Positions 1 through 64,000 of a stretch of DNA of 64,000 bases are shown piece after piece. The notes below the pieces were generated by a model. It was not told the DNA's origin. It worked only from the letters and a program-made list of their open reading frames with translations, and did no database searches. This DNA is from Sphingobacteriaceae bacterium (lineage in GTDB: Bacteria; Bacteroidota; Bacteroidia; UBA7662). The position numbers and the translations under genes are program-made. How positions within the stretch are numbered: the first letter of the stretch is position 1; every line of letters starts with the position of its first letter. The stretch covers positions 1-64,000 of the forward strand of contig JAUXNJ010000040.1 of NCBI GenBank assembly GCA_030682795.1. Reading direction: 5' to 3'.

Positions 1-413
1 TGCCCTACGCCTGTTCCATCGGGTCCCAATGAAGGCGTTACTCCCTGTGGTAATGCTTGTTGTGCAAAATTCAATCGCTCCAAAACTCGAGTTCTTGCCC
101 AATATATTTCCGCATCGTCATTAAAAATGACGAAGATGAAACTCATGCCGAACATAGATGCGCCCCGAATGGCTTTTACATTTGGAATGCCTTGTAAATT
201 CGAAATCAAAGGATAGGTAATTTGGTCTTCCATGATTTGCGGATTACGCCCCATCCATTCGGTATAAACAATTACCTGATTTTCGGAAAGATCGGGAATG
301 GCATCAACGGGAGTTGTCATTACAGACCAAACGCCTCCCACCACAATAAGCAAAATGCCAATCCAAACAAAGAACCGGTTATGCGTTGACCATGAAATGA
401 TTTTTTCTATCAT
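1..413 (-). CDS. CusA/CzcA-type heavy-metal RND efflux pump, N-terminal part
   Basis: Partial gene cut by the left window edge; only about 137 N-terminal residues are present. The protein starts MIEKIISWSTHNRFFVWIG, followed by a first transmembrane helix (about residues 12-32) and the stretch PVDAIPDLSENQVIVYTEW, which is characteristic of the heavy-metal efflux branch of RND pumps (CusA/CzcA). These inner-membrane proton antiporters export Cu(I)/Ag(I) or Zn/Co/Cd through a tripartite complex with a periplasmic adaptor and an outer-membrane channel. It is the third gene of a minus-strand run with a heavy-metal-binding lipoprotein and a HYC_CC_PP protein, which favours copper or silver as substrate (inference). 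The ATG at 413 is preceded by a 22 bp gap from the upstream gene. Confidence 0.9.
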   Translation of the reverse strand, partial: MIEKIISWSTHNRFFVWIGILLIVVGGVWSVMTTPVDAIPDLSENQVIVYTEWMGRNPQIMEDQITYPLISNLQGIPNVKAIRGASMFGMSFIFVIFNDDAEIYWARTRVLERLNFAQQALPQGVTPSLGPDGTGVG

Positions 414-435
414 GAGTTACAATTATTAGAACGAC

Positions 436-699
436 TTAATGATTTGTGTGTGTGCTGTCGTGGTTATGTTGCTCATCCATTTCTTCAACTTTTTGCAAAT
501 CCATGTTGCACTTGGGGCATTGACCGGGTTTGTCATATGTTTTTTCTCCCTCACATTTCATGGGGCATTGGTATCTGGTATTTTCGGTTTGTTCCGTAGC
601 AGTTTTTTCTGTTTTGCTTTCAGATGTTTTGTTTCCGCAGGAAGCAAAAAACATTATTACGATAAATGATAATGTTGTGATGATGGTATTGTTTTTCAT
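436..699 (-). CDS. heavy-metal-binding domain lipoprotein
   Basis: Small lipoprotein of 87 aa. The start at 699 (MKNNTIITTLSF) is chosen because it gives a clean signal peptide with lipobox FASC; the longer upstream reading adds an unlikely leader. The mature part has a Ser/Thr/Glu-rich linker and then the heavy-metal-binding domain YQCPMKCEGEKTYDKPGQCP, CNMDL, with cysteines and methionines as ligands, and a His-rich tail (EQHNHDSTHTNH). Such domains occur in CusB-like adaptors or alone beside copper pumps and are thought to buffer or deliver periplasmic metal. It lies 22 bp upstream of the RND pump gene and 111 bp downstream of the HYC_CC_PP gene, so it is probably co-transcribed with them. 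Confidence 0.85.
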   Translation of the reverse strand: MKNNTIITTLSFIVIMFFASCGNKTSESKTEKTATEQTENTRYQCPMKCEGEKTYDKPGQCPKCNMDLQKVEEMDEQHNHDSTHTNH

Positions 700-810
700 T
701 TTGATTTGAATTATGAGTTTGAAATAAATGCTTAAAGTATTGCACTGATAAAAGCACAACAAGCCGATACACTAAAAAAGTGTCGGCTTAAAAAAACATA
801 AAAAGTAAAA

Positions 811-1203
811 TCAAATACGAAAAACGCAATAACGGATGTAAAGCGGATGCTTTAAGTCATCGGGCGGGTGTGTGCTGTGGTCAAACTCGGCTGAAAGAAG
901 CGGAGTTTTGTAATCAAAAGTCAGGTTAGTTGAAATGGCAGGTTGAAAGTCTGTAACCTTTACAATTTTATAGGAAACCAGTTGCGTCTTTTGCTGTTTG
1001 TCATCTAATTTAATGGTAGTGGTTTCGTCTTTGCAACAATCCTTTTTCATTTTCTTGCTGCCACAAGGACACGTATGTTTAGTGTCAAAGGGGTTGAAGG
1101 AAACTGATGTTACTTTGCCACCACAATAATGAGCCGATGCCGTTATCCCGATAGCGGGTATCAGGTAAAGGAACATTAAGAGTATGACAGTTATTCTTTT
1201 CAT
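811..1203 (-). CDS. HYC_CC_PP family protein
   Basis: Protein of 130 aa with an N-terminal signal peptide (MKRITVILLMFLYLIPAIG) and the three signatures that name the Bacteroidota HYC_CC_PP family: HYCGGK near residue 25, CPCGSKK with DCCKDE near residues 45-60, and HPPDD near residue 112. The cysteine/histidine content suggests periplasmic metal binding; the exact role is not established. It is the first gene of the metal-resistance run (then heavy-metal-binding lipoprotein, then RND pump). A good Bacteroidota -7 element lies 22 nt upstream of its start. Confidence 0.85.
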   Translation of the reverse strand: MKRITVILLMFLYLIPAIGITASAHYCGGKVTSVSFNPFDTKHTCPCGSKKMKKDCCKDETTTIKLDDKQQKTQLVSYKIVKVTDFQPAISTNLTFDYKTPLLSAEFDHSTHPPDDLKHPLYIRYCVFRI

Positions 1204-1575
1204 TCAGTCGCTTAAACGTAAGGACAAAGATAACATTTTTTTATGATTGAAGGTTTATCCACACCCTAAAAGTTTAATCGTGGCATTGCACTAAACAGAG
1301 CGTTGGCGGTTTGGCTCTTTTGACTTTGCCTTCGGGTTGGCTCGTGCGCAGGCAGGCAAAGGCAAATGTGCCAAACGCGGGCGGCATAGAATTTCAAAAA
1401 TTTTTGTGCGGTGGAAAAAAAATTAAAACACAGAAGGGTCGGCAATGAGTGTCGGTTTACTCGTTGTCCATTTGTTGTATCATTTCTATGTCTTTGGTCG
1501 CCTGTCAAAATGGTTTACTTTTTTCTCGCTTATGTTCGTGTCTGTCTGTCGGGTGGTGTCGTTCTCTACACTTGC
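1204..1575. other. gene-free stretch, probable gene-less cassette remnant
   Basis: No credible coding sequence; the open frames here have no recognisable domain and odd composition. At 1281-1308 the text GCATTGCACTAAACAGAGCGTTGGC resembles the right arm of the array repeats (compare CATTGCAGCCAAACGCGTGTTG at 23180-23200). GTTGGCGG at 1302-1309 nearly matches the reverse complement of the CTGCCAAC that opens repeat 1. The stretch 1302-1582 therefore looks like a decayed or gene-less cassette of about 280 bp. Confidence 0.4.
1225..1232 (-). promoter_or_regulatory. Bacteroidota -7 element (TATCTTTG)
   Basis: On the minus strand TATCTTTG fits the TAnnTTTG consensus exactly and ends 22 nt before the ATG of the HYC_CC_PP gene. 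No clear -33 TTG is seen at the expected distance, so the call rests on the -7 element and its position. Confidence 0.5.
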
Positions 1576-1709
1576 TGCCAACGGTTTGCGGCTTTGCGTT
1601 CGGGCGGGATTTTTAGCACTAAACTCGATACGAAGAACCGAATTTCAAATATAGCAAAAAGCGTCAAACAGAGCACTGAACCCCGCCTGACGCAAAACCG
1701 CTGTTAGGT
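1576..1709. repeat. attC-like repeat 1
   Basis: It runs from GCCAAC to GTTAGGT. The left arm GCGGCTTTGCG..GGCGGG pairs with a right arm whose reverse complement is GCGGTTTTGCG..GGCGGG. It is the leftmost intact repeat. The GTTAGGTGC at its right end is matched by GCACCTAAC at 6109-6117, the far end of the cassette 1703-6117. Confidence 0.85.
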
Positions 1710-1727
1710 GCTGGCGTTCTCAAATTG

Positions 1728-2456
1728 TCAATTGTCCTTGAGTTCATTTTCTGTCTCTGTTTTTGTTGTGAATTTTCGGAATAGTTCATAATAAAAACCT
1801 ATTACAAGAAAGTCTCGCCCTGTTTCATCATTTATCTTGTAGTCGAACTGATGTAAATATCCAATTTGCAAAGTTGTTGCCTTTGATGGTTTATAACTAA
1901 TCGTATATTGTAATCTGTTTCGTTCAAAGTAAGGTTCATTGTTGGTAAAAAACAATTCGTTACTAATACTTGACTGAAAAGGTTTGTAGCCATTTCGTTC
2001 TTTGCCAAATGGATAAGATGCACCAAGTCTATAACGAAAACGGTTTCGGTAACCATTACTCGTCCATCGCAATTCTGCTCTGTATCGTTGTTCTATTTTA
2101 AATTTACCAATTGATTGAAAAAGAATTATCTGAGGCCAAACTCTAAATTCATCATTGTTTTTAGGCAAAACAAAGTTGCCTCCTTCTTTATAAGTTTGGT
2201 AACTTCCTGCTCCTAAAGTCAATTTTACATTTTTATGCACTTTGTAGTTAATACCGCCCTTATATTCGTAGTAGTGAAAGTTGTTGTAAAACCTTAATGA
2301 CCGCAATTGGGCTTCGCCAAATAAACTTAGTTTGTCATTGTAGTTGTATTTAATGTTCAATATATTCCAAGAGCCTAAAACTATTTGTTGTGAATATGAT
2401 ATTACAGGATGAAGTGCTAAAAAGAAAAATAATAGTATCGTTCGTTTTTTATTCAT
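1728..2456 (-). CDS. DUF2490 domain protein (predicted outer-membrane beta-barrel)
   Basis: About 242 aa. The start at 2456 (MNKKRTILLFFFLAL) is chosen since it opens a clean signal peptide ending near SYSQQ; two upstream ATGs (2465, 2483) only add a lysine-rich leader. The mature part alternates aromatic and polar residues in beta-strand rhythm (LFGEAQLRSLRF, YHYYEYKGGINY, IEQRYRAELRW, RFRYRLGASYPF). This is the DUF2490 pattern, a family predicted to form outer-membrane barrels of unknown function. It is the last gene of the six-gene cassette 1703-6117 and overlaps the MscS-like gene by 8 bp. A second, divergent DUF2490 gene lies in the same cassette (4488-5270). Confidence 0.75.
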   Translation of the reverse strand: MNKKRTILLFFFLALHPVISYSQQIVLGSWNILNIKYNYNDKLSLFGEAQLRSLRFYNNFHYYEYKGGINYKVHKNVKLTLGAGSYQTYKEGGNFVLPKNNDEFRVWPQIILFQSIGKFKIEQRYRAELRWTSNGYRNRFRYRLGASYPFGKERNGYKPFQSSISNELFFTNNEPYFERNRLQYTISYKPSKATTLQIGYLHQFDYKINDETGRDFLVIGFYYELFRKFTTKTETENELKDN

Positions 2457-2967
2457 TAATTTCATTTTCTTTTGCTTTTTCAACTACCAAAAAGGAGCTT
2501 TTAAGTAGTAAAGCATTAGGTATTGTTAGTATGCCTCTATTTAGTGTTTTAATAAATACAAAAAAGTAGGTAATATCAATTAACTCGCCTTCTGTTTCTT
2601 TACCTTCAAATGTAATTGCAATGGTATCCCCAACTTTTATGGGGTGTTGAAAGAAGAGAATTAAACTTGCAGTAATGTTTGCTAGTATGGACATTTCGGC
2701 AAAAAGAGCAACGCCAAAAACGGTAATCAATGAACTTGCAAAAATTAAAATATTTTCTTGTTTTACACTCCATATAGCTACTATAATAATGCTAAGAACA
2801 ACAATTAATATGAGTCTGATTACTTTCAAAACATCTTTTTGTTCTGCATTCTTGAAGGAAGAATTTTTTATTGTTAGTTTAACGAAATACCTTGAAATTA
2901 TTTTTACAAAAAAAAAGCTAATTACGGCTATAATTGTTTCAATAATTTGAATTTTGTATGTTTCCAT
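2449..2967 (-). CDS. small MscS-family mechanosensitive channel
   Basis: Protein of 172 aa with three hydrophobic helices (about residues 10-28, 52-72 and 75-108) and then the MscS beta-domain text FFQHPIKVGDTIAITFEGKE and TEGELIDITYFFVFIKTLNRG, ending IPNALLL. This is the core of the MscS family, close to the minimum length: the long cytoplasmic cage domain of E. coli MscS is absent. The expected role is a pore in the inner membrane that opens on membrane tension and releases solutes. It sits between the Fic gene (2 bp upstream) and DUF2490 (8 bp overlap), so translation is probably coupled. Confidence 0.8.
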   Translation of the reverse strand: METYKIQIIETIIAVISFFFVKIISRYFVKLTIKNSSFKNAEQKDVLKVIRLILIVVLSIIIVAIWSVKQENILIFASSLITVFGVALFAEMSILANITASLILFFQHPIKVGDTIAITFEGKETEGELIDITYFFVFIKTLNRGILTIPNALLLKSSFLVVEKAKENEINE

Positions 2968-2969
2968 TT

Positions 2970-3767
2970 TTATTGTAGTGTTAGTAGGTTTTCTCTATTT
3001 AAACCAGTTTGGTTAATACTCTCAAAAAGCAACTTGGCATTGTATAATAATCGGTCAAGTTCTTGTTCAAAAAATTGTGAAGTGTCATTGTTCCATTTGT
3101 CTGGTTGTTTCATAAGTTCTTTGAAGCTATTACTCAAGGTGTTTATGTATTCCCTTTTTTGTGAAGCATCATTTATAAATATAGGAGGGAATAAGTCATA
3201 CATCAACATCCAGTTTTTTGCAATTCTTGTTACACGTCCGTTTCCATCTACAAAAGGGTGTATTCTTATTAACTCGTGATGAAAGTAGATTGCTCTGATA
3301 ATTGGATTTGAAATTGTTTGCATTTTATAAAATAGTTCAGAAACTAATTGTGGAACTATCGTTGGCTCGGGACAAATGTGTGCTCCAACTTGAACAAGAG
3401 TTTGCCTGTATCGGTTAGGGTGAATGGAATTAGTTTCAGGAGAAACTAAACGCAATAGCTGAAATAATTGAACCTCTTTTTCAAAATTGTTTTGTAAAAT
3501 TATTTCTTCAACAACAAAATCTAGCGATAATTTTAAATTCAGTAAATACTCCTTGGCCTCATCTTCGTTTTGTGCCTCCATTTGAGCATTTTTAATTCCA
3601 ACAAGTTCTTTTAGATTATGAAAACCTGTTAAATAAATGTCTAAAAGGTCATCGTCTAGGTGGTGTCTGCTATAAATAATTAGGCGATAAATTGACTTTA
3701 TGATTTTTTCAATTTCATCTATTTTATTTTGATTTATTTGTATGATTTCTACGGGTAGTAATTTCAT
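2970..3767 (-). CDS. Fic family protein
   Basis: Protein of 265 aa with the complete Fic motif HPFVDGNGRVTR at residues 170-181 (HPFxDGNGRxxR), including the catalytic histidine. Fic enzymes transfer AMP or other nucleotides onto target hydroxyls. N-terminal residues 1-110 are helical and lack the S/TxxxE(G/N) inhibitory motif in the usual place as far as I can see. The segment IHPNRYRQTLVQVGAHICPEP before the core resembles the Fic_N-type arrangement. It overlaps terC by 4 bp and lies 2 bp from the MscS-like gene. Its position between membrane proteins is unusual for a Fic toxin; no antitoxin gene is adjacent. Confidence 0.88.
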   Translation of the reverse strand: MKLLPVEIIQINQNKIDEIEKIIKSIYRLIIYSRHHLDDDLLDIYLTGFHNLKELVGIKNAQMEAQNEDEAKEYLLNLKLSLDFVVEEIILQNNFEKEVQLFQLLRLVSPETNSIHPNRYRQTLVQVGAHICPEPTIVPQLVSELFYKMQTISNPIIRAIYFHHELIRIHPFVDGNGRVTRIAKNWMLMYDLFPPIFINDASQKREYINTLSNSFKELMKQPDKWNNDTSQFFEQELDRLLYNAKLLFESINQTGLNRENLLTLQ

Positions 3768-4474
3768 TTTGTATATTCTTTATTTGGCATTGTATTAGTT
3801 TTTACTTGTATAAAATTTACGACAAAGGAGAATGCCATTGAAAAATAGATATAACCTTTAGGTATTTCAAAATGCAACCCTTCGCCTAACAAAGCAACAC
3901 CTATCATAATTAAAAAAGATAGTGCTAAAATTTTGAATGAAGGATGTTTTTGTATAAATTCACTTATTGGTTTTGACGCAATAAGCATTATAACCACACT
4001 AACTATTACTGCTACATACATTATCCACAGTTCTTTTACCATACCTACTGCGGTAATAATGCTATCTACAGAAAAAACTAAATCCAAGATTATAATTTCT
4101 ATCAGTAGCTTTCTAAAATTACCATTTATAGTTTTTGCCTTTTCAGGATTATTAGCCAATTCTGTTTTGTGGTAGATTTCTTTAGTGCTTTTCCAAATCA
4201 AAAATATACCTCCTAATATTAATATTACTCCTTTCCCTGAAATGTCTATATTAAGTAACGTAAAAAGTGTTTGGTCTAATTTTAATATCCAAGTGATACC
4301 TGCTAATAATATAAGTCTAAAAACCACAGCCAAGCCAAGCCCCATATATCGAAGTTTGTTTCTTTGTTCGGGCGGTAATTTGTCAGTAAGTATTGAGATA
4401 AAAATGATATTGTCAATACCCAAAATTAATTCTAAAGATATAAGGGTAAGAAGTGGTAGTATGAATTCGCTCAT
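3764..4474 (-). CDS. TerC family integral membrane protein
   Basis: Protein of 236 aa with about seven hydrophobic helices. It opens with MSEFILPLLTLISLELILGIDNIIFISIL and has a second acidic helix LDLVFSVDSIITAVGM. These two D-containing membrane motifs (GIDN, SVDS) are the TerC/Alx signature. Family members are linked to tellurite resistance and Mn2+ export, and to metal loading of exported proteins. It is the third gene of the six-gene cassette and overlaps fic by 4 bp. The metal or stress theme agrees with neighbouring cassettes, but the substrate here is unknown. Confidence 0.88.
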   Translation of the reverse strand: MSEFILPLLTLISLELILGIDNIIFISILTDKLPPEQRNKLRYMGLGLAVVFRLILLAGITWILKLDQTLFTLLNIDISGKGVILILGGIFLIWKSTKEIYHKTELANNPEKAKTINGNFRKLLIEIIILDLVFSVDSIITAVGMVKELWIMYVAVIVSVVIMLIASKPISEFIQKHPSFKILALSFLIMIGVALLGEGLHFEIPKGYIYFSMAFSFVVNFIQVKTNTMPNKEYTK

Positions 4475-4487
4475 TGGTTTTTATTAA

Positions 4488-5270
4488 TTATTGTATTGTT
4501 TTTTTACTCAAGTCTATATTGAAGTTTGCGTTTAAAATAAGTCCGTTATTGTATTGAAATACATTTCTACTGTTCACTTCTCTGCCTAATTGAACTATTT
4601 GATTTAGGTACCCTGCTTCAATACGGACAGAAGAATTAAAGCGATAGCCCAAAAGAATACCTAACCTGTTTTGGTCAAAAATATTTTCATTTACGTTTTT
4701 TCCAAAACCAATAAATATTTCGTCATAAATAGCAACATAAGGCGTTTTGTCTTTTACCTCCGTTCCTTTTAACGGAACTTGACAACGAAACATATACCTA
4801 AAACGGTTTAACAACGGAAACTCATCTTCTTTGTTCAAATTGGTTGTAGAGTATCTGCCAACCCAACGTTGCTCAAGCATAAATCGGTGTGATAAATCTG
4901 GAATACCTACTTTGTCGGTTATTGTTGCCATTTGAAAAAGGCGATGTTCGGTAAAATCTTTACCCATTCCATTTATTGGGATTTCACCATAAGGAAAAGT
5001 TTCTATCCAAGCATAGCCAACTCGAAGCTGTATTTTTGGATTCAGTTGATAATTTAACCCAACACGTAATAAACTTTGTTGCCATTCAGTAATTATATCG
5101 TTTCTACGAAATTGATATTCGGTATGTAACCCGAATTTATTGTTTAACTTAAAAGTTCCAAAATAATTATACCAACCAATAGAATTATGGTTTGTAATTC
5201 TTGTGTTTTGAGCGAATGTAATATTACTCAATAGTATAAAAGATATTAAAGTTATTTTTCGGAGTATCAT
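4488..5270 (-). CDS. DUF2490 domain protein, second copy
   Basis: About 260 aa. The start at 5270 (MILRKITLISFILLSNITFAQ) gives a signal peptide ending in FAQ, while the longer upstream frame runs through the terminator hairpin at 5287-5311. The mature text (HTEYQFRRNDIITEWQQSLL, YQLNPKIQLRVGYAWIETFP, LEQRWVGRY, NRFRYMFRCQVPL, RIEAGYLNQIVQLG) is DUF2490-like with barrel-type strands. It is related to but clearly diverged from the DUF2490 protein at 1728-2456; both belong to one cassette. The function of the family is unknown. Confidence 0.78.
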   Translation of the reverse strand: MILRKITLISFILLSNITFAQNTRITNHNSIGWYNYFGTFKLNNKFGLHTEYQFRRNDIITEWQQSLLRVGLNYQLNPKIQLRVGYAWIETFPYGEIPINGMGKDFTEHRLFQMATITDKVGIPDLSHRFMLEQRWVGRYSTTNLNKEDEFPLLNRFRYMFRCQVPLKGTEVKDKTPYVAIYDEIFIGFGKNVNENIFDQNRLGILLGYRFNSSVRIEAGYLNQIVQLGREVNSRNVFQYNNGLILNANFNIDLSKKTIQ

Positions 5271-5286
5271 AAATTGAAAAGAGAAA

Positions 5287-5311
5287 TAGGGGTGAGCCTT
5301 GCTCACCCCTA
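5287..5311 (-). terminator. hairpin between lipoprotein and DUF2490 genes
   Basis: TAGGGGTGAGC / CTT / GCTCACCCCTA forms a perfect 11 bp stem just after the stop of the lipoprotein gene (5320). On the minus strand it is followed by T-rich TTTCTCTTTTC. It is likely a terminator or attenuator that reduces read-through into the other five genes of the cassette. Confidence 0.65.
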
Positions 5312-5319
5312 TTAGGAAA

Positions 5320-5985
5320 TTATTTTGTTGCTGGTGCAAATGGAAGCGAAGATTTATGTACAATAATTCTAAGTTTTCCGTCTTTGCCTTTTTTGAAAAC
5401 CCAAGTTTTGTCTACCATAACTTCCTTCCCGTCTTTGCCTGTTACCCATACATTACCCATTGTTATGGCTACTGAACCATAAATTTGTATCCCTTCATTT
5501 TTTTCTCCTGAGTTGTCATATCTTGCTTTTACCCAAGGTGTCAATGCAAAGCCTTTGTCGTTAGGATAGTCGGGGTCGCCACCAATAAAATAAGCTAATG
5601 CACCCTTTTTGTCGTTTCTAAAAGTTTGGTCGCCATAGGCTAATGTTGGTTTGAAAAACACTTTACCGCTGTCATAATTGTAGGCAGAAGAAAGTACTTC
5701 ACTTGCAAATGCTTTGTAATCACCACCTTCTTCTTTCAGTTTGCCGATTTTTACCAAGGCATCGCACCAAGCCTGTTGTGCAGCATTTACTTCTTCGTAC
5801 GTAATAATCGTTTGTGCACCTTCTTCAACGTAAACAAGTCCTAAATCGTTAATTGTTTTTTGTACGCTCTGGTTTGTTTGAGCAATTACCTTGTTTGCCT
5901 CATCTTTTACTTTTTCTGTTGCTTGGTTGCAAGATGTTACTAAACTCGTTGTTACAAGTAAACCGAAAATCCATTTTTTTTTCAT
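5320..5985 (-). CDS. NTF2/SnoaL-like lipoprotein, function unknown
   Basis: About 221 aa with a signal peptide and lipobox (VTTSLVTSC, Cys near residue 19), a helical linker, and a C-terminal domain ending VMVDKTWVFKKGKDGKLRIIVHKSSLP. This reads like the last strands of an NTF2/SnoaL-type fold (SxxW/TW..V.....G.w.I..h.SS). It is the first gene of the six-gene cassette, with a -7 promoter element upstream and a hairpin downstream, so it may be expressed more than the genes behind it. Assignment to the fold is by eye; I do not claim an enzymatic function. Confidence 0.6.
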   Translation of the reverse strand: MKKKWIFGLLVTTSLVTSCNQATEKVKDEANKVIAQTNQSVQKTINDLGLVYVEEGAQTIITYEEVNAAQQAWCDALVKIGKLKEEGGDYKAFASEVLSSAYNYDSGKVFFKPTLAYGDQTFRNDKKGALAYFIGGDPDYPNDKGFALTPWVKARYDNSGEKNEGIQIYGSVAITMGNVWVTGKDGKEVMVDKTWVFKKGKDGKLRIIVHKSSLPFAPATK

Positions 5986-6047
5986 TGTCATTTTATTTAT
6001 TTTTTCTTTTGCCTACTTCTTAAAACGGTGTTCGGCTTTTCCGTGTG

Positions 6048-6055
6048 CAAAGATA
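6048..6055 (-). promoter_or_regulatory. Bacteroidota -7 element of the six-gene cassette
   Basis: TATCTTTG on the minus strand fits TAnnTTTG exactly, 63 nt before the lipoprotein start at 5985 and inside the cassette near its integrase-side end. The cassette therefore seems to carry its own promoter; no clear -33 element is seen. Confidence 0.45.
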
Positions 6056-6110
6056 ACTTATTTTTAGTGGCTGGGTTTTCAGTTTTAGTACGAGGCAGTC
6101 TTACGCTTGC

Positions 6111-6242
6111 ACCTAACGTTTTGCGGCTTTGCGAAGAAGCGGATTTCGGAGTACTAAACTGTCAATACATCACAAAAGTTGATGCGAGGTAGAATGTTCA
6201 ATTAACCACTGAACCCGCTTTTTTGCAAAACCGCTGTTATGC
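6111..6242. repeat. attC-like repeat 2
   Basis: It runs from ACCTAAC to GTTATGC. Stem arms: GCGGCTTTGCGAAGAAGCGG on the left, and GCGGTTTTGCAAAAAAGCGG as reverse complement of the right, with mismatches at stem positions 5, 11 and 14. The loop text (AGTACTAAACTGTCAATACA, then TTGATGCGAGGTAGAATG) is shared with repeats 8, 13 and 14 although the stem differs. Confidence 0.92.
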
Positions 6243-6266
6243 CTTCGTTGTTCTTTCATCCGTCTG

Positions 6267-7631
6267 TCAGTGCGTTAGGGAAGGCACACTCTTTGGCAAG
6301 TTTTGGTCAAGGGTTGGGATTGTGCGACTTGCCAATGTGTGTGACTTTGAAGCGTTGGCTTTTGTCTTGTTAAATATGTCGTTGTTTTCAATTAGGTCTG
6401 TGATTACTGCCTCAATTACTGGAACAGAAACAGCATTGCCCATTTGCTTATAAACCGCATTGTCGTTGTCTAGTAGTTTATATGTATCCGGGAAACCTTG
6501 AAGTCTTGCACATTCTCTCGGTGTCAATTTTCTTGCTCTGCCATTTTGAACAATTCCAAGTCTATTTGTGTCGGAAGCGGTCAGCGTAATTGAAATACTT
6601 TCGGGGTCAAGGAATTTGAAAACTTCAAATGACATATTTCCTGCTACTGGATTATACTTGTCTTCATAAGCACTCAAATAACCTTTGTTTACTAATGAAT
6701 TCAAAATGGTTTCAAGGTCGTTCTTTTTGTAAAATGTTTTAATTTGCTCAATTGTCAATGACTTTCCGTCTTGATGAGTGCCGAAAGTTTTCTTTCTTCG
6801 GTTTCCGATTAGAAGATTTAAAAATTCAATTTCTGCTTTTGTACACTTTCCTTTTATTCCTAATTCCCACGAGTGAATTGCTTGTCCACCTCTGTAATCA
6901 ATAAGTCTATAGCCGTGAAGTTTGGATAAATCTTCACCAACTACATTTTTTAACTTATTTACAAAGTCTTTTGTACACTCATATTTTTCTGGAAATTCTT
7001 TTTCAAGAATATCCTTTACTACTCGAATTGTTTTCGGTTCTGAAAAAAGTGAGGTTTGTCCGTTTTGTTCTTTAAATTTATGTGAGTCAGAAGCACCAAC
7101 GTCAGATTGAAGTTTCATTTTTATTGGTTCTTCTAATGTGCCAAGTATGTATATTCTTACTCTGTTTTGAGGAACACCAAAGTTGCTGCTGTTCAATAAA
7201 AGATAATTGACACTGTACCCAAGGTTTTTTAAACTATGGATGATCGTTTCAAAAGTCCGCCCTTCATCGTGTGTTGTAAGCCCTCGAACATTTTCTAACA
7301 AAAAGCCTTTAGGCTTGTATTTAGCAAGTAGTCTTTCCACTTCAAAAAATAGAGTTCCTCTTGTTTCGCCAAATCCTCTGCGTTTTCCTGCGTAGGAAAA
7401 CGATTGGCAAGGAAACCCTGCTAACATAAAATCAAAAGGAGGCAATTCCTCTACTTTAGTAACGTCTGAATATGGGTTGTGTCCAAAGTTCAATTCATAA
7501 GAAGCACAAGCATTCTTATCAATTTCTGATGAAAACACACATTCAGTTTTTAAATTAAACTTTTTACAAGCCTGTTCAAAACCTAAACGAATGCCTCCCG
7601 TTCCAGCGAATAAATCAATGAATTTTATCAT
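6267..7631 (-). CDS. DNA (cytosine-5) methyltransferase, restriction-modification
   Basis: Protein of 454 aa with the ordered motifs of C5-cytosine methyltransferases: motif I FIDLFAGTGG (4-13), motif IV GFPCQS with catalytic Cys75, motif VI ENV (113-115), motif VIII-like QNRVRIYILG, a variable target-recognition region (about 190-340), and C-terminal motifs ARLQGFPD and QMGNAVSVPV. The host enzyme methylates C5 of cytosine in a restriction site. The last about 35 residues (after the motif X region) are low-complexity and run almost to repeat 2, so the true family C-terminus may be shorter than this frame. It overlaps the endonuclease gene by 4 bp (ATGA); the set is one cassette (6236-9195). 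Confidence 0.92.
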   Translation of the reverse strand: MIKFIDLFAGTGGIRLGFEQACKKFNLKTECVFSSEIDKNACASYELNFGHNPYSDVTKVEELPPFDFMLAGFPCQSFSYAGKRRGFGETRGTLFFEVERLLAKYKPKGFLLENVRGLTTHDEGRTFETIIHSLKNLGYSVNYLLLNSSNFGVPQNRVRIYILGTLEEPIKMKLQSDVGASDSHKFKEQNGQTSLFSEPKTIRVVKDILEKEFPEKYECTKDFVNKLKNVVGEDLSKLHGYRLIDYRGGQAIHSWELGIKGKCTKAEIEFLNLLIGNRRKKTFGTHQDGKSLTIEQIKTFYKKNDLETILNSLVNKGYLSAYEDKYNPVAGNMSFEVFKFLDPESISITLTASDTNRLGIVQNGRARKLTPRECARLQGFPDTYKLLDNDNAVYKQMGNAVSVPVIEAVITDLIENNDIFNKTKANASKSHTLASRTIPTLDQNLPKSVPSLTH

Positions 7632-8659
7632 AGCACACTTTTTATCCAGTTAGACAATACTTTAAATTCTGCAAGAGTGTAGGCTACTGTGCAATCGCTG
7701 TGATTACAAATTGTAGAAATTGCAGATGAGCGTTGGAAATTTCCTGCACCGTCAAGAACATAAGCAATGTGGTAACCGCTTTTGTGAACTAATGCCTGAC
7801 GGTCGGCTGCTTGTCCTGCTTTTCTTTCTATGGTACTATTTGTAGTAACCTGGAAGCTAACTTCTATTCCAACTTTTTTCTTTCCTTTTTCAACAACTAA
7901 GTCGAAAGGCATTCCACCTTTTTTATCATAACCTTCAATGGTAATGTAACCATTGCGAATAATTTTGTATTTGTCTCCAAGCTCTTTAGTAAGGAAACTT
8001 ACTATTTCTGTTTGGGCTAATTGACCCAAACTATTTGCAATTGCACCGCTTGTCTGTTTACTGACGACTATATATCTCTGTTTTACGAATTTTGTTAACA
8101 CATCCTCATCGCCAAGCATAGTGCCAATTTCACAAGCAGTTAAGCCAGCGTGTTCAGCATAATCAGAAGTTGAAGCAAACAATAAAAGTGCAATCATATC
8201 GCACGTTAAATCGTCTAATTCCTTTTCTATAATTAATCCAGAACCATCTATGAACAGCTTTTTGCTGTTTAATCCATTAACAGGTAAAGCTTTAAACTCG
8301 TATCTATATGATTTTTCTTTCCAAATGAAATCGAAATAGTATTTTCCATTTGCACCTTTTCCTTTTGGGAAAATGTCTTTGAAAGAACGACCTAAACGTT
8401 GAATTGGTTCACCTCCATAATCTGACAAAACGGCTAAATGTTTTAGAAAAAGATTAGCTGGGTATTTAGCAACCTTTATTAAATCAAAAAGCTGAAATGG
8501 GTCATTTTTACTTAAAACGATAAGATGCAAAAAGTCATCTTGCGTTTTGAGAAGCAAAGGAAGAACATTAGCTAAAGCATTTTTTGTTTTTAATTCTTCG
8601 GGCCACCACATTGCAGCCTTTGTTTTAAGTTCCGTTATATTTCTGTTGTATTTAGCCAT
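7628..8659 (-). CDS. probable type II restriction endonuclease
   Basis: Protein of 343 aa lying between the C5-methyltransferase (4 bp overlap) and an HTH controller gene (8 bp overlap), the classic place for the cognate endonuclease. A PD-(D/E)XK-like core is visible at about 250-270: PFDLVVEKG then VGIEVSFQ (Asp253, Glu266-x-Ser), followed by ERKAGQAADRQALVHKSGYHIAYVLDG. The third catalytic lysine is replaced by serine or lies elsewhere, so the active site is only a proposal. The specificity cannot be read from sequence. Residues 160-220 may form a winged-helix-like module (my inference). Confidence 0.65.
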   Translation of the reverse strand: MAKYNRNITELKTKAAMWWPEELKTKNALANVLPLLLKTQDDFLHLIVLSKNDPFQLFDLIKVAKYPANLFLKHLAVLSDYGGEPIQRLGRSFKDIFPKGKGANGKYYFDFIWKEKSYRYEFKALPVNGLNSKKLFIDGSGLIIEKELDDLTCDMIALLLFASTSDYAEHAGLTACEIGTMLGDEDVLTKFVKQRYIVVSKQTSGAIANSLGQLAQTEIVSFLTKELGDKYKIIRNGYITIEGYDKKGGMPFDLVVEKGKKKVGIEVSFQVTTNSTIERKAGQAADRQALVHKSGYHIAYVLDGAGNFQRSSAISTICNHSDCTVAYTLAEFKVLSNWIKSVL

Positions 8660-8972
8660 TATGAGTTTTTAGATATTTAATTTTGCTTTCAGCGACCTTC
8701 AAAATGTTTAAATCCATTTCTTCGTTCAAGATTTTATAAACGATTTGGTCGCTAAGAAATTCATCAACCAATTCTTTTTCATCTACTTTAAAAAAGTCCG
8801 CAAGTTGTTTTATTAGTTGTCGAGTTGGCTGTCTTTCATTGCGTTCAATTTTTGCAAGGAGAGAAGTGTCAAGAGATAAACTTGTAGCAACTTCACGTAA
8901 TGTCAAGCCATTTATTTCTCTCAGTGTCCTGAGATGTTCTCCGAAAGTTGTATATTTTTTCACGACTGTCAT
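8652..8972 (-). CDS. XRE-family controller (C) protein of the restriction-modification set
   Basis: 106 aa from the ATG at 8972. This start is chosen because a good promoter (8989-9019) lies just upstream and would leave a leader of about 10 nt. The longer frame (to 9044) would begin upstream of that promoter. Residues 10-65 form an HTH_3 domain (FGEHLRTLREINGLTLREVA, LAKIERNERQPTRQLIKQLA). C proteins bind tandem operator boxes at their own promoter and time endonuclease expression after entry into a new host, which suits a mobile cassette. The C-terminal about 40 residues are helical and may mediate dimerisation. Confidence 0.8.
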   Translation of the reverse strand: MTVVKKYTTFGEHLRTLREINGLTLREVATSLSLDTSLLAKIERNERQPTRQLIKQLADFFKVDEKELVDEFLSDQIVYKILNEEMDLNILKVAESKIKYLKTHNG

Positions 8973-9027
8973 TTGGTCAATTTGTGTCCAAAAGTAGGTA
9001 TTATTTTTCTTTTGGTCAAAAACAGTC
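8972..9027 (-). promoter_or_regulatory. promoter and candidate C-box region of the restriction-modification cassette
   Basis: On the minus strand TTG (9019-9017), 20 nt, then TACTTTTG (8996-8989) matches a Bacteroidota -33/-7 promoter. The octamer-like TTTGGTCAA occurs twice in direct orientation (8972-8980 and 9011-9019), bracketing the -7 element. GACTGT (8964-8969) and ACAGTC (9022-9027) form an outer inverted pair. These are candidate controller boxes; the operator assignment is inference. Confidence 0.45.
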
Positions 9028-9188
9028 CACAAAATTTTATTCACATTGTCGAGGGTGGGAAATTTTAGCTCTTTTGGTTGCGAAGCGGTCGGCTATGTGT
9101 CGGGCAACCAAATGTGCTAAAATGTGCGGTTGGCTATTTCGTTTTCTTGTCGAAGTCTGTCGGTTTACACGGGTCGTCCTACAATGAG

Positions 9189-9321
9189 GCATAACGTTCC
9201 CACGCTTGGCGCAGTGGCGGACATTGAAAAACTTCACTTTAAATTTTGCACAAATGAACAATAGAAATACAGAACTTGAACTTAGCACATCACCCGCCAT
9301 TGAGCCAAACGTGTGTTGTGC
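9189..9321. repeat. attC-like repeat 3
   Basis: It runs from GCATAAC to GTTGTGC. Left arm CACGCTTGGCGCAGTGGCGG; right arm reverse complement CACGTTTGGCTCAATGGCGG (mismatches at 5, 11, 14). The end is GTTG, not GTTA, and the cassette that follows ends in CAAC, so this base varies together at the two ends of the cassette. Confidence 0.9.
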
Positions 9322-9481
9322 GCCCGTGCTTTCTAAACGTCCGTGGAATTACGGGAAAAGAAAGCCTGTTGAAGAAGATGGTGAACTGTGGTGTAATTGC
9401 ACCAAACCTAAATTAACGTCAAATGCTGGTGGTCGTGGGCAGGCTTTCTGTCTGCTGTGCGGAACTCCGTGGTATCATTAG
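9254..9481 (+). CDS. small cysteine-motif protein in the shortest cassette (reverse orientation)
   Basis: 75 aa, the only plus-strand gene inside the array. From the ATG at 9254 (MNNRNTELELST) the frame runs out of repeat 3, across the whole 166 bp interval and stops 7 bp before repeat 4. The C-terminal half has a zinc-ribbon-like pattern: ELWCNCTKPK then GGRGQAFCLLCGTPWYH (CxC and CxxC). This is good evidence that the frame is real rather than chance. An alternative start at 9206 (TTG) lies deeper in the repeat. The function is unknown; metal binding is inferred from the cysteines. Confidence 0.6.
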   Translation: MNNRNTELELSTSPAIEPNVCCAPVLSKRPWNYGKRKPVEEDGELWCNCTKPKLTSNAGGRGQAFCLLCGTPWYH

Positions 9482-9487
9482 CATGGC

Positions 9488-9618
9488 GCACAACGTTTGG
9501 CGGCTTGGCGAAGGTGGCGATTTAACCACAAATGTTCATACGAAGCACACACTTCAAATTTACGAAAAACTGTCATACGAAGCACTGAACCGCCACTTTT
9601 GCCAAACCGCTGTTAGTG
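9488..9618. repeat. attC-like repeat 4
   Basis: It runs from GCACAAC to GTTAGTG. Left arm GCGGCTTGGCGAAGGTGGCG; right arm reverse complement GCGGTTTGGCAAAAGTGGCG (mismatches at 5, 11, 14). The opening CAAC pairs with the GTTG at the other end of the 180 bp cassette, not with its own GTTA. Confidence 0.9.
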
Positions 9619-9643
9619 GCTGGGCTTCTTTGTTTTCCGTCTG

Positions 9644-9850
9644 TCAGCAACATTTTTTGTCCTGCTGAATTGGTGGACAAGCAACACTTCCGTAGCTACA
9701 ATAAACACAGCAGTCGCCTTGTTTTGGTTTTAGAACTTGTTTGCATTTTTCACATTCGTAAAAATATTGGCAAGCGTCTGTCGGCATTGTTTCTTCTTTC
9801 TTATGTCCGCAGTTGGGGCAAGTTATTGTTGATTGTAATTTGATTTCCAT
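9644..9850 (-). CDS. GDCCVxC domain protein
   Basis: 68 aa with two Cys pairs of a zinc-ribbon type (CPNCGHKK, CEKCKQVL) and the family signature GDCCVYCSYGSVACPPIQ, ending KKCC. Members of the GDCCVxC family sit beside mercury-transport genes, and some carry selenocysteine in the signature; here cysteines are encoded. It is 1 bp downstream of merTP in a three-gene cassette (9612-10929). Its likely role is intracellular binding or handling of Hg(II), which is inferred from context. Confidence 0.85.
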   Translation of the reverse strand: MEIKLQSTITCPNCGHKKEETMPTDACQYFYECEKCKQVLKPKQGDCCVYCSYGSVACPPIQQDKKCC

Positions 9851-9851
9851 T

Positions 9852-10451
9852 TTAATTTTCTTTTTTGTCGGTTACAGAATATCCTGTTGAGTTTATTGCT
9901 TTTTCGATTTCAGAAATATTTGTTTTTGAGTTGTCAAATTCTATGATTGCATTTCCATTTTCATATGAAGCGTTTGAACTTATTATTCCTGTCAATTTAT
10001 TTACTTCGTGATTTACGTGTTCTTCGCAACTCGCACAAGTCATTCCGCTAATCGTAAATTTTACTTTTTGAATATTGGATTTGTCCACTACTATGATTTG
10101 CTTTTCTTTCTTTGGGTAGAAAATGCTTGAATAGTATGGAAAGGCAAGCATAACGATTGCAAATGCTGTTACAATTCCTAAAAACATTTTTGACTGAATG
10201 AATTTTGGTTTTTCTTCTGTTTCACAATTGCAGTCAATTTGCTTTTTAGGTTTTAACTTTTGATACCAAGCAAAACCAAGAACTAAAATTGTCAAACCGA
10301 TAAAATAAGGTCGAAAAGGTTCAAGCCAAGAAAAAGTTGAAGCAAGTCCGCTTGTCCCTGCGATTAAAGCCAAGACAGGTGTAATACAACACAATGAAGC
10401 TGCAATTGCTGTTAAAAGTCCTGCTCCGATTAGTTTTTTGTCTGCTTTCAT
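9852..10451 (-). CDS. merTP: mercuric transport protein MerTP (MerT-MerP fusion)
   Basis: 199 aa. Residues 1-100 hold three to four hydrophobic helices of the MerT type, with the vicinal Cys pair SLCCITPVLA in the first helix and a cytoplasmic DCNCE motif. Residues about 125-199 form an HMA domain with GMTCASCEEH, the MerP metal-binding motif. MerTP takes up Hg(II) across the inner membrane for reduction or sequestration inside. It overlaps arsR by 4 bp. No merA reductase lies in the cassette, so uptake without local reduction is odd; merA may be elsewhere, or the GDCCVxC protein may receive the metal. Confidence 0.92.
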   Translation of the reverse strand: MKADKKLIGAGLLTAIAASLCCITPVLALIAGTSGLASTFSWLEPFRPYFIGLTILVLGFAWYQKLKPKKQIDCNCETEEKPKFIQSKMFLGIVTAFAIVMLAFPYYSSIFYPKKEKQIIVVDKSNIQKVKFTISGMTCASCEEHVNHEVNKLTGIISSNASYENGNAIIEFDNSKTNISEIEKAINSTGYSVTDKKEN

Positions 10452-10822
10452 AATGTTTCTAATATTTTGTTTTCGTCAAGTATTTTGAAAAACGGTTTCA
10501 GCATTTTTTCATACTCTTTTGTCAATGAGTAAAAAATGGTTTGAGCTTCTCGTTCGGTTTCAATTAGTTTTCGGTCTTTGAGTTTTCGCAAGTGTTGAGA
10601 AACTGCTGAAATTGTCATACCGAGAATGTCGCTTATATCACAAACACAAAGTCGTTTTTCTTCATATAGTAAAAAGAGAATTTTCAGCCTTACGTTGTTT
10701 CCTGCTAATTCAAGTCCGTTCGATAAATAGTCAAACGAGTCGTTGAGTTCTGAAACTCTGTCTTTACAGCGATTTATTTGTTTAATGTCTGCTTGTTGTC
10801 GTATGCAAGAATTGTTGTCCAT
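10448..10822 (-). CDS. ArsR/SmtB-family metal-sensing repressor
   Basis: 124 aa from the ATG at 10822 (MDNNSCIRQQADIK). The longer frame begins inside the operator. A winged helix at 35-115 contains the sensor motif ERKLCVCDIS-like RLCVCDIS in alpha-3 and the recognition helix MTISAVSQHLRKLKDRKLIETER. The Cys-x-Cys pair in the DNA-contacting region is the ligand set of ArsR/CadC-type soft-metal sensors. It heads the merTP cassette and probably represses it until Hg(II) binds. A perfect palindrome lies 19 bp upstream of its start. Confidence 0.9.
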   Translation of the reverse strand: MDNNSCIRQQADIKQINRCKDRVSELNDSFDYLSNGLELAGNNVRLKILFLLYEEKRLCVCDISDILGMTISAVSQHLRKLKDRKLIETEREAQTIFYSLTKEYEKMLKPFFKILDENKILETL

Positions 10823-10840
10823 AATGCGAAGATAGTCAAA

Positions 10841-10856
10841 TTGCTTATTTAAGCAA
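10841..10856. promoter_or_regulatory. predicted ArsR operator (TTGCTTA-TT-TAAGCAA)
   Basis: Perfect 7 bp inverted repeat with a 2 bp centre, just upstream of arsR. On the minus strand TATCTTCG (10834-10827), a one-mismatch -7 element, follows directly, so a bound dimer would block the promoter. The position and symmetry fit ArsR-family operators. Confidence 0.6.
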
Positions 10857-10922
10857 CTACTAAAATACAAAATGTCAAAAAGAACCCGATTTGTCTGTCG
10901 GGTTGTGTCGTCATAGCCTTGC

Positions 10923-11053
10923 CACTAACGTTCTCGCGCTTGGCGCAGTGGGGGACAAGGAGCACCACACTTGATTTCTAGCACGATGTACTAAAGTACG
11001 AAAATGTTTCTTTTTAGCACTAAACCCCCATTGCAGCCAAACGCGTGTTATAG
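10923..11053. repeat. attC-like repeat 5
   Basis: It runs from CACTAAC to GTTATAG. Left arm CGCGCTTGGCGCAGTGGGGG; right arm reverse complement CGCGTTTGGC-T-GCAATGGGGG, with one extra base on the right arm like an extrahelical base. The loop contains ACTAAAGTACGAAAATG, shared with repeat 15. Confidence 0.9.
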
Positions 11054-11059
11054 GGTGTT

Positions 11060-11623
11060 TCACTTTAATTCATTTTCCATCAAGTTCTTCAATAGTTTTT
11101 TGGCTTCTTGCTTTTTTATGCTGTAAAATTTGAGGCCATTATTCGGATTCGTACGAGATTCTTTATTTTCAAGTTCCAATATTACTCGTTCTAATTCTGG
11201 TTTTGTTAAACCAACCAAGTCATCATATTTGTCAATCTTCTTTTCAGAGTAAAGTTTACTGTTTTCTATGTCAATAAACTTTGATTTATCTGTAGGTTGA
11301 ATATCAACAACTGTATATTTCTTTGGGTCGAGCATTTGTAAGCCTGCAACAGTTAGATATTCGTCAATTGCTTTTTTGTCAATTTGGATTCCCCCTTTTC
11401 CCAACCAATGCCTGTCCTCTCCATTTTTTTTAATTCCTGAAATCCAATAAATATCTCTTGATACTATGTCCGAGCATATCCCATGTCCATTTCCATGTAG
11501 TGCCATTCCATTAAAATAAATTGTCTTTCCGGATTTTGAAAACTCCACATACGCAATCCAGGCAGGACCATTATGTTCATATCCAGTCTTCAACTCAATA
11601 TATTTCAATTGTGGTTTTTTCAT
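11060..11623 (-). CDS. uncharacterised cytoplasmic protein (KYIELKTGY/WISGIKKNGEDRHW family)
   Basis: 187 aa, no signal peptide or membrane segment. The N-terminal 95 residues are beta-rich (LKYIELKTGYEHNGPAWIA, YFNGMALHG, YWISGIKKNGEDRHWLGKG) and look like a compact small domain. The C-terminal half is charged and helical (LVGLTKPELERVILELENK, KKQEAKKLLKNLM). I have the impression that the N-terminal pattern recurs among Bacteroidota hypothetical proteins, but no function can be read from it. It is the single gene of cassette 11047-11656, and its stop lies 6 bp from repeat 5. Confidence 0.75.
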   Translation of the reverse strand: MKKPQLKYIELKTGYEHNGPAWIAYVEFSKSGKTIYFNGMALHGNGHGICSDIVSRDIYWISGIKKNGEDRHWLGKGGIQIDKKAIDEYLTVAGLQMLDPKKYTVVDIQPTDKSKFIDIENSKLYSEKKIDKYDDLVGLTKPELERVILELENKESRTNPNNGLKFYSIKKQEAKKLLKNLMENELK

Positions 11624-11649
11624 TTTTGATTATCATTTCTTGAAATACC

Positions 11650-11781
11650 CTATAACGGTTTCGGGCTTTGCGTTCGGGCGGGTTTCGGAGCACAAAACTG
11701 TCAACCAGCACTGAACTTGAATAGAAGCACAAAGCTCCAAGTTTGCACGTCACCCCGCCTGACGCAAAACCCGTGTTAGCA
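11650..11781. repeat. attC-like repeat 6
   Basis: It runs from CTATAAC to GTTAGCA. Left arm CGGGCTTTGCGTTCGGGCGGG; right arm reverse complement CGGGTTTTGCGTCAGGCGGG. The stem is related to repeat 1, with one base more on the left arm. Confidence 0.9.
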
Positions 11782-11790
11782 GTAGTGGCT

Positions 11791-12774
11791 TTATTTCTCG
11801 TCCGTCTCATTGTCAAACAGTTCTTGTAGTTTTTGTTGTAAAAGTTTTTTATCGGGTAGTTGTGTTTTATACTCTGATACCATTGTAGGTGAGAGGCTTC
11901 TACTTAAAGCATACTCTACAACTTCACTGTCTTTGTCCTTGCAGAGTAAAACCCCAATGCTCGGATTTTCGTTCGGCTTCTTAACGTCTCTGTCTAATGC
12001 TTCTAAGTAAAAGTTAAGCTGTCCCAAGTGGTCGGGTTTGAATTTGTCTGCTTTAAGTTCAAATGCCACTAAACATTGAAGTCCGCGGTGGAAAAACAGC
12101 AAGTCAATGAAAAAGTCGCTGTTGCCAACTTGCAACTTATATTCTTCTCCTATGAACAAGAAGTCTTTCCCGAGTTCGAGAATGAAATTTTTCATTTGTT
12201 TTACAAGTCCACGCTTCAAATCGCTTTCACTATGTGGGTCAGGTAAGTTTAAAAACTCAAATACATAACTGTCTTTGAAGGTATTTGAAAGGCCTTTATT
12301 ATTTTCTCTCACAGATGGTGAGAGTTTTGAGTTTCCAATCATTGTCCGCTCGAAAAAACTTGCCGATATTTGTCGGTCAAGTTCACGTTTACTATAATTT
12401 TCTTGTTTTACGAGTTTGAGGTAAAATTCTATTTCTTCTATGGTTTTACACCTTGAAAAAATCAGCAGATTATTTGTCCAGCTAATTTCTCTCACCAGTG
12501 GTGAGAGTTTTGGAAAGTCTCTGTAAGTCTCGTAAAACTGTTTCATTCTCCAAATATTTTTATCGGAGAAGCCTTTTATTTCTGGTTCTTGTGTCTGTAG
12601 GAAATTGGCTAATTCTGTTACCACAGAGTCGCCCCATTCTGATATTTCAATTTTCTTGCTGATATATTCTCCAATGTTCCAATAGAGTTTAATTAGTTCA
12701 GCGTTTACGGCTTTTATGGCATTGGTCCGAGATTGTTTTATTAGCTGAATTATGTCCGTAAAGCGATTGTCCAT
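11791..12774 (-). CDS. PDDEXK nuclease, DUF1016 (YhcG) family
   Basis: 327 aa. The N-terminal DUF1016 domain (about 1-150) opens with helices (AVNAELIKLYWNIGEYISKK, WGDSVVTELANFLQ) and has LVREISWTNNLLIFSRCKT. The C-terminal part carries the nuclease core: YKLQVGNSDFFIDLLFFHRG then CLVAFELKADKFKPDHLGQL (Asp, Glu-x-Lys), then NPSIGVLLCKDKDSEVVEYAL. YhcG-type proteins are predicted endonucleases often found with restriction systems and mobile DNA. It is the only gene of cassette 11775-12856; its stop lies 10 bp from repeat 6. Confidence 0.9.
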   Translation of the reverse strand: MDNRFTDIIQLIKQSRTNAIKAVNAELIKLYWNIGEYISKKIEISEWGDSVVTELANFLQTQEPEIKGFSDKNIWRMKQFYETYRDFPKLSPLVREISWTNNLLIFSRCKTIEEIEFYLKLVKQENYSKRELDRQISASFFERTMIGNSKLSPSVRENNKGLSNTFKDSYVFEFLNLPDPHSESDLKRGLVKQMKNFILELGKDFLFIGEEYKLQVGNSDFFIDLLFFHRGLQCLVAFELKADKFKPDHLGQLNFYLEALDRDVKKPNENPSIGVLLCKDKDSEVVEYALSRSLSPTMVSEYKTQLPDKKLLQQKLQELFDNETDEK

Positions 12775-12793
12775 TATTTATTGCTATATGCTA

Positions 12794-12801
12794 CAAATTT
12801 A
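12794..12801 (-). promoter_or_regulatory. -7 element before the DUF1016 gene
   Basis: TAAATTTG on the minus strand fits TAnnTTTG, 19 nt before the ATG at 12774 and inside the cassette. No -33 element is evident. Confidence 0.4.
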
Positions 12802-12849
12802 TGTTTTTTCAGTCGTGTTTCTCTTTTGGAACCGGTTTTCTGCCATTAC

Positions 12850-12981
12850 TGCTAACGTTTTGCAGCTACCCGAAGGTGGCGATTTCGAAGCACTTCACTG
12901 TCAACAAAGCACAAACTTTGATAGAAGCAAAAAGCTTGATTTAACCACTGAACCGCCACTTTTGGGTAGGTGCTGTTATAG
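12850..12981. repeat. attC-like repeat 7
   Basis: It runs from CTGCTAAC to GTTATAG. Left arm GCAGCTACCCGAAGGTGGCG; right arm reverse complement GCACCTACCCAAAAGTGGCG (mismatches at 4, 11, 14). It is almost identical to repeat 11 over its whole length. Confidence 0.92.
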
Positions 12982-12994
12982 GGCGTTTTGATTG

Positions 12995-14539
12995 TCAGAA
13001 TAAGGTCAGAGTTTCTTCTTCGTATTTTATTATCTTTTTAATTTTCCCTGGTTGTGCCCAATTCATTGTCCCTTCCATTTTTAAGGAAAGCAAATAATTT
13101 TCTATTTGTTTATCAGACAACTCTGTCTTTATCCTTATTGCTTCAGTTAACGTCTTAATCGGGATAAAGGCTTGCAATGATTGGTTTGCTTGCCAATTGC
13201 CTTCAAAAACTGTTGGATTGAAACTGGTCTTGCCGTATGCTTCCCATACTACTTTGTAAGGAAAGAAGTTGTATTCACCTACACCTAACATAGCCCACCA
13301 CTGCCCACGCTTAAGTATGGCATTTAACATTACCCCTTTTCTGCCTTGTAATATCTCCTTGTTTGCTTCAAGATAGTGCTTAAGCTCAGGAAACATTTGA
13401 ATTTGCTTCCATTCAAGCGGCTTACCGTTGGAATTGTAGGGCAAAAGAACCCATTTGGAAGGTGTGGTTGTTTCTGATTTGAATTCCTTTGAAGTGATAA
13501 GCGGAAAGACGAATTTCTTCGGGAGAACGATATTGTCTTTATTCTTATTAGAGACGCTCACTAAGTCTTCGTTGACTTCGTTAAGGGTGTCGAAGAAATA
13601 AACATCATTTGCACCACATGTATTTATTCCTTGTCTTGGACTTGACTCCTTTTTTATTAAAACAGGTTTAATATCGTCAAAGTCACCACCTTCTTCCTTA
13701 GAGAGTATACTTAATGGGTCGGTTTCGTGAAACATAGGTTTAGCCAAGAACTCATTCCATAAGCCATTTTCTATACGGAAATAAGGAATTGGAAAATCAG
13801 GTTTTTTGTCTCTAATGAAATGGCTCAATCCATAGCGTGTAGCAATCCCGCCAAAAACATCTTCGTCATTGAAGTCGAAAACGGAACTAACACAATACTT
13901 TACTTCACCTATACTATACGTTCTAAAATTCCTATTAGCCCCGTCATTTAAAAATAATGAGAGAGGCATAAATATTATTGCTTCACCATTTTTCCTTAAG
14001 AAGTCTTTAAGTGCTATCTGAATTATAAGGGCTGCTATATCAATTCTACTTCCCCCTAACAATAGGTTTTGGCTGTTGCCAATTAAATCAAACTTGAAGA
14101 AGTAGCTTTTTATCTGCTCTTTATAGCTCTCTGGTAAATCAACAAAATTTTGCCATGGGGGGTTTCCAAAAACAATGTCGTATTTTTCAGGAGTAAGTCT
14201 AAGAAAATCTTCGTTGGTAAAGTTTTCGGACATATCCAAGCCATACTTTTCTGAAAACTTACTTATTGCTTTATTGAAATAAACTGTGTTTAATTCATTG
14301 CCAAAAAGTCTATTGGTTGGCAGTTCATGAATTGATAATCCTTTGGATAATCCATATGTTATCAAGGCTTCAAGTAAATTTCCTTCCCCCATTGTCGGGT
14401 CAAACACGGAAGCTCCGTTGATCCATTTTGAAAAAATATCAAATTTAGCAATAGCAAATTCACCCCATTTTAGAGGAGTGAAGACATCACCAATTTGTAA
14501 GTCCTTATCTGATAAATCGAAAGTTTTGATATCCGCCAT
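12995..14539 (-). CDS. N6-adenine DNA methyltransferase of a type II restriction-modification pair
   Basis: 514 aa from the ATG at 14539 (MADIKTFDLSDKDLQIGDVF); a start 39 nt further upstream is possible. Motif X/I region DVFTPLKWGEFAIAKF and FDPTMGEGNLLEA, then the catalytic NPPW at about 126-129 (DIVFGNPPWQNF), the N6-adenine class signature. The large C-terminal part (about 250-514) is probably the target-recognition domain (SSPRQGINTCGANDVYFF, LPKKFVFPLITSKE, WWAMLGVGEYNFFPYKVVW), similar to Eco57I-like methylases. It overlaps the endonuclease gene by 35 bp. Both are in cassette 12975-15218. Confidence 0.88.
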   Translation of the reverse strand: MADIKTFDLSDKDLQIGDVFTPLKWGEFAIAKFDIFSKWINGASVFDPTMGEGNLLEALITYGLSKGLSIHELPTNRLFGNELNTVYFNKAISKFSEKYGLDMSENFTNEDFLRLTPEKYDIVFGNPPWQNFVDLPESYKEQIKSYFFKFDLIGNSQNLLLGGSRIDIAALIIQIALKDFLRKNGEAIIFMPLSLFLNDGANRNFRTYSIGEVKYCVSSVFDFNDEDVFGGIATRYGLSHFIRDKKPDFPIPYFRIENGLWNEFLAKPMFHETDPLSILSKEEGGDFDDIKPVLIKKESSPRQGINTCGANDVYFFDTLNEVNEDLVSVSNKNKDNIVLPKKFVFPLITSKEFKSETTTPSKWVLLPYNSNGKPLEWKQIQMFPELKHYLEANKEILQGRKGVMLNAILKRGQWWAMLGVGEYNFFPYKVVWEAYGKTSFNPTVFEGNWQANQSLQAFIPIKTLTEAIRIKTELSDKQIENYLLSLKMEGTMNWAQPGKIKKIIKYEEETLTLF

Positions 14540-15173
14540 CTTTAAATTGTTCAATTGATTTAATTCGTTTTTCCGCATCTGCTTTTACTCTCTTATAGTG
14601 AGTTATTGCAAGGTCGCAAAAAATATCGAAGAAGTCACTGTAAGACCTGTTCCAGTCAATTTCATCCCAAACCTGATTTACCGTGTAATTAAGCCTTACT
14701 TGTCCTGTCCCCAAATTTTCAATACGATATGTATTCTCAGGTAGGCAATGAAATGGAGCAACTCGAATGTATTCAATGTCCCGACTACTATTCTTTGTTG
14801 TTGATTTGTCGTGTCCAAATTCCACAATCATAAAAACACCTTTGTCATTCGCAAGGAATTTAAGAAGATTGCCAACTGCACATACCCCACCGTCTGAATA
14901 TCTTGTTGAGTCAAGATCTTTGGTTTTAACATCAAAGCCAAATAGTTTATTTTCAATATTACAAGCGAAGTCAAATATTGTCCTTCTGCCCGGTATATCA
15001 ATGGCTTGATAACCTAAGTTGGAACAGACATTGCCCCAATTTTCCGTGATTCGTTTTTCAATCATCGCACCAAATGCTCGGCTATCTTCCCTTGCCGAAA
15101 TTCCTGACCTGAGTTCTTCAAAAAGTGTTTCTATCTGAAGTTCAATATTTTCTGATATTTTCTCGTAATTCAT
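14505..15173 (-). CDS. probable type II restriction endonuclease (PD-(D/E)XK)
   Basis: 222 aa placed directly upstream of and overlapping the N6-methyltransferase gene. Core motif: RRTIFDFACNIENKLFGFDVKTKD, with Asp68 and Asp81-Val-Lys83 fitting D...(D/E)xK. The N-terminal part (ISAREDSRAFGAMIEKRITE) is helical, and an Arg/Asp-rich patch precedes the core. The gene pair fits a type II system; the recognition site cannot be predicted here. The start codon ATG at 15173 lies 39 bp from repeat 8. Confidence 0.75.
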   Translation of the reverse strand: MNYEKISENIELQIETLFEELRSGISAREDSRAFGAMIEKRITENWGNVCSNLGYQAIDIPGRRTIFDFACNIENKLFGFDVKTKDLDSTRYSDGGVCAVGNLLKFLANDKGVFMIVEFGHDKSTTKNSSRDIEYIRVAPFHCLPENTYRIENLGTGQVRLNYTVNQVWDEIDWNRSYSDFFDIFCDLAITHYKRVKADAEKRIKSIEQFKDGGYQNFRFIR

Positions 15174-15211
15174 ATTCTGTTTTGTTTGTTACTGTGTCTT
15201 TTAAAAATGCC

Positions 15212-15343
15212 CTATAACGTTTTGGCGCTTGGCGCAGTGGCGGATTTCGGAGCACAAAACTGTCAATACACCACAAAAGTTGATGCGAGGTAGAATGTTC
15301 AATTAACCACGACACCCGCCATTGAGCCAAACGCCTGTTACCA
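15212..15343. repeat. attC-like repeat 8
   Basis: It runs from CTATAAC to GTTACCA. Left arm GGCGCTTGGCGCAGTGGCGG; right arm reverse complement GGCGTTTGGCTCAATGGCGG (mismatches at 5, 11, 14). Apart from the cassette-specific ends it differs from repeat 13 at about two positions by eye. Confidence 0.92.
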
Positions 15344-15368
15344 GCTGGGCTTTCTTGTCTGTATATGT

Positions 15369-16220
15369 TCAGTCTTTCCATTTTTTAGCCATTTCGGTTA
15401 ATTGGTTCTCGGTTGAATATTTATGCAAGTCTTGTCTTTTTGCGTATTTGTAGCCGTGAAGAATGATTTGACTGTCAATATCCATTCCGTAGCCATTATC
15501 GTATTTTGCTGATGGCACAAACATAAATTTTTCGTCTGTCGGCTGATATTTAAAAAAGTCACGCATATGTTTGTCGTCAGTATATTTTATTGTATGCCAG
15601 TAAGCCATCTGCATTACTAATCCTTCTTGAACTTTTCCGTCTTTTCTTTTTTCTATGAAGTTGTCCGCAGCAACAGCTTTGAACATTTTGTCAAGATTTT
15701 TACGATAAGGGCTGGCATAAATATAAAATGTAAATGCTCCATTAGGTTCTTCAACAATTGAAAGAATTATGTTTCTGTCTTTGTCCACAGAATTGTCGAA
15801 GTTCCAAGACTTGATATACTTGAAGAACTTTTTGCCGTATTCAATGTCTTTGTATACAAAACCTACTACGTTTACATTCTTTTTGTGGTCTGGTTGAGAA
15901 ACGGTCATAACGTTATACCATTGACTGTAGTCAATTTCAAAGTCAGGAAATGGTTGAACAACAAATGTTGTGTATTTAACGATTGCCCTGTCAAAAATGA
16001 ACGATAAAAGAAAAAGTCCGAGCCCAATCGAAACACTTACGACATAGTCGTCAAGTGCCAAAAAAATTGTAATAAAACTTATGATGGCAATTGACCTTAC
16101 AATCCATTTTAAGGGTTTTTCAAATTTCTCGTGAACATAAAGTCTTGGTAACTTTCCGTCTTTTCGGATGTCAATCAATGTCCTTATGTCAACTTTAAAG
16201 TTTCCTACTTTTATTTTCAC
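15369..16220 (-). CDS. uncharacterised membrane protein
   Basis: 283 aa. Two adjacent hydrophobic helices at about 38-82 (WIVRSIAIISFITIFLAL, VVSVSIGLGLFLLSFIF) follow a basic N-terminus. The long C-terminal part is soluble and mixed alpha/beta (DFEIDYSQWYNVMTVSQ, ERKNIILSIVEEP-like ILSIVEEPNGAFTFYIYASP, KYQPTDEKFMFVPSAKYDNG). I recognise no domain. It is the single gene of cassette 15337-16249, with the conserved subterminal GTCGTC motif (16223-16229) directly before its start. Confidence 0.7.
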   Translation of the reverse strand: MKIKVGNFKVDIRTLIDIRKDGKLPRLYVHEKFEKPLKWIVRSIAIISFITIFLALDDYVVSVSIGLGLFLLSFIFDRAIVKYTTFVVQPFPDFEIDYSQWYNVMTVSQPDHKKNVNVVGFVYKDIEYGKKFFKYIKSWNFDNSVDKDRNIILSIVEEPNGAFTFYIYASPYRKNLDKMFKAVAADNFIEKRKDGKVQEGLVMQMAYWHTIKYTDDKHMRDFFKYQPTDEKFMFVPSAKYDNGYGMDIDSQIILHGYKYAKRQDLHKYSTENQLTEMAKKWKD

Positions 16221-16242
16221 GGTGTCGTCTGTTTAGCCTTGC

Positions 16243-16374
16243 TGGTAACGTTTTCGGGCTTGGCGAAGGTGGCGATTTTCACCACAAATGTTGATGCGGA
16301 GAACCAAACTTTGATTAACCACAAATGTGTCTGCGGAGAACTGAACCGCCACTTTTGCCAAACCCGTGTTATGC
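16243..16374. repeat. attC-like repeat 9
   Basis: It runs from TGGTAAC to GTTATGC. Left arm CGGGCTTGGCGAAGGTGGCG; right arm reverse complement CGGGTTTGGCAAAAGTGGCG (mismatches at 5, 11, 14). The inner text shares ACCACAAATGTT with repeat 4. Confidence 0.92.
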
Positions 16375-16396
16375 GTTCGGCTTTCTTGTCTGCCCG

Positions 16397-18151
16397 TCAT
16401 ACCACCATATTTTTAAGCTGTGTTTTTAATAGTTCCTTTCGTTTAATTACAAAGTTCTTGAAGTCCACAATGTCAAGGCTTTCATTCGGAATTAGTTGAT
16501 TTACTTTGTCAATATTATTTGTTGTAACCCAGTCTTTTAGTGGTGATGCAAGTTTGGATTGATTTAAAGTTCCATTAAGCAATTGTAGATTTCCAATTCC
16601 GTTCCAGTTTGTTGGGTCTTTGTAAAAGTTAAAATCATCTTCTGTTTGGAAGTCTGCTTTTTTAATTCCGTTAAAATAACTTGCAGGATGCAAATGGTCT
16701 TTGTGGTAGTCTTGATTACCAAAGTTTAGATGCGAATAAATTAATGATAGAATTGCAAAACAGTCTGGTGCATCTTTTTGGGTTGTAAGTAAACCCTCAA
16801 TTAGTTCATCGTCAAAAGAAAGATTTTTAGCTGGATTGGCTTTAAACTCATCTTTAATTCTGTCTAATGGAAATGTAGGTTGTTTTGTAGTGTCTGCTAA
16901 CTCTGCTTTTATTGCCTTACGTAAACCACCTAAAACAGTATCAGATTGACTGCCAAATACACCTTTAAGTAAAGAAGCACAAAGCCATTTTCTAATTAAT
17001 TGTTTGTCGTCTTTGTGTTTGATTGGACTATTAATGTCGTTTTCAATTCCACGATGATAAATGTAATAGATGATTGGAATTACAGCGTTTTTAGCTCTTA
17101 GGTTTTGGTTGTTGAAACCAAGATTTGCAAGTAAAGTGAATGCTTCCGTTATGCTCTTTTTTATTCTGTCCCAGTTTTTTTCAAATATGATAACATTGCT
17201 TTGGTCAAAGTTTTTTACTTGAAATTTGATGTTATCATTGAATAATACAAGGCAAGTTTTTAAAACAAAATCTTTGTTGATTAGAAAGCCAGGGTTTCCA
17301 ATTTCAAAAACCTTATTTACAACGTCTGGTATTTCTTTTCTTGCATCGGATTTCCAATGTGCAGTTGTTATTGACATTAGTAAATCAGAAAAACTTAATG
17401 GTTCACCACCGCTATTGGTTCTTATGAAAATATCTAATACAGTATCAATTTCCTGTGTTTTTTCAAGATAATAATTTATCAAAGGCTCTTTGAAAATTAC
17501 CTCAAACAATTTTCTGATTGTCTGTTTTGTAAAATCCTTGTTTAGCCAGCCTTTGCTATCTATGTAATTGTCTATTTCGTCTTTGGTCTTAAATGTTAGA
17601 ATGTCATTGATTTTATACCAAATTGAATATAGGTCTTCGGATTTTTTTTCAAACTCTTGCTTTGTTAGAAACTGAAAGTCATAAATCATTTGTCTTTCGT
17701 TTTCATCAGGTAATGCTTGTGATAAATTCAAATAAAGGTGTCGTGTTGGTAAATTTTCTTCATTATTATACCACCATTTTCTTGGCAATTTATAAGCGTA
17801 AGAACCTTTTAAACCAATGTATAAACTCGTTAGTCTTTGTTGTCCGTCAATTACAGCTAAAAAATCTTTGTAGCCTTTGGTGTCAATATCTGGATTGTCC
17901 TCTTTGAAAAACTGTCTGTATTCAGTTAGGAACTGATAAAACTTAAATTCATTTTTTACTTTATCTTCCTTGACTTCCCAAAACATAAATGAGTTTATGG
18001 GGTATCCTCTCATTATACTGTCAAAAAGAATTTCAATTTGGTCGCTACTCCAAACAAACTTTCTTTGAATGGCAGGTAATAAATAGGTTCTGTCAACAAT
18101 TTTATCAATTGCTTCCTTTATTGTTATTGGGTTTACAAATCCGCTGGACAT
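16397..18151 (-). CDS. DUF262/DUF1524-type protein (GmrSD-like, putative defence nuclease)
   Basis: 584 aa from the ATG at 18151 (MSSGFVNPITIKEAIDKIVD); the longer frame runs through the upstream terminator hairpin. The N-terminal DUF262 domain has LLPAIQRKFVWSSDQIEILF, MRGYPINSFMFWEV and the ParB-like catalytic text FLAVIDGQQRLTSLYIGLKG. The C-terminus has NQDYHKDHLHPASYF and NGIGNLQLLNGTLNQSK, an HNH-like DUF1524 signature. Both halves of the GmrS/GmrD type IV restriction logic are in one chain. Some relatives nick modified phage DNA. It shares cassette 16368-18585 with the repeat protein at 18200-18502. Confidence 0.88.
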   Translation of the reverse strand: MSSGFVNPITIKEAIDKIVDRTYLLPAIQRKFVWSSDQIEILFDSIMRGYPINSFMFWEVKEDKVKNEFKFYQFLTEYRQFFKEDNPDIDTKGYKDFLAVIDGQQRLTSLYIGLKGSYAYKLPRKWWYNNEENLPTRHLYLNLSQALPDENERQMIYDFQFLTKQEFEKKSEDLYSIWYKINDILTFKTKDEIDNYIDSKGWLNKDFTKQTIRKLFEVIFKEPLINYYLEKTQEIDTVLDIFIRTNSGGEPLSFSDLLMSITTAHWKSDARKEIPDVVNKVFEIGNPGFLINKDFVLKTCLVLFNDNIKFQVKNFDQSNVIIFEKNWDRIKKSITEAFTLLANLGFNNQNLRAKNAVIPIIYYIYHRGIENDINSPIKHKDDKQLIRKWLCASLLKGVFGSQSDTVLGGLRKAIKAELADTTKQPTFPLDRIKDEFKANPAKNLSFDDELIEGLLTTQKDAPDCFAILSLIYSHLNFGNQDYHKDHLHPASYFNGIKKADFQTEDDFNFYKDPTNWNGIGNLQLLNGTLNQSKLASPLKDWVTTNNIDKVNQLIPNESLDIVDFKNFVIKRKELLKTQLKNMVV

Positions 18152-18173
18152 AATTTTTTTTTGAGATTTAAAA

Positions 18174-18196
18174 AATGTGGGGCGAAGCCCCACATT
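18174..18196 (-). terminator. rho-independent terminator after the repeat-protein gene
   Basis: AATGTGGGGC / GAA / GCCCCACATT is a perfect 10 bp stem, followed on the minus strand by TTTTTT. It sits between the stop of the small repeat protein (18200) and the DUF262 start (18151), so the two genes of this cassette are probably separate transcription units. Confidence 0.8.
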
Positions 18197-18199
18197 CAT

Positions 18200-18502
18200 T
18201 TAGATTGTTCTTATGAGTGTGCCACTTTCTTTTCTTACTTCAGTCTTACCTTTTGATGTTGTTACAAGAATGTCGCTACCGCTAAATTTTGCGTTAGTTG
18301 CATCTCCGTTACCAATTGACCTTATCAAAGTCCCGCTTTCTTTGCGTAACTCAACTTTACCCTTTATTGTTGTCACCAAAATAAGTGAGCCGTCATTGTT
18401 GATGTCTGCATTAACTGCATCACCGTTCCCAATTGTCCTGATTAGAGAACCGCTGTCTTTACGAAGTTCTACTTTGCCGTTGTTGATTTTTAGAATGTTC
18501 AT
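18200..18502 (-). CDS. small protein built of three near-identical repeats
   Basis: 100 aa consisting of three copies of a unit of about 37 residues of the type GKVELRKESGTLIRSIGNGD, followed by a variable stretch and ILVTT. The last copy is cut short after IRTI. Each unit would give about four short beta strands, as in a propeller blade, but three units are too few for a closed monomeric propeller, so assembly into a multimer is likely (inference). No signal peptide. It has its own terminator. It is upstream of DUF262 in the same cassette; a regulatory link is possible but not shown. Confidence 0.7.
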   Translation of the reverse strand: MNILKINNGKVELRKDSGSLIRTIGNGDAVNADINNDGSLILVTTIKGKVELRKESGTLIRSIGNGDATNAKFSGSDILVTTSKGKTEVRKESGTLIRTI

Positions 18503-18578
18503 TTTGTTTGTTTTTTACGTTATTTAGTTTTGTCCCCGGTCAGGTCGGTAAACTGTCACCCTGCGTTTTTAAGCTGAC

Positions 18579-18710
18579 GCATAACGTTTCGCAGCTACCC
18601 GAAGGGCGGGACTTTTACCACAAAACTTGATTTGAAAAACGAATGTTTCATTAACCACTAAACTGTCTTTGGAGCACGAAACCCCGCCTTTTGGGTAGGT
18701 GCTGTTAGTG
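18579..18710. repeat. attC-like repeat 10
   Basis: It runs from GCATAAC to GTTAGTG. Left arm GCAGCTACCCGAAGGGCGGG; right arm reverse complement GCACCTACCCAAAAGGCGGG (mismatches at 4, 11, 14). Confidence 0.92.
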
Positions 18711-18722
18711 GCTGCCCTTATT

Positions 18723-19196
18723 TTAGTCAAAGTTATAAACATAAGTCTCAATTTCGTTTTCTAAAAGTGATTTGTTTATCAAAGGTTCAATTTTGTCCCA
18801 AGTTCCACCGGCAAGTCCGCAACCAATTCTTGGCATATGTACTGTGGCTTTTTTGTCAATGGCGAATTGTCCCACTTTTTCAAGACCTAACAAAATTGCT
18901 TCATATCTAATTGGCGCGTTACCATTTTCGTCTTTATTGATTTTATGTTGTCCTATTAAATTTGCAACCCAGAGTTTTTCTTCAACTTGCACAAATTGAA
19001 CTTGTCCAAGGCTAAAATTGTCATTTGATTTAAACCATTGTCTATATTGATGTTCAGGTTCTTTCCAACGTTTAGAAATTGCCATTACAAAACCCTTGCC
19101 CCAACCACCAATGTCATTGCAAACGTGAACAATGATTCTGTTTCCATTTGTCTGCGGATTTGTAGCGTCACCAGTTATGTAATTCACTTTTGCCAT
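18723..19196 (-). CDS. macro-domain protein
   Basis: 157 aa forming a single macro domain: VNYITGDATNPQTNGNRIIVHVCND (ADP-ribose binding loop 1), GGWGKGFVMAISKRW, and MPRIGCGLAGGTWDKIEPLI (loop 2). These domains bind ADP-ribose, and some remove it from proteins or from DNA as DarG-type antitoxins do. It overlaps the upstream 89 aa gene by 13 bp, so both are translated together. The stop lies 12 bp from repeat 10. Alone in a cassette with one partner, it could be an antitoxin or a phage-defence or anti-defence factor; this is inference. Confidence 0.9.
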   Translation of the reverse strand: MAKVNYITGDATNPQTNGNRIIVHVCNDIGGWGKGFVMAISKRWKEPEHQYRQWFKSNDNFSLGQVQFVQVEEKLWVANLIGQHKINKDENGNAPIRYEAILLGLEKVGQFAIDKKATVHMPRIGCGLAGGTWDKIEPLINKSLLENEIETYVYNFD

Positions 19197-19453
19197 TGAT
19201 GTTCAAAGTCAGTTTTATTTATTGCAAAGTTTTCAAAATCGGAAAGGACAAGAGGTTGGTCGGCAAGAAATCCAAATTCATCTTTGATAAATTGTTCGCC
19301 ATATTTTAATGTTTTTCCATTTTCATAAACTTCAATTTGTCGAAGTACTTCTCCGTTCTGATTTGTTTCAAAGTAATAGTCACAAGTTCCCCAAACTTCG
19401 GATTGTTCTGTCCGAGGTTCGTCAAAATGTCGTTTATAATACCGTGTCGTCAT
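19184..19453 (-). CDS. small uncharacterised partner of the macro-domain protein (DUF6881-like)
   Basis: 89 aa, acidic, no membrane segment. The pattern EVWGTCDYYFETNQNGEVLRQIEVYENGKTLKYG followed by FAINKTDFEHQW resembles the DUF6881 layout (two-strand EVR..E.F.DG...Y, then a C-terminal EFE..W), but the match is only by eye. Its ATG lies within the conserved subterminal text of the cassette (ATGACGACACGG on the minus strand), 11 nt after the cassette end. It overlaps the macro-domain gene by 13 bp. Confidence 0.65.
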   Translation of the reverse strand: MTTRYYKRHFDEPRTEQSEVWGTCDYYFETNQNGEVLRQIEVYENGKTLKYGEQFIKDEFGFLADQPLVLSDFENFAINKTDFEHQWQK

Positions 19454-19461
19454 AGGGTTGC

Positions 19462-19593
19462 CACTAACGTTTTGCAGCTACCCGAAGGTGGCGATTTCGA
19501 AGCACTTCACTGTCAACTAAGCACAAACTTTGATAGAAGCACAAAGCTTGATTTAACCACTGAACCGCCACTTTTGGGTAGGTGCTGTTATGC
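19462..19593. repeat. attC-like repeat 11
   Basis: It runs from CACTAAC to GTTATGC. The stem arms are identical to those of repeat 7 (GCAGCTACCCGAAGGTGGCG and partner), and the loop is almost identical too; the cassette-specific ends differ. This shows that stem/loop and ends evolve independently. Confidence 0.92.
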
Positions 19594-19890
19594 CTTCGTT
19601 GTTTTTCTTGCGTCACGTTTCTTTAGTTTATAAATTGAAATTTTCAGTCCTAATATAGCTCCAATTGTTGCTGTAAAAATGAAATTAAATTTTGTCGGAA
19701 ATGGGTGATAACCATCGCTTGAAGTCAATTCGTAAAATATGTCAAACACTTTGTTAGTGTCGTGAGTATGGTAGTAACAAGGATCAGGAATTAGAATTTT
19801 GTCGAGAATTAGGAAGTTGAACACAAATGTCAAAACTATACCGCCTAATGCAGAAAGAATAACAATTGCTATTTGTTTTGCTGTCATCAT
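19588..19890 (-). CDS. small membrane protein, unknown function
   Basis: 100 aa with two predicted membrane helices (about 7-29, IVILSALGGIVLTFVFNFLIL, given here in part, and 70-87, FIFTATIGAILGLKISIY) and a short periplasmic or extracytoplasmic loop with CYYHTHDTN. The basic tail KLKKRDARKTTKA reads to the very edge of repeat 11, with the stop lying in GTTATG. It overlaps the upstream 194 aa gene by 4 bp; both are in cassette 19587-20509. No family is recognised. Confidence 0.6.
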   Translation of the reverse strand: MMTAKQIAIVILSALGGIVLTFVFNFLILDKILIPDPCYYHTHDTNKVFDIFYELTSSDGYHPFPTKFNFIFTATIGAILGLKISIYKLKKRDARKTTKA

Positions 19891-20471
19891 TGTTTTGCCC
19901 CATTTGAATACATCACTAATTCGGCAACTCTTAAAGCTGTCATTGAGTAACCTACTTTCTTTTCCATACTTTTCTTCAATGTGTTAAATTCCTGTTGCTT
20001 GGTCAAATAGTCGCAAAAAGCTAAGTAGTCCAAATATGTGTTACAGTTACCAATTCTATTGTCATAAGGTTCTTTATTTGTCAAGTAGCGATAAACTCTA
20101 CTGTCCCAAATAGCAAAATTGTCGGGGTTGATAAAATGTAAAAGTTTAGTTGTGCCAACTAACGAGTTATTTAGAAGTCCTTTCAATAAAACTAAATTAT
20201 CTATTGTCGGCTTGCTACCAGTTTTAGCCTTATTCAAAATGTCAAGAGTTTCGTCAAAATTGTCTGAACGGAAGTCGAAAATTGTAGGCATCCATCCATA
20301 AGTAAAGTTTATTCCGATTGTTAAGTTGTGTCGAGTAATTGTCTTTAGGTCGTTGAAGTATTTTAAAAATTCGGGATAAGATAAATAGTCCGATTTTCTT
20401 TGAATTTCAAAGTTGTAACCGTCTTTAAAGAACTTGTCAAGTGGAATATTTTGTTTAAAAGTGTCTATCAT
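19887..20471 (-). CDS. uncharacterised cytoplasmic protein
   Basis: 194 aa, mostly helical, no signal peptide. The segment LVGTTKLLHFINPDNFAIWDSRVYRYL is reminiscent of helix-hairpin-helix proteins in which a conserved Asp follows a KLLHF..P..FAIWD text, but I cannot assign it to a DNA-glycosylase family. It is coupled to the small membrane protein by a 4 bp overlap. The conserved GTCGTC cassette subterminal motif lies 16 bp upstream of its start. Confidence 0.65.
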   Translation of the reverse strand: MIDTFKQNIPLDKFFKDGYNFEIQRKSDYLSYPEFLKYFNDLKTITRHNLTIGINFTYGWMPTIFDFRSDNFDETLDILNKAKTGSKPTIDNLVLLKGLLNNSLVGTTKLLHFINPDNFAIWDSRVYRYLTNKEPYDNRIGNCNTYLDYLAFCDYLTKQQEFNTLKKSMEKKVGYSMTALRVAELVMYSNGAKQ

Positions 20472-20502
20472 TTTTCTGTTTACGGTGTCGTCCTACAATG
20501 AG

Positions 20503-20634
20503 GCATAACGGTTTGCCGCTTTGCGAAGGCGGGGATTTTCAGCACTAAACTTCATTAGAAGCACAAAGCTTGAATTTAACACTTCACTGTCATAGAAGCA
20601 CGAAACCCCCGCTTTTGCAAAACGGCTGTTAGCA
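20503..20634. repeat. attC-like repeat 12
   Basis: It runs from GCATAAC to GTTAGCA. Left arm GCCGCTTTGCGAAGGCGGGG; right arm reverse complement GCCGTTTTGCAAAAGCGGGG (mismatches at 5, 11, 14). Confidence 0.92.
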
Positions 20635-20646
20635 AACGTTTTATAC

Positions 20647-21120
20647 TTACAATGCTTTAAGTATTTCGCAAAATGTTGAATTGTCATAACCGTCAGGCTT
20701 ATCTAATTCCATATCTTCTAATCGTTTAATCAAGTTTCTTTTCAGAGAGAAGCTAAAAGGTCTTTGAATTCTCTGAAGTTGATTATTTGTCTTCTTGTAT
20801 ATAAAAGTATTACCCTTACAATCACATAATTCAACATTGTCAATACAGACTAAGTATAAGTCTTTTGTTTCTTTAAGAATTTTAAACGCTCTTATCCTTG
20901 ATTTTTGACTTTTTCTAGTTATAAAAAATTTGTCATCTTTAAAGTCAACAATTAGATATGGTGCGTTGTCAACTGACAATTCCAAGCCCTCCTTCTCTAA
21001 CATATCTTTTATTGTCTCTATTTTATCGTGAGGTATCATTAAATTGTACCAAACAGGGTCAATTTGTGCAGAAGCAGAAATCCCTTTAATCAATCCGATT
21101 AATAATAAAATTACTTTCAT
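20647..21120 (-). CDS. secreted or periplasmic protein, unknown
   Basis: 157 aa from the second Met (MKVILLLIGLIKGISASAQ), giving a clean signal peptide ending SAQ. The mature part is about 138 residues: LIVDFKDDKFFITRKSQKSR, DLYLVCIDNVELCDCKGNTF, and a helical C-terminus. Three cysteines (CIDNVELCDC) may be oxidised in the periplasm. No family is recognised. It is the only gene of cassette 20628-21161. Confidence 0.6.
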   Translation of the reverse strand: MKVILLLIGLIKGISASAQIDPVWYNLMIPHDKIETIKDMLEKEGLELSVDNAPYLIVDFKDDKFFITRKSQKSRIRAFKILKETKDLYLVCIDNVELCDCKGNTFIYKKTNNQLQRIQRPFSFSLKRNLIKRLEDMELDKPDGYDNSTFCEILKAL

Positions 21121-21154
21121 TTTCATATTTACTGTCTTTAAATGTTTAAATGTT

Positions 21155-21286
21155 TGCTAACGTTTTGGCGCTTGGCGCAGTGGCGGATTTCGGAGCACAA
21201 AACTGTCAATACACCACAAAAGATGATGCGAGGTAGAATGTTCAATTAACCACGTCACCCGCCATTGAGCCAAACGCCTGTTACCA
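21155..21286. repeat. attC-like repeat 13
   Basis: It runs from TGCTAAC to GTTACCA. The stem arms are the same as in repeat 8 (GGCGCTTGGCGCAGTGGCGG and partner). Internal text differs from repeat 8 at about two positions by eye, although the two lie 5.9 kb apart. Confidence 0.92.
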
Positions 21287-21305
21287 GTAGTGCTTCCTTC
21301 TGTCG

Positions 21306-21977
21306 TCATACAAATTTCGCTTCTCTTGTTAATTTACTTTTGTCTAAGTATAAGTCGTTACTGAACCAGTCAGTCAATACTTTTTCAATTTCGTTTTTAT
21401 TAAATGTCTTTGGGTTTCGTCTTGATTTTATATAATTTTCATTTTTCATTTTTTCGGCAACTTGTCCGACCGTTTGCAAGTCAAGTTCGTTACCAATTTT
21501 ATTTGCTAGCCAAAGTCCAGGGTTAGAAAACACAATTCCTATAAGTCCGATTTGCCAATTAAAGAAAAGTCCAACGAGAGAGGCGAGAAGTAAAATTGCA
21601 AGTGTCCCCGTCACCCAATGTGGTGGTCGCAAAATATTTAGTTTAAAACCTAAATGCCTTTCCAATTTCTTTGTTATTGAACGTCTGCGTTGTCTTGGTA
21701 AAAGGTCGGCAAGTGGAAAGTCGGTCGAGATTGTTTTATTGTCGATTTGAAGTGTCGATGAAATTGCGTCTCTTAGTTTGTAAAATGCTTGTTGGCTTGT
21801 GCAGTCGTCTGAATTGTCGAGCTGTATTTTGTTTGAGATGTGGTCGCAAAGTTGTCCAAAGGTCGTGATATGAACTAACTCGTCACCAACAAACTTGATG
21901 TCAAACGAAGTCTCAACTTTTACGAGTAAGTCTTCGATGTCTTCTGGGTCGATATTTTTAAGTTCGTAGTCTGTCAT
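21306..21977 (-). CDS. membrane-anchored protein with acyl-carrier-protein-like N-terminus
   Basis: 223 aa from the ATG at 21977 (MTDYELKNIDPEDIEDLLVK); the longer frame reads into repeat 14 and is rejected. Residues 1-75 resemble an acyl carrier protein fold (EDLLVKVETSFDIKF...ITTFGQLCDHI), but the DSL serine that carries phosphopantetheine is not seen. After a basic stretch (LLPRQRRRSITKKLERHLG), two hydrophobic helices follow (GTLAILLLASLVGLFF, IGLIGIVFSNPGLWLA). The C-terminus contains a helical domain (EIEKVLTDWFSNDL). Function unknown. It is the only gene of cassette 21280-21992. Confidence 0.65.
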   Translation of the reverse strand: MTDYELKNIDPEDIEDLLVKVETSFDIKFVGDELVHITTFGQLCDHISNKIQLDNSDDCTSQQAFYKLRDAISSTLQIDNKTISTDFPLADLLPRQRRRSITKKLERHLGFKLNILRPPHWVTGTLAILLLASLVGLFFNWQIGLIGIVFSNPGLWLANKIGNELDLQTVGQVAEKMKNENYIKSRRNPKTFNKNEIEKVLTDWFSNDLYLDKSKLTREAKFV

Positions 21978-21985
21978 AGCATTAC

Positions 21986-22117
21986 TGGTAACGGTTTGGC
22001 GCTTGGCGCAGTGGCGGATTTCGGAGCACAAAACTGTCAAAACACCACAAATGTTGATGCGAGGTAGAATGTTCAATTAACCACGTCACCCGCCATTGAG
22101 CCAAACGCCTGTTACCG
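21986..22117. repeat. attC-like repeat 14
   Basis: It runs from TGGTAAC to GTTACCG. The stem is the same type as repeats 8 and 13. The GTTACCGCC at its right end is matched by GGCGGTAAC at 22851-22859, but no repeat stem follows there: the far end of this cassette has lost its repeat. Confidence 0.9.
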
Positions 22118-22132
22118 CCTAGTGCTTCTTCC

Positions 22133-22786
22133 TTAGAATCCAATTCCTATTCCCATTTTTAGTCCCACAAGTGCTAAGTCAAAAACATTGCCTTTTGTGT
22201 CAAATTCTGCTAAATCAATATTAGCAAATGGACCAATTGTAAATTTGACATTATTGAAAGTTCTTGAATAATGGGGAGAAAACATCATCGAAAGTCTTGA
22301 ATTGGCTTTCGGAAATTCGGAGTTACCAATACTGTTAAAGTTTTGTCTGGTAAGCACCCAATAGGTAAATAAAATCTCTAAATCTAAATGGTCAAGGAAA
22401 TTATTTTTTTCCTTTAACGAACCTGTGAATCCACTTGAGATTAATAAATAGTTCTCGTTTGCAACAAAATTCTCTTTTATGCCTTGGTTGTCTATCCATC
22501 CGTTGTAACCGATTGTCGTGCTGCCAAAACCAATATTTGCAAGAATTGAACCTTTTTTATTATTCAAAACTTGTCTTTGATACATTGTCCCATAGTAGAA
22601 GCCGCTTCCAAAAATGTAATCTTTGTCTGATTTGAAATTTGCTTCATTCACAAATAGTCCAAAGTCAAACTTGAAATAGTTTTTCTTGGTATGGTCATTG
22701 TTTTCTTGGTAACTCTCTTGACCAAATGCCATAAATGACGATAGTAACAAAGTCATTGTCATCAGTTGAAATTTATTTTTTTTCAT
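22133..22786 (-). CDS. secreted outer-membrane beta-barrel-like protein, unknown
   Basis: 217 aa from the ATG at 22786 (MKKNKFQLMTMTLLLSSFMAFGQ), with a signal peptide ending FGQ. The mature part shows barrel-like alternating strands (NYFKFDFGLFVNE, SGFYYGTMYQRQ, SILANIGFGSTTIGYNG, LEILFTYWVLTRQ, LVGLKMGIGIGF) and ends in an aromatic Phe, typical of outer-membrane barrels. It is the only gene in the cassette starting at 22111. Family not recognised. Confidence 0.65.
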   Translation of the reverse strand: MKKNKFQLMTMTLLLSSFMAFGQESYQENNDHTKKNYFKFDFGLFVNEANFKSDKDYIFGSGFYYGTMYQRQVLNNKKGSILANIGFGSTTIGYNGWIDNQGIKENFVANENYLLISSGFTGSLKEKNNFLDHLDLEILFTYWVLTRQNFNSIGNSEFPKANSRLSMMFSPHYSRTFNNVKFTIGPFANIDLAEFDTKGNVFDLALVGLKMGIGIGF

Positions 22787-22859
22787 AAGATATAAATTTA
22801 TTTGGTTGTCAAATTTATGTTTTTGTTTTGTCGGTTCGTTTTTTAGCATTGGCGGTAAC

Positions 22860-23057
22860 TTACTTATAGGCGAATAAAAATCATTCTATGCGGGATAACG
22901 TTGGAAGCTAGGTATGTTTTTATGCGCTCCTGCAAGATAGGAGATTTATAGTAATTTGAACAATGGCCGTTATTATAATCACAATGGTCATTCGAGGACC
23001 GCATTAGTTGGCTTGACGCGGTAGGGGCCAATGAACGCCCTGTTTGGGTACCCGCAT
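22860..23057. other. gene-free disrupted zone of the array
   Basis: No credible gene. It begins directly after the orphan cassette end GGCGGTAAC (22851-22859), where a repeat stem would be expected. GGGATAACGTTGGAAGCT at 22893-22910 looks like the opening of another repeat, and GCCAATGAACGCCCTGTTTG at 23025-23044 weakly resembles a right arm. The arms no longer pair convincingly. It is probably a mutated or rearranged repeat. Confidence 0.35.
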
Positions 23058-23203
23058 GAGTAAAGTTCTCGCGTTTGGCGCAGTGGCCCCGATGGCCATC
23101 GGGATAAGGAGCACTACCCTTGATTGCCTGCACGATGGACTAAAGTACGAAATGGTTTCAGTTTAGTACTAAAACCCCCATTGCAGCCAAACGCGTGTTG
23201 TAT
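23058..23203. repeat. attC-like repeat 15 (degenerate, 146 bp)
   Basis: Related to repeat 5: left arm CTCGCGTTTGGCGCAGTGGC, right arm CCCCCATTGCAGCCAAACGC. It opens with GTAAAG instead of TAACG and ends GTTGTAT. An extra block of about 14 bp, around the palindrome CCCGATGGCCATCGGG (23088-23103), interrupts the left side and explains the length. Probably no longer functional. Confidence 0.75.
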
Positions 23204-23210
23204 CCCGTTG

Positions 23211-23875
23211 TCACATGTCTTTTGATATTAGTCCTTTGAAATTTTTGATACTATTGTCAACATGGTTTAGTTCATTCACCCATTCAACAAGGTCTTTGCT
23301 TAGCCATTCAATACCTTCAATAATTCCATTTTTATATGAATGAAGGGCATTTAAATCCCAACTGATGGCTTCGTGGTGAAATATTCTATTGCGTAATTTT
23401 CTAATTCCATTGAATTTGGAACTCATTGTCTTTCGCTTTCTGATTTGTTTCGGACAATTTGGAAAGGCCAGCCTTAAGTTCTTCCAAAGTGACATTTCAA
23501 ATTTTGCATCAAAAAGGGAGGTCCAAAATCCAAATGACAGTTCTGAGATGATTCTTCCAGGTGTAACTTCCTTTTTTTCGGACTGAATCTTTGTTCTAGC
23601 TTCAGATATCTTATCTATTTGAAATCTAGTGGCTATTTTGATAAAGTCTTTATGATCGTACCATTCTTTATCGTCAAATTTTTTTGTCAGTTGGATAGCT
23701 ATTGCATTTCTTAAACCAATCTCAAGAATTGAAAGTAGGGGATAAATGATTCTGAAATGAGTATGTTGCTTTTGTAATGATCAAGCGCTTTTGAAATGTC
23801 ACGTTTGTTGTGGTTCAAATATGGCTCAAGCCTTTCGGATGAAATGATCCTGTCAACTATTGCCTGTTTATCCAT
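23211..23875 (-). pseudogene. Abi-family (abortive infection) protein, frameshifted
   Basis: The ATG at 23875 starts MDKQAIVDRIISSERLEPYL and reads to SNILISESF; the frame then breaks at about 23741-23747. One missing T in TCATTTATCCCC would restore PLLSILEIGLRNAIAIQLTK. After the break the frame continues through KKFDDKEWYDHKDFIKIA, TPGRIISELSFGFWTSLFD and the signature RKLRNRIFHHEAI to the stop at 23211. The whole resembles Abi-like (Abi_2) proteins, which have a HEPN-like RN..FH motif and block phage growth. It is either a genuine 1 bp deletion or a sequencing error in a T run. It lies at the recombinase-side end of the array. Confidence 0.75.
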
Positions 23876-24127
23876 AAACTTTGTACCTTTGTGTTCTAGT
23901 CCCGGTAATTCCTCTCCCAGTTTTTATGCTGGTGATGAAGCCGGGTTCTTTGTTTTATATCGTTGAATCTACTTTATTCCGATTCAAATCCCTTTTTTCT
24001 ACATTTTCAGTTTTGAGGCAGGCTTATTTTGACTATAGGCGAAATCTCCTATTATAAGGACAATTTTCTGATTTCTACTGGAGCCCCATCACAGTCAAAC
24101 ACGAGTCACGAGCACTACCACTTACCA
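23876..24127. other. gene-free stretch with a decayed repeat arm
   Basis: No open frame of interest. CCCCATCACAGTCAAACACGA at 24084-24104 (first 20 bases quoted in part) resembles the right arm of repeats 5 and 15 (CCCCCATTGCAGCCAAACGC). I read it as the remnant of a sixteenth repeat, or of a primary attachment site, at the recombinase end of the array. Confidence 0.35.
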
Positions 24128-24436
24128 TCATAATTGCAAAGTCAACTTTAAATGCCCACCAAATCCTTTTTGAATAATTTTCATGAGTGTTGAAAGCTTG
24201 AGTTCGCCAGCATTGTTTTCAAGGCTAGAAATGAGGGATTTACTGGTTCCACACTTTGCTGCCAACTCTTTTTTCGACATGCCTAGTTTCAAACGCGCTT
24301 CTTGAAGCAAAAAGCCAAGTCGAAATGCCTCAAATCCTTGTTCCCACTGGTCGCGCTTTTCAGTTCCTGGTTTTCCATATTGCTCGTCGAGTAATTCATC
24401 GAGCGTCGTTATGTGCTTGTTTTTTAGCTGTGTCAT
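24128..24436 (-). CDS. HigA-like XRE antitoxin
   Basis: 102 aa. The N-terminal 40 residues (TTLDELLDEQYGKPGTEKRD) form the extension typical of HigA antitoxins of the HigB/HigA (Gp49-like) class. Residues about 45-95 are an HTH_3 domain (LQEARLKLGMSKKELAAKCG, SLISSLENNAGELKLSTL), ending with the beta-strand tail GHLKLTLQL. No toxin gene lies upstream; instead a second HigA-like gene precedes it by 53 bp. It may be an orphan antitoxin able to neutralise toxins from elsewhere. Confidence 0.8.
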   Translation of the reverse strand: MTQLKNKHITTLDELLDEQYGKPGTEKRDQWEQGFEAFRLGFLLQEARLKLGMSKKELAAKCGTSKSLISSLENNAGELKLSTLMKIIQKGFGGHLKLTLQL

Positions 24437-24489
24437 TATGGTAGTCCTCCATTTTATTTAGAAATGCTAAGCCTATTGGCGCTAACTAC

Positions 24490-24801
24490 TTAAAACCGAA
24501 TATCGATTTGGACTTTGCCACCAAGCCCAATCTCAACAATGTCAAACAGTGTTTTTAAGGTCATATTGCTGCCGTCGTTTTCTAAGCGCGAAATGTAAGT
24601 GCGTTTTTTATCTACGAGTTGAGCGAGTTGTTCTTGGGTGAGCTGCCGCTCCTCCCGGGCTTTTTTGAGCAGAAGTCCGATTTTGAAACTTTCAAACGAG
24701 CTTTCCAGCTTGTCTCTTCGCGGGGCGCCCTTGGTGCCATAAACGGCATCTTTGATTTCCGACCATGTTTTTAGATCATTGGCTAATGGTTTTGTCTTCA
24801 T
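24490..24801 (-). CDS. HigA-like XRE antitoxin
   Basis: 103 aa, organised as the neighbouring HigA-like protein: N-terminal extension LKTWSEIKDAVYGTKGAPRR, HTH_3 domain (KKAREERQLTQEQLAQLVDK, TYISRLENDGSNMTLKTL) and tail GKVQIDIRF. A remnant of its toxin overlaps its 5' end (24776-24980). The region marks the transition from AT-rich to GC-rich DNA. Confidence 0.85.
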   Translation of the reverse strand: MKTKPLANDLKTWSEIKDAVYGTKGAPRRDKLESSFESFKIGLLLKKAREERQLTQEQLAQLVDKKRTYISRLENDGSNMTLKTLFDIVEIGLGGKVQIDIRF

Positions 24802-24980
24802 AATAACGCGTCATTAATTGAATCGCTCTGTTTATTTCGTTTTTGGGGGTTTGCTGTGATTTTTTGGTGAAGCCGTTCAACAGAATTACCAAGCTGTCAT
24901 CATCAAAAAAGCAGAAAACACGTCAGCTATCCGAACCTAATTGAATCCGTGCTTCATACAAGCCTTTTTGCCATAGCACT
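24776..24980 (-). pseudogene. HigB/Gp49-like toxin remnant
   Basis: The minus-strand frame reads VLWQKGLYEARIQLGSDS, a TGA stop, then RVFCFFDDDSLVILLNGFTK, KSQQTPKNEINRAIQLMTRY and YEDKTISQ stop. This is the C-terminal two thirds of a HigB-type RNase toxin (phage-derived Gp49-like), with the tyrosine codon before RVF turned into TGA. The N-terminal third is missing upstream. It overlaps the antitoxin start by 26 bp, as in intact higBA operons. The toxin is therefore dead while the antitoxin survives. Confidence 0.75.
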
Positions 24981-25005
24981 AATGTAAGTTAAAAGTTACA
25001 ATTTT

Positions 25006-25028
25006 AAAAATGCCGATGCAGCATTTTT
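25006..25028. terminator. hairpin terminator behind the recombinase gene
   Basis: AAAAATGC / CGATGCA / GCATTTTT forms an 8 bp stem with A and T flanks, so it can act in both directions. It is placed 45 bp after the stop of the tyrosine recombinase. Confidence 0.55.
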
Positions 25029-25072
25029 GGTCAAAAAACACTGACGCATAAGGGTCTAGTAACTGGGCGGTT

Positions 25073-26182
25073 TTATAAATCGAGTTGCTCAATAGGACTC
25101 ACCAGCCGGTCAAAGGCGGGCTTGGTTACCCAGGTGTAGAGCTCCGTGGTTTTGCTGCTTTTGTGACCGAGTAGCACCTGAATGTAGCGCAAATCGGTAC
25201 CGGCCTCAAGCAAGTGAGTAGCGTAGGAGTGCCTTAGCCAATGCAAAGTCGCTTCTTTTTGCACCCCAGCTCGGGCACAAGCTTGCTTGAATACCGATTG
25301 CAAACTGCGTTCGTCGTAGGCTTCCCCAGCCTTTTGCCCTTCAAATAGCCAATTGGTGGTGGGATAGAGCTCCTGGTATTCGCGTACCAAGCTCATGAGT
25401 TTAGCAGCCAGCGGCACCATGCGGTCTTTTTGGCCTTTGCCACCGCGAACCCACAGCACTTTACGGTTAAAATCGAGGTCGGTGGCGCGCAATTTGAGCA
25501 GCTCGCCACGGCGTAATCCGCAGCCATAAATGAGCTGCAGCATGCAACGGTGCTTTAAATTACGGGGAGCTTTGAGGATACGCGTGATCTCCTCGGCCGA
25601 CAAAACGTGCGGTAAACGATGCGCGCGCCGCGGCCGTTGTATTTCCTCCACTTCCATGCTGCTGTGCGAAAACTGTCGGTAGTAGAGTTTGATGGCATTG
25701 ATCACTTGGTTTTGGTAAGAAGCCGAATATTTGTGCTTGAGGATGTAGTCGTGGTTGAATTGTACGAGGTCTTCGGTGCTTAAATTATCAAGCGGGCGCT
25801 CGACAAAGTAGCGGAAAAATACATTCAAGGCATCCACATAGGTGCGGATGGTGTTTTCAGAATAGCGCTTTTGCCGCAACCAGCGTTCGTAACGACTCAG
25901 ACATCGTAGGTGCTCCTCGGTAGCGTCGGGGAGTAGCTGACCGCCAACAGCACGGCCATCAAGTTGCCGCTCAAAAATGGCTACACCTGCAAATTGAGCG
26001 CTAAGGCTTTCAAAATCATAGTTGTCATAACGCACTAACCAGGCTTGGCGATCCACGCTCCACATCCTGTCGCCATAGGGCAAGTTTTTGAGCGTATTCA
26101 CAATCACTTGGTGGTATTTAAACTTCAATTCCCACCAAAGAATATGCCGGTGCTGCACGATTTTGAGTTTGATGTTTTCCAT
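25073..26182 (-). CDS. tyrosine recombinase, candidate cassette integrase
   Basis: 369 aa. Residues 1-85 form an extra N-terminal module (VNTLKNLPYGDRMWSVDRQAW), 90-190 the SAM-like core-binding domain (RYERWLRQKRYSENTIRTYV), and 195-365 the catalytic domain. The full active site is visible: Arg224 (GCGLRRGEL), Lys249 (GGKGQKDR), His314 and Arg317 (HWLRHSYATHL), His340 (LGHKSSK) and Tyr349 (TTELYTWV). The about 35-40 residue insertion that marks IntI between the Lys and HxxR boxes is absent. The gene is co-oriented with the cassettes and lies on their 5' side, about 1 kb from the decayed array end. It belongs to a Bacteroidota integrase type, not XerC/D (inference). Whether it acts on the array is untested. 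Confidence 0.88.
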   Translation of the reverse strand: MENIKLKIVQHRHILWWELKFKYHQVIVNTLKNLPYGDRMWSVDRQAWLVRYDNYDFESLSAQFAGVAIFERQLDGRAVGGQLLPDATEEHLRCLSRYERWLRQKRYSENTIRTYVDALNVFFRYFVERPLDNLSTEDLVQFNHDYILKHKYSASYQNQVINAIKLYYRQFSHSSMEVEEIQRPRRAHRLPHVLSAEEITRILKAPRNLKHRCMLQLIYGCGLRRGELLKLRATDLDFNRKVLWVRGGKGQKDRMVPLAAKLMSLVREYQELYPTTNWLFEGQKAGEAYDERSLQSVFKQACARAGVQKEATLHWLRHSYATHLLEAGTDLRYIQVLLGHKSSKTTELYTWVTKPAFDRLVSPIEQLDL

Positions 26183-26307
26183 GCCAACAGCTTTGAAACC
26201 TTAATTTCGGTTGCTGTTTTGGGATGTACAAGCGGCTAACTTCAAAATGCGCAATTCGTGATAATCTTTGCGCAGAAACAATGGATTGCGTCCATATTTT
26301 TCTGCTG

Positions 26308-28185
26308 CTACCTAAATCTTCCCGGCAAAATCACCAATTGAATGAAGTTGACCTCGAGCTGATCAACCCGCTGGCTGCTGCCGTTGGGCAGGTTGAGGCG
26401 CTGGAGAGGGAAGTAGCGGAGACTCGTACGCAGGTACCAGCGCTGCAGGCGGTCGGGACGGATGTCCCAGCCGGCACTGAGGCCGGGTTGGAGGCTTTGG
26501 TGGCTGCCTTCCTGCGGCAAACCGCCGTCGAAGCTGCTGCGCGATTGCCAGTTTTCGTAGCTCAACGCGGCACCTACATAGGGCACAAAGCCGTGGTAAT
26601 CGGCAAAAAAGTGGTAGGCTTCGAGGGTTACCGCGCGGCGTTGCAATTGCTGCGCACTGCCATAAGCCGCAATTTCGCTGTTCATGCCGCGATAGAGGAG
26701 GCTCAGCTGGAGGTCGGACTGGTGCCAATAATAACCCGCCATTAGTTCAAGCATCATTCCGCTGCGGTGCTGCCCTAACCAAGGCGCCGCCGCCGTTAAA
26801 TTTTGGGAAGGGGTAAGGAAAAAGCCAACCGAAGGGCCCACGCCAAAGGTAAAGCCATCCAGCCGGTCGAGCTTGGCCAAGGTATCGGTTAAGTAAGCAG
26901 TACGGCCGCTTTGCCAGCCCTTTTCGGCGCTTACGGTAGTGTCAAACATCCATTTATAACCCAGCGAAAAGGCCATGGCTGGCATTTGCACCCGCGCTAG
27001 TTGCTGGCGACTGAAGTAATAGTCGCGCTCGTGCGCCCCGAAATAGGTGGCGCCCAACTCCCAGAGATGCGCACCGTGTAAGTAGTACAAACCTGCACTA
27101 AAAGGCACCCGATGGCCGCCAATCGAGGCCCCAGCACCCTTGCGGTAGGCCGTTACTTGGTGCGAAAAGCCAACGTAGGGCCGAATTTTCCCGCTTTCAA
27201 CCCGCCAAGGCATGTAACGAAAGCTGGTTTCGATGCGTTCAGTAAAGCCGGTTTGACTTTGGAGGATGGGAAAGGACACCAAAAAATCGGCATGTCCCCA
27301 AAAATGCGTGCCGCCAAGCACCAGGCGGCTGCTTTGGTGTGGGGCAAAGACTTCAGCTTGCAGGGCAGCAGCGGGATTGGTCGCATCCACCTGCCATTGC
27401 CTGCCGCCGCCGGGGTAAAAACGATGACTCGCACCCAAAGTGATCTGCGCAAAACGGTGGCGGGTGTTGCCGCCTTCAACATACACCTGTGCCGAAAGCA
27501 ACTGGGGAGCGGCCAAAATCAGCAGCACGAGTAGCAAGGTGGCGGAGGCTTTTGCCGGCACTTTGGCTTTGCGATACACCGTGTTTTTAGCAACGCGCAC
27601 ATTCCAATAAATCATTACAGGCATAAAAGCCGCGGTGGGACCCAGCCAAATCCAGAGCTGCCCCTGACTGTTTACCACCAAAAAGGCTGTAAAAATGGCG
27701 ATGTAGGTGCCAATCATCATGCCCAAATGCCGCCGCATCCAGCTGTTTTTGCGAAGAGGTTTACTTTGAGCGAGCTGCCAATACATCCACAAATCTTGCA
27801 AAACCAAAAAGCTGTTGATGCCGCCAAAAACCATCAGCACAATGTTGCCGCTGGCCAACATGAAACCGCCATTAATGAGTCCCAACCCTGCCAAGCCCCA
27901 GTCGAGCCAAGCTGGCCGCAGCGTTTTAATGCGCACCGACCGCATGCCTGCCAAATTTTGGTAGAGGGTGAACAGGCCGATGTGCATGAGGAAGGGTTTG
28001 TTGCTGTAGATGGCCATAAAAAGGGCGGTGAGGGCTACCGCCAAAGTGCTGTAATAAAAAGTGTAGCCGGTTTTAGCGTGACCGCTGCCGCCTTTGCGGA
28101 AAATCATGGCGAAAAAACCGGCCAGTAGTGCAATGCCGCCGCCGGCGATGTGGGTGAAAAGGGCAATGTTGTAAATGGCTTCCAT
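26308..28185 (-). CDS. fusion of DUF2306-like membrane domain and outer-membrane-type beta-barrel domain
   Basis: 625 aa from the ATG at 28185. Residues 1-200 have about seven helices, starting NIALFTHIAGGGIALLAGFF with RKGGSGHAKTGYTFYYSTL, a DUF2306-like pattern of inner-membrane proteins. At about 220-240 comes SATLLLVLLILAAPQLLSAQ, which looks like a complete signal peptide, followed by some 390 residues of barrel-like strands (HRFAQITLGASHRFYPGG, FRYMPWRVESGKIRPYVGFS, FVPYVGAALSYENW) ending in ILPGRFR. An inner-membrane and an outer-membrane protein in one reading frame is unusual. Either the signal is cut to release the barrel, or a start codon lies inside the gene, or two genes have fused by loss of a stop. 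Confidence 0.75.
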   Translation of the reverse strand: MEAIYNIALFTHIAGGGIALLAGFFAMIFRKGGSGHAKTGYTFYYSTLAVALTALFMAIYSNKPFLMHIGLFTLYQNLAGMRSVRIKTLRPAWLDWGLAGLGLINGGFMLASGNIVLMVFGGINSFLVLQDLWMYWQLAQSKPLRKNSWMRRHLGMMIGTYIAIFTAFLVVNSQGQLWIWLGPTAAFMPVMIYWNVRVAKNTVYRKAKVPAKASATLLLVLLILAAPQLLSAQVYVEGGNTRHRFAQITLGASHRFYPGGGRQWQVDATNPAAALQAEVFAPHQSSRLVLGGTHFWGHADFLVSFPILQSQTGFTERIETSFRYMPWRVESGKIRPYVGFSHQVTAYRKGAGASIGGHRVPFSAGLYYLHGAHLWELGATYFGAHERDYYFSRQQLARVQMPAMAFSLGYKWMFDTTVSAEKGWQSGRTAYLTDTLAKLDRLDGFTFGVGPSVGFFLTPSQNLTAAAPWLGQHRSGMMLELMAGYYWHQSDLQLSLLYRGMNSEIAAYGSAQQLQRRAVTLEAYHFFADYHGFVPYVGAALSYENWQSRSSFDGGLPQEGSHQSLQPGLSAGWDIRPDRLQRWYLRTSLRYFPLQRLNLPNGSSQRVDQLEVNFIQLVILPGRFR

Positions 28186-28324
28186 AGTGTGGTTGTTTGT
28201 TGGATGCAAACATGGGAAGCAGCCCGAGTTTAGGCAAGCAGATAGGGGGCAGCGGTAAAAAGCGGGACGAACGGGAAGCCCTAGGGGAGAAAAGCAAAAG
28301 GCCAGGGGTGAACGGGAAGGTGCT

Positions 28325-29245
28325 TCAGCCGAACAATTCCTTCAAATCGGCATTCAAACTGCGCGAAACAGGGATGAGCACCTCCACGCCATCGAGCTTT
28401 AATTTGTAGCCCTGGGCGTTGCCGCTGATGTGTTGGATGTGCTGTCGGTTCACCAAAAAACTCTTGTGGCAGCGGAAAAAGCTGGGTTGCGAAGCCAATT
28501 GCGCGGCAAAGGCACGCATGCTGCCACGCAGAAGGGCTTTTTGCAAACCATCGGTCGCCATCCAGTAAACCTCCACATAATTATCGGCCGCCTGAAGGTA
28601 GCGCAACTCATGCGCATGCACCCGCAATTGTTCGTTTTGATTTTCGCCTTCGAGCAGCAAGGGTGTGCTTACTGTAGCTTGTGTGGGTTTTTGAGGAAGC
28701 AATTTCTGCTGCTCCATTTGGGCATTGAGGTTGCCCGAACCTTGTTGGTAGCGGCGTTCGAGCAAGAGCTGGTTGAGCACATAACTCACCGCCACAGGAA
28801 GAATGCCGATGCCCAACGTGATGGCCTCGAAATACAGTAAACTACTCAAGCGAAAAGGCTGGTTGAAGGCAAACATGGTATACAACGCATTGGCCAAGCC
28901 GATGAGTCCAATGTTCAACATCGTCATGGCAATTTGACGGCCCGTGGTCCAGCTTTGCTCTTTAAAAAAATGCGGGAACAGGGGAACGGCCACCACATTG
29001 ATCAAAAGCATGGTGCAGCTACAAACCAGGCCATAGCCCAAGGCATGCCACATTTTATTTTCGGGGATTTCGTTGAAACCAACGGGTTCAAACAGCCAAA
29101 GGAATAAAAACACGAATAAGCCAAAAAGCAAACTCATGCGCCAGCGGGCACGCTTCGATTCGTAGAGGGGATAGGGTTGTTGGAGGATACGAAACACGGA
29201 CCTAAAATAGGGAATCGGAGCGAATGCAACACATAAATCCTGCAA
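28325..29245 (-). CDS. membrane-anchored LytTR transcriptional regulator
   Basis: 306 aa; the first about 35 residues may be over-extended, with MSLLFGLFVFLFLWLFEPVG a plausible internal start. Four hydrophobic helices occupy about 36-165. A linker follows, and then a LytTR DNA-binding domain (about 205-305): LRVHAHELRYLQAADNYVEV, FFRCHKSFLVNRQHI, VEVLIPVSRSLNADLKELFG. Bacteroidota often carry such one-component regulators with membrane sensors. It is 139 bp upstream of the fusion-protein gene in the same direction and may control it. Confidence 0.85.
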   Translation of the reverse strand: MQDLCVAFAPIPYFRSVFRILQQPYPLYESKRARWRMSLLFGLFVFLFLWLFEPVGFNEIPENKMWHALGYGLVCSCTMLLINVVAVPLFPHFFKEQSWTTGRQIAMTMLNIGLIGLANALYTMFAFNQPFRLSSLLYFEAITLGIGILPVAVSYVLNQLLLERRYQQGSGNLNAQMEQQKLLPQKPTQATVSTPLLLEGENQNEQLRVHAHELRYLQAADNYVEVYWMATDGLQKALLRGSMRAFAAQLASQPSFFRCHKSFLVNRQHIQHISGNAQGYKLKLDGVEVLIPVSRSLNADLKELFG

Positions 29246-29295
29246 AGCGGTTCGGGAATTGCCGGGGCTTCCTTATCTTGGTCGAAAATTTGAAT

Positions 29296-29382
29296 ATGAT
29301 CGGTTGGATAATTTTTGCAGTTTTGGTGTTGGGTACCTTCGTTTATGTATTAACGAAGTACACCAAAGAGCCTGAGCACTAA
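29296..29382 (+). CDS. 28-residue single-helix membrane peptide
   Basis: Short frame MIGWIIFAVLVLGTFVYVLT followed by KYTKEPEH and TAA. A hydrophobic helix with a charged C-terminal tail, directly followed by a strong terminator hairpin and preceded by TATCTTGG, a near -7 element, 18 nt upstream. It resembles the small subunits of respiratory or other membrane complexes in size only. Divergent from the LytTR gene. Coding status is inferred from composition and from the terminator. Confidence 0.45.
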   Translation: MIGWIIFAVLVLGTFVYVLTKYTKEPEH

Positions 29383-29389
29383 ACAAAAC

Positions 29390-29420
29390 AAGGGCATCTT
29401 TTGAGGATGCCCTTGCTTTT
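29390..29420. terminator. bidirectional terminator between convergent genes
   Basis: AAGGGCATC / TTTTGAG / GATGCCCTT, followed by GCTTTTTG. The stem of 9 bp lies 7 bp after the small plus-strand peptide gene and just after the stop (29433) of the minus-strand gene, so it serves both. Confidence 0.75.
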
Positions 29421-29432
29421 TGACTGGCTGTC

Positions 29433-29819
29433 TTAGGGTTTGACAACCAGCTGCAGTGAAAAGCGCTCACCAGTGAGCAGCTCGTTTGCTTGTACACGCA
29501 TGTTTTTAAAGCTGCGTTCGAGTTGTTTGCTGAGTAGGGGACTGTCGCTGCGGGTTTCAAGCAGGGTGATTTGGCCCAGACTATCCACCGTAAACAACAA
29601 GCCCACCAGTTCGCCCTCATACATTTGAAGCAGTTTTGCCGGCAAGCGCAGGTTTTGCTCGATATCGCTGTGAAGCGATTTTACGATGCTGCTTTCTGCG
29701 CTCAGTTTTTCAGCTTTTTTGAGGCCGCTGTTTTCCTTGCCAGTACCATTGCCAGCCTGCACCAGGGTAGTGCCAAGCACGAGCAAACAAAAAATCAGGG
29801 TGGAGGTAAAGTTTTTCAT
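29433..29819 (-). CDS. small periplasmic protein with TonB-C-like domain
   Basis: 128 aa with signal peptide (MKNFTSTLIFCLLVLGTTLV). The mature part has IEQNLRLPAKLLQMYEGELV, GLLFTVDSLGQITLLETRSD and SPLLSKQLERSFKNM. This order (strand-helix, V.F.VD..G.I....S.SP.L...) is the pattern of TonB C-terminal domains and their short Bacteroidota relatives. There is no membrane anchor, so it is not a working TonB. Function unknown. Confidence 0.7.
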   Translation of the reverse strand: MKNFTSTLIFCLLVLGTTLVQAGNGTGKENSGLKKAEKLSAESSIVKSLHSDIEQNLRLPAKLLQMYEGELVGLLFTVDSLGQITLLETRSDSPLLSKQLERSFKNMRVQANELLTGERFSLQLVVKP

Positions 29820-30518
29820 GCCTTTTGCTTTGAGTTGGGTGATGTTTGGGTGTTGGGTTTGGGTTGCTTTTGGTTGGGTTGAGAACCATTCACAGTTACA
29901 AGACGTGGGGCATTGTGGCGAGGTTGCATCTGTCTAGAAAGATTTTCAGACCGCCCTTGATAGACCGCTCGCCTGCGGCTCGCTTTACAGACCGGTCGCC
30001 TTCGGCACCCTAACAGACCGCTGCGCTGACAGACCGCTCGCGTTGCTCGCTCAGAGATGGAGCAGGCTCTGGCGTTGGTGTGTCAGTCTTATTTGATCAT
30101 TTTTGCTAGGTATCATGGAGATGCTTGCCGCCAAATCCAAAATCACAAACCTCCGTGAGCTCCGTGGTCTCAGTGTTTAACACAAAAAAAACACCTCTAG
30201 CACCTCGCCGCCCATCCGCCAGCGCCTGATCTGTCTCTGAACTAACGAAGTGAGTGGTCTATCAGGGAGCGCCAGCGACCGGATGGGATTTCTGATTTAC
30301 GATTTCGATTGGCGATTTCCGATTTGGCAGCAAACGCAAATGATGTATCTGTTAAAAATGATTATGCTGTGCAATTAGATCAACGCCAGCGCCAAAGCTA
30401 TCTGAAAAGCGCAGCGGTCTGATGTCTGAAAAGGGAGCGCCAGCGACTGGTCTGTTAAGCGAACCAAAGGTGAGCAGTCTATTGCATTTTTCCCCATTTT
30501 TACCCGCCAATCTCTAAT
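29820..30518. other. 700 bp gene-free region with dispersed repeats
   Basis: No gene is supported. It holds repeat copy A (29962-30180) and a second block (30399-30481) made of short units of the type CAGACCGCTCGC and GAGCGCCAGCGA. Both blocks recur on the other side of the yfcC gene. A G/T-rich stretch (29826-29880) precedes the small periplasmic gene. Confidence 0.6.
29962..30180. repeat. dispersed repeat, copy A
   Basis: About 219 bp, closely similar to copy B at 32110-32330: both start AGAC(C/T)GCTCGCCTGCGGC, contain ATCATTTTT(G/A)CTAG(G/A)TATCATG, and end CCTCCGTGAGCTCCGTG..(C/T)..GTGTTTAA. The copies are in direct orientation and flank yfcC. Confidence 0.75.
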
Positions 30519-32111
30519 ATGAAAGTCCCGCACACCTACGTCCTCCTCTTCGGCATCATTTGCCTGGCCGCACTCCTCAGCTGGCTCGTACCTACGGGTG
30601 AATTTCAGCGGGCTCCGCAAGAGGTAAATGGCTCCGTCCGTGAACTCATTGTAGCTGATTCATATGCGCCAGTGCCCGCCGAGCCGCAGTCGTGGCAAAT
30701 CCTCACGGCCTTCTTCAAAGGCTTCGAGCGCCAAGCTGGCATCATCGTCTTTATATTTATGGTAGGAGGCGTGTTTTTCATCCTGCAACAAAGCCGCGCC
30801 ATCGACCTCGGCATCTTGGCTTTGGTGGCTCGCGTACGCCAACTCGAAAACCGCCCCTGGGCCGCCCGCCTCGGTGCCGGCAACCTCATAATCACCCTCT
30901 GCATGCTGCTTTTTGCAGTTTTTGGCGCCGTTTTTGGCATGAGCGAAGAAACCATTCCCTTCGTACTCATTTTTGTGCCCTTGGCTCTGTCGCTCGGCTA
31001 CGATGCCATTGTGGGTGTGGCCATGTGTTTTGTGGGTGCCGCACTGGGCTTTGCAGGGGCGCTGCTCAATCCTTTTACCATTGGCGTAGCGCAGGGCATT
31101 GCGGGGGTGCAGCCGTTTAGCGGACTCGAATACCGACTTTTTTGCTTCTTCATGATCAATTTGGTGGGCATTGCCTATGTATTGCGCTATGCCGCCCGGG
31201 TGAAGCGCCAAGCGAGCAGCAGTTTGTGCACCGACGCCAATACCTGGTGGCAGCAACAACAATCCCAGCAACTCGAGCTGCCCAGCCATCAAAAAGGAGG
31301 GAAAGGCGCCTGGTGGGCTTATGGCTTGGTACTATTGGGGATGCTGCTGTTCAGCGTCCAAACGCCCATCAGCAGCATCACCTTCGGAAGTAAAGCGTTC
31401 CATTGGCCGGTTTTGCCGGTGCTAACGGTACTTTTTGGCCTTCTCTCTCCCTTGGTCTTGCGGTTTTCGGCCCATTATTTTGTGTTACTGCAGCTGGGAT
31501 TCAGTATTCTGGGCATCATTGTAGGCGTTTTGGGCCACCATTGGTACATGGAAGAAATAGCGGCCCTCTTTCTGGCGCTCGGCATCAGCAGCGCCATGAG
31601 CTTGGGCTTGAGTGCCGATGCTTTTGTGAAGCAGTTCCTCGACGGCGCCCGCGACATTGCGGGGGCAGCGCTGGTGGTAGGACTCGCCGCCGGTATTTTG
31701 GTGGTGCTCGAACAAGGCAAGGTGATCGACGCCATGCTGTACCACACCGCCCAAGCCTTTCAGGGCATTCCCAAGGCCTGGGCCGTGGAACTCATGCTGG
31801 TGGTACAAACGGGGATCAATATTTTGGTGCCCTCGGGCTCCGGGCAAGCCGCCCTCACCATGCCTGTGATGGCGCCACTGGCCGATTTGCTCGGTATCTC
31901 GCGCCAAACGGCTGTGCTGGCCTTTCAATTTGGAGATGGCTTTACCAACCTCATTACCCCCACCTCGGGCGTGCTCATTGGGGTGCTCGGCATGGCCCGC
32001 ATCGATTATGTGCGCTGGTTTAAATTTATGCTGCCACTGCAATTTATCTTGATGTTGTTGGGGATGTTGCTCCTGCTTGGCCCCGTTTTCTGGCAGCTCC
32101 CCGGCTTCTAG
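30519..32111 (+). CDS. yfcC: YfcC-family membrane carrier
   Basis: 530 aa with about twelve hydrophobic helices. The N-terminus MKVPHTYVLLFGIICLAALL with SWLVPTGEFQR is the standard opening of the YfcC/ArcD-like (C4-dicarboxylate anaerobic carrier) family. Other hallmarks: FFKGFERQAGIIVFIFMVGG, NPFTIGVAQGIAG, and near the C-terminus LVPSGSGQAALTMPVMAPLA and FGDGFTNLITPTSGVLIGVL. Substrates are probably amino acids, peptides or carboxylates; not determined. It is a single gene between two copies of a dispersed repeat. Confidence 0.88.
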   Translation: MKVPHTYVLLFGIICLAALLSWLVPTGEFQRAPQEVNGSVRELIVADSYAPVPAEPQSWQILTAFFKGFERQAGIIVFIFMVGGVFFILQQSRAIDLGILALVARVRQLENRPWAARLGAGNLIITLCMLLFAVFGAVFGMSEETIPFVLIFVPLALSLGYDAIVGVAMCFVGAALGFAGALLNPFTIGVAQGIAGVQPFSGLEYRLFCFFMINLVGIAYVLRYAARVKRQASSSLCTDANTWWQQQQSQQLELPSHQKGGKGAWWAYGLVLLGMLLFSVQTPISSITFGSKAFHWPVLPVLTVLFGLLSPLVLRFSAHYFVLLQLGFSILGIIVGVLGHHWYMEEIAALFLALGISSAMSLGLSADAFVKQFLDGARDIAGAALVVGLAAGILVVLEQGKVIDAMLYHTAQAFQGIPKAWAVELMLVVQTGINILVPSGSGQAALTMPVMAPLADLLGISRQTAVLAFQFGDGFTNLITPTSGVLIGVLGMARIDYVRWFKFMLPLQFILMLLGMLLLLGPVFWQLPGF

Positions 32112-32330
32112 ACTGCTCGCCTGCGGCTCGCTTTACAGACCGGTCGCCTTTGGCTCCCTAACAGACCGCCTCGCTGACAGACCGCTCGCGTTGCTCGCTG
32201 AGATAAGGAGTAGGCGCTGGCGTAGGTGTGTCGGTATTGTTTATGATCATTTTTACTAGATATCATGAAGGTGCTTGCCGCCAAATCCAAAATCACAAAC
32301 CTCCGTGAGCTCCGTGACCTTCGTGTTTAA
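32110..32330. repeat. dispersed repeat, copy B
   Basis: Direct repeat of copy A (29962-30180), starting at the stop codon of yfcC. It is followed at 32389-32461 by a second shared block matching 30399-30481. The region 32112-32497 contains no gene. Confidence 0.75.
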
Positions 32331-32497
32331 ATCAAAAAGCACCTCCAGCCCCTCAGCGCCCATCCGATAGTACCCACGCTATCTGAAAAGCGCAGCGATC
32401 TGATGTCTGAAAAGTGAGCGCCAGCGAACGGTCTGTAAAGCGAGCCGTAGGCGAGCGATCTTCTCCGTGCGCTCCGTGACCTCCGTGTTTTAAATAA

Positions 32498-34342
32498 TTA
32501 ATTGTAAAAAGCCCACGTCAACCCAAACCTAAACGCCCGCTCATACATCGGGTACAGCGGCACCATGTAAAAATTATTCACAGGAAAGCCCTGGTTGGCA
32601 TGCTCAAACTTCACAAAAATGCGGGTGCGCTTTACTTTGATGGCTGCAAAGAGGTCGAAAATGGGGGCGCCGCCGGCTTGCAGACTGTCTTGCACCACAA
32701 ACTGACCGATCTCAGGACGGAAACCAGGCGCAAAATAAGTGCTCTGAAACCTGAACTCGGCGCCTAACTGCAGCTCCCAGCCCGCCTTAAACTTATGCCC
32801 AATACTCAGTAAATCGCGGTTGTAAAAACGAGGCGCCCGCACCGGACCTTCCATGCCCCACTGCCAGCCATGTTGAATGTCGAGCGTGAATTTCCAAAAC
32901 TTCAACTTCGAAGCATAGCCCAATTGCAGCACATCCACTGCGGGAGCATACTGCTGTGCGGCGCCCAAAGCATCAAAATACACAAAATTGCGGAAGCTGC
33001 GGCTGCTGGCGGTAAGCTGCAGCAGGGGCAAGTCGACGGAGAGCTGCAGGGCGCGCTCTGCAACCGGACTAAAATTGTTGAACTGCTGCTGGTGGTTGCC
33101 ACCAAAACGTTGCGATACCCAGCCGGGGTTCTGACTTTGGTCTAAAACCGACAAACGCAGCCCTAAATTTTTACGCACCTCATAACCAAAGCCGGCCTCT
33201 AAACGATGGGTATTGCTTTGCAAGGCATTGGCAAAAACGTAGTCGACCTGTACCTCCACATAAAGCGGTGCGGTGATTTTGTACTTACTCTCGGCCGAAA
33301 TCCAAGCCAAATTCTGGTTCTGCGTGGCAATGTTGTCGGTGCGGAGCCTTGCTGTTTGCTGGTGCAAGGCCACTTCCCACTGCCAAGGCCCTAACAAATC
33401 GAGCGAGCGCAAACCTATGCTGTTGTGCAAGCTCCTACTGGCGGTAGAGTCGAAAGTAGCCAACGAATCGTTGAAAATGGCAGGGTAGTACGCATTGCTG
33501 GGCGTGCCATGTCGGTAGTTGTAATACTGCCGCTGGTAATGAAAGCGGTGAAATACAGCCACCCCCGTAAACGAACTATCGGCACCACTCAGTCGAAACT
33601 GCTGCTCGGCATACAAATTCCGCTCGTTGAAGCGCGACTGGGCACCGAGTAGGTTCACGGGCACGCCAAGTGGATTAAAAAACAGACTTGAATCGAATAA
33701 TCGACCAGGCTGAATGCCGCCGTTTTGTTCGTTGAGGTTGTTGTTGGTGGTGAAATTGGCGTGTAAGGCGTAACGTTTGCGTGGCGATACCATGGAGCCA
33801 AAAAGCGCCAAGTTTTTATTGTTCATGGTCTCTTCCTGATAAAAACCGTCGGTGCTCATGAGCCGGTATTCGGCGCCAATGTTCACACTTTTGCCAATAT
33901 TTTGGGTATGAAACAGCCTGAAAAACTGCTGGTTGTTGCCGCCGCCTGAAATAAATTCAAAGTCGGTTAGCGGCGCACTTACGTTCCAATATTCGCGCTT
34001 GGTAGGATCAAATTTGTACGCATCATATTGGTCAAAGCCCAAGTCAAAAGGCCTAAATGCACCCGTGTGCAGCTGCAAAGGCCTGGCAGCGCTCCCCAAC
34101 ACCCCTAAATAAGCGTATTGCTGGTCGCGCAAGGCAGGGTCGTACATCCAAACCCGGTACAAAGCAGTATCGGGTTTGTGGTAAAGGATGGTATCGAAGC
34201 TGAAATCGCGGCTATTGTAACGCCGCAAACTCAAACTTTTTTCGAAGAGCGCAGAGCTATCAACCTGTGCCAACGCCTCGCTTCCCCCCAAGCCTACCCA
34301 GGCCAGCAGCAGCACCCAAACCGATTGCAACAAACGCCGCAT
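32498..34342 (-). CDS. putative porin (Porin_10-type outer-membrane beta-barrel)
   Basis: 614 aa with signal peptide (RLLQSVWVLLLAWVGLGGSE). Many amphipathic strands with aromatic girdles (LALFGSMVSPRKRYALHANF, VAVFHRFHYQRQYYNYRHG, YVEVQVDYVFANALQ, FKAGWELQLGAEFRFQSTYF), and it ends in FRFGLTWAFYN. The early text ITYDYFFD-like SRDFSFDTILYHKPDTALYR and LGVLGSAARPLQL matches the putative porin family of Bacteroidota. It lies 6 bp from the PNP gene, so it may be read through from it. The substrate is unknown. Confidence 0.82.
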   Translation of the reverse strand: MRRLLQSVWVLLLAWVGLGGSEALAQVDSSALFEKSLSLRRYNSRDFSFDTILYHKPDTALYRVWMYDPALRDQQYAYLGVLGSAARPLQLHTGAFRPFDLGFDQYDAYKFDPTKREYWNVSAPLTDFEFISGGGNNQQFFRLFHTQNIGKSVNIGAEYRLMSTDGFYQEETMNNKNLALFGSMVSPRKRYALHANFTTNNNLNEQNGGIQPGRLFDSSLFFNPLGVPVNLLGAQSRFNERNLYAEQQFRLSGADSSFTGVAVFHRFHYQRQYYNYRHGTPSNAYYPAIFNDSLATFDSTASRSLHNSIGLRSLDLLGPWQWEVALHQQTARLRTDNIATQNQNLAWISAESKYKITAPLYVEVQVDYVFANALQSNTHRLEAGFGYEVRKNLGLRLSVLDQSQNPGWVSQRFGGNHQQQFNNFSPVAERALQLSVDLPLLQLTASSRSFRNFVYFDALGAAQQYAPAVDVLQLGYASKLKFWKFTLDIQHGWQWGMEGPVRAPRFYNRDLLSIGHKFKAGWELQLGAEFRFQSTYFAPGFRPEIGQFVVQDSLQAGGAPIFDLFAAIKVKRTRIFVKFEHANQGFPVNNFYMVPLYPMYERAFRFGLTWAFYN

Positions 34343-34348
34343 CTTTGC

Positions 34349-35161
34349 TTAAAGACTGGCTACCAATGCTCCCATGATGTGGGTCATGTGCGGCTCGGCT
34401 TTATGCGCCGCTTCTACAATGCTTTCGATGGTCACCGACTCGGGCGACTCCGGAAAGCCCTCATCTGTAATGACCGAGATGGCGAAACAAGGCATGCCCA
34501 TTTGGCGGGCCACAATCACCTCTGGAACCGTGCTCATGCCTACTGCATCCCCGCCTATTCGACGTAAATATTCGTATTCGGCTGGCGTTTCGAGCGTTGG
34601 TCCGGGCACGGCAGCATAAACCCCCGTATGCACTTTCAAGCCACGTTCCGCTGCAATTTCGAGGGCTTTGGCAACCATTTTTTTGTCGTACGGCTCGTTC
34701 ATTTGCGGGAAACGGGGACCAAACTCAGGGATATGCAGGCCTCTCAAAGGGTTTTCGGGCATCAAGTTGATGTGGTCTGTCAGGATCATCAAATCCGACA
34801 CCTTCATCGCCGGGTTTAAACCACCCGAGGCATTCGATACCAGCAAGTTTTTCACGCCCAAATAATGCATCACCCGCACTGGAAAGGTCACCTGCTGCAT
34901 GTTGTAGCCTTCGTAATAATGAAAACGACCCTGCATTACCACCACATCCTTGCCTTTGAGCTTGCCAAAAATGAGGCGGCCGCGGTGACTTTCAGTGGTA
35001 CTGATGGGGAAATGGGGGATTTGAGAATAGATGAATTGGTGTACAATCTCCACATCATTCACCAACGAGCCTAAGCCTGTGCCTAAAATGATACCAGTTT
35101 CGGGAATGGTTTGGATGCGTTCGCGGAGGAACTCAGCGGTTTCTTTGATATTGCTTAACAT
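34349..35161 (-). CDS. punA: purine-nucleoside phosphorylase
   Basis: 270 aa, the usual size of trimeric (class II) PNPs. Phosphate-binding IILGTGLGSLVNDV near residue 25 and SHRGRLIFGKLKGK; ribose/purine site LLVSNASGGLNPAMKVSDLM; substrate specificity segment GGDAVGMSTVPEVIVARQMG with VITDEGFP. It cleaves purine nucleosides with phosphate to free base and ribose-1-phosphate in salvage. Its start overlaps the end of lpxK by 29 bp. Confidence 0.95.
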   Translation of the reverse strand: MLSNIKETAEFLRERIQTIPETGIILGTGLGSLVNDVEIVHQFIYSQIPHFPISTTESHRGRLIFGKLKGKDVVVMQGRFHYYEGYNMQQVTFPVRVMHYLGVKNLLVSNASGGLNPAMKVSDLMILTDHINLMPENPLRGLHIPEFGPRFPQMNEPYDKKMVAKALEIAAERGLKVHTGVYAAVPGPTLETPAEYEYLRRIGGDAVGMSTVPEVIVARQMGMPCFAISVITDEGFPESPESVTIESIVEAAHKAEPHMTHIMGALVASL

Positions 35162-36191
35162 ATGCTTCTATAATCGATATAAATATGGCCCGGTCTTGCT
35201 CATCAAAGCCTATTTCAATGGGGAGATAGGCCAGCGGAATTTGGTTTTCCTCAAACCAGGCGCTGTGTTCACGGAGTTTTACGAAATCTTTTTCGGTGCA
35301 AATCACCACTTTGTTGTCGCCCTCCAACTCGGCATAAGCCTTGGCAATTTGCTTGAGCTGTTTGGCGCCGTAGCGCTGGTGGTCGCGGTAGGCAAGCTGG
35401 CTGTAGCGCACACTTTTTTGCTCCAGCATTTCGGTGATGGGCTGGGCATTGACGATGCCGGTTACCAATAAAACCTGCAGTTGCTTACCGAGTTTTTGGT
35501 CGGCAAAGGGCTCCATAAACACCGGGTCGCCGTAGCGGATGTGCGAAAAAATGACTTGTTGACTGGCGGTGGGCTTGACTTTGGTGTACACAAATTTTTT
35601 GTCGTATACATTCACCCGCCGCGGGGCTTTGGTAAAGATAATGAGGTCGGCACGCATATAAGCCGAGCGCTGCTCACGCAAACGGCCGGCTGGCAGCAAT
35701 TGGTCGCTGTAAAAAGGCTCGTTGTAATCGCTCAGAAGGATGTTAAGACCGGCCTTTACCTTGCGGTGTTGAAAGCCATCGTCGAGCACCACGGCGCTCA
35801 ACAGGGGATTGTAGGCCAGCAGCTGGTCGATGCCCGATTTGCGGTCTTCACAAACGGCCACCTGCACATCTGGCAACTTGAGGTGCATTTGAAAGGGTTC
35901 GTCGCCGAGGGTGTCGGCATTGTCGGTTTCGCCGGCCATCCGAAAGCCTTTGGTGCGGCGTTTGTAGCCCCTGCTTAAAATGGCCACCGCTGGAAAAGCT
36001 TCTGCCAACATGGCGGCCACCAACTCGGTATGCGGGGTTTTGCCCGTGCCACCCACGCTCAAATTGCCGATTTTAACCACCGCCAAATCAAAGCTGTGCG
36101 ATTTCAACAGATTCAAATCGTAGAGTGCGTTACGCATACTCACCACGGCCCCATAGAGCCAGGATAACGGAAGAAGCCAGTACTTTTTCAC
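35133..36191 (-). CDS. lpxK: tetraacyldisaccharide 4'-kinase
   Basis: 352 aa. N-terminal membrane-associated helix (LLPLSWLYGAVVSMRNALYD) and P-loop GNLSVGGTGKTPHT; catalytic-region ILSRGYKRRTKGFR, GDEPFQMHLK and VVLDDGFQHRKVK. LpxK phosphorylates the 4' position of the lipid A precursor at the inner face of the inner membrane, which confirms a Gram-negative envelope. It overlaps the PNP gene by 29 bp, and no promoter is seen between them. Confidence 0.95.
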   Translation of the reverse strand: MKKYWLLPLSWLYGAVVSMRNALYDLNLLKSHSFDLAVVKIGNLSVGGTGKTPHTELVAAMLAEAFPAVAILSRGYKRRTKGFRMAGETDNADTLGDEPFQMHLKLPDVQVAVCEDRKSGIDQLLAYNPLLSAVVLDDGFQHRKVKAGLNILLSDYNEPFYSDQLLPAGRLREQRSAYMRADLIIFTKAPRRVNVYDKKFVYTKVKPTASQQVIFSHIRYGDPVFMEPFADQKLGKQLQVLLVTGIVNAQPITEMLEQKSVRYSQLAYRDHQRYGAKQLKQIAKAYAELEGDNKVVICTEKDFVKLREHSAWFEENQIPLAYLPIEIGFDEQDRAIFISIIEAYVKQYQRNR

Positions 36192-36270
36192 ACTTACAAT
36201 TAGCCCTCGAAACTAAAGAATTATTTCAACTTGAGCGAATGTTTGGGCAAGAAGGCCAGTATATTTGGGG

Positions 36271-37389
36271 ATGCAACAAGGTTTTGACCAAAAAACGATA
36301 ACGCTAGGCGCGCTCTGCCAGGCTCTGGAAGCTTGGGCACCGCCGGCTTTGCAAGAAGACTACGACAACAGTGGTTTGTTAGTGGGCGATCGCCAGCAGG
36401 CAGTAACCGGCGTGCTGGTGAGTCTCGATCTCACCGAAGCCGTCATCGAGGAAGCCCTCGCCAAAGGCTGCAATGTGGTGGTGAGTCACCATCCCGTGAT
36501 ATTCGGCAAGCTCAAGCGACTTACGGGTGCCGACTGGGTACAGCGCTGTGTGATCAAAGCCATCAAAGCTGATGTGGCGCTTTATGCCATTCATACCAAC
36601 CTCGATCACATCCAAACCGGTGTAAGCGCCAAAATGGCGGCGTTGCTCCAGCTCCAAAACACGCGCATCCTCCAGCCAAAGCAAAAAATATTGCTCAAAC
36701 TTGTCACTTTTGTTCCCCAAGCACAAGCAGAAGCTGTTCGCGAAGCGCTTTTTGCAGCAGGTGCCGGACAAATAGGCAAGTATCACCGCGCCAGCTTCAA
36801 CCTCGAAGGCATGGGCACCTACGAGCCCATGGCCGGGGCAAAGCCCTTTTCCGGCGAAGTGGGTAAGTTGCAGCAGGAGGCTGAGGTGCGTATCGAAGTG
36901 CATTTGGAGCATTGGAAAAAAGCGGCGGTGCTCAAAGCCCTGCTGGCTGCCCATCCGTATGAAGAAGTGGCTTATGATTTGATTGCCTTAGAGAATGTCA
37001 CCGCCGATTATGGGGCCGGCATGCTGGGCGAATTGCCTGCAGCCATGAGTGAAATCGACTTCCTGCAACTGGCTAAAAAATGCTTTGGCGGCACGGTGCG
37101 GTACAGTCCTTTAACCGGACAGCCCATCCACAAAGTTGCCCTTTGCGGAGGCTCAGGCTCGTTTTTATTGCCTGATGCTTTGCAGGCAGGGGCGCAGGTG
37201 CTGCTCACGGCCGACCACAAATACCACCAGTTTTTTGAGGCCGACGGACGCATCTTGCTGGCCGATTTTGGGCATTACGAAACCGAACAGTTCACAAAGG
37301 ATTTAATAGCGAACTATTTAAGCGAAAATTTCACTAACTTTGCGGTCTTAATTTCGGAAACGAATACGAATCCAGTTAACTACTTATAA
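36271..37389 (+). CDS. Nif3-like dinuclear metal centre protein
   Basis: 372 aa from the ATG at 36271 (a TTG two codons earlier is less likely). N-terminal Nif3 part: PPALQEDYDNSGLLVGDR, VVSHHPVIFGKLKRL, YAIHTNLDHIQTGVS. An inserted PII/CutA-like domain lies in the middle (about 135-235, LVTFVPQAQAEAVREALFAA, HPYEEVAYDLI), and the C-terminal metal half has VALCGGSGSFLLPDA and LTADHKYHQFFEADGRILLADFGHYETE. The family forms hexamers with two metal ions; often called GTP cyclohydrolase I type 2, but its physiological role is unclear. Directly followed by the zinc-ribbon gene, a conserved Bacteroidota pair. Confidence 0.92.
   Translation: MQQGFDQKTITLGALCQALEAWAPPALQEDYDNSGLLVGDRQQAVTGVLVSLDLTEAVIEEALAKGCNVVVSHHPVIFGKLKRLTGADWVQRCVIKAIKADVALYAIHTNLDHIQTGVSAKMAALLQLQNTRILQPKQKILLKLVTFVPQAQAEAVREALFAAGAGQIGKYHRASFNLEGMGTYEPMAGAKPFSGEVGKLQQEAEVRIEVHLEHWKKAAVLKALLAAHPYEEVAYDLIALENVTADYGAGMLGELPAAMSEIDFLQLAKKCFGGTVRYSPLTGQPIHKVALCGGSGSFLLPDALQAGAQVLLTADHKYHQFFEADGRILLADFGHYETEQFTKDLIANYLSENFTNFAVLISETNTNPVNYL
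37335..37342 (+). promoter_or_regulatory. -7 element before the zinc-ribbon gene
   Basis: TAACTTTG followed by CGG fits the Bacteroidota -7 consensus. It is inside the 3' end of the Nif3 gene, 52 nt before the zinc-ribbon ATG, and may give the downstream genes their own promoter. Confidence 0.45.
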
Positions 37390-37394
37390 GCAGC

Positions 37395-38132
37395 ATGGAA
37401 AGTACCATCGAACAAAAACTTCGCGCGCTATATCTGCTCCAGCAGATCGACACTAAAATTGACCAACTACGTACCCTTCGCGGCGAATTGCCCATGGAAG
37501 TGAATGATTTGGAAGATGAAATCATCGGCTTAGAAACCCGCTTAGAAAAATACAACGAGGACCTCGGTGGTTTGAAGAAGTTGATTGCCGAAAAGCAAGC
37601 CTTCATCAAAGACGCCAATGCCCTCAAGGCCAAATATGAGCAGCAGCTCATGGGTGTTAAAAACAGCCGCGAATACGATGCCCTTTCTAAAGAAGTAGAA
37701 ATTCAAGGCCTCGAAATTCAAATTGCAGAGAAAAAAATCCGCGAATTCAACCTCCAAATCGAACAGCGCAGCGGCGAATTGCAGCGCCTGAGCGACGAAT
37801 TGGCTGGTCGTAAGAAGGATTTGGACAATAAAAAAACCGAGCTCAACGGCATCATCGCCGAAACCGAAAAGGAAGAGCAGGATTTGATCACCAATTCTAA
37901 AAAGGCAGAAAAAAGCATTGAGGAGCGTTTGCTCACAGCCTATCACCGCATCCGCAGCAGCTCACGCAATGGCCTGGCAGTGGTAACGGTTCAGCGCGAT
38001 GCTTGTGGTGGTTGCTTCAACCAAATCCCGCCACAGCGCCAAATGGACATCCGTACCCGTAAAAAAATCGCTATTTGCGAGCACTGCGGTCGTATTTTGG
38101 TCGATTCCGAAATCAATACCGTAGAAGCTTAA
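37395..38132 (+). CDS. C4-type zinc-ribbon coiled-coil protein
   Basis: 245 aa. Residues about 10-175 form a long coiled coil (LEDEIIGLETRLEKYNEDLG, EIQIAEKKIREFNLQIEQRS), and the C-terminus has a four-cysteine zinc ribbon CGGCFNQIPPQ ... CEHCGRIL. This is the CdsZ/zf-RING_7 family found with Nif3 across bacteria. A nucleic-acid or translation-related role has been proposed for relatives. Its stop overlaps the ATG of the TPR gene (TAATG). Confidence 0.9.
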   Translation: MESTIEQKLRALYLLQQIDTKIDQLRTLRGELPMEVNDLEDEIIGLETRLEKYNEDLGGLKKLIAEKQAFIKDANALKAKYEQQLMGVKNSREYDALSKEVEIQGLEIQIAEKKIREFNLQIEQRSGELQRLSDELAGRKKDLDNKKTELNGIIAETEKEEQDLITNSKKAEKSIEERLLTAYHRIRSSSRNGLAVVTVQRDACGGCFNQIPPQRQMDIRTRKKIAICEHCGRILVDSEINTVEA

Positions 38133-39631
38133 TGCTGATTAAAAAGTTATACTTAGGTATTTACGCTGGCTTTCTACTGCTCCTTTCAACAGGGCAGTCG
38201 AAAGCCAGTTTTGTTTTTAGTGCGCCTGTCCAAAAAGGACTTGAAGCCGCGGTAGCCCTCCACAAAACAGAGGTCAACAAGCAACTGCAAGTTGAAAAAG
38301 CGGCCAGGCCCGACAACAGCCTCATTTTATTGGTAGAAGATTATCAGGACTTCTACCAATTGGTGTTTGCGGCCAATCCCAATGCCTTTAAAGCTGCAGA
38401 AAAAAGTCTGGATGCACGCCTATCGGCCTTGGAGCGCGACAAAAGCACAGGTCCTTGGCAGTTGTTTGCCAAAGGCCGCATGCACATCCACCGGGCATTG
38501 CTGCATGGCATGCAAAAAAACTACCTCACGGCGGCCATACAGCTCAGTAAGGCCAACAGTGCCATTGGCGAATTGCGCAAGGCACATCCCGATTTCCTGC
38601 CCGGACAACGCGAAAAGGCCCTGTTGGACGTGATTTTTGGCGGCGTTCCCGATCAGTATAAGTGGGCAGCCTCAGCGGTGGGCTGGAAAGGCAACGAAAA
38701 ACAGGGCATGTTGGTGCTTAAGGGCATGGTAGCCAAAATGGAAAACAGTCCGTACAAAGCCCTCACCGACGAAAGTCGCATCTTCATTGCCTACATACTG
38801 GGGTTTAGTAAAGAAGAAGAAAAAGCTGCCTGGAACATCCTTCGGGCAGATCCCGAACTAGCCAAAACCAATTTAACCGGTATGTACCTCATGGCCAAGT
38901 TAGGTGGCAAGGTGGGCCGCAACGATGAGGCCATTCGTTTGTTGCTCAATCGCCCCAAGGCACCCGATTATCATCAGTTTCCTTTGCTTGAGTATTACTT
39001 GGCCACCGCCTTTTTGTACCAGAACGATCCCCGTGCCTTGAGCCATTATGAAATTTATTTGGCTAGCAAAGAGCCCCGTATTTATAAAAAAATGGCCGTA
39101 TTGCGCATGGCCTATTACTACATGCTCAATGACGATCGCGCCGGGGTGAATGCCACCCTCGCCCGGCCCGAAATGAGCGGTCCTGATTTAGATGAAGGCG
39201 ATGCGCAAGCTGCGCAAGAAGCACAAGACATTTTAAAGGCGTGGCCACAAGCTGATTTGTTGCGTGCGCGCTTAAGCTATGATGGTGGGTATTATGAAGC
39301 GGCCTGGAAAACGCTCGAGCAGCTGCAGCCGCAACGCTTGCAGCCTGCCGAGCAGCTCGAATACCACTATCGTCGGGCACAGGTGCTCAACGACTGGGGC
39401 AAAATAGATCAGGCCATTGCGCCCTACCAACAGGCCATAGCCATGGGTAAAAACGATGGTAATTATTTGCCGGCCAATGCCTGTTATCGCTTGGGCATCA
39501 TCTACGAAAAGCAAGGCCAAAACGCCTCTGCCATACAGTATTTTGAGCAGTGCCTCAAGTTCAATAAGCACCCCTACACTTCCAGCATGAGCATCAAAGC
39601 AAAAGCGGGTATCAACCGTTTAAAAGGCTAA
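38132..39631 (+). CDS. tetratricopeptide-repeat protein with signal peptide
   Basis: 499 aa from the ATG at 38132, which overlaps the preceding stop; the longer frame lies inside the zinc-ribbon gene. The signal peptide is LIKKLYLGIYAGFLLLLSTG. The rest is helical with TPR-like units, clearest at the C-terminus: YHYRRAQVLNDWGKIDQAIA, CYRLGIIYEKQGQNASAIQY, FEQCLKFNKHPYTSSMSIKA. Periplasmic or outer-membrane attached; partners unknown. A terminator stem overlaps its 3' end. Confidence 0.82.
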   Translation: MLIKKLYLGIYAGFLLLLSTGQSKASFVFSAPVQKGLEAAVALHKTEVNKQLQVEKAARPDNSLILLVEDYQDFYQLVFAANPNAFKAAEKSLDARLSALERDKSTGPWQLFAKGRMHIHRALLHGMQKNYLTAAIQLSKANSAIGELRKAHPDFLPGQREKALLDVIFGGVPDQYKWAASAVGWKGNEKQGMLVLKGMVAKMENSPYKALTDESRIFIAYILGFSKEEEKAAWNILRADPELAKTNLTGMYLMAKLGGKVGRNDEAIRLLLNRPKAPDYHQFPLLEYYLATAFLYQNDPRALSHYEIYLASKEPRIYKKMAVLRMAYYYMLNDDRAGVNATLARPEMSGPDLDEGDAQAAQEAQDILKAWPQADLLRARLSYDGGYYEAAWKTLEQLQPQRLQPAEQLEYHYRRAQVLNDWGKIDQAIAPYQQAIAMGKNDGNYLPANACYRLGIIYEKQGQNASAIQYFEQCLKFNKHPYTSSMSIKAKAGINRLKG

Positions 39632-39642
39632 TACCCGCTTTT
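39601..39642 (+). terminator. terminator overlapping the 3' end of the TPR gene
   Basis: AAAAGCGGGTAT (39601-39612) pairs perfectly with ATACCCGCTTTT (39631-39642), with an 18 nt loop containing the stop codon. A T-tract closes the stem. Confidence 0.6.
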
Positions 39643-39658
39643 CACATCTTGTTAATGC

Positions 39659-40162
39659 CTATTTAAAGCGATATCTAATCGAAAGGCCCACGGAGCTATA
39701 CGCCCAGCCTGAACCACCTACCAGATTGATAGCTGGTTTCCAGTCGAGCGCCAGGTTCAAAGGAGCCGATGGGAAATTGTATTGCATGCCCAAAGCAAAG
39801 TCAACGCCAAAACCCGTACGGGTTCCGCTTTCATACCAACCTGGTAAGTAACGCGAATCTCTGCGGTAAGCCCAAATGTGGCCACCTAAACCGGCATACC
39901 AATCTAATCCCCGCAAATCAGCCGTAATGGGCTGGTGGAAGAAGTGATACAAGCCGGTGAAGCCCGTGAACCAGTTGCTCACGTGTAAAATACCTTCGAG
40001 GGCAGCGCTACCAGTGTGGTGTTTGAGGGTGATGCCGGCATCGGGACCAAGGCGTAAGCCAATGCTGGTACCGCCCGATGAGGAGTAGCCGCGGGTTTGT
40101 GCAAAAGCAGTTGAACTCAGGAGTCCAATGGCTAAGGCCATTAAAAGCGTGATTTTTTTCAT
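39659..40162 (-). CDS. small outer-membrane beta-barrel-like protein
   Basis: 167 aa from the ATG at 40162 (MKKITLLMALAIGLLSSTAF, signal ending FAQ). The mature part is glycine- and aromatic-rich (SIGLRLGPDAGITLKHHTGS, LEGILHVSNWFTGFTGLYHF, YAGLGGHIWAYR, FGVDFALGMQYNFPSAPLNL, SVGLSIRYRFK) and ends in Phe-Lys. It fits an eight-stranded outer-membrane barrel of the OmpW/OmpX size. Function unknown. Confidence 0.72.
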   Translation of the reverse strand: MKKITLLMALAIGLLSSTAFAQTRGYSSSGGTSIGLRLGPDAGITLKHHTGSAALEGILHVSNWFTGFTGLYHFFHQPITADLRGLDWYAGLGGHIWAYRRDSRYLPGWYESGTRTGFGVDFALGMQYNFPSAPLNLALDWKPAINLVGGSGWAYSSVGLSIRYRFK

Positions 40163-40378
40163 TTTGGATGGTTTTGTGGTAAAGGTTGTCATGTGCAACA
40201 ACCGTATATCACCATAAATATACCAATTTATTGGGATGTATACGATGTTTAGTTCCAAAAGTGGGAATGTTGTAACTTTTAAATTTAAAGTGTAAGCCAA
40301 TGGATTTAGCGGTGGGGAGTTAATTTCAATTTTTTGTTGAAGTGCTACAAATTAAGATAGCCCTTCGCACATCTTGCT

Positions 40379-41173
40379 TTATATCTGCTGCACCTGCGCC
40401 AGCATTTCGGCATGAACGCCGCGGGTGGCTGCCAAAATTTCGCGACCAAAGAGGAAGTTGTTGCCGCCTTTAAAATCGGTAACAACGCCACCAGCCTCTT
40501 GTACCAACAAGGCCCCAGCCGCCACATCGTAGCTGTTGAGGTTGTATTCGAAATAGCCTTCAAAGCGCCCACAAGCCACATAGGCCAAGTCAAGGGCTGC
40601 TGAGCCAATGCGGCGCATGCCCTGACTGTGCTGCATGAAATAGCCCAGTACGTTGAGGTATTCAGGCATCTTTTCAAAGGCATAATAGGGGAAGCCCGTG
40701 GCCAGCAACGATTCGTTTAAGGTTTGCACCGCCGAAATGTGCATGGGTACACCGTTGAGCCAGGCGCCGGCCCCGCGCACTGCCGAAAAACACTCTTCCC
40801 GGTTGCTTTCATACACCACACCCAGTACCAACTCATGGGCATGCAACAAAGCAATGCTGATAGAGAAAAAGGGGAGACCGTGCGTAAAATTGGTGGTGCC
40901 ATCCAGCGGGTCGATGATCCAAATATAGGGCCGCTGTTCTTGCGCTACCGTGCCTTCTTCGGTGATGAAGCCGGAGCCGGGGAGCAGCTGCTGCAAACGG
41001 GCCACAATCATTTCCTCCGATTGGCGGTCTACATAACTCACCAAATCGTGTAAGCCTTTGTGTTCAATGGCGCTGCGACTAAAAACGGCTAATTCCTGGC
41101 GCTGAAAAGCGGCTACTTCGGCAGCGAGCTGGTTTACTTCGGGAAGGAGGTCGAGCAGTTGTGCTTGGGTCAT
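40379..41173 (-). CDS. suhB: inositol monophosphatase family protein
   Basis: 264 aa from the ATG at 41173 (MTQAQLLDLLPEVNQLAAEV), which overlaps the stop of lnt by 4 bp; the longer frame is the antisense of lnt and is rejected. Metal-binding motifs: GFITEEGT (Glu), WIIDPLDGTTNFTHG (Asp-x-Leu-Asp) and the C-terminal SYDVAAGALLVQEAGG. It hydrolyses inositol-1-phosphate or related sugar phosphates, Mg-dependent. Confidence 0.93.
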   Translation of the reverse strand: MTQAQLLDLLPEVNQLAAEVAAFQRQELAVFSRSAIEHKGLHDLVSYVDRQSEEMIVARLQQLLPGSGFITEEGTVAQEQRPYIWIIDPLDGTTNFTHGLPFFSISIALLHAHELVLGVVYESNREECFSAVRGAGAWLNGVPMHISAVQTLNESLLATGFPYYAFEKMPEYLNVLGYFMQHSQGMRRIGSAALDLAYVACGRFEGYFEYNLNSYDVAAGALLVQEAGGVVTDFKGGNNFLFGREILAATRGVHAEMLAQVQQI

Positions 41174-42849
41174 GCTTTGAGTCTTTTGGCGGAACGCGAT
41201 TTGGTAAAGGCCACGAGGTAAATCAGAATGCCTAAAAAGGCGGCAGTGCGGCCCAGGTAATCGCCGTATTTGCTGTAAAAAGTGAGGCTTTCGTTCAAAT
41301 GCACGGTGCCAGTGAGCGAAGTTTGTACCCACCACCCGGTTTGTGATACCACATCGCCGCGCTGGTTGATGAAACAACTGATGCCGGTATTGGCCGAGCG
41401 CACCACATCGCGGCGGTTTTCGATGGCCCGCAGTCGGGCAAAGGCCATGTGCTGGCGGTAGCCGTCGGTATCGCCCCACCAGCCGTCGTTGGTGACCACC
41501 GCCAGTAAATTGGCGCCTTTTTCACGAACATATCCGGTTACAAAGCCGCCGAAGATGCTTTCGTAGCAAATTACAGGTGCGGCTTTTACACCTCCAAGTT
41601 CAAAGACTGCCCGCTCTTTTTGCTTGCCCAAGCTGCCGGTCATGCCGCCTAAATCCTGCGACAGAAAATTCAAAAAGCCCATCACCTTGGGGTAAGGCAT
41701 TTTTTCGACCCCAATCACCAGCTTCGATTTGTGGTAAATTTCCATGGGCTGGAAATTTTGCATGAACAGGGCGGAGTTGTGCGACACATAACGTTCGCCA
41801 TTGTTCAGCACCCGCACTTCGTCGGGCGCAATGCTGTTTTCGGGATAAATTTGCAGCACACTGGCCCCGGCTACAATGCCTACCCCTTCGTAATTGCTCA
41901 AAAAGCTTTGGATTTGGTTGACCTGCCAATTGCGCGTTTGCTCGCCTCGCAGCCAAATGTAGTCAGGAACCGAGGTCTCGGGCCAAAATACCAGTTTGGT
42001 ATTGGGGGTGATGGCCCGGTCGGTTAAAAACAACAGGGTATCGAGTTGATTTTGGTAGAGGTCGGGATTGAACTTGGTGCCATAAGGGTCGTAGTTGGGC
42101 TGCACCACAGCCACTTCAGCTGCTGCCCCTTGGGCCTGGTAACTTTGGTAGCTGTACAGGGAGCCCAGTGTGGGAATGAGCAGCAATACAATCCCTCTAA
42201 AAAGACCTCTAAAGGACTTCCAGCCATAATATTTGCGCTCCTCAGCCTCACTTTGTTTGGCGCGTAAGAGCAGGTATTTGATGCCTTGGTAGAGGAGGAT
42301 GTTGACCAGGAGCACCCAAAGACTTCCCCCAAAAACCCCCGTAATGCTGTACCACTGCACCAGCCAAGGGGTATTGGCGAAGGCATTGCCCAGAATCAGC
42401 CAAGGGAAGTCGAGGTCCCAGTTGAGGTTCAAAAACTCCATGCCAATCCACAAACTCACCAAACCCATGAGGGCCATGCGCTCGCCTGAGCGTTTTTTGA
42501 TGGTGTGGAAGAGGTAAAAGGCAGTGGTCATGAGCAGCGTATTGGCGATGATGCCAGCCACAGCGCCAACCAAGGCAGCATTTTTAACCCACCAGGTAGC
42601 CAGGGTATTGAATACCAGAAAGGCCGCACTGCTCCACAGCCACACCTTGCGCGAACGGGTGCTGCTGTCGCTGTAAAAGAGGTCGTCTTCGATGAGCAGC
42701 AGCGGCACAAAGGCCACAAAAAGCAGGTACACCTGGTCGTAGGGCGGAAAGGCGAGCCAAAAGCAAAGGCCGCTGAGTACTACGTAAAAGAGCCGGGCCG
42801 ACCTATTTGAGGCCAGCCAAAACGATAACGAATTCACCTTTGGGAGCAT
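41170..42849 (-). CDS. lnt: apolipoprotein N-acyltransferase
   Basis: 559 aa from the ATG at 42849; a start 30 nt earlier is possible. Both overlap rsmI (47 or 77 bp). N-terminal membrane domain of about seven helices with LAFPPYDQVYLLFVAFVPLL. The nitrilase-like domain follows: VAVVQPNYDPYGTKFN, WPETSVPDYIW (catalytic Glu), a Lys region VIGVEKMPYPKVMGF, and CYESIFGGFV (catalytic Cys), then NDGWWGDTDGYRQHMAFARL. Lnt adds the third acyl chain to lipoproteins in the inner membrane. It is part of the minus-strand run pssA-purS-peptidase-rsmI-lnt-suhB. Confidence 0.93.
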   Translation of the reverse strand: MLPKVNSLSFWLASNRSARLFYVVLSGLCFWLAFPPYDQVYLLFVAFVPLLLIEDDLFYSDSSTRSRKVWLWSSAAFLVFNTLATWWVKNAALVGAVAGIIANTLLMTTAFYLFHTIKKRSGERMALMGLVSLWIGMEFLNLNWDLDFPWLILGNAFANTPWLVQWYSITGVFGGSLWVLLVNILLYQGIKYLLLRAKQSEAEERKYYGWKSFRGLFRGIVLLLIPTLGSLYSYQSYQAQGAAAEVAVVQPNYDPYGTKFNPDLYQNQLDTLLFLTDRAITPNTKLVFWPETSVPDYIWLRGEQTRNWQVNQIQSFLSNYEGVGIVAGASVLQIYPENSIAPDEVRVLNNGERYVSHNSALFMQNFQPMEIYHKSKLVIGVEKMPYPKVMGFLNFLSQDLGGMTGSLGKQKERAVFELGGVKAAPVICYESIFGGFVTGYVREKGANLLAVVTNDGWWGDTDGYRQHMAFARLRAIENRRDVVRSANTGISCFINQRGDVVSQTGWWVQTSLTGTVHLNESLTFYSKYGDYLGRTAAFLGILIYLVAFTKSRSAKRLKA

Positions 42850-43480
42850 GGGCTTTAAAATGAGCGGCCACTTCTGCAAGCGTGCCGTTGATGGTTTCTT
42901 CGAATTTTTTGGTGATTTCTCGGGAAACGCTCACCTGGCGGTCTGCACCACAATATTGCGCCAATTCCTCTAAGGTTTTGAGCACGCGGTAGGGCGATTC
43001 GTAAAATACCATGGTGCGACTTTCGAGCGCCAAGGCCTTAAAACGGGTTTGGCGGCCTTTTTTCTGGGGCAAGAAGCCTTCGAAACAAAAGCGGTCGCTC
43101 GGCAAGCCCGATTTTACGAGGGCGGGAATGAGGGCCGTGGCACCTGGAGGAGCATCTATGTTTACACCAGCTTCGGCGGCCGCCCGCGCCAACAAAAAGC
43201 CGGGATCGGAAATGCCAGGGGTACCAGCGTCGCTGATCAAGGCGATGTTTTTGCCCGCCTGCACCTGCGCCACAATGCGCTCGGTGAGCTGGTGCTCGTT
43301 GAATTTGTGGTACGACTGCAAGGGCTGCTTGATGTCGTAATGCTTCAACAAAACGCCGCTCGTTCGCGTGTCTTCGCACAAAATGAGGTCGGCTTCGCGC
43401 AGCAGGCGGAGGGTACGCAGACTGATGTCTTCGAGGTTGCCAATGGGCGTGGCTAAAAGGTAAAGGGTGCCGGTGCTCAT
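42803..43480 (-). CDS. rsmI: 16S rRNA (cytidine1402-2'-O)-methyltransferase
   Basis: 225 aa with the tetrapyrrole-methylase fold: LYLLATPIGNLEDISLRTLR, CEDTRTSGVLLKHYDI, IALISDAGTPGISDPGFLLA, PPGATALIPALVKSGLPSDR, MVFYESPYRVLKTLEELA. RsmI methylates the ribose 2' position of C1402 in 16S rRNA using SAM. It overlaps the upstream peptidase gene by 4 bp and the downstream lnt start. Confidence 0.95.
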   Translation of the reverse strand: MSTGTLYLLATPIGNLEDISLRTLRLLREADLILCEDTRTSGVLLKHYDIKQPLQSYHKFNEHQLTERIVAQVQAGKNIALISDAGTPGISDPGFLLARAAAEAGVNIDAPPGATALIPALVKSGLPSDRFCFEGFLPQKKGRQTRFKALALESRTMVFYESPYRVLKTLEELAQYCGADRQVSVSREITKKFEETINGTLAEVAAHFKAHAPKGEFVIVLAGLK

Positions 43481-44673
43481 GGTTGAATGCGGTTAGGCCA
43501 ATGCTGGATGAAACGCTGCAGCAACTCAAATACTGCTGGATAATGTTGCAACTGCAATTTTTCTGCCCGGTCGTTGGGGTCGTGGTAGGCGGTTACATCG
43601 CCCATGGTGTATAAAAATACAGCAGGCACACCTTTTTGGGAGAAGGGATAGTGGTCGCTGTTGGCGGCATTGTCGCGCTTCTGGATGCTGGAGAGTAGGC
43701 TGTGGGCCTTATTCAAACTGTCGAGCGCTTGATAGGCTGCAGGGTTTTTCAGTGCATTTACCATCATCAGGCCTTGGGAGCCGCCGGCCATGAGGTCGAG
43801 GTTGAGCACCAGACTGATGCGATTGAGCGGTAAAATAGGGTTGTTTACATAGTAAGTAGAGCCCACTAAACCCGCTTCTTCGGCCCCAAAGGCAATAAAA
43901 AGCAAGGAATAAGCGGGGGTATTTTCGGGGCGACTATAATGCCGGGCCAGGTCTAAAAGCAAGGCCGTGCCGCTGGCGTTGTCGTTGGCGCCGGGAAAGA
44001 GGGTGCTGCCCATGCGACCGAGGTGGTCGTAATGCGCGCAAATCACCAAAACGGAGTCGGGATTCGAGCTTCCCTCCAAATAACCAATCACGTTGGCTGC
44101 TTGGTGAGCTCTAAAATTGCCGCGCACCACATAGCTTATGGTTTTGATTTTTTGGGGGGTGGCAGCACCACTCAGTTGAAAATAGGGCAAAGGCCAGGTT
44201 TCGCGACCTACCGACCAGGTCAATTTGGGATGGCCTGTTTCGAGCAATACTTCCCACGAAGGCTTGCCGCTTTTGGGGGGATTTTGGTAATTGAAAATGG
44301 CTGTTTTATTGCCCGATTTTAGCTTTTTTGCCTCGCCATAGCCAGATTTGGGGTACAGCAGATAGTCGATACCCGGCACCAAAGTCCGGCCATTTATTCG
44401 CAGCAATACACTGTCGAAGCTGTTTACTTCAAGCGAAAAAGGTTGCAGGTAATTGTCGCTAAGGGGTTGCAGCCCGAGCCGCTGAAACTCGCGCAGCAAA
44501 TATTCTGCAGCAAGTTGCTGTCCCCGTGCCACGTAACCTCTCCCGTGAAAAGCCTCACTGGCAAGTGTGTCGAGCTGTTGGCGGGCGTATACAAGGTCTT
44601 GTCCCGATGCCACAACCGTGCAGCTCAGGGCCAATGCCAGCGATAAGGCTACCTTATACAGCCGCGATTTCAA
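43477..44673 (-). CDS. M28 family aminopeptidase, exported
   Basis: About 398 aa from a TTG at 44673 (then KSRLYKVALSLALALSCTVV, a signal peptide). The ATG at 44724 would overlap purS by 71 bp and add an unlikely leader, but it cannot be excluded. Zinc-peptidase motifs: VLVICAHYDHLG (metal His, Asp), FPGANDNASGTALLLDL, FIAFGAEEAGLVGSTYYVNN (catalytic Glu pair), LNLDLMAG, SDHYPFSQKGVPAVFLY. It cleaves N-terminal residues from peptides in the periplasm or outside. Confidence 0.9.
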   Translation of the reverse strand: MKSRLYKVALSLALALSCTVVASGQDLVYARQQLDTLASEAFHGRGYVARGQQLAAEYLLREFQRLGLQPLSDNYLQPFSLEVNSFDSVLLRINGRTLVPGIDYLLYPKSGYGEAKKLKSGNKTAIFNYQNPPKSGKPSWEVLLETGHPKLTWSVGRETWPLPYFQLSGAATPQKIKTISYVVRGNFRAHQAANVIGYLEGSSNPDSVLVICAHYDHLGRMGSTLFPGANDNASGTALLLDLARHYSRPENTPAYSLLFIAFGAEEAGLVGSTYYVNNPILPLNRISLVLNLDLMAGGSQGLMMVNALKNPAAYQALDSLNKAHSLLSSIQKRDNAANSDHYPFSQKGVPAVFLYTMGDVTAYHDPNDRAEKLQLQHYPAVFELLQRFIQHWPNRIQP

Positions 44674-44905
44674 AGTGATAGCGCTCCACAATGAGGTTGG
44701 CCAATAACTTCTTACAAGCCTCATCTACAGCAGCTTTGGCGGCGGCTTCTGAATCGGCCTCGAGGCTAATGCTGATGTGTTTACCCACACGCACTTGGTC
44801 TACACCGCTGAGGCCTAAGTTTTGGAGTCCGGCTTGAACGGCTTTACCCTGGGGATCTAACAGGGCGTCGTGGGGCATGATGTCGATTTCGGCTTTAAAT
44901 TTCAT
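44654..44905 (-). CDS. purS: phosphoribosylformylglycinamidine synthase subunit PurS
   Basis: 83 aa, the standard PurS length: MKFKAEIDIMPHDALLDPQG, KAVQAGLQNLGLSGVDQVRV, GKHISISLEADSEAAAKAAV, CKKLLANLIVERYHFEI. PurS bridges PurL and PurQ in the small-subunit form of FGAM synthase (purine synthesis step 4). It overlaps pssA by 4 bp; purL and purQ are not in the window. Confidence 0.93.
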   Translation of the reverse strand: MKFKAEIDIMPHDALLDPQGKAVQAGLQNLGLSGVDQVRVGKHISISLEADSEAAAKAAVDEACKKLLANLIVERYHFEIAAV

Positions 44906-45594
44906 GAGTTGCGTTTTGGGAGCAGCAGTCGGAGTACCGACCAGCTAACGTAGGCCAAAATTACAAAAGCCAAGCCGAGGTACACATGCCAAAGGAGCAG
45001 AAAGAGTGAAAAAATCAAAAAAAGATAACGTTCCTGGTTTTCCTTCCAGCCAAAATTTTTGAATTTGAAGGCCATCATGGGGATGGGCGACAGCAATAAG
45101 TAGGAAACGATTGCGGCAAAGAGGGTGATGTGCCATTTTTCAAGCAAGGGCATCCAACTGCTCCCTTTGCCGCCTAACCAAATCAGCAGCGAGGCAATGA
45201 GCATGGCATTGGCGGGGGTGGGCAGGCCGATAAATCCATCGGTTTGGCGACTGTCGTTGTTAAAGCGTGCCAAACGCAAGACCGAAGCCAAGGCAACGGC
45301 ATAAACGAGGTATTCGGTGTAGGGAATGCCAGGGAGGGAGGCAGACAGCTGGAAGAGAATAAAGGCAGGCAACACCCCAAAACTCACGGCATCGGCCAGC
45401 GAATCTAGGTCTTTGCCAATTACTGAATACGCTTTTAACAGTCTCGCGGCAAAGCCATCAAAAAAATCGAGCACCGCTGCACCATAAATACAAAAGCCAG
45501 CGGCGGGAAAATCACCCCAGGCAGCAAAACTGAGTCCAATGCAACCTAACAACAGGTTGCCCAAGGTGATGGCATTTGGAATGGCTGCGCGCAT
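44902..45594 (-). CDS. pssA: CDP-diacylglycerol-serine O-phosphatidyltransferase
   Basis: 230 aa with about seven helices and the CDP-alcohol phosphotransferase motif spread over DFFDGFAARLLKAYSVIGKD and LDSLADAVSFGVLPA (DGxxAR...G...D...D). It makes phosphatidylserine, the precursor of phosphatidylethanolamine, in the inner membrane. It is the first gene of the minus-strand run and is divergent from the asparaginase gene, with 40 bp between the starts. Confidence 0.93.
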   Translation of the reverse strand: MRAAIPNAITLGNLLLGCIGLSFAAWGDFPAAGFCIYGAAVLDFFDGFAARLLKAYSVIGKDLDSLADAVSFGVLPAFILFQLSASLPGIPYTEYLVYAVALASVLRLARFNNDSRQTDGFIGLPTPANAMLIASLLIWLGGKGSSWMPLLEKWHITLFAAIVSYLLLSPIPMMAFKFKNFGWKENQERYLFLIFSLFLLLWHVYLGLAFVILAYVSWSVLRLLLPKRNS

Positions 45595-45634
45595 ATGGAT
45601 TTGTGCTTAGAAATGGCTAATTTAAGGGACTCAA

Positions 45635-46603
45635 ATGATAACTATGCGCATCCTTTTAATATTCTTGCTTTTCGCAAGCCCTCTTTTTGTTGCCGCACAG
45701 ACGGCTCCCATCGCTATGGCCATTCACGGCGGAGCGGGATTTGTTGACAGCACCAAGCTAACGCCCGAGTTACGAGCGCGTTACCAGGCCAAGCTTACCG
45801 AGGCCGTGATGCGGGGCTACACCATCTTAAAAGAGGGAGGCACCAGCTTGGCCGCCGTAGAAGCCGCCATTTTGATTCTCGAAGATTCGCCGCTCTTTAA
45901 TGCCGGCCGCGGCGCCGTGGTCAATGCCGAAGGTTTTTGCGAGCTCGACGCCAGTATTATGGACGGGCGCACCCGGGCTGCGGGAGCGGTGGCCGGTCTC
46001 AGCACGGTGAAAAATCCCATTTCGCTGGCGCGTTTGGTGAAGGACAGCACCTCCCATGTTTTATTGATAGGCGATGGGGCCGAGGTTTTTGCCAAAAAAA
46101 TGGGGGTTACGCAGGTAGATAGGGCCTACTTTCTCGATAAAGGAGAGGGCGGCAAAAAAAGCGGACAGTTGATTGATCAGCTGCACGATAGCAAATTTGG
46201 CACCGTGGGAGCCGTTGCTTTGGATAAAAACGGAAACTTAGCCGCGGGAACGTCTACGGGGGGCATGCGCAACAAAAAGTATGGCCGGGTTGGCGATGTG
46301 CCCATCATTGGCGCTGGTACCTATGCTCACAACGCCAGCGCGGCAGTAAGCTGTACCGGTCATGGTGAGTTTTTTATCCGCACCGTGGCTGCCTACGAGG
46401 TGGCTGCCCTTATGAAGTACAAGGGTTTATCGCTGAAAGCAGCTACCGAAGAAGTTATTTTTACCCAGCTGCAACCCATAGGCGGCAGCGGCGGTCTCAT
46501 TGCGGTAGATGCGCAAGGCAACATCAGCATGCCCTTTAACTCAGGCAGCATGTTCCGCGCTTCTGTGGATGTAAACGGCAAAATCACCGTGGCTATTTTT
46601 TAA
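45635..46603 (+). CDS. isoaspartyl peptidase/L-asparaginase (Ntn hydrolase), exported
   Basis: 322 aa with signal peptide (MRILLIFLLFASPLFVAAQ; the ATG at 45644 is an equally good start). IAMAIHGGAGFVDSTK opens the alpha subunit; DSKFGTVGAVALDKNGNLAA has the nucleophile Thr (about residue 190) at the autocleavage site, followed by GTSTGGMRNKKYGRVGDVP and IIGAGTYAHN. The family cleaves itself and hydrolyses beta-aspartyl peptides or asparagine; here probably in the periplasm. Confidence 0.94.
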   Translation: MITMRILLIFLLFASPLFVAAQTAPIAMAIHGGAGFVDSTKLTPELRARYQAKLTEAVMRGYTILKEGGTSLAAVEAAILILEDSPLFNAGRGAVVNAEGFCELDASIMDGRTRAAGAVAGLSTVKNPISLARLVKDSTSHVLLIGDGAEVFAKKMGVTQVDRAYFLDKGEGGKKSGQLIDQLHDSKFGTVGAVALDKNGNLAAGTSTGGMRNKKYGRVGDVPIIGAGTYAHNASAAVSCTGHGEFFIRTVAAYEVAALMKYKGLSLKAATEEVIFTQLQPIGGSGGLIAVDAQGNISMPFNSGSMFRASVDVNGKITVAIF

Positions 46604-46779
46604 ACAGTAGACAAAGTGTATCTTGTGTATTGCTGCGATATATGTACTAAAAAAATATCAAAGTCCTGATTTTTAGTGAGCTGCTGATTTGAATGGGAAT
46701 TACGTATTACGTTAACTTGTATTTTAGACCTTTAGGTCAAATTTTTTCAACAGCTTGCTGTTTTAATCTGAATTGTCCG

Positions 46780-46787
46780 TACTTTTG
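46780..46787 (+). promoter_or_regulatory. promoter of the desaturase gene
   Basis: TACTTTTG matches the TAnnTTTG -7 element, with TTG at 46755-46757, 22 nt upstream, 47 nt before the ATG. Two short hairpins (GACCTTTAGGTC and AACAGCTTGCTGTT) precede it in the 231 bp gap 46604-46834, which holds no gene. Confidence 0.5.
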
Positions 46788-46834
46788 TACTTAAGGTGTG
46801 AAAAATAGCTCATGCCGAGTATTTAAAAATATTT

Positions 46835-47905
46835 ATGATTGTACCTTCAATTCGCTTTTCTCGCCGTGATGAGAAAGGCTTCTTTCCAGAACTTCGTAAA
46901 AGGGTAGATGAGTATTTTGCTCAAAACAACCTGCACAAAACAGGCGGAAGTCGTATGATTTGGAAAGCCATTGGCATGTTGGCGTTTTATCTCACGCCAC
47001 TTGGTTTGATTTTATCTGGCATGTTTACCGGATGGGCGATGTTGCCGCTGGTTTTGTGGATGGGTATTGGTTTAGCTGGTGTAGGCATGAGTGTAATGCA
47101 CGATGCTTGTCACAATGCTTTTTCAGACAAACAGTGGGTAAACCGCATTTTTGCAGCCAGCATGTATTTGGTGGGTGGCAATGTGTACAACTGGAAAATC
47201 CAGCACAATACCCTGCACCATACTTTCACCAACATCCACCATGCCGACGAAGACATAGGTGGTAAGGGTTTGATGCGTCTCGACAAGCACGATGCACACA
47301 AGCCAATGCACAAATGGCAGCACATTTATGCGCCAATGTTGTACACCATGATGACCATCAGCTTCCATGTGAAAGATTTTCGTCAGGTATTGCAGTGGGC
47401 ACCTCAGCAAGGTAAAAAGGTTTTTTACAAGCAGTTTGTGAATTTGATCATCGGTAAGTTGGTGTTCATTTCCTTGATGTTGTTGCCTTATTTCGTTTTG
47501 CCGATTTCTTTTGGGACTTGGGTATTGGGCTTTTTAATTGTGAACCTCACTGCAGGATTTATTTTGGCAGGCATTTTCCAATTGGCGCACATTGTTGAAG
47601 AAACCGACCAGCCCCTTCCGAACGAAGAAGGCGTGATGGAAAACACCTGGGCCATCCACCAATTACATACCACCTCAGATTTTGCCCGTGAAAACTGGTT
47701 TTTGCGTTGGTACACAGGCGGATTGAATTTCCAGGTAGAGCACCATCTGTTCCCCAATATTTGCCATTTGCATTATCCAAAATTGTCGGAGATTGTAGAA
47801 AACACGGCAAGAGAGTTTGGTATACCTTACCATGCGCATCAAACCTTGGCCGAAGCAGGCGCATCGCACATCAAAGCTTTATACAAGCTGGGACACGAAG
47901 CTTAA
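46835..47905 (+). CDS. membrane fatty acid desaturase
   Basis: 356 aa with the three histidine boxes of the membrane desaturases: HDACHN (about 88-93), HNTLHH (about 124-129) and VEHHLFP (about 303-309), plus three to four membrane helices. It inserts a double bond into an acyl chain using a di-iron centre and oxygen, which points to an aerobic host. Its sequence type (NWKIQHNTLHHTFTNIHHAD, QLAHIVEETDQPLP) is that of the linoleoyl-CoA/acyl-CoA desaturase-like group in Bacteroidota. Single gene with its own promoter and terminator. Confidence 0.92.
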   Translation: MIVPSIRFSRRDEKGFFPELRKRVDEYFAQNNLHKTGGSRMIWKAIGMLAFYLTPLGLILSGMFTGWAMLPLVLWMGIGLAGVGMSVMHDACHNAFSDKQWVNRIFAASMYLVGGNVYNWKIQHNTLHHTFTNIHHADEDIGGKGLMRLDKHDAHKPMHKWQHIYAPMLYTMMTISFHVKDFRQVLQWAPQQGKKVFYKQFVNLIIGKLVFISLMLLPYFVLPISFGTWVLGFLIVNLTAGFILAGIFQLAHIVEETDQPLPNEEGVMENTWAIHQLHTTSDFARENWFLRWYTGGLNFQVEHHLFPNICHLHYPKLSEIVENTAREFGIPYHAHQTLAEAGASHIKALYKLGHEA

Positions 47906-47925
47906 ACGCAAAGCAAGTAAACAAG

Positions 47926-47957
47926 AACCCTCGAATAGAAATTTCGGGGGTTTTTTG
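47926..47957 (+). terminator. terminator of the desaturase gene
   Basis: AACCCTCGAA / TAGAAA / TTTCGGGGGTT (ten pairs, one G-T), followed by TTTTTGTTTT. Placed 20 bp after the stop. Confidence 0.8.
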
Positions 47958-47969
47958 TTTTAGTGCAAA

Positions 47970-48500
47970 ATTCAAATTGAGCGGAGCGAAATCCCGCAAG
48001 GCGGGGGTTCAAAGTTCAGAGCGTGTCCTTGCTGGCAGTGCGGGACGTTTCTGTTATGACTTGGCGCTGGCGTTCGGGCTTCCTACCCTGTTAGGGCGAA
48101 TTCAAAGCTCAAAGTGGGGTAGGTGCAACCATCATGATTTGTTTTCTAAACATCAGGCTAGGGCCTGCACGATCTCTCAGCGAACCGCAGCTGAGCGGTC
48201 TGTAAGTGAGCGCCAGCGGCGACCGGTCTGGTGGCGCAGCGGTCTGTCAGCTTTTTCAAATACTACTGCTAATTTAATAGCGAGCCACAGGCGATTGGGC
48301 ATCTTGCCCTGCTAGAGCGAGTTCAAAATTCAAAGTTCAGGGTTAGAAGGAGGAGATACTGGCAGCATGATTTGTATTCTAAACATCAACGCCAGGGTCT
48401 GTACTATCTCTCAGCGAACCGCAGCTGAGCGGTCTGTTAGGGAGCAACGCGACCGGTCTGTTAGCGCAGCGGTCTGTTAGGGAGCCGTAGGCGACCGATC
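47970..48500. repeat. gene-free cluster of dispersed repeats (copy C region)
   Basis: No gene is supported between the desaturase and the hydrolase. TGAGCGGAGCGAAATCCCGC at 47978-47997 recurs at 52034-52053. Two imperfect tandem copies of about 110-130 bp (from 48137 and 48366: GATTTGT(T/A)TTCTAAACATCA ... CTCAGCGAACCGCAGCTGAG, then CGGTCTGT units) use the same CAGACCG/GAGCGCCAGCGA building blocks, in reverse, as the repeats around yfcC. Confidence 0.6.
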
Positions 48501-49820
48501 TCATTCCAGCCAGTCGCTAATCGCTTTTAAAGCCGCTGCATCCACATTGTTCTGCTTTTGGTAAGCTTTGGTAGGTGATATCGAATCAGTAGCGGGCATA
48601 AGTAGGTGGTTGAGCTGGGGCAAGGTGCTGAAACGAACCTTGCTGCGGCCGAGCAATCGCATTTCCCACAGCTCCAGGTCGCCGGTCTGCGATTGGTAGT
48701 CGTTGCCGCCCCGCACAAACCACAACGCGGCATCGGTGTGCCAATAGCCTGCCAAGGGGTCAAATTTTTGAAGCCGTTGCCAGTAGGGTGCCGGGAGCTG
48801 GAGGGGCAAACTGTCGGCGGGCAAGTCGGCACTCAGCTTGAAGCTTTTGGCAAGCTGGGTTTGGCGTTCGAGTTGTTGCACCGCCGCTTGCATAGCCGCA
48901 AAGCCCATTTCAGCGCTCAACAACTGTATGTACTGGTCGAGGAGCTGGTCGGGGAGCGGCCGGGGACTGCTACCTACAGCCAAAACGTGGCGAATGGGCA
49001 GGGGCGAGCGACTGGCAACGTGGCCGGCCAACATACCGCCGAAACCTAAGCCGATCAAACTTATGCGCTGGGTATCGATTTCACTTACGGTGCGCAACAG
49101 CTGTATAGCTGCCAGCGCATCTTCTATCACCTCGTTCTCAAAGTTTAGCACACGCAAATCGGCCATCAATTCTGGACCATAGCGGAAGGTACGTTTGTCG
49201 TAGCGCAGGCTGGCGATACCTTCCGCTGCCAAGCCTACCGCCAGGTCACGAAACATTTTGGTAGGACCAATGCTGTGGTCTTTGTCTTGCGGCCCCATAT
49301 CATGCAGCAGCAGCACCACTGCACAAGCTTTGCAGTCTTTAGGAAGGGTAAGAATGGCAGGCAGTACAATGCTGTCGTGCCGCACCCGCATGCTGTATTC
49401 CTGGTATTTTTCGGGATGGTCGTAAGCGGGTGGGAGGTACAGTTGTTCGTCGGAAAGGGGCTGAAGTCGCAACGAAGTGATTTCCCAGCGGGCGTTAAAT
49501 TGCAATTCGAGGCGCACCGAACTTTTTACAAAATCGAGTTGGCGGTAGTAGTACTGCTGTTTATTACGTTCGCGCATCACCAGCTCTCCTACTTTTTGTA
49601 AGTCTCCTTGCGCCACCTGCAAGCCTTGCCAAATCACCTCTAGCTGGGCGGCATCTATTTTTTTGGCCAAATCGGGACTCAGCAAGGCATTGGCAGCGGG
49701 CCAAGCAGCTGATTGGAGTAACTCCAAAAGCTTTTGGGAACGCTCGGCAGCCTGACCAGGCAGTTGTGCCGAACTACCGGTAAAATACAGCAGCAAAATG
49801 AGGGTCCACCAAAAGCGCAT
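48501..49820 (-). CDS. alpha/beta-hydrolase with DUF3887-like N-terminus, nucleophile Ser replaced
   Basis: 439 aa from the ATG at 49820 (MRFWWTLILLLYFTGSSAQ, signal peptide). Residues 25-135 resemble the DUF3887 domain of Bacteroidota hydrolases (AERSQKLLELLQSAAWPAAN), then an alpha/beta-hydrolase domain with VVLLLHDMGPQDKDHS and RYDKRTFRYGPE. The nucleophile elbow reads SLIGLGFGGMLAG where relatives have GHSxGG, so the catalytic serine position is glycine. Candidates for the other triad members are present (VRGGNDYQ, LPQLNHLLMP). It is probably inactive as a hydrolase, or uses another residue. Exported; partner unknown. Confidence 0.8.
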   Translation of the reverse strand: MRFWWTLILLLYFTGSSAQLPGQAAERSQKLLELLQSAAWPAANALLSPDLAKKIDAAQLEVIWQGLQVAQGDLQKVGELVMRERNKQQYYYRQLDFVKSSVRLELQFNARWEITSLRLQPLSDEQLYLPPAYDHPEKYQEYSMRVRHDSIVLPAILTLPKDCKACAVVLLLHDMGPQDKDHSIGPTKMFRDLAVGLAAEGIASLRYDKRTFRYGPELMADLRVLNFENEVIEDALAAIQLLRTVSEIDTQRISLIGLGFGGMLAGHVASRSPLPIRHVLAVGSSPRPLPDQLLDQYIQLLSAEMGFAAMQAAVQQLERQTQLAKSFKLSADLPADSLPLQLPAPYWQRLQKFDPLAGYWHTDAALWFVRGGNDYQSQTGDLELWEMRLLGRSKVRFSTLPQLNHLLMPATDSISPTKAYQKQNNVDAAALKAISDWLE

Positions 49821-49953
49821 CTTCAAAGAACGTAAAAAGCGCTGGTTGTTGTGGATGGGGCTTCGCCAAAGCACAGAATTTATCATAGCAGCAAAGCCCG
49901 TACCTCCCGGCACAGGCTTCATACATGAAGAATGGGTTGAAAATGTTGGGTAG

Positions 49954-50649
49954 TTAGTCGATTTGTTCCACCACTCCTGCGCCGCTGATGCGTTTACGCA
50001 AGACTTTAGGCTCGCCTTTGTACTCCACTGATCCGACCCCGCTGATGTTTACATCAAGCATTTCGCTCACGTTAACTTCGGCGGCGGCGGCCCCAGCCAA
50101 TATCAGGGTCATGTTTTTTACCAGATAATTTTCGGCCTCAAAACCAGCGGCACCGCTGAGGTTGATGACTACCGTTTCGGCACTGCCTTCCATTTCAATG
50201 CCTGCGGCACCACTCACATCAAGCTTCACCACTTTCACATGGATGTTCAGGGCGCAGCTTCCGGCACCAGAAACATTTACAAACAGCGTTTCGTTATCAA
50301 ACCCCTTGGCCGATACCTCAGCGGCACCAGAAAGCTTTAAACTTTCGAGGCTGGGGAGTTTGATAATAACTTTTTCAACACTACTGGTGCTCATTCCAAA
50401 TTTGCCTTTGGCGCCACTGAGCTGCAAAACGCCATCTTCAATGGTAATATCCAGGGTTTTGAGACTTTGGGCATCTCCAAAAAGTTGCAGTTCACCTGCG
50501 CCTTTTTCAATTTGTACGGTAATGGCACCCTTTACTACAACGCTGTTTACGCCTTGCAGAGGCAGGCTGGTTTGCGCAATGGCAATGGTAGCCAAGCATA
50601 ATAGCAGACTACAAATCACAAGAATGATGGGGAGTATGGGCTTTTTCAT
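49954..50649 (-). CDS. DUF2807 (head GIN domain) exported protein
   Basis: 231 aa from the ATG at 50649 (MKKPILPIILVICSLLLCLA, signal peptide). The body is a right-handed beta-solenoid-like series of short strands (VVKGAITVQIEKGAGELQLF, SLESLKLSGAAEVSAKGF, VSGAGSCALNIHVKVVKLDV, LSGAAGFEAENYLVKNMTLI), with the recurring LSGA(A/G) turn of the DUF2807 family. Usually periplasmic; the function is unknown and a link to envelope stress has been suggested for relatives. Confidence 0.85.
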   Translation of the reverse strand: MKKPILPIILVICSLLLCLATIAIAQTSLPLQGVNSVVVKGAITVQIEKGAGELQLFGDAQSLKTLDITIEDGVLQLSGAKGKFGMSTSSVEKVIIKLPSLESLKLSGAAEVSAKGFDNETLFVNVSGAGSCALNIHVKVVKLDVSGAAGIEMEGSAETVVINLSGAAGFEAENYLVKNMTLILAGAAAAEVNVSEMLDVNISGVGSVEYKGEPKVLRKRISGAGVVEQID

Positions 50650-50720
50650 AAGTCGGAATTTGTAGGGAAGACGATGGCATGGCACCTCGGGTTGCATGCG
50701 GTCCCTAAATTTCTGAAAAA

Positions 50721-51650
50721 TTATTCAGAGCGGGACTTTAAAAAATCGATGTTGCGCTGTAAACCTTTGAACCCTGTACGTTTGACGGCGCTTTTGCGGA
50801 AGAGCTGGCCAAAAACTTCTTGCGTAAGTTCATGCCAATCGCCTGCCTCAAGTTGCAGTAAGTCGGGGTGCGGGTTAAACCGCGGTTCTTGGTGTGGCTT
50901 GCTGAAGCGGTTCCAAGGGCATACTTCTTGGCAGATGTCGCAGCCAAACATCCAGTTGTCGAATTTGCCGCGCATATCGGTGGGGATGGCCTCTTTTAAC
51001 TCGATGGTGAAGTAGCTGATGCAGCGGCTGCCATCGACTTGGTAGGGGGTGATGGCGTCGGTAGGACAAGCATCGATGCAGCGCGTGCAGGTGCCGCAGT
51101 AGTCTTTGATTGGGCCATCGGGCTCGAGTTCGAGGTCGGTGATGAGCTCCGCCAAGAAAAAATAGCTGCCTTGTTGTTTGTTGATGAGGTTGGTGTGCTT
51201 GCCTACCCAACCTGTGCCACTTTGAGCGGCCCAGGCTTTTTCGAGCACAGGGGCCGAGTCTACAAATACGCGGCCGTCGATTTCTCCAATTTCAGCCCGC
51301 AACAGCTCGAGCAGCTCACGGAGCTTGTCGCGCACTACAAAGTGGTAGTCTTCGCCATAGGCATACTGCGAAATTTTTGGCGCGCCGCTGGCCTGGGGCT
51401 GGGGATTGTGGTAATTGTACAGCAAACTCACCACGGAGCGTGCTCCCGGCACCAGCAAACGGGGGTCGAGCCGCTTGTCGAAGTGGTTTTCCATATAGCC
51501 CATCTGCCCATGCTGGCCGTTCTTCAGCCAATTTTCGAGTCGCGGGGCCTCTTGCTCCAAAAATTCCGCCGCGCTTACCCCACAAAACTGGAAGCCCAGG
51601 CGGGCAGCTTGTTGTTTGAGGAAGGCGGTATGGACCCGGGCTTGGTTCAT
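50721..51650 (-). CDS. queG: epoxyqueuosine reductase
   Basis: 309 aa. Cobalamin-binding N-terminal domain, [20 protein letters not shown] (active-site region), then two 4Fe-4S motifs: [16 protein letters not shown] and [11 protein letters not shown]. QueG reduces epoxyqueuosine to queuosine in the wobble position of tRNAs for Asp, Asn, His and Tyr, and is oxygen-tolerant. It overlaps the upstream ferredoxin-like gene by 4 bp, which could supply electrons (inference). Confidence 0.95.
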
Positions 51651-51976
51651 TTTTGCAGCAATGGACCTTTAAAATGGAGGCGCAGGCGTTCTACGGGTTG
51701 GTTGTTTACCAAATGGCTTTCGATCACTTCTTCTACATCCGCCAAGGTTAAAGCGCCATACCAAACGGCTTCGGGGTACACTACCAGGGCGGGACCATGC
51801 ACACAGGCGTCTAAGCAGCCAGTTTGTTGTGCTCGGATGTCGATTTGCAAGCCACGGGCTTTGATGCCTTCTTTAAAAGCCGCTACCAAGGCGCTGCCGT
51901 GTTCTTTGCCGCAGCTTTTTTTAGCAGGGTCGGGACGTTCGTTGTTACAGATGAAGAGGTGTTTTTGATATTTCAT
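51647..51976 (-). CDS. thioredoxin-like (2Fe-2S) ferredoxin domain protein
   Basis: 109 aa: [80 protein letters not shown]. Four cysteines in the order CN-SCG-GCLDAC fit the thioredoxin-like 2Fe-2S ferredoxin family. It is the first gene of a two-gene unit with queG. Confidence 0.92.
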
Positions 51977-52472
51977 GCTGCAAAATACGACCTTATCGAG
52001 TTCAAGGTTCGAAATTCAAGGTTCAAAGTTTCAAATTCAAAGTTGAGCGAAGCGAAATCCCGCAAGGCGGGGTTCAAAGTTTGTCCTTTGTCCTTGCCTG
52101 ATTTAGGTTGACCGTTTTGAATGAAGTTAGTTTTTTATCACAGAGGTTATTTTTGGTCTTTCGGTCAGTTCAGTAATTGGGAGATGGGTGCTCGTGGATG
52201 GGTCGAGCGGGTGCAGATTGGAGGCTTACTACAGAGATATTGCCTTTCCTGTAACGGGCTGGGCGCGAAGGTACACAGACGGCTGCGCTTGCAGCCTTGT
52301 GGTTTCAAAAGGGCGAGCTGGGCCAGCTTTAAATGCGGGCTAAAATTTGAAGGTTGTAAAATCATTCTGAAAAGGCCGGCTTTATTGCAGTCGTGAGTCC
52401 TGCTGACACTGAAATTTTCCACATCCCGCGGCAAATGCCTGCTTTTAGCGTTTTGTTTAGCAGTTTTACATT
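51977..52472. other. gene-free region with short repeats
   Basis: No credible gene; open frames on both strands lack family features. It contains short direct repeats of TTCAA(A/G)GTT (52000-52045) and the GAGCGAAGCGAAATCCCGC element (52035-52053) also found near 47980. The promoter of priA is expected in the right part, but no clear -7/-33 pair was found. Confidence 0.5.
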
Positions 52473-54941
52473 GTGAGCACTACCCTGCCCTTCGCCGAAA
52501 TTTTGTTGCCTTTGCACATCCCTACCACCTACACCTATGCGGTGCCGGCAGAGTTGGGTACAGCGTTGCAAGTAGGACAAAGGGTCGTGGTGCAATTTGG
52601 CAAAACCCGCTTGTACACGGGCATGGTGTGGGAATTGCACGATCGCCAACCCACGGCGCATCAGCCCAAACCCATTGTGGATGTGCTCGATGACGCTGCT
52701 TTTTTGCCGCCTTTGTTGCGCCATTTTTGGCAATGGCTGGCCAGCTATTACCTCTGCTACCAAGGCGATGTGATGCAAGCGGCCTTGCCGGCAGTGTTTC
52801 GAATCAGCAGCGAGACCATCGTATTGGCGCATCCCGATTTAACGGCAGGCGAATGGCCAGAGCAACTCGATATGCAGTCGGATGCCGGCTTGGTGCTACA
52901 ATTGCTCGAGCACAAAAAGGAACTCAAGTTGAGCGATGTACAGCAGCTGTTGGCCCGCAAAAATGTGTTGCCCTTGCTGCGTGATATGATGCGGATGCAG
53001 TGGCTCGTAACCCGCGAATCGCTGGTGGGGGGCTACCGCGAAAAACGGGAATCGTTTTACCGCTTGAGTGCCGATTTTCATGCGGAAGAAGCCTTGCAGC
53101 TCCTTTGCGACCAACTCGAACGCAAGGCTGTGAAGCAGTTGGATGTGCTGATGAATTACCTTTTTCTGGCCCAAAAATACGGCTGGATTGAAAGGAGTCA
53201 GTTGCTTGCCCGTGCCGGCATGAGTGCTCCCGCTTTGGGGGCTTTGGTGGAGAAGGGCGTGCTGGAACATGCCAAGCTGCGGGTCGATCGATTGCCACCG
53301 AGTAGGGGAAGGGAAGAAGATTATGCCCTTTCTGAGGCGCAAAACAAAAGCTTGCTAGCCTGTCAGCAGCTCTTGGCCGCACAGAAGCCGGTCCTGTTGC
53401 ACGGCATCACCGGCAGTGGTAAAACGCTGGTGTACATTGAGCTTATTAAGGAGGCAGTGGCTTCGGGCAAGCAAGTGCTATATATGGTACCCGAAATTAC
53501 GCTCACTGCCCAGCTCATTGAGCGCTTGCGGCGGTACTTGGGAGCTGCGGTGGGCGTGTACCACAGTCGCTTTACCGACGACGAGCGCGCTGAACTCTGG
53601 CAGCAGCTGGTCGACAAGCGCATCCAAGTGGTGCTCGGCGCTCGTTCGGCCATCTTTTTGCCTTTCAGCGATTTGGGATTGGTAGTGGTAGATGAGGAGC
53701 ACGACGCCTCCTACAAACAAACCGACCCCGCACCCCGCTATCATGCCCGAGATGCTGCCCTTTGGCTGGCCCGCGAACATGGAGCGGCCGTGGTGCTTGG
53801 TTCAGCCACGCCTTCTGTGGAGAGTTGGCAGCTGGCGCATCAGGGAAAATATGGCTTGGTGCCTTTATATGAGCGATTTGGAGGTGTGCAGCTGCCCGAC
53901 ATCCAGCTCGCCGACATCCGCACCGAAACCCGGCAAAAACTCATGAAAGCCGATTTAACAGGTAGTTTGTACGAGGCGATTGTGGCTACACTGGCGAAAA
54001 AGGAGCAGGTCATCCTCTTCCAAAACCGCCGGGGCTATGTGCCGTATACCGAGTGCGCCGACTGCGGTTGGTCGCCCGAATGCGTCAGTTGCGACATCAC
54101 CCTCACCTACCACAAGCTGCAGCACGAAATGCGGTGTCACTATTGTGGCTACCGCGAAAGACCCGTGCCAGCCTGCAAGGCTTGTGGCAGCACCAAGCTG
54201 GTAACGCGTGGCTTTGGTACTGAAAAAATTGAAGAAGAGATTGCCATTTTGTTCCCCGAAGCAGCCATTGCGCGGCTCGATTTAGACGCTACTCGTAAGA
54301 AAAACGCTTTTGCCAACATCATCCGTGATTTTGAGCAGGGAAAAATTGATATTTTGATAGGTACGCAGATGGTGACCAAAGGGCTCGACTTCGACAAAGT
54401 GACCCTCGTAGGCGTGCTAAATGCCGACCAGAGTTTGCGCATGCCCGATTTCAGAGCCAACGAACGCACTTTCCAGCTGCTCGAGCAAGTGAGTGGCAGG
54501 GCCGGCCGCCGCGACATCAAAGGCCGGGTAATCATTCAAACCAGGGAGCCCAAGCGGGCCATTTTTAAGCTGGTGCAAGAGCACGACTACGAAAAATTTG
54601 CCGAGCTCGAGCTCATTGAGCGCTCCATGCACGAGTATCCGCCCTTTGTGCGCCTCATCCACATCAATTTGCGGCACCGCGACTTGCCCGTGGTAGAGCT
54701 GGCGGCCCGTAAACTCGCCGAAATGCTGCACAGCCGCCTCGGCGACCGCCTCAAAGGCCCCAGCATTCCCGCCATCAGCCGCCTCCGCGACGAGTACCAC
54801 CGCGAAATGCTCCTCAAAATGGAGCGCGGCAAACTCGACCCCGCCAAAGTCAAGGAGTTTGTAGGCCTCTGCCTGTTCCGCCTCGAAACTGACCCCCAAC
54901 TCAAGGGCTTGAAGGTGTATTTGGATGTGGATCCGTATTAA
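52473..54941 (+). CDS. priA: primosomal replication protein N' (PriA helicase)
   Basis: 822 aa from a GTG start. N-terminal 3' DNA-binding domain (FAEILLPLHIPTTYTYAVPA), winged helix, then the SF2 helicase: Walker A HGITGSGKT, DEEH box VVVDEEHD, SATPSVES. The zinc-binding insert has eight Cys (CADCGWSPECVSCDITLTYH, CHYCGYRE, ACKACGS), and the C-terminal helicase part has IGTQMVTKGLDFDKVTLVGV, LEQVSGRAGRRD. PriA restarts stalled replication forks. Single gene. Confidence 0.96.
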   Translation: MSTTLPFAEILLPLHIPTTYTYAVPAELGTALQVGQRVVVQFGKTRLYTGMVWELHDRQPTAHQPKPIVDVLDDAAFLPPLLRHFWQWLASYYLCYQGDVMQAALPAVFRISSETIVLAHPDLTAGEWPEQLDMQSDAGLVLQLLEHKKELKLSDVQQLLARKNVLPLLRDMMRMQWLVTRESLVGGYREKRESFYRLSADFHAEEALQLLCDQLERKAVKQLDVLMNYLFLAQKYGWIERSQLLARAGMSAPALGALVEKGVLEHAKLRVDRLPPSRGREEDYALSEAQNKSLLACQQLLAAQKPVLLHGITGSGKTLVYIELIKEAVASGKQVLYMVPEITLTAQLIERLRRYLGAAVGVYHSRFTDDERAELWQQLVDKRIQVVLGARSAIFLPFSDLGLVVVDEEHDASYKQTDPAPRYHARDAALWLAREHGAAVVLGSATPSVESWQLAHQGKYGLVPLYERFGGVQLPDIQLADIRTETRQKLMKADLTGSLYEAIVATLAKKEQVILFQNRRGYVPYTECADCGWSPECVSCDITLTYHKLQHEMRCHYCGYRERPVPACKACGSTKLVTRGFGTEKIEEEIAILFPEAAIARLDLDATRKKNAFANIIRDFEQGKIDILIGTQMVTKGLDFDKVTLVGVLNADQSLRMPDFRANERTFQLLEQVSGRAGRRDIKGRVIIQTREPKRAIFKLVQEHDYEKFAELELIERSMHEYPPFVRLIHINLRHRDLPVVELAARKLAEMLHSRLGDRLKGPSIPAISRLRDEYHREMLLKMERGKLDPAKVKEFVGLCLFRLETDPQLKGLKVYLDVDPY

Positions 54942-55012
54942 CGAAGATGATGGGTTGAGTTCTTTGAAAGCATCTAGAGCCGCTTAGCATGCATTTCTAA
55001 GTCCATTCCGGC

Positions 55013-55252
55013 TTATTTGATTCGACCGAATTCGATTAAAACTGCACGCACTTCTATCGCATTGCGTTGGGTTATTTTAACTATCAAGTCGATGTCGATG
55101 CCGTTGTCAAAGGCTTGTAGCGTTGTTTTAATAAAGCTTTTTTCTTCCCCCTCCAAAGCGCCGTTTTCGTAAGCAGTCTCAATCATCGACTCGGTGATGT
55201 TGGTGCCTTTGATGAGTTCGTGCAGTTTGGCTTTGTTTTCGGGTGAGATCAT
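55013..55252 (-). CDS. stand-alone Rpn C-terminal domain, copy 3
   Basis: 79 aa, MISPENKAKLHELIKGTNIT, ESMIETAYENGALEGEEKSF, then a shortened second half ending VRAVLIEFGRIK. It has the same fold text as the C-terminus of the Rpn nuclease at 55794-56720 but lacks the MVKGEQQQ linker. Its start overlaps the stop of copy 2 (ATGA). It is closest to copy 1 at its N-terminus (ISPE.KAKLHELIKGTN). It may act as an antitoxin-like partner of the nuclease (inference; see copy 2). Confidence 0.75.
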   Translation of the reverse strand: MISPENKAKLHELIKGTNITESMIETAYENGALEGEEKSFIKTTLQAFDNGIDIDLIVKITQRNAIEVRAVLIEFGRIK

Positions 55253-55515
55253 GGCTTAACGATTCGGTTGTTTTCAACTAAGATGGTACGCACTTCGTCC
55301 ACTGTGTGCTGCGTAATGTCGGATATAAACGCGATATCGGACCCTTTATCAAAGGCACGCAAAACGGTTGTGATAAGTTGCCGTTGTTCCCCATTTACCA
55401 TTCCCTTCTCTTCCCCCTCCAAAGCGCCGTTTTCGTAAGCAGTTTCAATCATCGACTCGGTGAGGTTGGTGCCTTTGATGAGTTCGAGGTATTTGGCTTT
55501 GGTTTCGGGTGACAT
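55249..55515 (-). CDS. stand-alone Rpn C-terminal domain, copy 2
   Basis: 88 aa, collinear over its full length with residues 222-309 of the Rpn nuclease upstream, starting at the same MSPETKAKYLELIKGTN and ending with the same VRTILVENNRIVKP. At DNA level 55249-55515 and 55794-56060 (both 267 bp) differ at about ten positions by eye, so the duplication is recent. In known Rpn systems an internal start makes a short C-terminal protein (RpnS) that inhibits the full-length nuclease. This gene encodes such a protein as a separate unit. Confidence 0.8.
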   Translation of the reverse strand: MSPETKAKYLELIKGTNLTESMIETAYENGALEGEEKGMVNGEQRQLITTVLRAFDKGSDIAFISDITQHTVDEVRTILVENNRIVKP

Positions 55516-55521
55516 GGAGAA

Positions 55522-55797
55522 TTACTTGATCCGCTGGTGTTCTTTCAAAATGCTTTCAACATATGCCACTGTACATTCGTTAATACTCGCGATTAAAAGT
55601 ATTTCAAGGCCTTTGTCGAAAGCATTGAGGATTGTCTTTTGGAGTTGATCGTGTTGCCCTTGCTCCCTTCCTTTTGCCATTCCCTTCTCTTCCCCCTCCA
55701 AAGCGCCGTTTTCATAAGCAGTCTCAATCATCGACTCGGTGAGGTTGGTGCCTTTGATGAGTTCGTGTAGTTTGGCTTTGGTTTCGGGTGAGATCAT
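55522..55797 (-). CDS. stand-alone Rpn C-terminal domain, copy 1
   Basis: 91 aa: MISPETKAKLHELIKGTNLT, ESMIETAYENGALEGEEKGM, a Q/G-rich linker AKGREQGQHDQLQ, then KTILNAFDKGLEILLIASIN and VAYVESILKEHQRIK. The first half is nearly the same as in the nuclease C-terminus; the second half has diverged. The ATG overlaps the stop of the full-length nuclease gene (ATGA), so translation is probably coupled. It is followed after 6 bp by copy 2. Confidence 0.8.
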   Translation of the reverse strand: MISPETKAKLHELIKGTNLTESMIETAYENGALEGEEKGMAKGREQGQHDQLQKTILNAFDKGLEILLIASINECTVAYVESILKEHQRIK

Positions 55798-56720
55798 GGC
55801 TTAACGATTCGGTTGTTTTCAACTAAGATGGTACGCACTTCGTCCACTGTGTGCTGCGTAATTTCGGATATAAACCCGATATCGGACCCTTTATCAAAGG
55901 CACGCAAAACGGTTGTGATAAGTTGCTGTTGTTCCCCTTTTACCATTCCCCTTTCTTCCCCCTCCAAGGCGCCGTTTTCATAAGCAGTCTCAATCATCGA
56001 CTCGGTGATGTTGGTGCCTTTGATGAGTTCGAGGTATTTGGCTTTGGTTTCGGGTGACATATCGTCGATTTTTAACTGTTCAGCAACTTCGGCAAGGCCC
56101 TTAGCCTGGTAGGTTTTGGGCAAGGTGCTCGTTTTGAGGTAGTAAATCCACTCGTCGAGCGTATTGCGCGCTACTTCATCAAAGTTATTGATTTTTAGTA
56201 AATAATACTCCGGAAACAGCTCTCCCGCGAGCATTTTTCCATATTTTTTGCGCTGTAACTTGCTCAAGGCGAGCACGTCATGCTTGTGCTGGCCTCTAAA
56301 GGCGAGCTGACCATGATATACGTAGTCGCTGCCTTGTCCCAGGTCAAAGTAAAGGATATGCACCGAATATACCTTGCGCACTTCCCCATATTTGGCACCC
56401 CTTTCGAGGTAGTCGGTGATGAGCTTGGAGGCGCCAAATAAGATGCGCTGAAAGTAGTCAACCTCGTCGTGGTACTGTACCTCAATAATCACAAGCTCTT
56501 GCAAGTGGTTTAAGCACAACAGGTCAACACGATTTATTTTCAGTTCTTCGGCATCCGCATTGCCTTCCGACTCCAACAGATTTACAATCTGAATGTCTTG
56601 ATGTAACAATTCGGTTAAAAAGCCTTCCAGAATCACAAAATTGGCTTTGTTCCGAAGCAAACGCTTCAACGCCCAGTCAAAACTGATGAGGGTGCGTTCA
56701 GATGGATGGGGGTGTGCCAT
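55794..56720 (-). CDS. Rpn-family recombination-promoting nuclease (PD-(D/E)XK)
   Basis: 308 aa from the ATG at 56720 (MAHPHPSERTLISFDWALKR). N-terminal nuclease domain: FDWALKRLLRNKANFVILEG, FLTELL, NRVDLLCLNHLQELVIIEVQ (Asp and Glu-x-Gln of the PD-(D/E)XK core), YHDEVDYFQRILFGASKLI. The C-terminal 88 residues begin at an internal Met (DDMSPETKAKYLELIKGTN, ATG at 56060) and form a helical domain. Rpn proteins cut DNA and some protect against phages; in E. coli the C-terminal part is also made alone and blocks the nuclease. Here the same domain is repeated three times as separate genes directly downstream. Confidence 0.88.
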   Translation of the reverse strand: MAHPHPSERTLISFDWALKRLLRNKANFVILEGFLTELLHQDIQIVNLLESEGNADAEELKINRVDLLCLNHLQELVIIEVQYHDEVDYFQRILFGASKLITDYLERGAKYGEVRKVYSVHILYFDLGQGSDYVYHGQLAFRGQHKHDVLALSKLQRKKYGKMLAGELFPEYYLLKINNFDEVARNTLDEWIYYLKTSTLPKTYQAKGLAEVAEQLKIDDMSPETKAKYLELIKGTNITESMIETAYENGALEGEERGMVKGEQQQLITTVLRAFDKGSDIGFISEITQHTVDEVRTILVENNRIVKP

Positions 56721-56996
56721 CCCACAATACTCCACATAGATGCGCCAAAGAGTCGGGAGTAAAACGTTTGAAAACGTTTGTTTACGTATGCTAAACGTTT
56801 GTTACCGGCTTTTGACTTGGAAAGCGACAATGCCTCTACGTATAATGCCTTTGCACTACATAGAATGCTTTGCTGGCTTTTCGTTCTCGAACTGCTCTTT
56901 GAATATTGAAATGACGATGGCAGGCAAAGTGACATAAGTAACAAAGTGTGGCAATTTAATTACAGACCTTTGTGTCTAAATATTAAAAACAATCCC

Positions 56997-57443
56997 ATGC
57001 ACAACTATCATGTACAATTGAAATGGCAAGAAGGCCGCATTGGCAGCCTACAATCGGCTGAGTTAAATGATAAAATCACGGTGGCAACGCCTCCAGAGTT
57101 TGAAGGCGGGGTTCCTGGTATTTGGTCGCCCGAGCACCTCTTCACTGCTTCGGTACTGAGCTGCTTCATGACCACTTTCCTGGCCATTGCTGGCTTTTCG
57201 AAGCTCGAATTTGAAAGTTTTGACTGTGATGCCACAGGGGTGTTGAGCAAGGTGGAGGGTAAGTTTATGATGACAGAGGTAGTGCTTCGTCCACGACTTA
57301 TCATTATGGACGAAAGCAAAGTGGAACGGGCACAAAGGATACTTGAAAAGGCTGAAACAAACTGTTTGATCACCAACAGCATTCTTACAAAAGTAAACTT
57401 GATATCGGATGTGACGATTTCGCAGTCGATAGTTACCCCTTAG
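56997..57443 (+). CDS. OsmC family protein
   Basis: 148 aa from the ATG at 56997 (MHNYHVQLKWQEGRIGSLQS). Family text: PPEFEGGVPGIWSPEHLFTASVLSCF (its first residues), with the resolving/peroxidatic Cys region LSCFMTTFLAIAG and, at the C-terminus, AETNCLITNSI with the second Cys. OsmC/Ohr proteins reduce organic hydroperoxides with thiols. Bacillithiol is made by the next gene (bshA), a functional match. GACCTTTG at 56965-56972 is a near -7 element. The gap 56721-56996 otherwise holds nothing I can call. Confidence 0.92.
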   Translation: MHNYHVQLKWQEGRIGSLQSAELNDKITVATPPEFEGGVPGIWSPEHLFTASVLSCFMTTFLAIAGFSKLEFESFDCDATGVLSKVEGKFMMTEVVLRPRLIIMDESKVERAQRILEKAETNCLITNSILTKVNLISDVTISQSIVTP

Positions 57444-57582
57444 GGTCAGGGCATGGTTGGCGCGGTAAGGCTAAAGACTTTCTGATTTTCCTTGGAAGCC
57501 GCCACAAGAGGCTGTTTTATTTTTTTAGAAATGCCACTTTTCTCATGTTTCAGTGTTATCTATTTCTTAGCTTAGCACACAC

Positions 57583-58716
57583 ATGAATATTGGAATTGTA
57601 TGTTATCCCACCTATGGGGGTAGTGGCGTGGTGGCCACTGAATTGGGTAAAGGACTGGCGGCTAGAGGTCATAAGGTGCATTTTATCAGCTACACCCAGC
57701 CAGCGCGACTCGATATTTTCATGGAGAACATCTTTTACCACGAGGTGGCCATGGTACATTACCCACTTTTTGAGCATTCGCCGTATGTGTTGGCGCTTAC
57801 TGGAAAATTGGTAGATGTGGTGAAGTATGAAAAACTCGATGTTTTACATGTGCACTACGCCATTCCCCATGCTACCGCGGCCAATTTGGCACAGCAGATT
57901 TTGGCATCGCAAGGCATCCGAGTAGCAGTAGTAACCACTTTACATGGTACCGATGTTACCTTGGTAGGTAAAGATCCTACCTATGAGCCAGTGGTGAGCT
58001 TCGCCATCAACCAGAGTGATGCAGTGACAGCAGTATCTGAGTTTCTAAAGGCCGATACCTACAAACACTTCCACGTAAACCGCGAAATAGAGGTCATTCC
58101 TAATTTTATCGACCTCAATCGCTTTTTTCATAAGTCAAAAAGCCATTTTAAAATGGCCATTGCTCCCAATGGTGAGCGCATCGTAACGCACGTTTCGAAT
58201 TTCCGCAAAGTAAAGCGGGTAGACCATGTGATTGAGATATTCAAAGGCATTCAAGAGCGACTTCCTGCAAAATTGTTGTTGGTGGGAGATGGCCCTGAGC
58301 GGCAAAAAGCAGAGCAACAGTGCCGCGAACTTGGATTATGTGACGAAATTCGTTTTCTGGGGAAGCAAGAAGCGATAGAAGAGATATTATCGATTTCCGA
58401 CTTATTTTTAATGCCTTCTGAAACCGAAAGTTTTGGTTTGGCAGCTTTGGAGGCTTTTGCTTGTCAGGTACCTGTAGTAAGTAGCAATGCAGGTGGTTTG
58501 CCAGAGGTTAACCTACATGGCGAGACTGGTTATTTGGCAAATTTCGGAGATATCCAAGCCATGATTGATTACAGTGTCGAAATTCTGGGAAGCGACGACC
58601 GGTTGGCTTTCTTCCGTAAAAATGCCTTGCAGCAAGCCAAGCAGTTTGAGCTTCATAACATCCTTCCACTATATGAGGCCTTGTACGAACGTACTTTGGC
58701 GTCACAGCCGGCTTAA
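57583..58716 (+). CDS. bshA: N-acetyl-alpha-D-glucosaminyl L-malate synthase BshA
   Basis: 377 aa GT4 glycosyltransferase: MNIGIVCYPTYGGSGVVATE, LGKGLAARGHKVHFISYTQP, LHGTDVTLVGKDPTYEPVVS, FINQSDAVTAVSEFLK, VIPNFIDLNRF, LLLVGDGPERQKAEQ, MPSETESFGLAALEAFACQV. It is the first step of bacillithiol synthesis (GlcNAc-malate formation). Bacteroidota commonly use bacillithiol instead of glutathione; bshB and bshC are not in the window. Confidence 0.95.
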   Translation: MNIGIVCYPTYGGSGVVATELGKGLAARGHKVHFISYTQPARLDIFMENIFYHEVAMVHYPLFEHSPYVLALTGKLVDVVKYEKLDVLHVHYAIPHATAANLAQQILASQGIRVAVVTTLHGTDVTLVGKDPTYEPVVSFAINQSDAVTAVSEFLKADTYKHFHVNREIEVIPNFIDLNRFFHKSKSHFKMAIAPNGERIVTHVSNFRKVKRVDHVIEIFKGIQERLPAKLLLVGDGPERQKAEQQCRELGLCDEIRFLGKQEAIEEILSISDLFLMPSETESFGLAALEAFACQVPVVSSNAGGLPEVNLHGETGYLANFGDIQAMIDYSVEILGSDDRLAFFRKNALQQAKQFELHNILPLYEALYERTLASQPA

Positions 58717-58775
58717 AGCGGCAAAGACTTTAAATAGTACCGCATACATTCTATAATATCTGCAAGAAAGTTCGA

Positions 58776-58783
58776 TAATTTTG
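58776..58783 (+). promoter_or_regulatory. -7 element before the PrcB-like lipoprotein cluster
   Basis: TAATTTTG fits TAnnTTTG, 90 nt upstream of the first lipoprotein ATG. No convincing -33 element. Confidence 0.35.
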
Positions 58784-58873
58784 TAATACAAGTCGGTCTT
58801 GTTTTCTTTAGGAAACAGAAATCAGTGTTTAAAGCTCAAAAAGCGTGAAAATTTGATTTCGTGTTACCTACAC

Positions 58874-59362
58874 ATGGATATACTGCAGCGCTTTAGGCCA
58901 TATGCCTATTTGATAATTGGGAGCTTGTTGTTTAGCGCTTGTGTAAGCACTAAGCCTAAAGCCGTTGAATTTGAAGTGATACCAACGCAGTTTCAGTTTG
59001 CGTACCAAGAATACGGCCCCAAAATTTTTATCCTTAAAAATGAGGATGACCTAAAAAAGGCCATGACGTTTTTAAAGATGGAGGCGCCAGAAGGCCTGCC
59101 AGACCTTAGCTTTTATTTTCCACAGCATACCGTGGTGTTGTTGTATGCGGGCATGCAACGAAGCAGTGGTTTTATGTTTGGGGCAGAGGCCGTGCAGGTT
59201 AAAAAACAGTCGGTGACCATCACCGCACGCTTGTTACAACCTGCGTCTGATTGTATGGTCTCGGCGGTGATTACCTACCCCATGCAACTCATCGCCATTG
59301 AACATGTAGGCGGCACCGATTTTAATCTTGATTTGGTAAATGCCATCCGCCCTTGTCGCTGA
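58874..59362 (+). CDS. PrcB-like lipoprotein, copy 1
   Basis: 162 aa from the ATG at 58874 (MDILQRFRPYAYLIIGSLLF), lipobox FSAC. The C-terminal domain has TVVLLYAGMQRSSGFMFGAE, VQVKKQSVTITARLLQPASD and VITYPMQLIAIEHV, the pattern of PrcB C-terminal domains (YgG.kpt.Gy.v.v..v......l.v.....pp......tyP...v.i). In Treponema PrcB is part of a surface protease complex. Here no protease is adjacent. The three copies in a row share length and layout but are strongly diverged. Confidence 0.78.
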   Translation: MDILQRFRPYAYLIIGSLLFSACVSTKPKAVEFEVIPTQFQFAYQEYGPKIFILKNEDDLKKAMTFLKMEAPEGLPDLSFYFPQHTVVLLYAGMQRSSGFMFGAEAVQVKKQSVTITARLLQPASDCMVSAVITYPMQLIAIEHVGGTDFNLDLVNAIRPCR

Positions 59363-59444
59363 GTGACTTAAAAACGGCCTTGGTGGTCTGAGTATTTTTA
59401 CGCATTTTCGTTTAGCAACCGTTGTTGCGTTTAAATCCTCATGT

Positions 59445-59924
59445 ATGAAACATTTTCTTAAATTTTTTTCAGCCTTGCTGTTTGCAACGGCTTTACTCAT
59501 GGGCTGTGCCTCTAACAAGCCCAAGCTACTCACCTTTGAGTACCTGCCTTCCGATTTTCAGTCTATGTACAATGAAAAAGGCGCTAACATTTATGTGATT
59601 AACAATGATAACGAGATGCAGGAGGTATTGAAGGAATTGCAGATGCAGCCCATCAACGAGGTAGATTACAGCTTTTTTTATCAAAACAACAGTCTTGTTT
59701 TGATCTACGGAGGGATGCAGCGCACCACGGGATACAAGGTCGATTTGCAATCGGTAACGCTAACCAAGGGCAAATTACAAGTGCTTGCGGAACTACATAC
59801 CCCCGGGGAAGGCTGTCTGATGGGGGATATGATCACGTACCCCGTTCAACTCATTGCTATTGAAAAAATAGCTGGTAAAGACGTAAGTCTTGACATGCCA
59901 GTAGTTGCGAAACCCTGCCGTTAG
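59445..59924 (+). CDS. PrcB-like lipoprotein, copy 2
   Basis: 159 aa, signal peptide with lipobox MGCAS (MKHFLKFFSALLFATALLMG). Core: NNSLVLIYGGMQRTTGYKVD, LQSVTLTKGKLQVLAELHTP and MITYPVQLIAIEKIAGKDVS. It keeps the final Cys (AKPCR) shared by copies 1 (IRPCR) and 3 (IQDCK), which may form a disulphide with GEGC/ASDC/GPNC. 82 bp after copy 1. Confidence 0.78.
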   Translation: MKHFLKFFSALLFATALLMGCASNKPKLLTFEYLPSDFQSMYNEKGANIYVINNDNEMQEVLKELQMQPINEVDYSFFYQNNSLVLIYGGMQRTTGYKVDLQSVTLTKGKLQVLAELHTPGEGCLMGDMITYPVQLIAIEKIAGKDVSLDMPVVAKPCR

Positions 59925-59980
59925 GATGTTTTTTTCTCTTAGTATGTAGCGGGAACTTATTAATTTACTACATTTACAGC

Positions 59981-60451
59981 GTGAAAAACTTCGTCTTCTT
60001 GATTTTGATTGTTTTTACCTCCTTGGGATGTGCTTCCCAAAAGGGGCAAATGATCATTTTTGAGAACATCCAAGTGCGTTACGATGGGGCTCACCCGAAG
60101 CAAGGACCTAATGCTTATTTGATTAATTCTGAGGAGCGATTACGGAAGGTGCTCGAAGATTTGCAGTTAACCCCACGCATCGGAAATCCCGATTTAACTC
60201 CTTATTTGGCTGAATATACGTTGATTGTTGTATATGGTGGTATTCGCAAGACAGGCGGGCACCGTTTACACGTTACCAAAGTAATTCAAAATAAGCGCGA
60301 GTTGGTGGTGCGTGCGCGTATGCTGCAACCAGGTCCCAATTGTAATACCACTTCCGTTATTACTCATCCTGTACAAATTGTGGCTGTTCCCAAAAATACG
60401 ATGAAGCGCTTGACACTCGATTTTTTAGAGTCGATTCAAGATTGCAAATAA
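59981..60451 (+). CDS. PrcB-like lipoprotein, copy 3
   Basis: 156 aa from a GTG start at 59981 (KNFVFLILIVFTSLGCAS lipobox). Core: EYTLIVVYGGIRKTGGHRLH, VTKVIQNKRELVVRARMLQP, VITHPVQIVAVPKNTMKRLT. It is the most diverged of the three. 56 bp after copy 2; the three may be one transcript. Confidence 0.75.
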   Translation: MKNFVFLILIVFTSLGCASQKGQMIIFENIQVRYDGAHPKQGPNAYLINSEERLRKVLEDLQLTPRIGNPDLTPYLAEYTLIVVYGGIRKTGGHRLHVTKVIQNKRELVVRARMLQPGPNCNTTSVITHPVQIVAVPKNTMKRLTLDFLESIQDCK

Positions 60452-60517
60452 GGTCTTTAGCCAGCACAACCTGCTGAGGCTTTAGGTATTTTCAACTTTA
60501 CTACTTACTTTCGTGAT

Positions 60518-60892
60518 GTGAAAAAGACGCTCCGTGTGTTTCCTTTGCTTTTGTCGCTGCTGCTGCTGCTCGGCCACCAATTGGTGCCCCATCTGCACGA
60601 GGCACCAGTGGAAGAAGTGAGCATTGGGGAGCCTCAAAGTACACAATTAGGTTGGCTGAGCTTGGTTTTTAGTCTCGACCAAGGTGCTGAGCACCTCGAG
60701 CACTACCGCCAACTGTCGGGCAATGAACTCCAGCCCGATTTGCAACAATTGGCCTTGCCGCCTTTTATGGCACTGGTATTACCAGCGGTGCCAGCGGTGG
60801 AATTAACTCGTCCTTTTTTACCGGTCAGGCTCCATACCGCCTGCGACTTTATTGCGCGCGCACACCAGTTGCGCGGTCCACCCAGCTGTTAA
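60518..60892 (+). CDS. small exported His-rich protein upstream of the RND pump
   Basis: 124 aa from a GTG start (KKTLRVFPLLLSLLLLLGHQ, signal peptide). The short motif HQLVPHLHEAP after the signal could bind metal. The C-terminal part is Pro/Leu-rich and ends in LRGPPSC. It sits 69 bp before the CusA/CzcA gene in the same direction, in the position taken by small metal-binding or regulatory proteins in Bacteroidota efflux operons. No family assignment. Confidence 0.6.
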   Translation: MKKTLRVFPLLLSLLLLLGHQLVPHLHEAPVEEVSIGEPQSTQLGWLSLVFSLDQGAEHLEHYRQLSGNELQPDLQQLALPPFMALVLPAVPAVELTRPFLPVRLHTACDFIARAHQLRGPPSC

Positions 60893-60961
60893 GCGCCTCC
60901 GGGCCTCCTGGCTGCTCGCCAGCCTTTCCAGCTCTTTTGGATTTTATGCGTAATAAAGCTT

Positions 60962-63900
60962 ATGATCGATTCAATCATCAAATTTAGCATCCACAACAAA
61001 TTTGTAGTGGGACTTTTGGTGGCCTTGCTAGCCGCCTGGGGGGTGTACTCCGCCGCCCATTTGCCGCTCGATGCGGTGCCCGACATCACCAACAACCAAG
61101 TGCAGGTGGTAACGGTATCGCCCGCCCTTGCCCCGCAGGAGGTAGAGCGCTTCATTACCTATCCCGTTGAAATTGCCATGGCCAATTTGCCGGGCGTGAG
61201 CAAGGTGCGCAGCATTTCGCGCTATGGCTTGAGTGTGGTGACCATCATTTTTGAAGAAAACGTTCCTACCCTCGAAACCCGGCAGTTGGTGGGCGAGAAG
61301 TTGGCCATCTTGCAAGGGGAGATGGATGCCAAAGTAGGCTTGCCCTACATGATGCCCATTACCACTGGATTGGGTGAAATTTACCAATACACCCTCGAAG
61401 TACAACCCGGCTATGAAGGCAAATACGACCCCATGGCGCTGCGTTCCATACAAGATTGGCAGGTTAAACGCCGCATGGCTGGGGTACCCGGCGTGGTGGA
61501 TGTGAGCAGCTTTGGCGGCTATCTTAAACAATACGAAGTGGCGGTGGATGCCGAGCAATTGCGCAGCTTTAATCTCACCGTGCAGGATGTGTTCGTGGCG
61601 GTGCAGCAAAGCAATGCCAATGCAGGTGGTAGCTACATTGAAAAAGGACCAAGTGCGTATTACATCCGCTCCGAAGGCTTGCTCAAACATCCTGACGAAC
61701 TGAAGGAAGTGGTGGTGGGTTTCCGGGAGGGACTGCCAATTAAGCTGCGGCAGGTGGCTGAGGTGGGCTTTGGACAAGCCATCCGTTATGGGGCCATGAC
61801 CAAAGATGGCAAAGGCGAGGCCGTAGGTGGTATTGTGTTGATGCTGAAAGGCGCCAACGCCAGCGAAACCATGAAGGCTGTGCATGCACGGGTGGTTGAA
61901 ATCCAGCAGTCGTTGCCCGAAGGCGTTACCCTGGTGCCGTTTTTAGACCGCTCCGACCTCGTGGGCAAGGTCATTGGCACGGTAAGCACCAACCTCATTG
62001 AAGGCGGACTGATTGTGATTTTTATCCTGATCCTGTTAATGGGTAATCTGCGCGCGGGTTTGGTAGTGGCCTCGGTGATTCCCCTGGCCATGCTGTTTGC
62101 CTTGAGCATGATGCGCGTATTTGGAGTATCGGCCAATTTAATGAGCCTAGGCGCCATCGATTTTGGGTTGATTGTAGATGGAGCGGTGATCATTGTAGAG
62201 AGCATTGTGCATCGCCTGCACTTGCGCCACAGCGACCGCAAACTCACGCGGCAGGAGATGGACGGCTTGGTGCTCGATGCTTCGGTCAAAATCCGCAGCT
62301 CAGCGGCCTTTGGCGAAATCATCATCTTGATTGTGTATCTGCCAATCCTTGCTTTGGTGGGGGTAGAAGGCAAGATGTTTAAGCCCATGGCCATGACCGT
62401 GAGCTTTGCCATTCTGGGGGCCTTGATTTTGTCGCTGACCTATGTGCCCATGATGAGTGCGCTGTTTTTGAGCCGCTCGCGCCAAGACAAGCCCAATTTT
62501 AGCGACAAGCTCATGGCAATTTTCCAGCGTTGGTATGCACCGGTGAACCGACTCGCCTTGGCACATCCACGCAGGGTAGTGGCCAGTGCTGTGCTGGTAT
62601 TTATGGGCAGCTTATTGCTCTTTACACGTTTGGGCGCCGTATTTATTCCTAACCTCGAGGAAGGCGATTTGGCCATGCAGATGGCCGTAACGCCAGGCAG
62701 TTCCCTCGAAGAAAGCAAGGCCATGAGCACCCGTGCCGAGACCATTTTGCTGGCCAATTTCCCCGAAGTGAAGTCGGTAGTGAGTAAAATAGGCACCGCC
62801 GAAATTCCCACCGACCCCATGGCTGTGGAGGATGCCGACATCATGATTTTGCTTAAACCCAAAAATGAGTGGGTATCGGCCAACAACCGCGACGAGCTCG
62901 CTTCGCTCATGAAAGAAGCGCTCGAAGTGTTGCCCGGGGTGAGTTTCGAGTTTACCCAACCTATCCAACTGCGGTTTAACGAATTGCTCACGGGGGTAAA
63001 AAGTGATATTGCCGTGCAGATTTATGGGGAAGATTTGGAAGTGCTGGCCAATCAGGCCGAGCGTGTGGCCGCGGTGGTGCAGCAGGTACCGGGCGCAGGC
63101 GATGTACTGGTGCAGGCAACCGAGGGCTTGCCGCAGCTGATGGTGCGCTGGGACCGGGCCAAAATGGCCAGCTACGGCTTGAGCATTGAGCAGCTGAACC
63201 AACAATTGCAAATTGCCTATGCAGGTGGCATGGCGGGAACCGTTTACGAAGGCGACGCCCGATACGATTTGGTGGTTCGACTGCAACAAGCCAAGCGCAA
63301 CGAGCTCGACCGCATCGGTAATTTACCGGTTCGTACCGCCAATGGCAGTCTGGTGCCCATTCGTGCCGTGGCCAACATCAGCATGGAAGAAGGGCCGATG
63401 CTCATCAACCGCGAAAGCACCAAACGCTATGTGAACGTGCTTATCAATGTGCGTAACCGCGATATGCAAAGCGTGGTCGACGATATTCGGGCAAGACTCG
63501 AGGCCGAAGTGCGGCTGCCCGAAGGCTACTTTTACCATTACGGCGGTCAGTTCGAGAACCTCCAAGCCGCCAGCGCCCGCCTCAGCATTGCCGTGCCGGT
63601 GGCGCTTTTCCTCATTTTAGTACTGCTGTACTTTACCTTCGGCAGCTGGGTGCAGGCTTTGCTCATATTCAGCGCCATTCCGATGTCGGCCATCGGCGGC
63701 ATTTTGGCCCTTTGGCTCCGCGATTTGCCCTTTAGCATCAGTGCAGGCGTAGGCTTCATTGCGCTTTTTGGGGTAGCGGTGCTCAATGGCATTGTGCTCA
63801 TTGCCCAGTTTAACGCATTAAAAAAAGAAGGTATGTTGGATGTTAGAGCACGCATCAGAGAAGGCACCAAGGTGCGACTGCGTCCGGTGTTGATGACCGC

Positions 63901-64000
63901 GGCAGTAGCTTCGCTCGGCTTTTTGCCGATGGCCCTCAGCAGTTCGGCAGGGGGAGAGGTGCAGCGCCCCTTGGCTACGGTGGTGATTGGCGGCTTGATT
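60962..64000 (+). CDS. CusA/CzcA-type heavy-metal RND efflux pump (cut by right edge)
   Basis: 1013 residues present, reading in frame to the window end. Hallmarks: MIDSIIKFSIHNKFVVGLLV, LPLDAVPDITNNQVQVVTVS (HME-RND signature), SISRYGLSVVTIIFEE, SLGAIDFGLIVDGAVIIVES (membrane helix 4 with the proton-relay acids), VGFIALFGVAVLNGIVLIAQ. The pump exports divalent or monovalent heavy metals; the substrate cannot be told. The C-terminal end, including a possible fused outer-membrane channel seen in some Bacteroidota, is beyond the window. It is a different gene from the AT-rich pump fragment at the left edge. Confidence 0.93.
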   Translation, partial: MIDSIIKFSIHNKFVVGLLVALLAAWGVYSAAHLPLDAVPDITNNQVQVVTVSPALAPQEVERFITYPVEIAMANLPGVSKVRSISRYGLSVVTIIFEENVPTLETRQLVGEKLAILQGEMDAKVGLPYMMPITTGLGEIYQYTLEVQPGYEGKYDPMALRSIQDWQVKRRMAGVPGVVDVSSFGGYLKQYEVAVDAEQLRSFNLTVQDVFVAVQQSNANAGGSYIEKGPSAYYIRSEGLLKHPDELKEVVVGFREGLPIKLRQVAEVGFGQAIRYGAMTKDGKGEAVGGIVLMLKGANASETMKAVHARVVEIQQSLPEGVTLVPFLDRSDLVGKVIGTVSTNLIEGGLIVIFILILLMGNLRAGLVVASVIPLAMLFALSMMRVFGVSANLMSLGAIDFGLIVDGAVIIVESIVHRLHLRHSDRKLTRQEMDGLVLDASVKIRSSAAFGEIIILIVYLPILALVGVEGKMFKPMAMTVSFAILGALILSLTYVPMMSALFLSRSRQDKPNFSDKLMAIFQRWYAPVNRLALAHPRRVVASAVLVFMGSLLLFTRLGAVFIPNLEEGDLAMQMAVTPGSSLEESKAMSTRAETILLANFPEVKSVVSKIGTAEIPTDPMAVEDADIMILLKPKNEWVSANNRDELASLMKEALEVLPGVSFEFTQPIQLRFNELLTGVKSDIAVQIYGEDLEVLANQAERVAAVVQQVPGAGDVLVQATEGLPQLMVRWDRAKMASYGLSIEQLNQQLQIAYAGGMAGTVYEGDARYDLVVRLQQAKRNELDRIGNLPVRTANGSLVPIRAVANISMEEGPMLINRESTKRYVNVLINVRNRDMQSVVDDIRARLEAEVRLPEGYFYHYGGQFENLQAASARLSIAVPVALFLILVLLYFTFGSWVQALLIFSAIPMSAIGGILALWLRDLPFSISAGVGFIALFGVAVLNGIVLIAQFNALKKEGMLDVRARIREGTKVRLRPVLMTAAVASLGFLPMALSSSAGGEVQRPLATVVIGGLI

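Follow-up and report, generated by a model that had tools for sequence, protein, structure and literature searches.

The window analysed here, 64,000 nucleotides from a contig of a Sphingobacteriaceae bacterium, contains 15 hairpin sites on the minus strand, which span positions 1579-23200 and delimit cassettes (Table 1). These correspond to the fifteen repeats and 14 gene intervals described in the initial annotation, and the lengths given there (131-134 bp for fourteen repeats, 146 bp for one) fit the 125-128 nt, or 140 nt for site C0, that remain when the outer arms are not included. A covariance model was built from 14 sites, leaving out the degenerate C0; sites C1-C14 score 103-131 bits with this model and C0 only 50.7 bits. 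All annotated cassette genes lie on the minus strand and end near the next site, in agreement with the earlier remark that nearly all genes share one strand and have their stops close to the repeats. The contig begins at position 1 of the window, and the array may continue beyond this point. Outside the array, six single and weaker sites were found elsewhere in the same genome. No match to the sites was found in Rfam.

Table 1 Features of the cassette array and the adjoining recombinase locus, ordered from the integrase-proximal end.
Feature	Position	Strand	Content or basis
Tyrosine recombinase, 369 aa, proposed integrase	25073..26182	-	adjoins array
Integrase-proximal region	23201..25072	-	two helix-turn-helix genes, one possibly broken gene; no recognisable attI, no end-matched cassette
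attC-like site C0, degenerate, integrase-proximal	23061..23200	-	50.7 bits; cassette ends mismatch
attC-like site C1	21989..22114	-	covariance model, cassette-end test
attC-like site C2	21158..21283	-	covariance model, cassette-end test
attC-like site C3	20506..20631	-	covariance model, cassette-end test
attC-like site C4	19465..19590	-	covariance model, cassette-end test
attC-like site C5	18582..18707	-	covariance model, cassette-end test
Cassette 6 (2,336 bp)	16249..18584	-	GmrSD-type nuclease (PADLOC HEC-05), small protein
attC-like site C6	16246..16371	-	covariance model, cassette-end test
attC-like site C7	15215..15340	-	covariance model, cassette-end test
Cassette 8 (2,362 bp)	12856..15217	-	Eco57I-like restriction-modification protein
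attC-like site C8	12853..12978	-	covariance model, cassette-end test
Cassette 9 (1,200 bp)	11656..12855	-	YhcG/DUF1016 nuclease (PADLOC PDC-S02)
attC-like site C9	11653..11778	-	covariance model, cassette-end test
attC-like site C10	10926..11050	-	covariance model, cassette-end test
Cassette 11 (1,435 bp)	9494..10928	-	MerT mercuric transporter, ArsR-type regulator; recurs in five other genomes
attC-like site C11, closes mer cassette	9491..9615	-	covariance model, cassette-end test
Cassette 12 (299 bp)	9195..9493	-	very short, no clear gene
attC-like site C12	9192..9318	-	covariance model, cassette-end test
Cassette 13 (3,078 bp)	6117..9194	-	BanI-type restriction endonuclease, C5 methylase and helix-turn-helix controller together
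attC-like site C13	6114..6239	-	covariance model, cassette-end test
Cassette 14 (4,535 bp), multi-gene	1582..6116	-	Fic, TerC, mechanosensitive channel, two DUF2490 genes
attC-like site C14	1579..1706	-	covariance model, cassette-end test

In the aligned sites, 96.6% of stem cells are paired compared to 75.1% after shuffling, and 53 stem cells are compensatory (19 when shuffled). The arms of the stem covary, preserving the fold rather than the sequence. Each cassette of the array ends in a palindromic site with AAC...GTT boxes, as in IntI integrons. In 13/14 intervals of the window, the start of the cassette is complementary to the nucleotides preceding its own 3' site, a count obtained after the R'' position of C10 was corrected by eye. 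The total complementarity was 77, whereas permutations averaged 20.8 and peaked at 56, with 0/100,000 of them reaching the observed total; this permutation figure retains the uncorrected, conservative value. In other arrays, end complementarity was observed for 37 of 48 intervals (permuted mean 1.8). The one interval in the window that fails the test is the first, between C0 and C1.

The 'non-IntI recombinase nearby' mentioned in the initial annotation is real. It comprises an extra N-terminal domain (~75 residues), a core-binding domain and a catalytic domain, and its assigned catalytic residues (R224, K249, H314, R317, H340 and Y349) are intact. The IntI-specific insertion (I2) is missing, with residues 182-241 of IntI4 having no counterpart, and the match of TIGR02249 to the recombinase family is split into two segments (2-179 and 238-315) and never exceeds the cut-off. 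XerA (4a8e) is the best match of the recombinase by sequence and by fold. In the phylogenetic tree, IntI forms a separate clade (support 100/99) with the recombinase family grouping outside it, and the two together are split from XerA and XerC/XerD at 98/91; by sequence phylogeny, the recombinase family is sister to IntI. No IntI over the family cut-off was found in 40 genomes, comprising relatives and the source genome, and no close homologue of the recombinase was found in phage records, where the best match was IntI1 at 32%.

In the vicinity of 80 homologues of the recombinase, 87/87 sites were found on the recombinase strand and 84/87 downstream of it, with 84 sites in ~268 kb downstream compared to 3 in ~659 kb upstream. 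The 80 loci were picked by their recombinase, so the linkage is not a blind sample, but strand and side were still free to vary. No sites were observed near the tested XerC, XerD, IntI or other XerA-like genes. An attI ~100 bp past the recombinase stop was predicted from the far-end sequence of the first cassette in 29/35 loci (0.9 loci with shuffled ends), and the attI motif was present in 58 of 69 loci compared to 0.4% of control windows. XerC and XerD move pdif modules on Acinetobacter plasmids at dif-like sites, and XerC/XerD-like genes are also present in the source genome, whose recombinase family is itself Xer-like. That XerC/XerD move the cassettes in the same manner is most unlikely, since the sites are ~125-nt hairpins with a covarying stem and not the 28 bp of a dif site, nine XerC/D genes had no sites within ~1.5 kb, and both the sites and attI follow another recombinase from a different clade.

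The attI motif was not found in the window, nor was an attI seen by eye at the locus of the closest homologue (L005). The integrase-proximal end of the array looks decayed. With no attI recognised and the C0/C1 interval failing the end test, the window's copy of the system may be partly dead; in the mechanism proposed below it would still work.

The mer cassette is 94-97% identical in five other genomes, where its neighbours differ, and the homology stops at the predicted G^TT ends, the flanks being only 24-39% identical. The initial annotation had proposed a comparison of cassette order among relatives. Near-identical cassettes lie in different neighbourhoods and different genomes, so gene order is not fixed, and the sequences show cassettes to be mobile between positions and between genomes. 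Shared stretches between loci L110 and L149 and between L050 and L091 do not form clean cassette units and are left out of the count. The hairpins sit right behind stop codons and occur as single copies elsewhere in the genome, as might regulatory hairpins, terminators or a dispersed palindromic family among immobile cassettes. Such an explanation is extremely improbable, because terminators would need no complementarity of cassette ends, the same cassette is found with exact ends in different places, and attI can be predicted from the far end of a cassette.

A scan of Bacteroidota with the covariance model, also proposed in the initial annotation, found sites throughout the phylum, with 136/297 genomes (~46%) matching. 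Several genomes have sites with no close homologue of the recombinase, so that in these the enzyme must act in trans or have been lost. In Bacteroidetes, IntegronFinder 2.0 reported only In0 elements and one complete integron, in Salinibacter (PMC9024848). With so few integrons reported and yet ~46% of the sampled genomes carrying sites, a large pool of cassettes seems to be uncounted. The end complementarity, the shared cassettes and the phylum-wide sites support the earlier proposal that Bacteroidota have a distinct cassette platform resembling integrons, and the array is very probably part of a chromosomal platform of this kind. No earlier account of the system turned up in the open-access literature searched. 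The initial annotation did not mention the end complementarity, the attI of the relatives, the sisterhood of the recombinase and IntI, or any connection with tet(X) and blaVEB.

Comparison of the loci establishes, at the sequence level, the structure of the sites, the cassette unit and its junctions, the attI of the relatives, mobility between genomes and the linkage to the recombinase. In the mechanism we propose, a cassette would consist of one to several genes followed by a 3' attC-like site. Cutting and joining would take place at G^TT, so that a cassette spans from the TT at its start to the G ending its own site, and in the circular cassette the two ends would rebuild the full hairpin site. 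The recombinase, related to XerA and IntI and probably the catalyst of cassette movement, would insert cassettes at attI, ~100 bp downstream of its stop and co-directional with its transcription, and could also excise and reshuffle them.

By analogy with IntI integrons, the substrate would be one folded strand. Alternatively, the recombinase works on sites in double-stranded form, and the resemblance of the hairpins to single-strand substrates is superficial. This would agree with the missing I2, the helix to which single-strand recombination by IntI is attributed (PMC7790495). The attC-type bulged base is also absent, the inner-stem arms being of equal length with 10 consecutive pairs, and the strand bias in predicted stability is weak, the bottom-strand core being more stable than the top in 74/97 sites with a modest asymmetry. 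We nevertheless consider action on double-stranded sites rather unlikely, because arm covariation keeps the fold, because the outer arms of one site in the array belong to different cassettes and match only in the circle, and because a mismatch in the outer arm is strictly conserved (49/49 sites). In attC, strand choice is set by extra-helical base(s) in the L stem (PMC2727003), whereas the Bacteroidota sites have none and carry instead the outer-arm mismatch and, frequently, a T-G pair at position 5 of the inner stem (A-C on the other strand). A sister group running cassette arrays without I2 makes the claim that I2 is essential for cassette capture testable, and gives studies of how integrons arose a natural outgroup.

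The system shares with IntI integrons (class 1 and Vibrio chromosomal) cassette arrays closed by a hairpin site, the G^TT junction, AAC/GTT outer boxes, complementary ends of one cassette, insertion at an attI beside the integrase and cassettes common to distant genomes. It differs in an integrase that has no IntI-specific insertion and falls outside the IntI clade, in an attI downstream of the integrase with integrase and cassettes co-directional, and in an outer arm that replaces the 7-nt box by ~14 nt and is invariably mismatched at nt 8. Site spacers of 1 nt and 5 nt, an unbulged 10-bp inner stem, a near-constant site length of ~125 nt and up to six genes per cassette are further differences. 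Archaeal integrons (PMC9668308) are alike in arrays, attC folding and attI, but carry an IntI with the IntI-specific domain, which the Bacteroidota system does not. Archaeal XerA and XerC/XerD-dif belong to the same recombinase superfamily as the Bacteroidota enzyme but have no cassette arrays.

Close relatives of the system lie immediately upstream of two mobile resistance genes, tet(X3) and blaVEB-3. In the case of tet(X3), the upstream xerD/TnpF gene belongs to the same recombinase group, and tet(X) genes have whole or truncated sites of this kind behind them; the site fragment after tet(X3) mismatches the start of that copy, which has therefore been rearranged. The xerD-tet(X3) modules of Acinetobacter plasmids have so far been described as units carried by ISCR2, with no settled role for XerD (PMC8635130, PMC7473080), and a recombinase of this group with sites behind tet(X) is a possible answer to the question whether the adjacent XerD mobilises tet(X) (PMC7473080).

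The blaVEB cassette was found both at an attI of the Bacteroidota system and in class 1 arrays, with the same start at the locus of this relative as in class 1 integrons. In L190 the 3' site of blaVEB-3 is cut off, so the class 1 copies supplied the site, with a score of only 22.6 bits. Class 1 integrons evidently acquired a blaVEB cassette with such a site, and IntI1 can therefore probably use at least some of these sites; the Bacteroidota system suggests a source platform for blaVEB. This uptake, together with the identical cassette logic, R/L arrangement and G^TT junction, would fit an ordinary integron or CALIN in which canonical attC sites are moved by a canonical IntI that is located elsewhere or lost. 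We regard this as very unlikely given that no IntI exceeded the cut-off in the 40 relatives including the source genome, that the sites keep to the strand and side of a different recombinase, which has an attI of its own, and that in the two class 1 arrays searched the site model does not detect the canonical attC sites nearby. It is somewhat probable that the Bacteroidota system represents a phylum-wide second integron lineage, sister to IntI integrons, which captures hairpin cassettes without I2 and provided the platform where tet(X) and blaVEB moved about as cassettes before they reached Gammaproteobacteria. The tet(X5/X6) genes in an IncW class 1 integron (L201) were dropped as evidence, as they do not begin at a clean tet(X) cassette junction.

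The fifteen repeats reported for the cassette array by the initial annotation proved to be related sites, all on the minus strand. The good copies (n = 14) are 125-128 nt long, and the degenerate C0 beside the integrase is 140 nt. Read in gene direction, the layout of a site is (T/C)AAC-A-[10-nt arm]-[4 nt]-[7-nt arm]-[~70 nt]-[7-nt arm]-[4 nt]-[10-nt arm]-5 nt-GTT(A/G). Stem cells pair in 96.6% of cases (75.1% when shuffled), 53 are altered on both sides (shuffled, 19) and the covariation score is 0.529 against 0.149 (sd 0.024) after shuffling, a signal abolished by shifting the stem partner one column. Both stems are maintained through compensatory changes. No family for this site was found in Rfam. 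The annotated cassette genes all lie on the strand of the sites and each stops just 5' of one. Lone weaker sites (30-69 bits), possibly solitary cassettes or old insertions, were observed outside the array on contigs C40, C21, C9, C41, C29 and C23 of the same genome.

If a cassette is cut at G^TT, its first nucleotides must complement those just before the AAC of its own 3' site, because both form one arm in the circle. A perfect match of 6-7 nt was found in 12 of the 14 window intervals and a thirteenth matches with R'' of C10 set at CCCTATAAC; only C0/C1 failed this test. The summed match was 77 (permuted mean 20.8, maximum 56; 100,000 permutations). The outer arms inside one site are mutually unmatched, since they come from different cassettes. 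Arrays of other genera gave a match of 5 nt or more in 37 of 48 neighbouring intervals (permutations: mean 1.8, maximum 9), the failures including long gaps that probably hide a missed site. Nucleotide 8 is an A in 49/49 cassettes and never paired, and beyond this mismatch complementarity reaches nucleotides 9-12 (80-90%; 49 cassettes); the outer arm thus measures about 14 nt and contains one mismatch that does not vary. In other genomes, an ACGAC/GACGACA motif was seen 10-20 nt past the start of many cassettes, and just 5' of the 3' site in some.

Movement between genomes was searched for using cassette 11 exactly as predicted, TT to G. Its full 1,435 bp occurs at 97% identity in four other genomes, each of a different family, and at 94% in Flavobacterium denitrificans. 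In every case the boundaries of homology are G|TTAGTGG at the start and AAACG or AAACCG|TT at the end, whereas the 100 nt flanking each copy on either side are only 24-39% identical to the window flanks. Its left-hand neighbour is attI in F. denitrificans; each of the other four copies has another site there. A second cassette, common to two other loci (79%), has the same edges. Given these exact edges and unlike flanks, gene order is not fixed; a fixed order had been named initially as speaking against a cassette platform.

The insertion point was predicted from the end sequence of the first cassette, which lies at the first site, at a distance of hundreds to thousands of bases. The predicted start fell 60-120 bp past the recombinase stop codon in 29/35 loci, compared with a mean of 0.9 (maximum 4) when ends were swapped among loci. 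Aligned attI sequences read ...TATAnACnAG|TT, in which T-A-T-A, A and G hardly vary; a small inverted repeat comes before it. TATAnnnnAG|TT stands at the predicted place in 58/69 loci (0.4% of control windows), among them 25 of the 33 loci with no detected site. A motif search of the window did not find it. Because the integrase-proximal interval also failed the end test, this array seems to have a decayed or diverged entry end. In a genome from the family to which the window genome belongs (L006), attI is normal.

An alignment of recombinase relatives was scanned against 84,980 species genomes, and 80 loci were taken for analysis. The site model matched 87 times in one megabase of sequence from these loci, always on the recombinase strand, with 84 matches downstream of the recombinase although downstream sequence is smaller (~268 kb versus 659 kb upstream). 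There were no matches at nine XerC/D, eight IntI and eight other XerA-like loci. Sites were present in 43/60 relatives' genomes, and the covariance-model scan of Bacteroidota suggested by the initial annotation found them in 136/297 genomes and 80/141 genera of an even phylum sample. No IntI exceeded the family cut-off in 40 genomes including the window's own. Sites spanning 3235124-3297491 on contig C1 of genome G240, which also has isolated sites elsewhere, suggest an array of >60 kb. A Chryseobacterium plasmid (L191, NZ_CP041688.1) carries the recombinase, the attI motif and three sites. Family members in bins labelled non-Bacteroidota (L095, Ignavibacteria MAG; L109, Azoarcus MAG) reflect either transfer or binning error.

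The IntI profile TIGR02249 matches Bacteroidota recombinases in two pieces, omitting positions 180-237, and residues 182-241 of the IntI4 structure sequence have no counterpart. The predicted structure (mean pLDDT 84, pTM 0.54) is nearest to archaeal XerA and IntI4, with an extra N-terminal domain. Residues 1-75 form a conserved domain found in neither IntI nor Xer, with the motif GARWSxTxxxW and the strand/helix order EEHEEHE. When 67 sequences were placed in a tree with insertion columns removed, IntI, represented by only eight sequences mostly from viral contigs, forms one clade (100/99); Bacteroidota integrases and some XerA-like relatives form a neighbouring group (90/96), and together these split from XerC, XerD and archaeal XerA (98/91). 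Unlike the textbook attC (PMC2727003), the sites lack a bulged base in the inner stem and have 1- and 5-nt spacers and a long outer arm. Here, unlike in IntI integrons, the integrase is transcribed toward the cassettes and attI lies past its stop codon. Definition tests for an IntI integron found four features and failed to find two, and the system is therefore filed as working like an integron but as a sister class outside IntI integrons.

Cassette unit, junction, insertion point, movement and linkage to the recombinase are all shown at sequence level, and an integron-like platform is very probably the correct reading. The adjacent recombinase would cut G^TT in the folded strand of a site and at attI, and a cassette would be excised as a circle or inserted behind the recombinase. 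In place of bulged bases and the IntI-specific insertion I2, strand choice might depend on the unequal spacers, on pair 5 and on the mismatch that is constant in the outer arm. We consider such a single-strand mechanism reasonably likely.

Recognised cargo consists mostly of defence and stress genes. Multi-gene cassettes as large as those here are unusual in integrons.

Features of the window array and its cassette cargo
Feature	Position	Strand	Remarks
Site array	1579-23200	-	C0-C14
Cassette start	9192		different unit from that at 20506, same first ~25 nt (TTATGCCTCATTGTAGGACGAC)
Cassette	9195-9493		299 bp, ends match, no clear gene
Cassette 11	9494-10928		MerT transporter, ArsR regulator
Cassette start	20506		see 9192
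Integrase-proximal interval	23061-25072		degenerate C0, two related helix-turn-helix genes
Helix-turn-helix gene	24128-24436
Helix-turn-helix gene	24490-24801
Tyrosine recombinase	25073-26182	-	369 aa
3.1-kb cassette			complete BanI-type restriction-modification system and controller
4.5-kb cassette			six reading frames
Cassette cargo			Eco57I-like protein
Cassette cargo			GmrSD-type nuclease (HEC-05)
Cassette cargo			YhcG nuclease (PDC-S02)

When plasmids were searched with the recombinase, relatives turned up beside blaVEB-3 and tet(X3); the tet(X) genes considered here are from loci L193-L195 and L198-L200. In the open-access papers searched, the xerD-tet(X) neighbourhood is described and left unexplained; an earlier published description of the system could exist elsewhere. 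Recombinase relatives lie directly upstream of blaVEB-3 in Klebsiella and Aeromonas (L190, NZ_CP084417.1; L196, NZ_CP083462.1) and of tet(X3) in Acinetobacter. After the recombinase, the blaVEB-3 plasmid reads ...ATATTAGGGAG|TTAGCGGTAATTTAACC. The blaVEB cassette of class 1 integrons has the identical start |TTAGCGGTAATTTAACC, ends in AACTACCGCTAAC and matches the site model weakly (22.6 bits, E 0.0028, the model's E-values being rough); the canonical attC of the same two class 1 loci gave no match. In Bacteroides fragilis, tet(X2) is flanked by a pair of strong sites scoring 78 and 79 bits, and one site (84.5 bits) follows the Riemerella tet(X). The arm CGGCACATAAC of these sites complements the tet(X3) start TTATGTGCC, and E. 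coli tet(X4) is truncated within this outer arm.

Follow-up and report, generated by a model that had tools for sequence, protein, structure and literature searches.

A candidate cassette integrase lacking the IntI insertion and its array of attC-like sites in Bacteroidota

RESULTS

A tyrosine recombinase gene lies 5′ of an array of attC-like sites

The DNA analyzed here (the window) comprises positions 1 to 64,000 of contig JAUXNJ010000040.1, assembly GCA_030682795.1, from a Sphingobacteriaceae bacterium. It carries the gene of a tyrosine recombinase, P0001, followed downstream on the same strand by 14 attC-like sites of 125 to 128 nt, most of them exactly 126 nt long, spread over positions 1579 to 22114 (Table 1). 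The recombinase is thus 5′ of the array and codirected with it, as in the preliminary description of this DNA. A site model built from the array gave 19 matches genome-wide; 15 of them lie inside this array, including a degenerate site near the recombinase gene. The array mostly carries defence and metal genes, among them those of a GmrSD-type protein, a YhcG-type nuclease, an Eco57I-type methylase and a Fic protein, and ArsR/MerT genes. An Rfam search of window positions 1 to 26500 returned no family.

Other repeats were noted elsewhere in the window. A noncoding block of 134, 95 and 89 nt occurs twice (29961-30480 and 32109-32461; 85 to 90% identical) around a C4-dicarboxylate carrier gene (30519-32111), and 55-nt direct repeats, 89% identical, are found at 48157-48211 and 48391-48445.

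TABLE 1 Features of the recombinase locus and its array (window coordinates)
Feature	Position	Strand	Remarks
Tyrosine recombinase P0001, candidate cassette integrase without IntI insertion	25073..26182	-	369 aa
N-terminal HARP/DUF5710-like module, aa 1-73	25964..26182	-	In frame in 127/146 relatives
SAM-like core-binding domain, aa about 97-171	25670..25894	-	PF13495, 1.7e-12
Catalytic domain of P0001, aa 193-353	25124..25606	-	RKHRHY complete; then C-terminal SP-I/F/L-D/E motif
attI-like site, ...CGCCTATAAGTAA/GTTACCGCC, start of first intact cassette	22860..22945	-	Crossover (slash) at G 22859
Degenerate attC-like site, nearest to recombinase	23061..23200	-	51 bits
attC-like site 1	21989..22114	-	
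attC-like site 2	21158..21283	-	
attC-like site 3	20506..20631	-	
attC-like site 4	19465..19590	-	
attC-like site 5	18582..18707	-	
attC-like site 6	16246..16371	-	
attC-like site 7	15215..15340	-	
attC-like site 8	12853..12978	-	
attC-like site 9	11653..11778	-	
attC-like site 10	10926..11050	-	
attC-like site 11	9491..9615	-	
attC-like site 12	9192..9318	-	
attC-like site 13	6114..6239	-	
attC-like site 14	1579..1706	-	
Cassette with complete BanI-type restriction-modification operon	6114..9195	-	HTH control protein, BanI, C5 methylase
ArsR/MerT cassette	9491..10929	-	96.5% identical to cassettes in L098 and L110

P0001 has all catalytic residues but not the IntI insertion

Pfam placed the integrase domain of P0001 at residues 193 to 353 and its SAM-like domain at residues 99 to 171. 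The six catalytic residues listed in the preliminary description (R224, K249, H314, R317, H340 and Y349) are at the positions given there and are invariant in an alignment of 45 sequences. The short spacing reported between K249 and H314 was confirmed as well; it amounts to 65 residues in P0001 and to 64 or 65 in nearly all of 71 relatives, with few exceptions. When P0001 was aligned with the Vibrio cholerae integrase VchIntIA (2A3V), the jump from residue 268 to 290 corresponded to that from 179 to 243 of IntI, indicating that P0001 lacks a stretch of about 42 residues containing the IntI insertion, in agreement with the initial proposal.

P0001 scored 208 bits against the IntI model TIGR02249, below the cutoff of 265, and 213 bits against NF040815, just below the cutoff of 220. 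It did not reach the cutoffs of the NCBIfam XerC and XerD equivalogs either (174 and 173 bits versus 335 and 330). The structures nearest to the AlphaFold model of full-length P0001 were those of archaeal Xer and of the integron integrase, with 4a8e as the best match in the PDB. The XerC/XerD-like paralogues are encoded by separate genes of the same genome, at 31% identity. The C-terminal SP-L/F-D motif was carried by most array recombinases (65 of 68) and by both IntI sequences (2/2); of 25 Xer-like rows, none had it, the single match in the Xer group being an outlier. Phage records yielded distant relatives only, with at most 32% identity among the matches listed.

The two ends of each cassette match up to a break at GTT

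Base changes in the arms of the sites are strongly compensatory. In the array, 95.5% of the cells were paired, and 59 cells showed double changes, compared with 21.5 in shuffles and 3 to 11 when the partner was slid. In 54 sites of related genomes, double changes were found at 21 of 24 pairs.

Cassettes start with GTTRNNNNN and end with the reverse complement of that same start. The two ends of one cassette agreed at 5.93 of 8 positions, versus 2.60 for the flanks of one site and 2.56 for random pairs. By position after GTT, the agreement between own ends was 98 to 100% (positions 4 to 9), 54% (10), 2% (11) and 71 to 85% (12 to 15), and it was random from position 16. From this pattern, the crossover lies within GTT, where integrons also have it, at the resolution of GTT and not of the exact bond. 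The pattern also defines an outer arm of 15 nt, which is formed in the free cassette alone. The 7-bp R box RYYYAAC/GTTRRRY failed here, as GTTR alone is kept and the arm is 15 nt long. For three cassettes, the joined ends were predicted to fold at -52 to -67 kcal/mol, compared with -41 to -52 kcal/mol for the integrated form (RNA parameters).

An attI-like site follows the recombinase gene

Eighty loci came from named genomes, which span Flavobacterium (F. psychrophilum among them), Paenimyroides, Galbibacter and many MAGs. In 69 of these 80, the motif TA(T/C)A-N5-GTTR was found 69 to 175 nt past the stop codon of the recombinase gene, mostly at 93 to 106 nt. The density of the motif was 8.8 per kb at 40 to 140 nt after the stop codon, versus 0.16 and 0.07 per kb elsewhere, a 54- to 120-fold difference. 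Judging by the other end of the same cassette, the first cassette starts at the GTT of this motif, and the 60 nt ahead of this GTT often fold as a long hairpin.

About 2.2 kb separate the recombinase gene from the first intact cassette in the window, versus about 100 nt in most relatives. With its attI-like site so far from the gene, the window copy may be less active. The intervening region (22860-25072) holds two HTH genes together with a disrupted ORF and with decayed arms that resemble those of the sites. At about position 22899, GTTATCCCG matches an arm that the degenerate site has farther upstream, at 23200.

In 11 of 60 loci, compared with 1.5 expected, a contig ended no more than 5 nt from a predicted crossover, at the GTT of an attI-like or attC-like site. 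Branching or population variation at active sites would give such ends; for the sites, repeat collapse can explain part of them.

A whole cassette is shared between families, and the platform occurs on a plasmid

The ArsR/MerT cassette of the window is shared, at the identity given in Table 1, by arrays of three families, and it ends at the predicted crossovers. The recombinases of these three arrays are far more diverged than the cassette. On a complete plasmid of the isolate Chryseobacterium sp. SNU WT5 (NZ_CP041688.1; L270), the recombinase gene is followed by at least four downstream sites, indicating that the whole platform can be mobile.

These data also bear on the nature of the repeats. 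As they fold, show compensatory variation and stand after genes, the repeats could be taken for RNA structures or repetitive extragenic elements with no part in recombination. This explanation is already contradicted by the end rule proper to each cassette, which breaks sharply at GTT, by the precise transfer of a whole cassette and by the presence of an attI-like insertion point; we regard its probability as negligible. Recombination sites are what we take the repeats to be below.

Recombinase and repeats occur together and in a fixed arrangement

Co-occurrence was examined in 295 genomes of the host's class, as the preliminary description had advised. Repeats were found in 204 genomes, the recombinase clade in 147 and both in 136. 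Repeats were thus present in 136 of 147 genomes with the recombinase, compared with 68 of 148 without it (P = 4e-19, not corrected for kinship). A canonical IntI scored above the cutoff in a single genome of the 295, one without repeats.

The arrangement was nearly invariant. At 40 loci taken in order of similarity, 40 sites were downstream of the recombinase on the same strand, 2 were upstream and none was on the opposite strand, with twice as much DNA searched upstream. In the 80 loci of named genomes, all 104 sites were on the strand of the recombinase, 103 of them downstream. Loci L096 to L115 were kept out of the statistics because they had been picked for having a recombinase and repeats on one contig. 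No sites were detected within 7 to 9 kb of the recombinase at L115, L151 and L155.

In the main clade, the recombinase gene and the array are codirected. A small clade (L108, L110, L111 and L112) carries the same cassettes, but its recombinase genes are divergent from the array, which is the classical orientation; these recombinases also lack the IntI insertion. In at least two loci of this divergent clade, an attI-like TTGCGTATA...|GTT start was found on the 5′ side of the recombinase gene. L110 belongs to this group and carries the ArsR/MerT cassette, showing that both arrangements share cassettes.

The preliminary description had taken repeats in genomes devoid of the clade, or a different recombinase beside the arrays in all relatives, as evidence against its proposal. 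The former were found in the literal sense, since 68 of the 204 repeat-bearing genomes had no full-length match, but about nine of 34 such genomes that we examined contained broken remnants of the clade; the rest had Xer-type paralogues only. Both situations are consistent with loss of the integrase rather than with the use of another enzyme. As for the latter, no different recombinase adjoined the arrays in all relatives. In one contig of the same family (G020:C6; L113, L034, L044 and L053), an array of at least six sites had no recombinase in the 20 kb read and appeared CALIN-like.

Such observations raise the alternative that the repeats form a cassette array lacking an integrase of its own (CALIN), on which a canonical IntI or Xer acts in trans, and that the adjoining gene is an unrelated phage or island integrase. 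The genomes without a full-length clade copy speak for it, as does G020, a genome of the same family with 15 sites whose array region is devoid of a recombinase. We nevertheless consider it very improbable, given the nearly fixed strand and position of the sites relative to the recombinase, the attI-like motif after its stop codon, the scarcity of canonical IntI, the distinct and divergent nature of the XerC/XerD-like paralogues, and the clade remnants described above. The tie of strand and position, the attI-like site, the near absence of IntI and the co-occurrence together indicate that the clade is very probably a cassette integrase.

Most recombinases of the clade carry a HARP-like N-terminal module

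The extra N-terminal module first noticed ahead of the SAM-like domain is indeed present in P0001. A Pfam search with residues 1 to 92 of P0001 gave no match. Among 47 homologous modules, 12 matched DUF5710 (best E value, 4e-7) and 5 matched HARP (PF07443; best, 1.3e-5), that of P0001 not being one of these. A profile of the module ranked the HARP domain of SMARCAL1 (4O66) first among PDB sequences, with a weak E value of 0.08. The structure prediction suggested in the preliminary description, made with AlphaFold, yielded a compact beta-beta-alpha-beta-beta-alpha-beta fold, with a mean pLDDT of 82 for the module alone and of about 90 or more for residues 1 to 70 in the full-length model. Foldseek found no solved relative of this model, with no E value below 0.6, and the HARP assignment therefore relies on sequence profiles.

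The module was present in 127 of 146 recombinases examined. It occurs in two or three tandem copies in the recombinases of L032, L148 and L153. The 19 recombinases that lack it include a sublineage of 281 to 331 aa, which has no IntI insertion either and yet retains arrays with the same end rule. As several of the 19 have normal arrays, the module cannot be essential everywhere; it may aid recombination while being dispensable.

The human HARP protein binds single-strand/double-strand junctions, bubbles and Holliday junctions (PMC4035279). By analogy, such binding of branched DNA would fit a role of the module at a folded site. The preliminary description had proposed that another device, perhaps this module, holds the folded sites in place of the IntI domain. 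The likeness to HARP and DUF5710 found in members of the family supports the idea, and so do the prevalence of the module, its multiplication in some recombinases and the DNA targets of human HARP. The top rank of 4O66 points the same way, if weakly. On the other hand, the sublineage devoid of both module and insertion keeps its arrays, and structural searches gave no solved relative. A functional replacement of the IntI insertion by the HARP-like module is therefore conceivable but rather doubtful.

blaVEB cassettes have the ends of the Bacteroidota system

VEB beta-lactamases are clinically important resistance determinants. An IncC plasmid of Klebsiella michiganensis carries a C-terminal fragment of a clade recombinase with SPFDDL at its end; next come an attI-like stretch, GTTAGCGGTAATTT and blaVEB-3. 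Bacteroidota-type cassette ends were noted on the blaVEB genes of L272 (NZ_CP084417.1, positions 6133-7795) and of L275 to L279, and on IncC plasmids blaVEB-3 occupies the attI-like site of such a recombinase fragment.

The blaVEB cassette of class 1 integrons, where it is mostly found today, has the same GTT start, GTTAGCGGTAATTT, and ends with ...AAACTACCGCTAAC and a 127-nt site that has the mismatch at position 11. Thus veb1 (blaVEB-1), with its 133-bp attC, shares the cassette start and end, the mismatch and the arms with the system described here. The site model matched the site of the class 1 integron cassette with 28 bits (E = 1e-4 in 30 kb). It found no site on the blaVEB-3 plasmid L272, because an IS26-like insertion cuts the 3′ end of the cassette. 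The 133-bp veb1 attC is about 50-fold less efficient than the aadB attC with IntI1, an effect of the inner part of the veb1 site (PMC3518468). Origin of the VEB cassette in the Bacteroidota system is the simplest interpretation, the direction of transfer being our inference.

DISCUSSION

The locus has several features of an integron platform, namely, an attI-like site where the cassettes begin, an array of attC-like sites conserved in structure, and R arms that belong to each cassette. The system works like an integron, yet its recombinase is not an IntI by definition, as the IntI-specific domain is missing, the TIGR02249 cutoff is not reached and the 7-bp R box does not apply. With high confidence, we propose that P0001 is the integrase of an integron-like gene capture system of Bacteroidota, and its clade very probably catalyzes recombination without the IntI insertion.

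The mechanism that we propose builds on the observed anatomy, covariation, cassette-end rule, attI position, co-localization and strand. P0001 would recombine the short attI-like site beside its own gene with the folded, 125- to 128-nt cassette ends, cutting at GTT, so that circular cassettes would enter at attI and leave the array by excision. The attC-like site would be recognized as a hairpin, probably of a folded single strand. In the free cassette, the two ends would form the 15-nt outer arm (9 to 10 bp, one conserved mismatch and 4 bp) on one side of the crossover, and a 10-bp arm and an 8-bp arm with conserved unpaired spacers would lie on the other side. In most members, the HARP/DUF5710-like module may help to hold the junction between single- and double-stranded DNA.

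Compared with IntI (class 1, VchIntIA/2A3V), P0001 has the same catalytic residues, the C-terminal SPLD motif, an attI by its gene, folded cassette ends and a G^TT crossover. It differs by the absence of the insertion and its TIGR02249 score, and its clade differs by the HARP-like module of most members and, in the main clade, by the codirection of gene and array. Similarly, its sites share with classical attC the GTTR core and the succession of R arm, unpaired spacer, L arm and variable terminal structure. However, their length is almost fixed at 126 nt, their spacer is asymmetric (1/5 nt), the R arm spans 15 nt rather than 7 bp and is strictly mismatched at position 11, and the 10-bp L arm is accompanied by a third arm of 8 bp. 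XerA, XerC and XerD share the core fold with P0001, and the NF040815 score is close to the cutoff, but they have neither the SPLD tail nor a tie to arrays.

The clade might be an IntI that lost its insertion, or else a Xer-type enzyme that acquired the use of folded sites on its own. The former is suggested by the C-terminal SP-L/F-D motif common to the clade and IntI and by their identical site topology and GTT crossover, whereas monophyly of the clade apart from IntI was not rejected (p_AU 0.87). The first tree falsely joined long Xer branches and was redone without three rows. As many of its branches are weak, the tree cannot decide whether the insertion was lost by the clade or gained by IntI. 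On balance, we rate descent from IntI as slightly short of an even chance.

We found no earlier report of this system in the open-licence literature. The profile used in integron searches is that of the IntI-specific domain (PMC9668308); with IntegronFinder 2, complete integrons appeared almost absent from Bacteroidota (PMC9024848). Because these surveys require the IntI domain, they would miss this system. With sites in 204 and the integrase in 147 of the 295 genomes, a main route of gene exchange in Bacteroidota, a phylum of environmental and host-associated bacteria, has probably been overlooked. We lean toward the view that it represents a second, phylum-wide kind of integron, whose enzymes lack the IntI domain and are mostly aided by a HARP-like module, and whose cassettes, including VEB, are exchanged with class 1 integrons. 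Work on IntI holds that the IntI domain is needed for recombination of folded sites (PMC8138268, PMC9668308); the system described here makes this requirement testable. The system is, moreover, a possible source of the blaVEB cassette and may explain why IntI1 makes poor use of the long attC of that cassette.

What the first reader, a model, noticed from the sequence alone, without database searches (positions are those of the whole stretch)
55013..56720. Rpn nuclease followed by three detached copies of its inhibitory-type C-terminal domain
Seen directly: the 88 C-terminal residues of the nuclease, which begin at an internal Met, recur as three separate, translation-coupled genes of 91, 88 and 79 aa. 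The 267 bp of copy 2 differ from the nuclease tail at about ten sites; copies 1 and 3 are similar, so the unit (tail plus copy 1) was duplicated as a block. Known: in E. coli Rpn proteins the same region is made from an internal start and inhibits the nuclease. Inference: a toxin with an amplified, partly diversified antitoxin set, perhaps to raise dosage or to counter phage inhibitors.
Basis: partly seen in the sequence, partly recalled or inferred. Interest (0 to 1): 0.75.

Follow-up and report, generated by a model that had tools for sequence, protein, structure and literature searches.

The report
Nuclease toxin with swappable tail copies
Behind a bacterial DNA-cutting toxin sit three spare genes for the toxin's own tail, the part that in known relatives doubles as its antidote; two of the three no longer look matched to the toxin, which suggests tails that are exchanged rather than extra antidote.

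Summary
A 308-aa Rpn-family nuclease (PF12784/TIGR01784; minus strand, 56720-55794) is followed by three intact, closely packed genes (91, 88, 79 aa) that repeat its C-terminal part. Detached RpnS antitoxin genes behind rpn genes are published for E. coli (Zhong 2023), one per locus; I found none in print with three. New here: (1) The copies are mosaic: the first 36 codons are 93-96% identical in every pair, but the rest of copies 1 and 3 is only 53-59% identical. (2) In a sister species the same locus has the same nuclease body and a tail that switches type at that boundary (105/108, then 93/153 bases identical). (3) The helix that sets toxin-antitoxin matching in E. coli differs in length from the toxin's by +4 and -8 residues in copies 1 and 3; only copy 2 matches. 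Lengths differ for 7 of 9 intact detached copies in Bacteroidota and all 12 distinct E. coli pairs read. One E. coli strain carries as toxin tail the protein that another carries as detached copy. I conclude: an Rpn toxin-antitoxin locus with exchangeable tail cassettes; copy 2 is a plausible extra antitoxin, copies 1 and 3 are not matched ones. No function was tested.

The parts
55794..56720 (-). Rpn-family PD-(D/E)XK nuclease (RpnL-like), 308 aa from ATG 56720 (313 aa if GTG 56735)
   Evidence: PF12784 E 1.4e-20, TIGR01784 E 1e-15, both over cut-off; D71, E85, Q87 (313-aa numbering) invariant in an alignment of 30
55794..56060 (-). C-terminal tail of the nuclease, from an internal Met; presumed intragenic RpnS-type antitoxin (88 aa)
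   Evidence: copy 2 starts exactly at this Met; Met at this column in 15 of 63 homologues with a residue there, Leu in 47; internal translation not tested
55522..55797 (-). detached tail copy 1, 91 aa; variable helix 4 residues longer than the tail's; different-type 3' half
55249..55515 (-). detached tail copy 2, 88 aa; same helix length as the tail, 93% aa identity
55013..55252 (-). detached tail copy 3, 79 aa; variable helix 8 residues shorter than the tail's
55953..56060 (-). conserved 5' module (36 codons) of the tail; the same module lies at 55687-55797, 55408-55515 and 55142-55252; proposed homology arm
   Evidence: 92.6-95.5% nt identity in all six pairs; dS 0.12-0.19 among the four window copies
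55794..55952 (-). variable 3' part of the tail (repeat helix + two short helices, HTH-like); counterparts 55522-55686, 55249-55407, 55013-55141; proposed exchanged cassette
   Evidence: 53.5-58.9% nt identity except tail/copy 2 (96.9%); dS 1.6 to saturated except tail/copy 2; AlphaFold2 block-mean pLDDT 94-96 for residues 51-80 of copy 2

Best explanation
An Rpn toxin-antitoxin locus whose specificity part evolves by cassette exchange. Shown: the copies share a nearly identical first module and carry different second halves; the orthologous nuclease of a sister species has the same body and module but another second half; in E. coli a detached copy's end also occurs as the toxin's own tail in other strains. 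Inferred from that: homologous recombination through the shared module moves second halves between the nuclease tail and the detached genes. Because in known Rpn systems the antitoxin is made from inside the toxin gene, one such exchange would change toxin and antitoxin together and keep them matched. Inferred for this locus: copy 2 is a matched extra antitoxin; copies 1 and 3, whose repeat helix is 4 residues longer and 8 shorter, do not inhibit the resident nuclease but act as spare specificities, past or future tails, and may inhibit Rpn nucleases of that type if they enter the cell.
For: Mosaic within the array: 5' module 93-96% nt in all pairs, 3' half 53-59% except tail/copy 2; dS 0.12-0.19 vs 1.6 to saturated. 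Variable sites in the 5' module support three conflicting groupings of the four copies (codons 9-10; 18 and 36; 27), which needs exchange or repeated mutation. Tail and copy 2 differ at 4 of 24 synonymous sites in the module and 0 of 36 after it (Fisher P 0.02). Window vs L014 at the same locus (priA and the glycosyltransferase gene conserved): body 608/660, module 105/108, 3' part 93/153 identical bases, Fisher P 2e-13 for module vs 3' part. Helix length unlike the own toxin's in 7 of 9 intact Bacteroidota copies and in 12 of 12 distinct E. coli pairs (8 rpnE, 4 rpnC). E. coli: all 4 single-copy rpnE loci read have the detached-type end; the L139 tail is the same protein as the L142 detached copy, with 2 of 198 nt different. 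Intact frames and a purifying pattern in the 3' halves (dN/dS 0.13-0.28 where dS is not saturated) speak for translation.
Against: No genome was found that carries the 3' half of copy 1 or 3 on a nuclease (60 genomes each), so exchange between the tail and these particular copies is inferred. The mismatch in E. coli is no more than expected if lengths vary independently (0 matches of 8, 0.62 expected, P 0.48): it argues against length being kept matched, not for selected mismatch. At L208 and L213 the copy is 92-96% like the tail over the matched stretch, no mosaic. The rule that length must match rests on one published construct pair. The internal start Met is absent in most homologues. Detached tails are rare (7 of 143), so they are not needed for Rpn function.
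Confidence: 0.55

Rival explanations
1. Orphan antitoxin array: each copy is an old or foreign antitoxin kept because it protects against Rpn nucleases of other specificity (kin, plasmids, incoming defence islands), like orphan immunity genes; tail switching is a side effect.
For: Intact frames and purifying pattern in the diverged halves; helix lengths unlike the own toxin. Orphan immunity arrays built by sequential displacement are described for V. cholerae T6SS (PMC5361080, abstract and opening of the introduction seen).
Against: The one Rpn paper I read describes no delivery of the toxin between cells; the sister-species copy is a 47-aa truncated remnant, so it is not always kept.
Confidence: 0.2
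2. Neutral by-product: tail duplications arise by unequal recombination or by the nuclease's own cutting, drift in repeat number, and are lost again.
For: Truncated remnant in L014; single-copy and two-copy rpnE alleles both occur in E. coli; lengths behave as if independent; rarity (7 of 143); Zhong et al. suggest RpnL may itself start such recombination.
Against: Three intact, overlapping or closely spaced frames with dN well under dS in the diverged halves; YpaA was detected as protein in E. coli (PMC10327210).
Confidence: 0.15
3. Antitoxin dosage: the copies raise the amount of inhibitor for the resident nuclease.
For: Copy 2 matches the tail in length and at 93% aa; detached copies would be free of the tie between toxin and antitoxin amounts.
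Against: Copies 1 and 3 differ by +4 and -8 residues in the matching helix and by about half of all residues after it; in E. coli 0 of 10 loci with a detached rpnE-type copy have equal lengths.
Confidence: 0.1

Closest known systems
E. coli RpnL/RpnS intragenic toxin-antitoxin, with detached rpnE_S (ypaA) and rpnC_S genes (Zhong et al. 2023, PMC10327210)
   Same: nuclease plus C-terminal antitoxin-type domain; separate copy of the tail behind the gene; 4-residue repeat helix that varies in length; fusion or loss of the detached copy already reported there
   Different: three copies in tandem instead of one; nuclease of the PF12784 branch in Bacteroidota instead of E. coli Rpn; sharp mosaic inside the copies; length mismatch of detached copies not discussed in the text I read
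Type I restriction systems with duplicated hsdS genes that switch specificity by recombination (PMC7394358, title and start of abstract in a search listing only)
   Same: exchangeable specificity parts next to one active gene; a 4-residue repeat spacer is known in EcoR124 (as cited in PMC10327210)
   Different: no toxin-antitoxin relation; there the switch is the reported finding, here it is inferred
Orphan immunity gene arrays of V. cholerae T6SS (PMC5361080, abstract and opening of the introduction seen)
   Same: row of non-matching immunity-type genes behind one active effector gene
   Different: secreted effectors against neighbours; effector and immunity genes are separate genes

Membership tests
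Rpn family nuclease (TIGR01784 / PF12784) | profile match over curated cut-off | tested here: met
   58.3 bits vs 52.1 and 74.5 vs 27.4
Rpn family nuclease (TIGR01784 / PF12784) | PD-(D/E)XK-type catalytic residues kept | tested here: met
   D71, E85, Q87 present and invariant in an alignment of 30; that these are the catalytic ones is recalled from the superfamily
E. coli Rpn branch (PF04754) | match to the YhgA-like Pfam model | tested here: not met
   no PF04754 match at E up to 1; PF12784 instead; PF04754 is named for the E. coli proteins in the start of the abstract of PMC5350276
RpnL/RpnS intragenic toxin-antitoxin | internal start at the tail | tested here: inconclusive
   ATG in window, L014-L020 and L024 and a few others, 15 of 63; Leu in 47. 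Copy 2 starts at this Met. No translation data
RpnL/RpnS intragenic toxin-antitoxin | RpnS fold: long first helix plus two short helices, as in RpnA-S (7th0) | tested here: inconclusive
   model has helices 3-16, 20-56, 61-68, 72-81; 7th0 aligns over 46 of 46 residues, Z 5.4, rmsd 2.0, but tied with unrelated HTH proteins; profile hit to 7th0 E 0.72 at the right place
RpnL/RpnS intragenic toxin-antitoxin | variation in 4-residue steps in the first helix | tested here: met
   window +4, 0, -8; L017 -16, -4; L208 +4; L213 -8; L020 0; exception L214 -35
RpnL/RpnS intragenic toxin-antitoxin | tail protein inhibits the nuclease | not testable with these tools
   needs expression
Known defence system in PADLOC | profile match | tested here: not met
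   no match up to E 1 for any of the four proteins

The most novel reading that the evidence does not exclude
A self-matching specificity switch: because the antitoxin is encoded inside the toxin, recombination with a neighbouring array of tail cassettes re-keys toxin and antitoxin in a single event, and the unmatched cassettes act as antitoxins against differently keyed Rpn nucleases. This would be a toxin-antitoxin system with a built-in library of keys.
Probability: 0.3. Interest if true: 0.75.

Novelty: new variant of a known kind. Interest (0 to 1): 0.5.

Why it matters
Detached RpnS genes are taken as second copies of the antitoxin. Here and in the E. coli loci read, most do not match their own toxin in the one feature shown to control matching. 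That turns an open question, what the extra copies and the fast-changing repeats are for, into a simple test with cloned E. coli genes, and offers a route by which an intragenic antitoxin can change without a toxic mismatch.

Tried and rejected
Dosage as the general explanation: rejected for copies 1 and 3 on length and sequence. Phage origin or phage decoy: no match of the nuclease in viral contigs or of copy 2 in phage records; YpaA matched 8 of 50,697 phage records, not followed. Transposition: not tested beyond the site without the locus in G002. Bacteroidota-type promoter motif (motif recalled): 4 matches in the window, none near the locus, chance level. Foldseek of both models gave no match at E 0.001 or better; 7th0 was not among the 50 rows shown and appears only in the second look. 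The PDB profile search with tails hit resolvase HTH domains (E 0.0006), read as a shared HTH-like fold only. Association of the internal Met with detached copies (4 of 15 vs 0 of 48 in one panel, P 0.002) is not used as evidence: window and L014 are one locus, and copies found later (L208, L213, L214) seem, by eye, to have Leu there.

Rows dropped: 2 of 9 flagged loci (L073, L119; matches of 16 and 18 residues). In one search rows of L001-L013 repeat the window or L014, and L027 and L073 rows are cut off by a contig end or weak; the L126 and L119 rows are weak or upstream. One E. coli fetch (L144) has an IS element in rpnE and was not used; MG1655 rpnC (L130) has no detached copy annotated. 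Errors corrected: the L014 column in the site table was out of register (right); the L146 row used a wrong anchor (right: 40 vs 24); the heading '>=95%' stands over a 90% filter.

Full report
Observation. On the minus strand an Rpn-family nuclease (PF12784, TIGR01784) is followed by three intact genes that repeat its last 88 residues. Tail and copy 2 differ at 10 bases; copies 1 and 3 match the tail at 64% and 61% aa over the aligned stretch. The genes overlap by ATGA or lie 6 bp apart. The sister protein starts at the position of ATG 56720, so 308 aa is the better length.

Mosaic. In all six pairs the first 36-37 codons are 92.6-95.5% identical in DNA. After that the pairs fall to 53.5-58.9%, except tail/copy 2 at 96.9%. 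Synonymous divergence jumps from 0.12-0.19 to 1.6 or saturation at that point, again except tail/copy 2. Sites in the module group the copies in three conflicting ways. So the halves have different histories.

Sister locus. In G001 (its contig length equals that of CAMCHJ010000009.1, locus L014) the locus lies between the same priA and glycosyltransferase genes. Nuclease body 608/660, module 105/108, 3' part 93/153 identical bases: the tail has been switched at the same boundary. Behind it is a 47-aa truncated copy. In G002, of the same genus, priA is followed directly by the osmC-like gene with no Rpn gene on that 9-kb stretch, so the locus is accessory.

Helix length. Zhong et al. (PMC10327210; main text to the end of the Methods and figure legends read) showed for RpnC that antitoxin and toxin must have the same number of 4-residue repeats. 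In the window the stretch from EGEE to AFD is 17 residues in the tail, 21 in copy 1, 17 in copy 2 and 9 in copy 3. In L017, a Saprospiraceae locus with two copies, the differences are -16 and -4. Over all 9 intact Bacteroidota copies 7 differ; of the seven differences six are multiples of four, one is -35.

E. coli as a check. I read 15 rpnE loci: MG1655 and 14 chosen from the 60 rows listed of 5,371 records; one is broken by an IS and was not used. Ten have a detached copy, 8 distinct pairs, none of equal length. Shuffling the pairs gives 0.62 matches on average and none in 48% of shuffles, so lengths look independent; they are not kept equal. The other four have no detached copy and their tail ends in the detached type; the tail of L139 is the same protein as the detached copy of L142, 2 of 198 nt apart. 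In the listing 24 of 60 rows show rpnE alone with a span of 941 or 965 bases; only 4 of these were read. Which form is older is not settled. For rpnC, 5 loci with a copy gave 4 distinct pairs, all unequal: -10, -16, -14, -14, so only one of these is a multiple of four.

How common. Of 143 distinct nucleases with at least 600 nt held downstream (from 200 stretches, mostly Bacteroidota), 7 have a real detached tail: window (3), L017 (2), L014 (remnant), L020 (1), and L208, L213, L214 (1 each, one genome). Two more flagged rows were spurious. Two or more copies: 2 of 143; three: this one.

Structure. AlphaFold2 of copy 2 gives a long helix 20-56, which holds the variable stretch, and helices 61-68 and 72-81, at high confidence in the C-terminal part only. 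RpnA-S (7th0) aligns over all its 46 residues (Z 5.4, rmsd 2.0), but unrelated HTH proteins score the same. The full-length model is moderate (mean pLDDT 72.5) and found no clear relative.

Mechanism. Best supported is cassette exchange through the shared module. Shown: mosaic, sister switch, an E. coli tail equal to another strain's detached copy. Inferred: homologous recombination as the agent, internal translation, inhibition, and the roles of the copies. The weak points are that no nuclease was found that wears the half of copy 1 or 3, that the internal Met is not general (15 of 63), and that the length rule rests on one published pair of constructs.

Known or new. Single detached RpnS genes, their loss, and their fusion to the nuclease are in print. 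A row of several, the mosaic boundary and the mismatch were not in the text I read; searches listed no paper whose title or abstract start concerns arrays of RpnS genes. The supplements of Zhong et al. were not open to me, so a row of copies may be shown there.

Noticed in passing
L099:6905-8002 (E. coli MG1655 rpnE-ypaA): ypaA, flagged as a pseudogene in RefSeq, is an open 61-aa frame whose repeat helix is one 4-residue unit longer than that of the RpnE tail next to it.
   Followed up: yes
L208, L213, L214 (one genome, G585): Three Rpn loci in one genome each carry one detached tail of 124-140 aa, unequal in helix length to their own toxin's tail.
   Followed up: partly
L094:5050-6801: The sister genome has an HNH-endonuclease protein and a HIT protein between the array and priA; the window has an OsmC-like gene on the other side instead. 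The priA-glycosyltransferase interval looks like a turnover site.
   Followed up: partly
G000:C3:15134-16054 (L096): A second Rpn nuclease in the window's genome, about 60% identical, with the internal Met but no detached copy found near it.
   Followed up: partly
phage records OR845340.1 and OR850890.1: Short unannotated phage records encode a tail of the RpnE type (43% identity); contamination or phage-borne antitoxin, not examined.
   Followed up: no
G058, G562, G067: Genomes with 24 to 52 first-look candidates for TIGR01784, only six scored in each; possible Rpn expansions.
   Followed up: no
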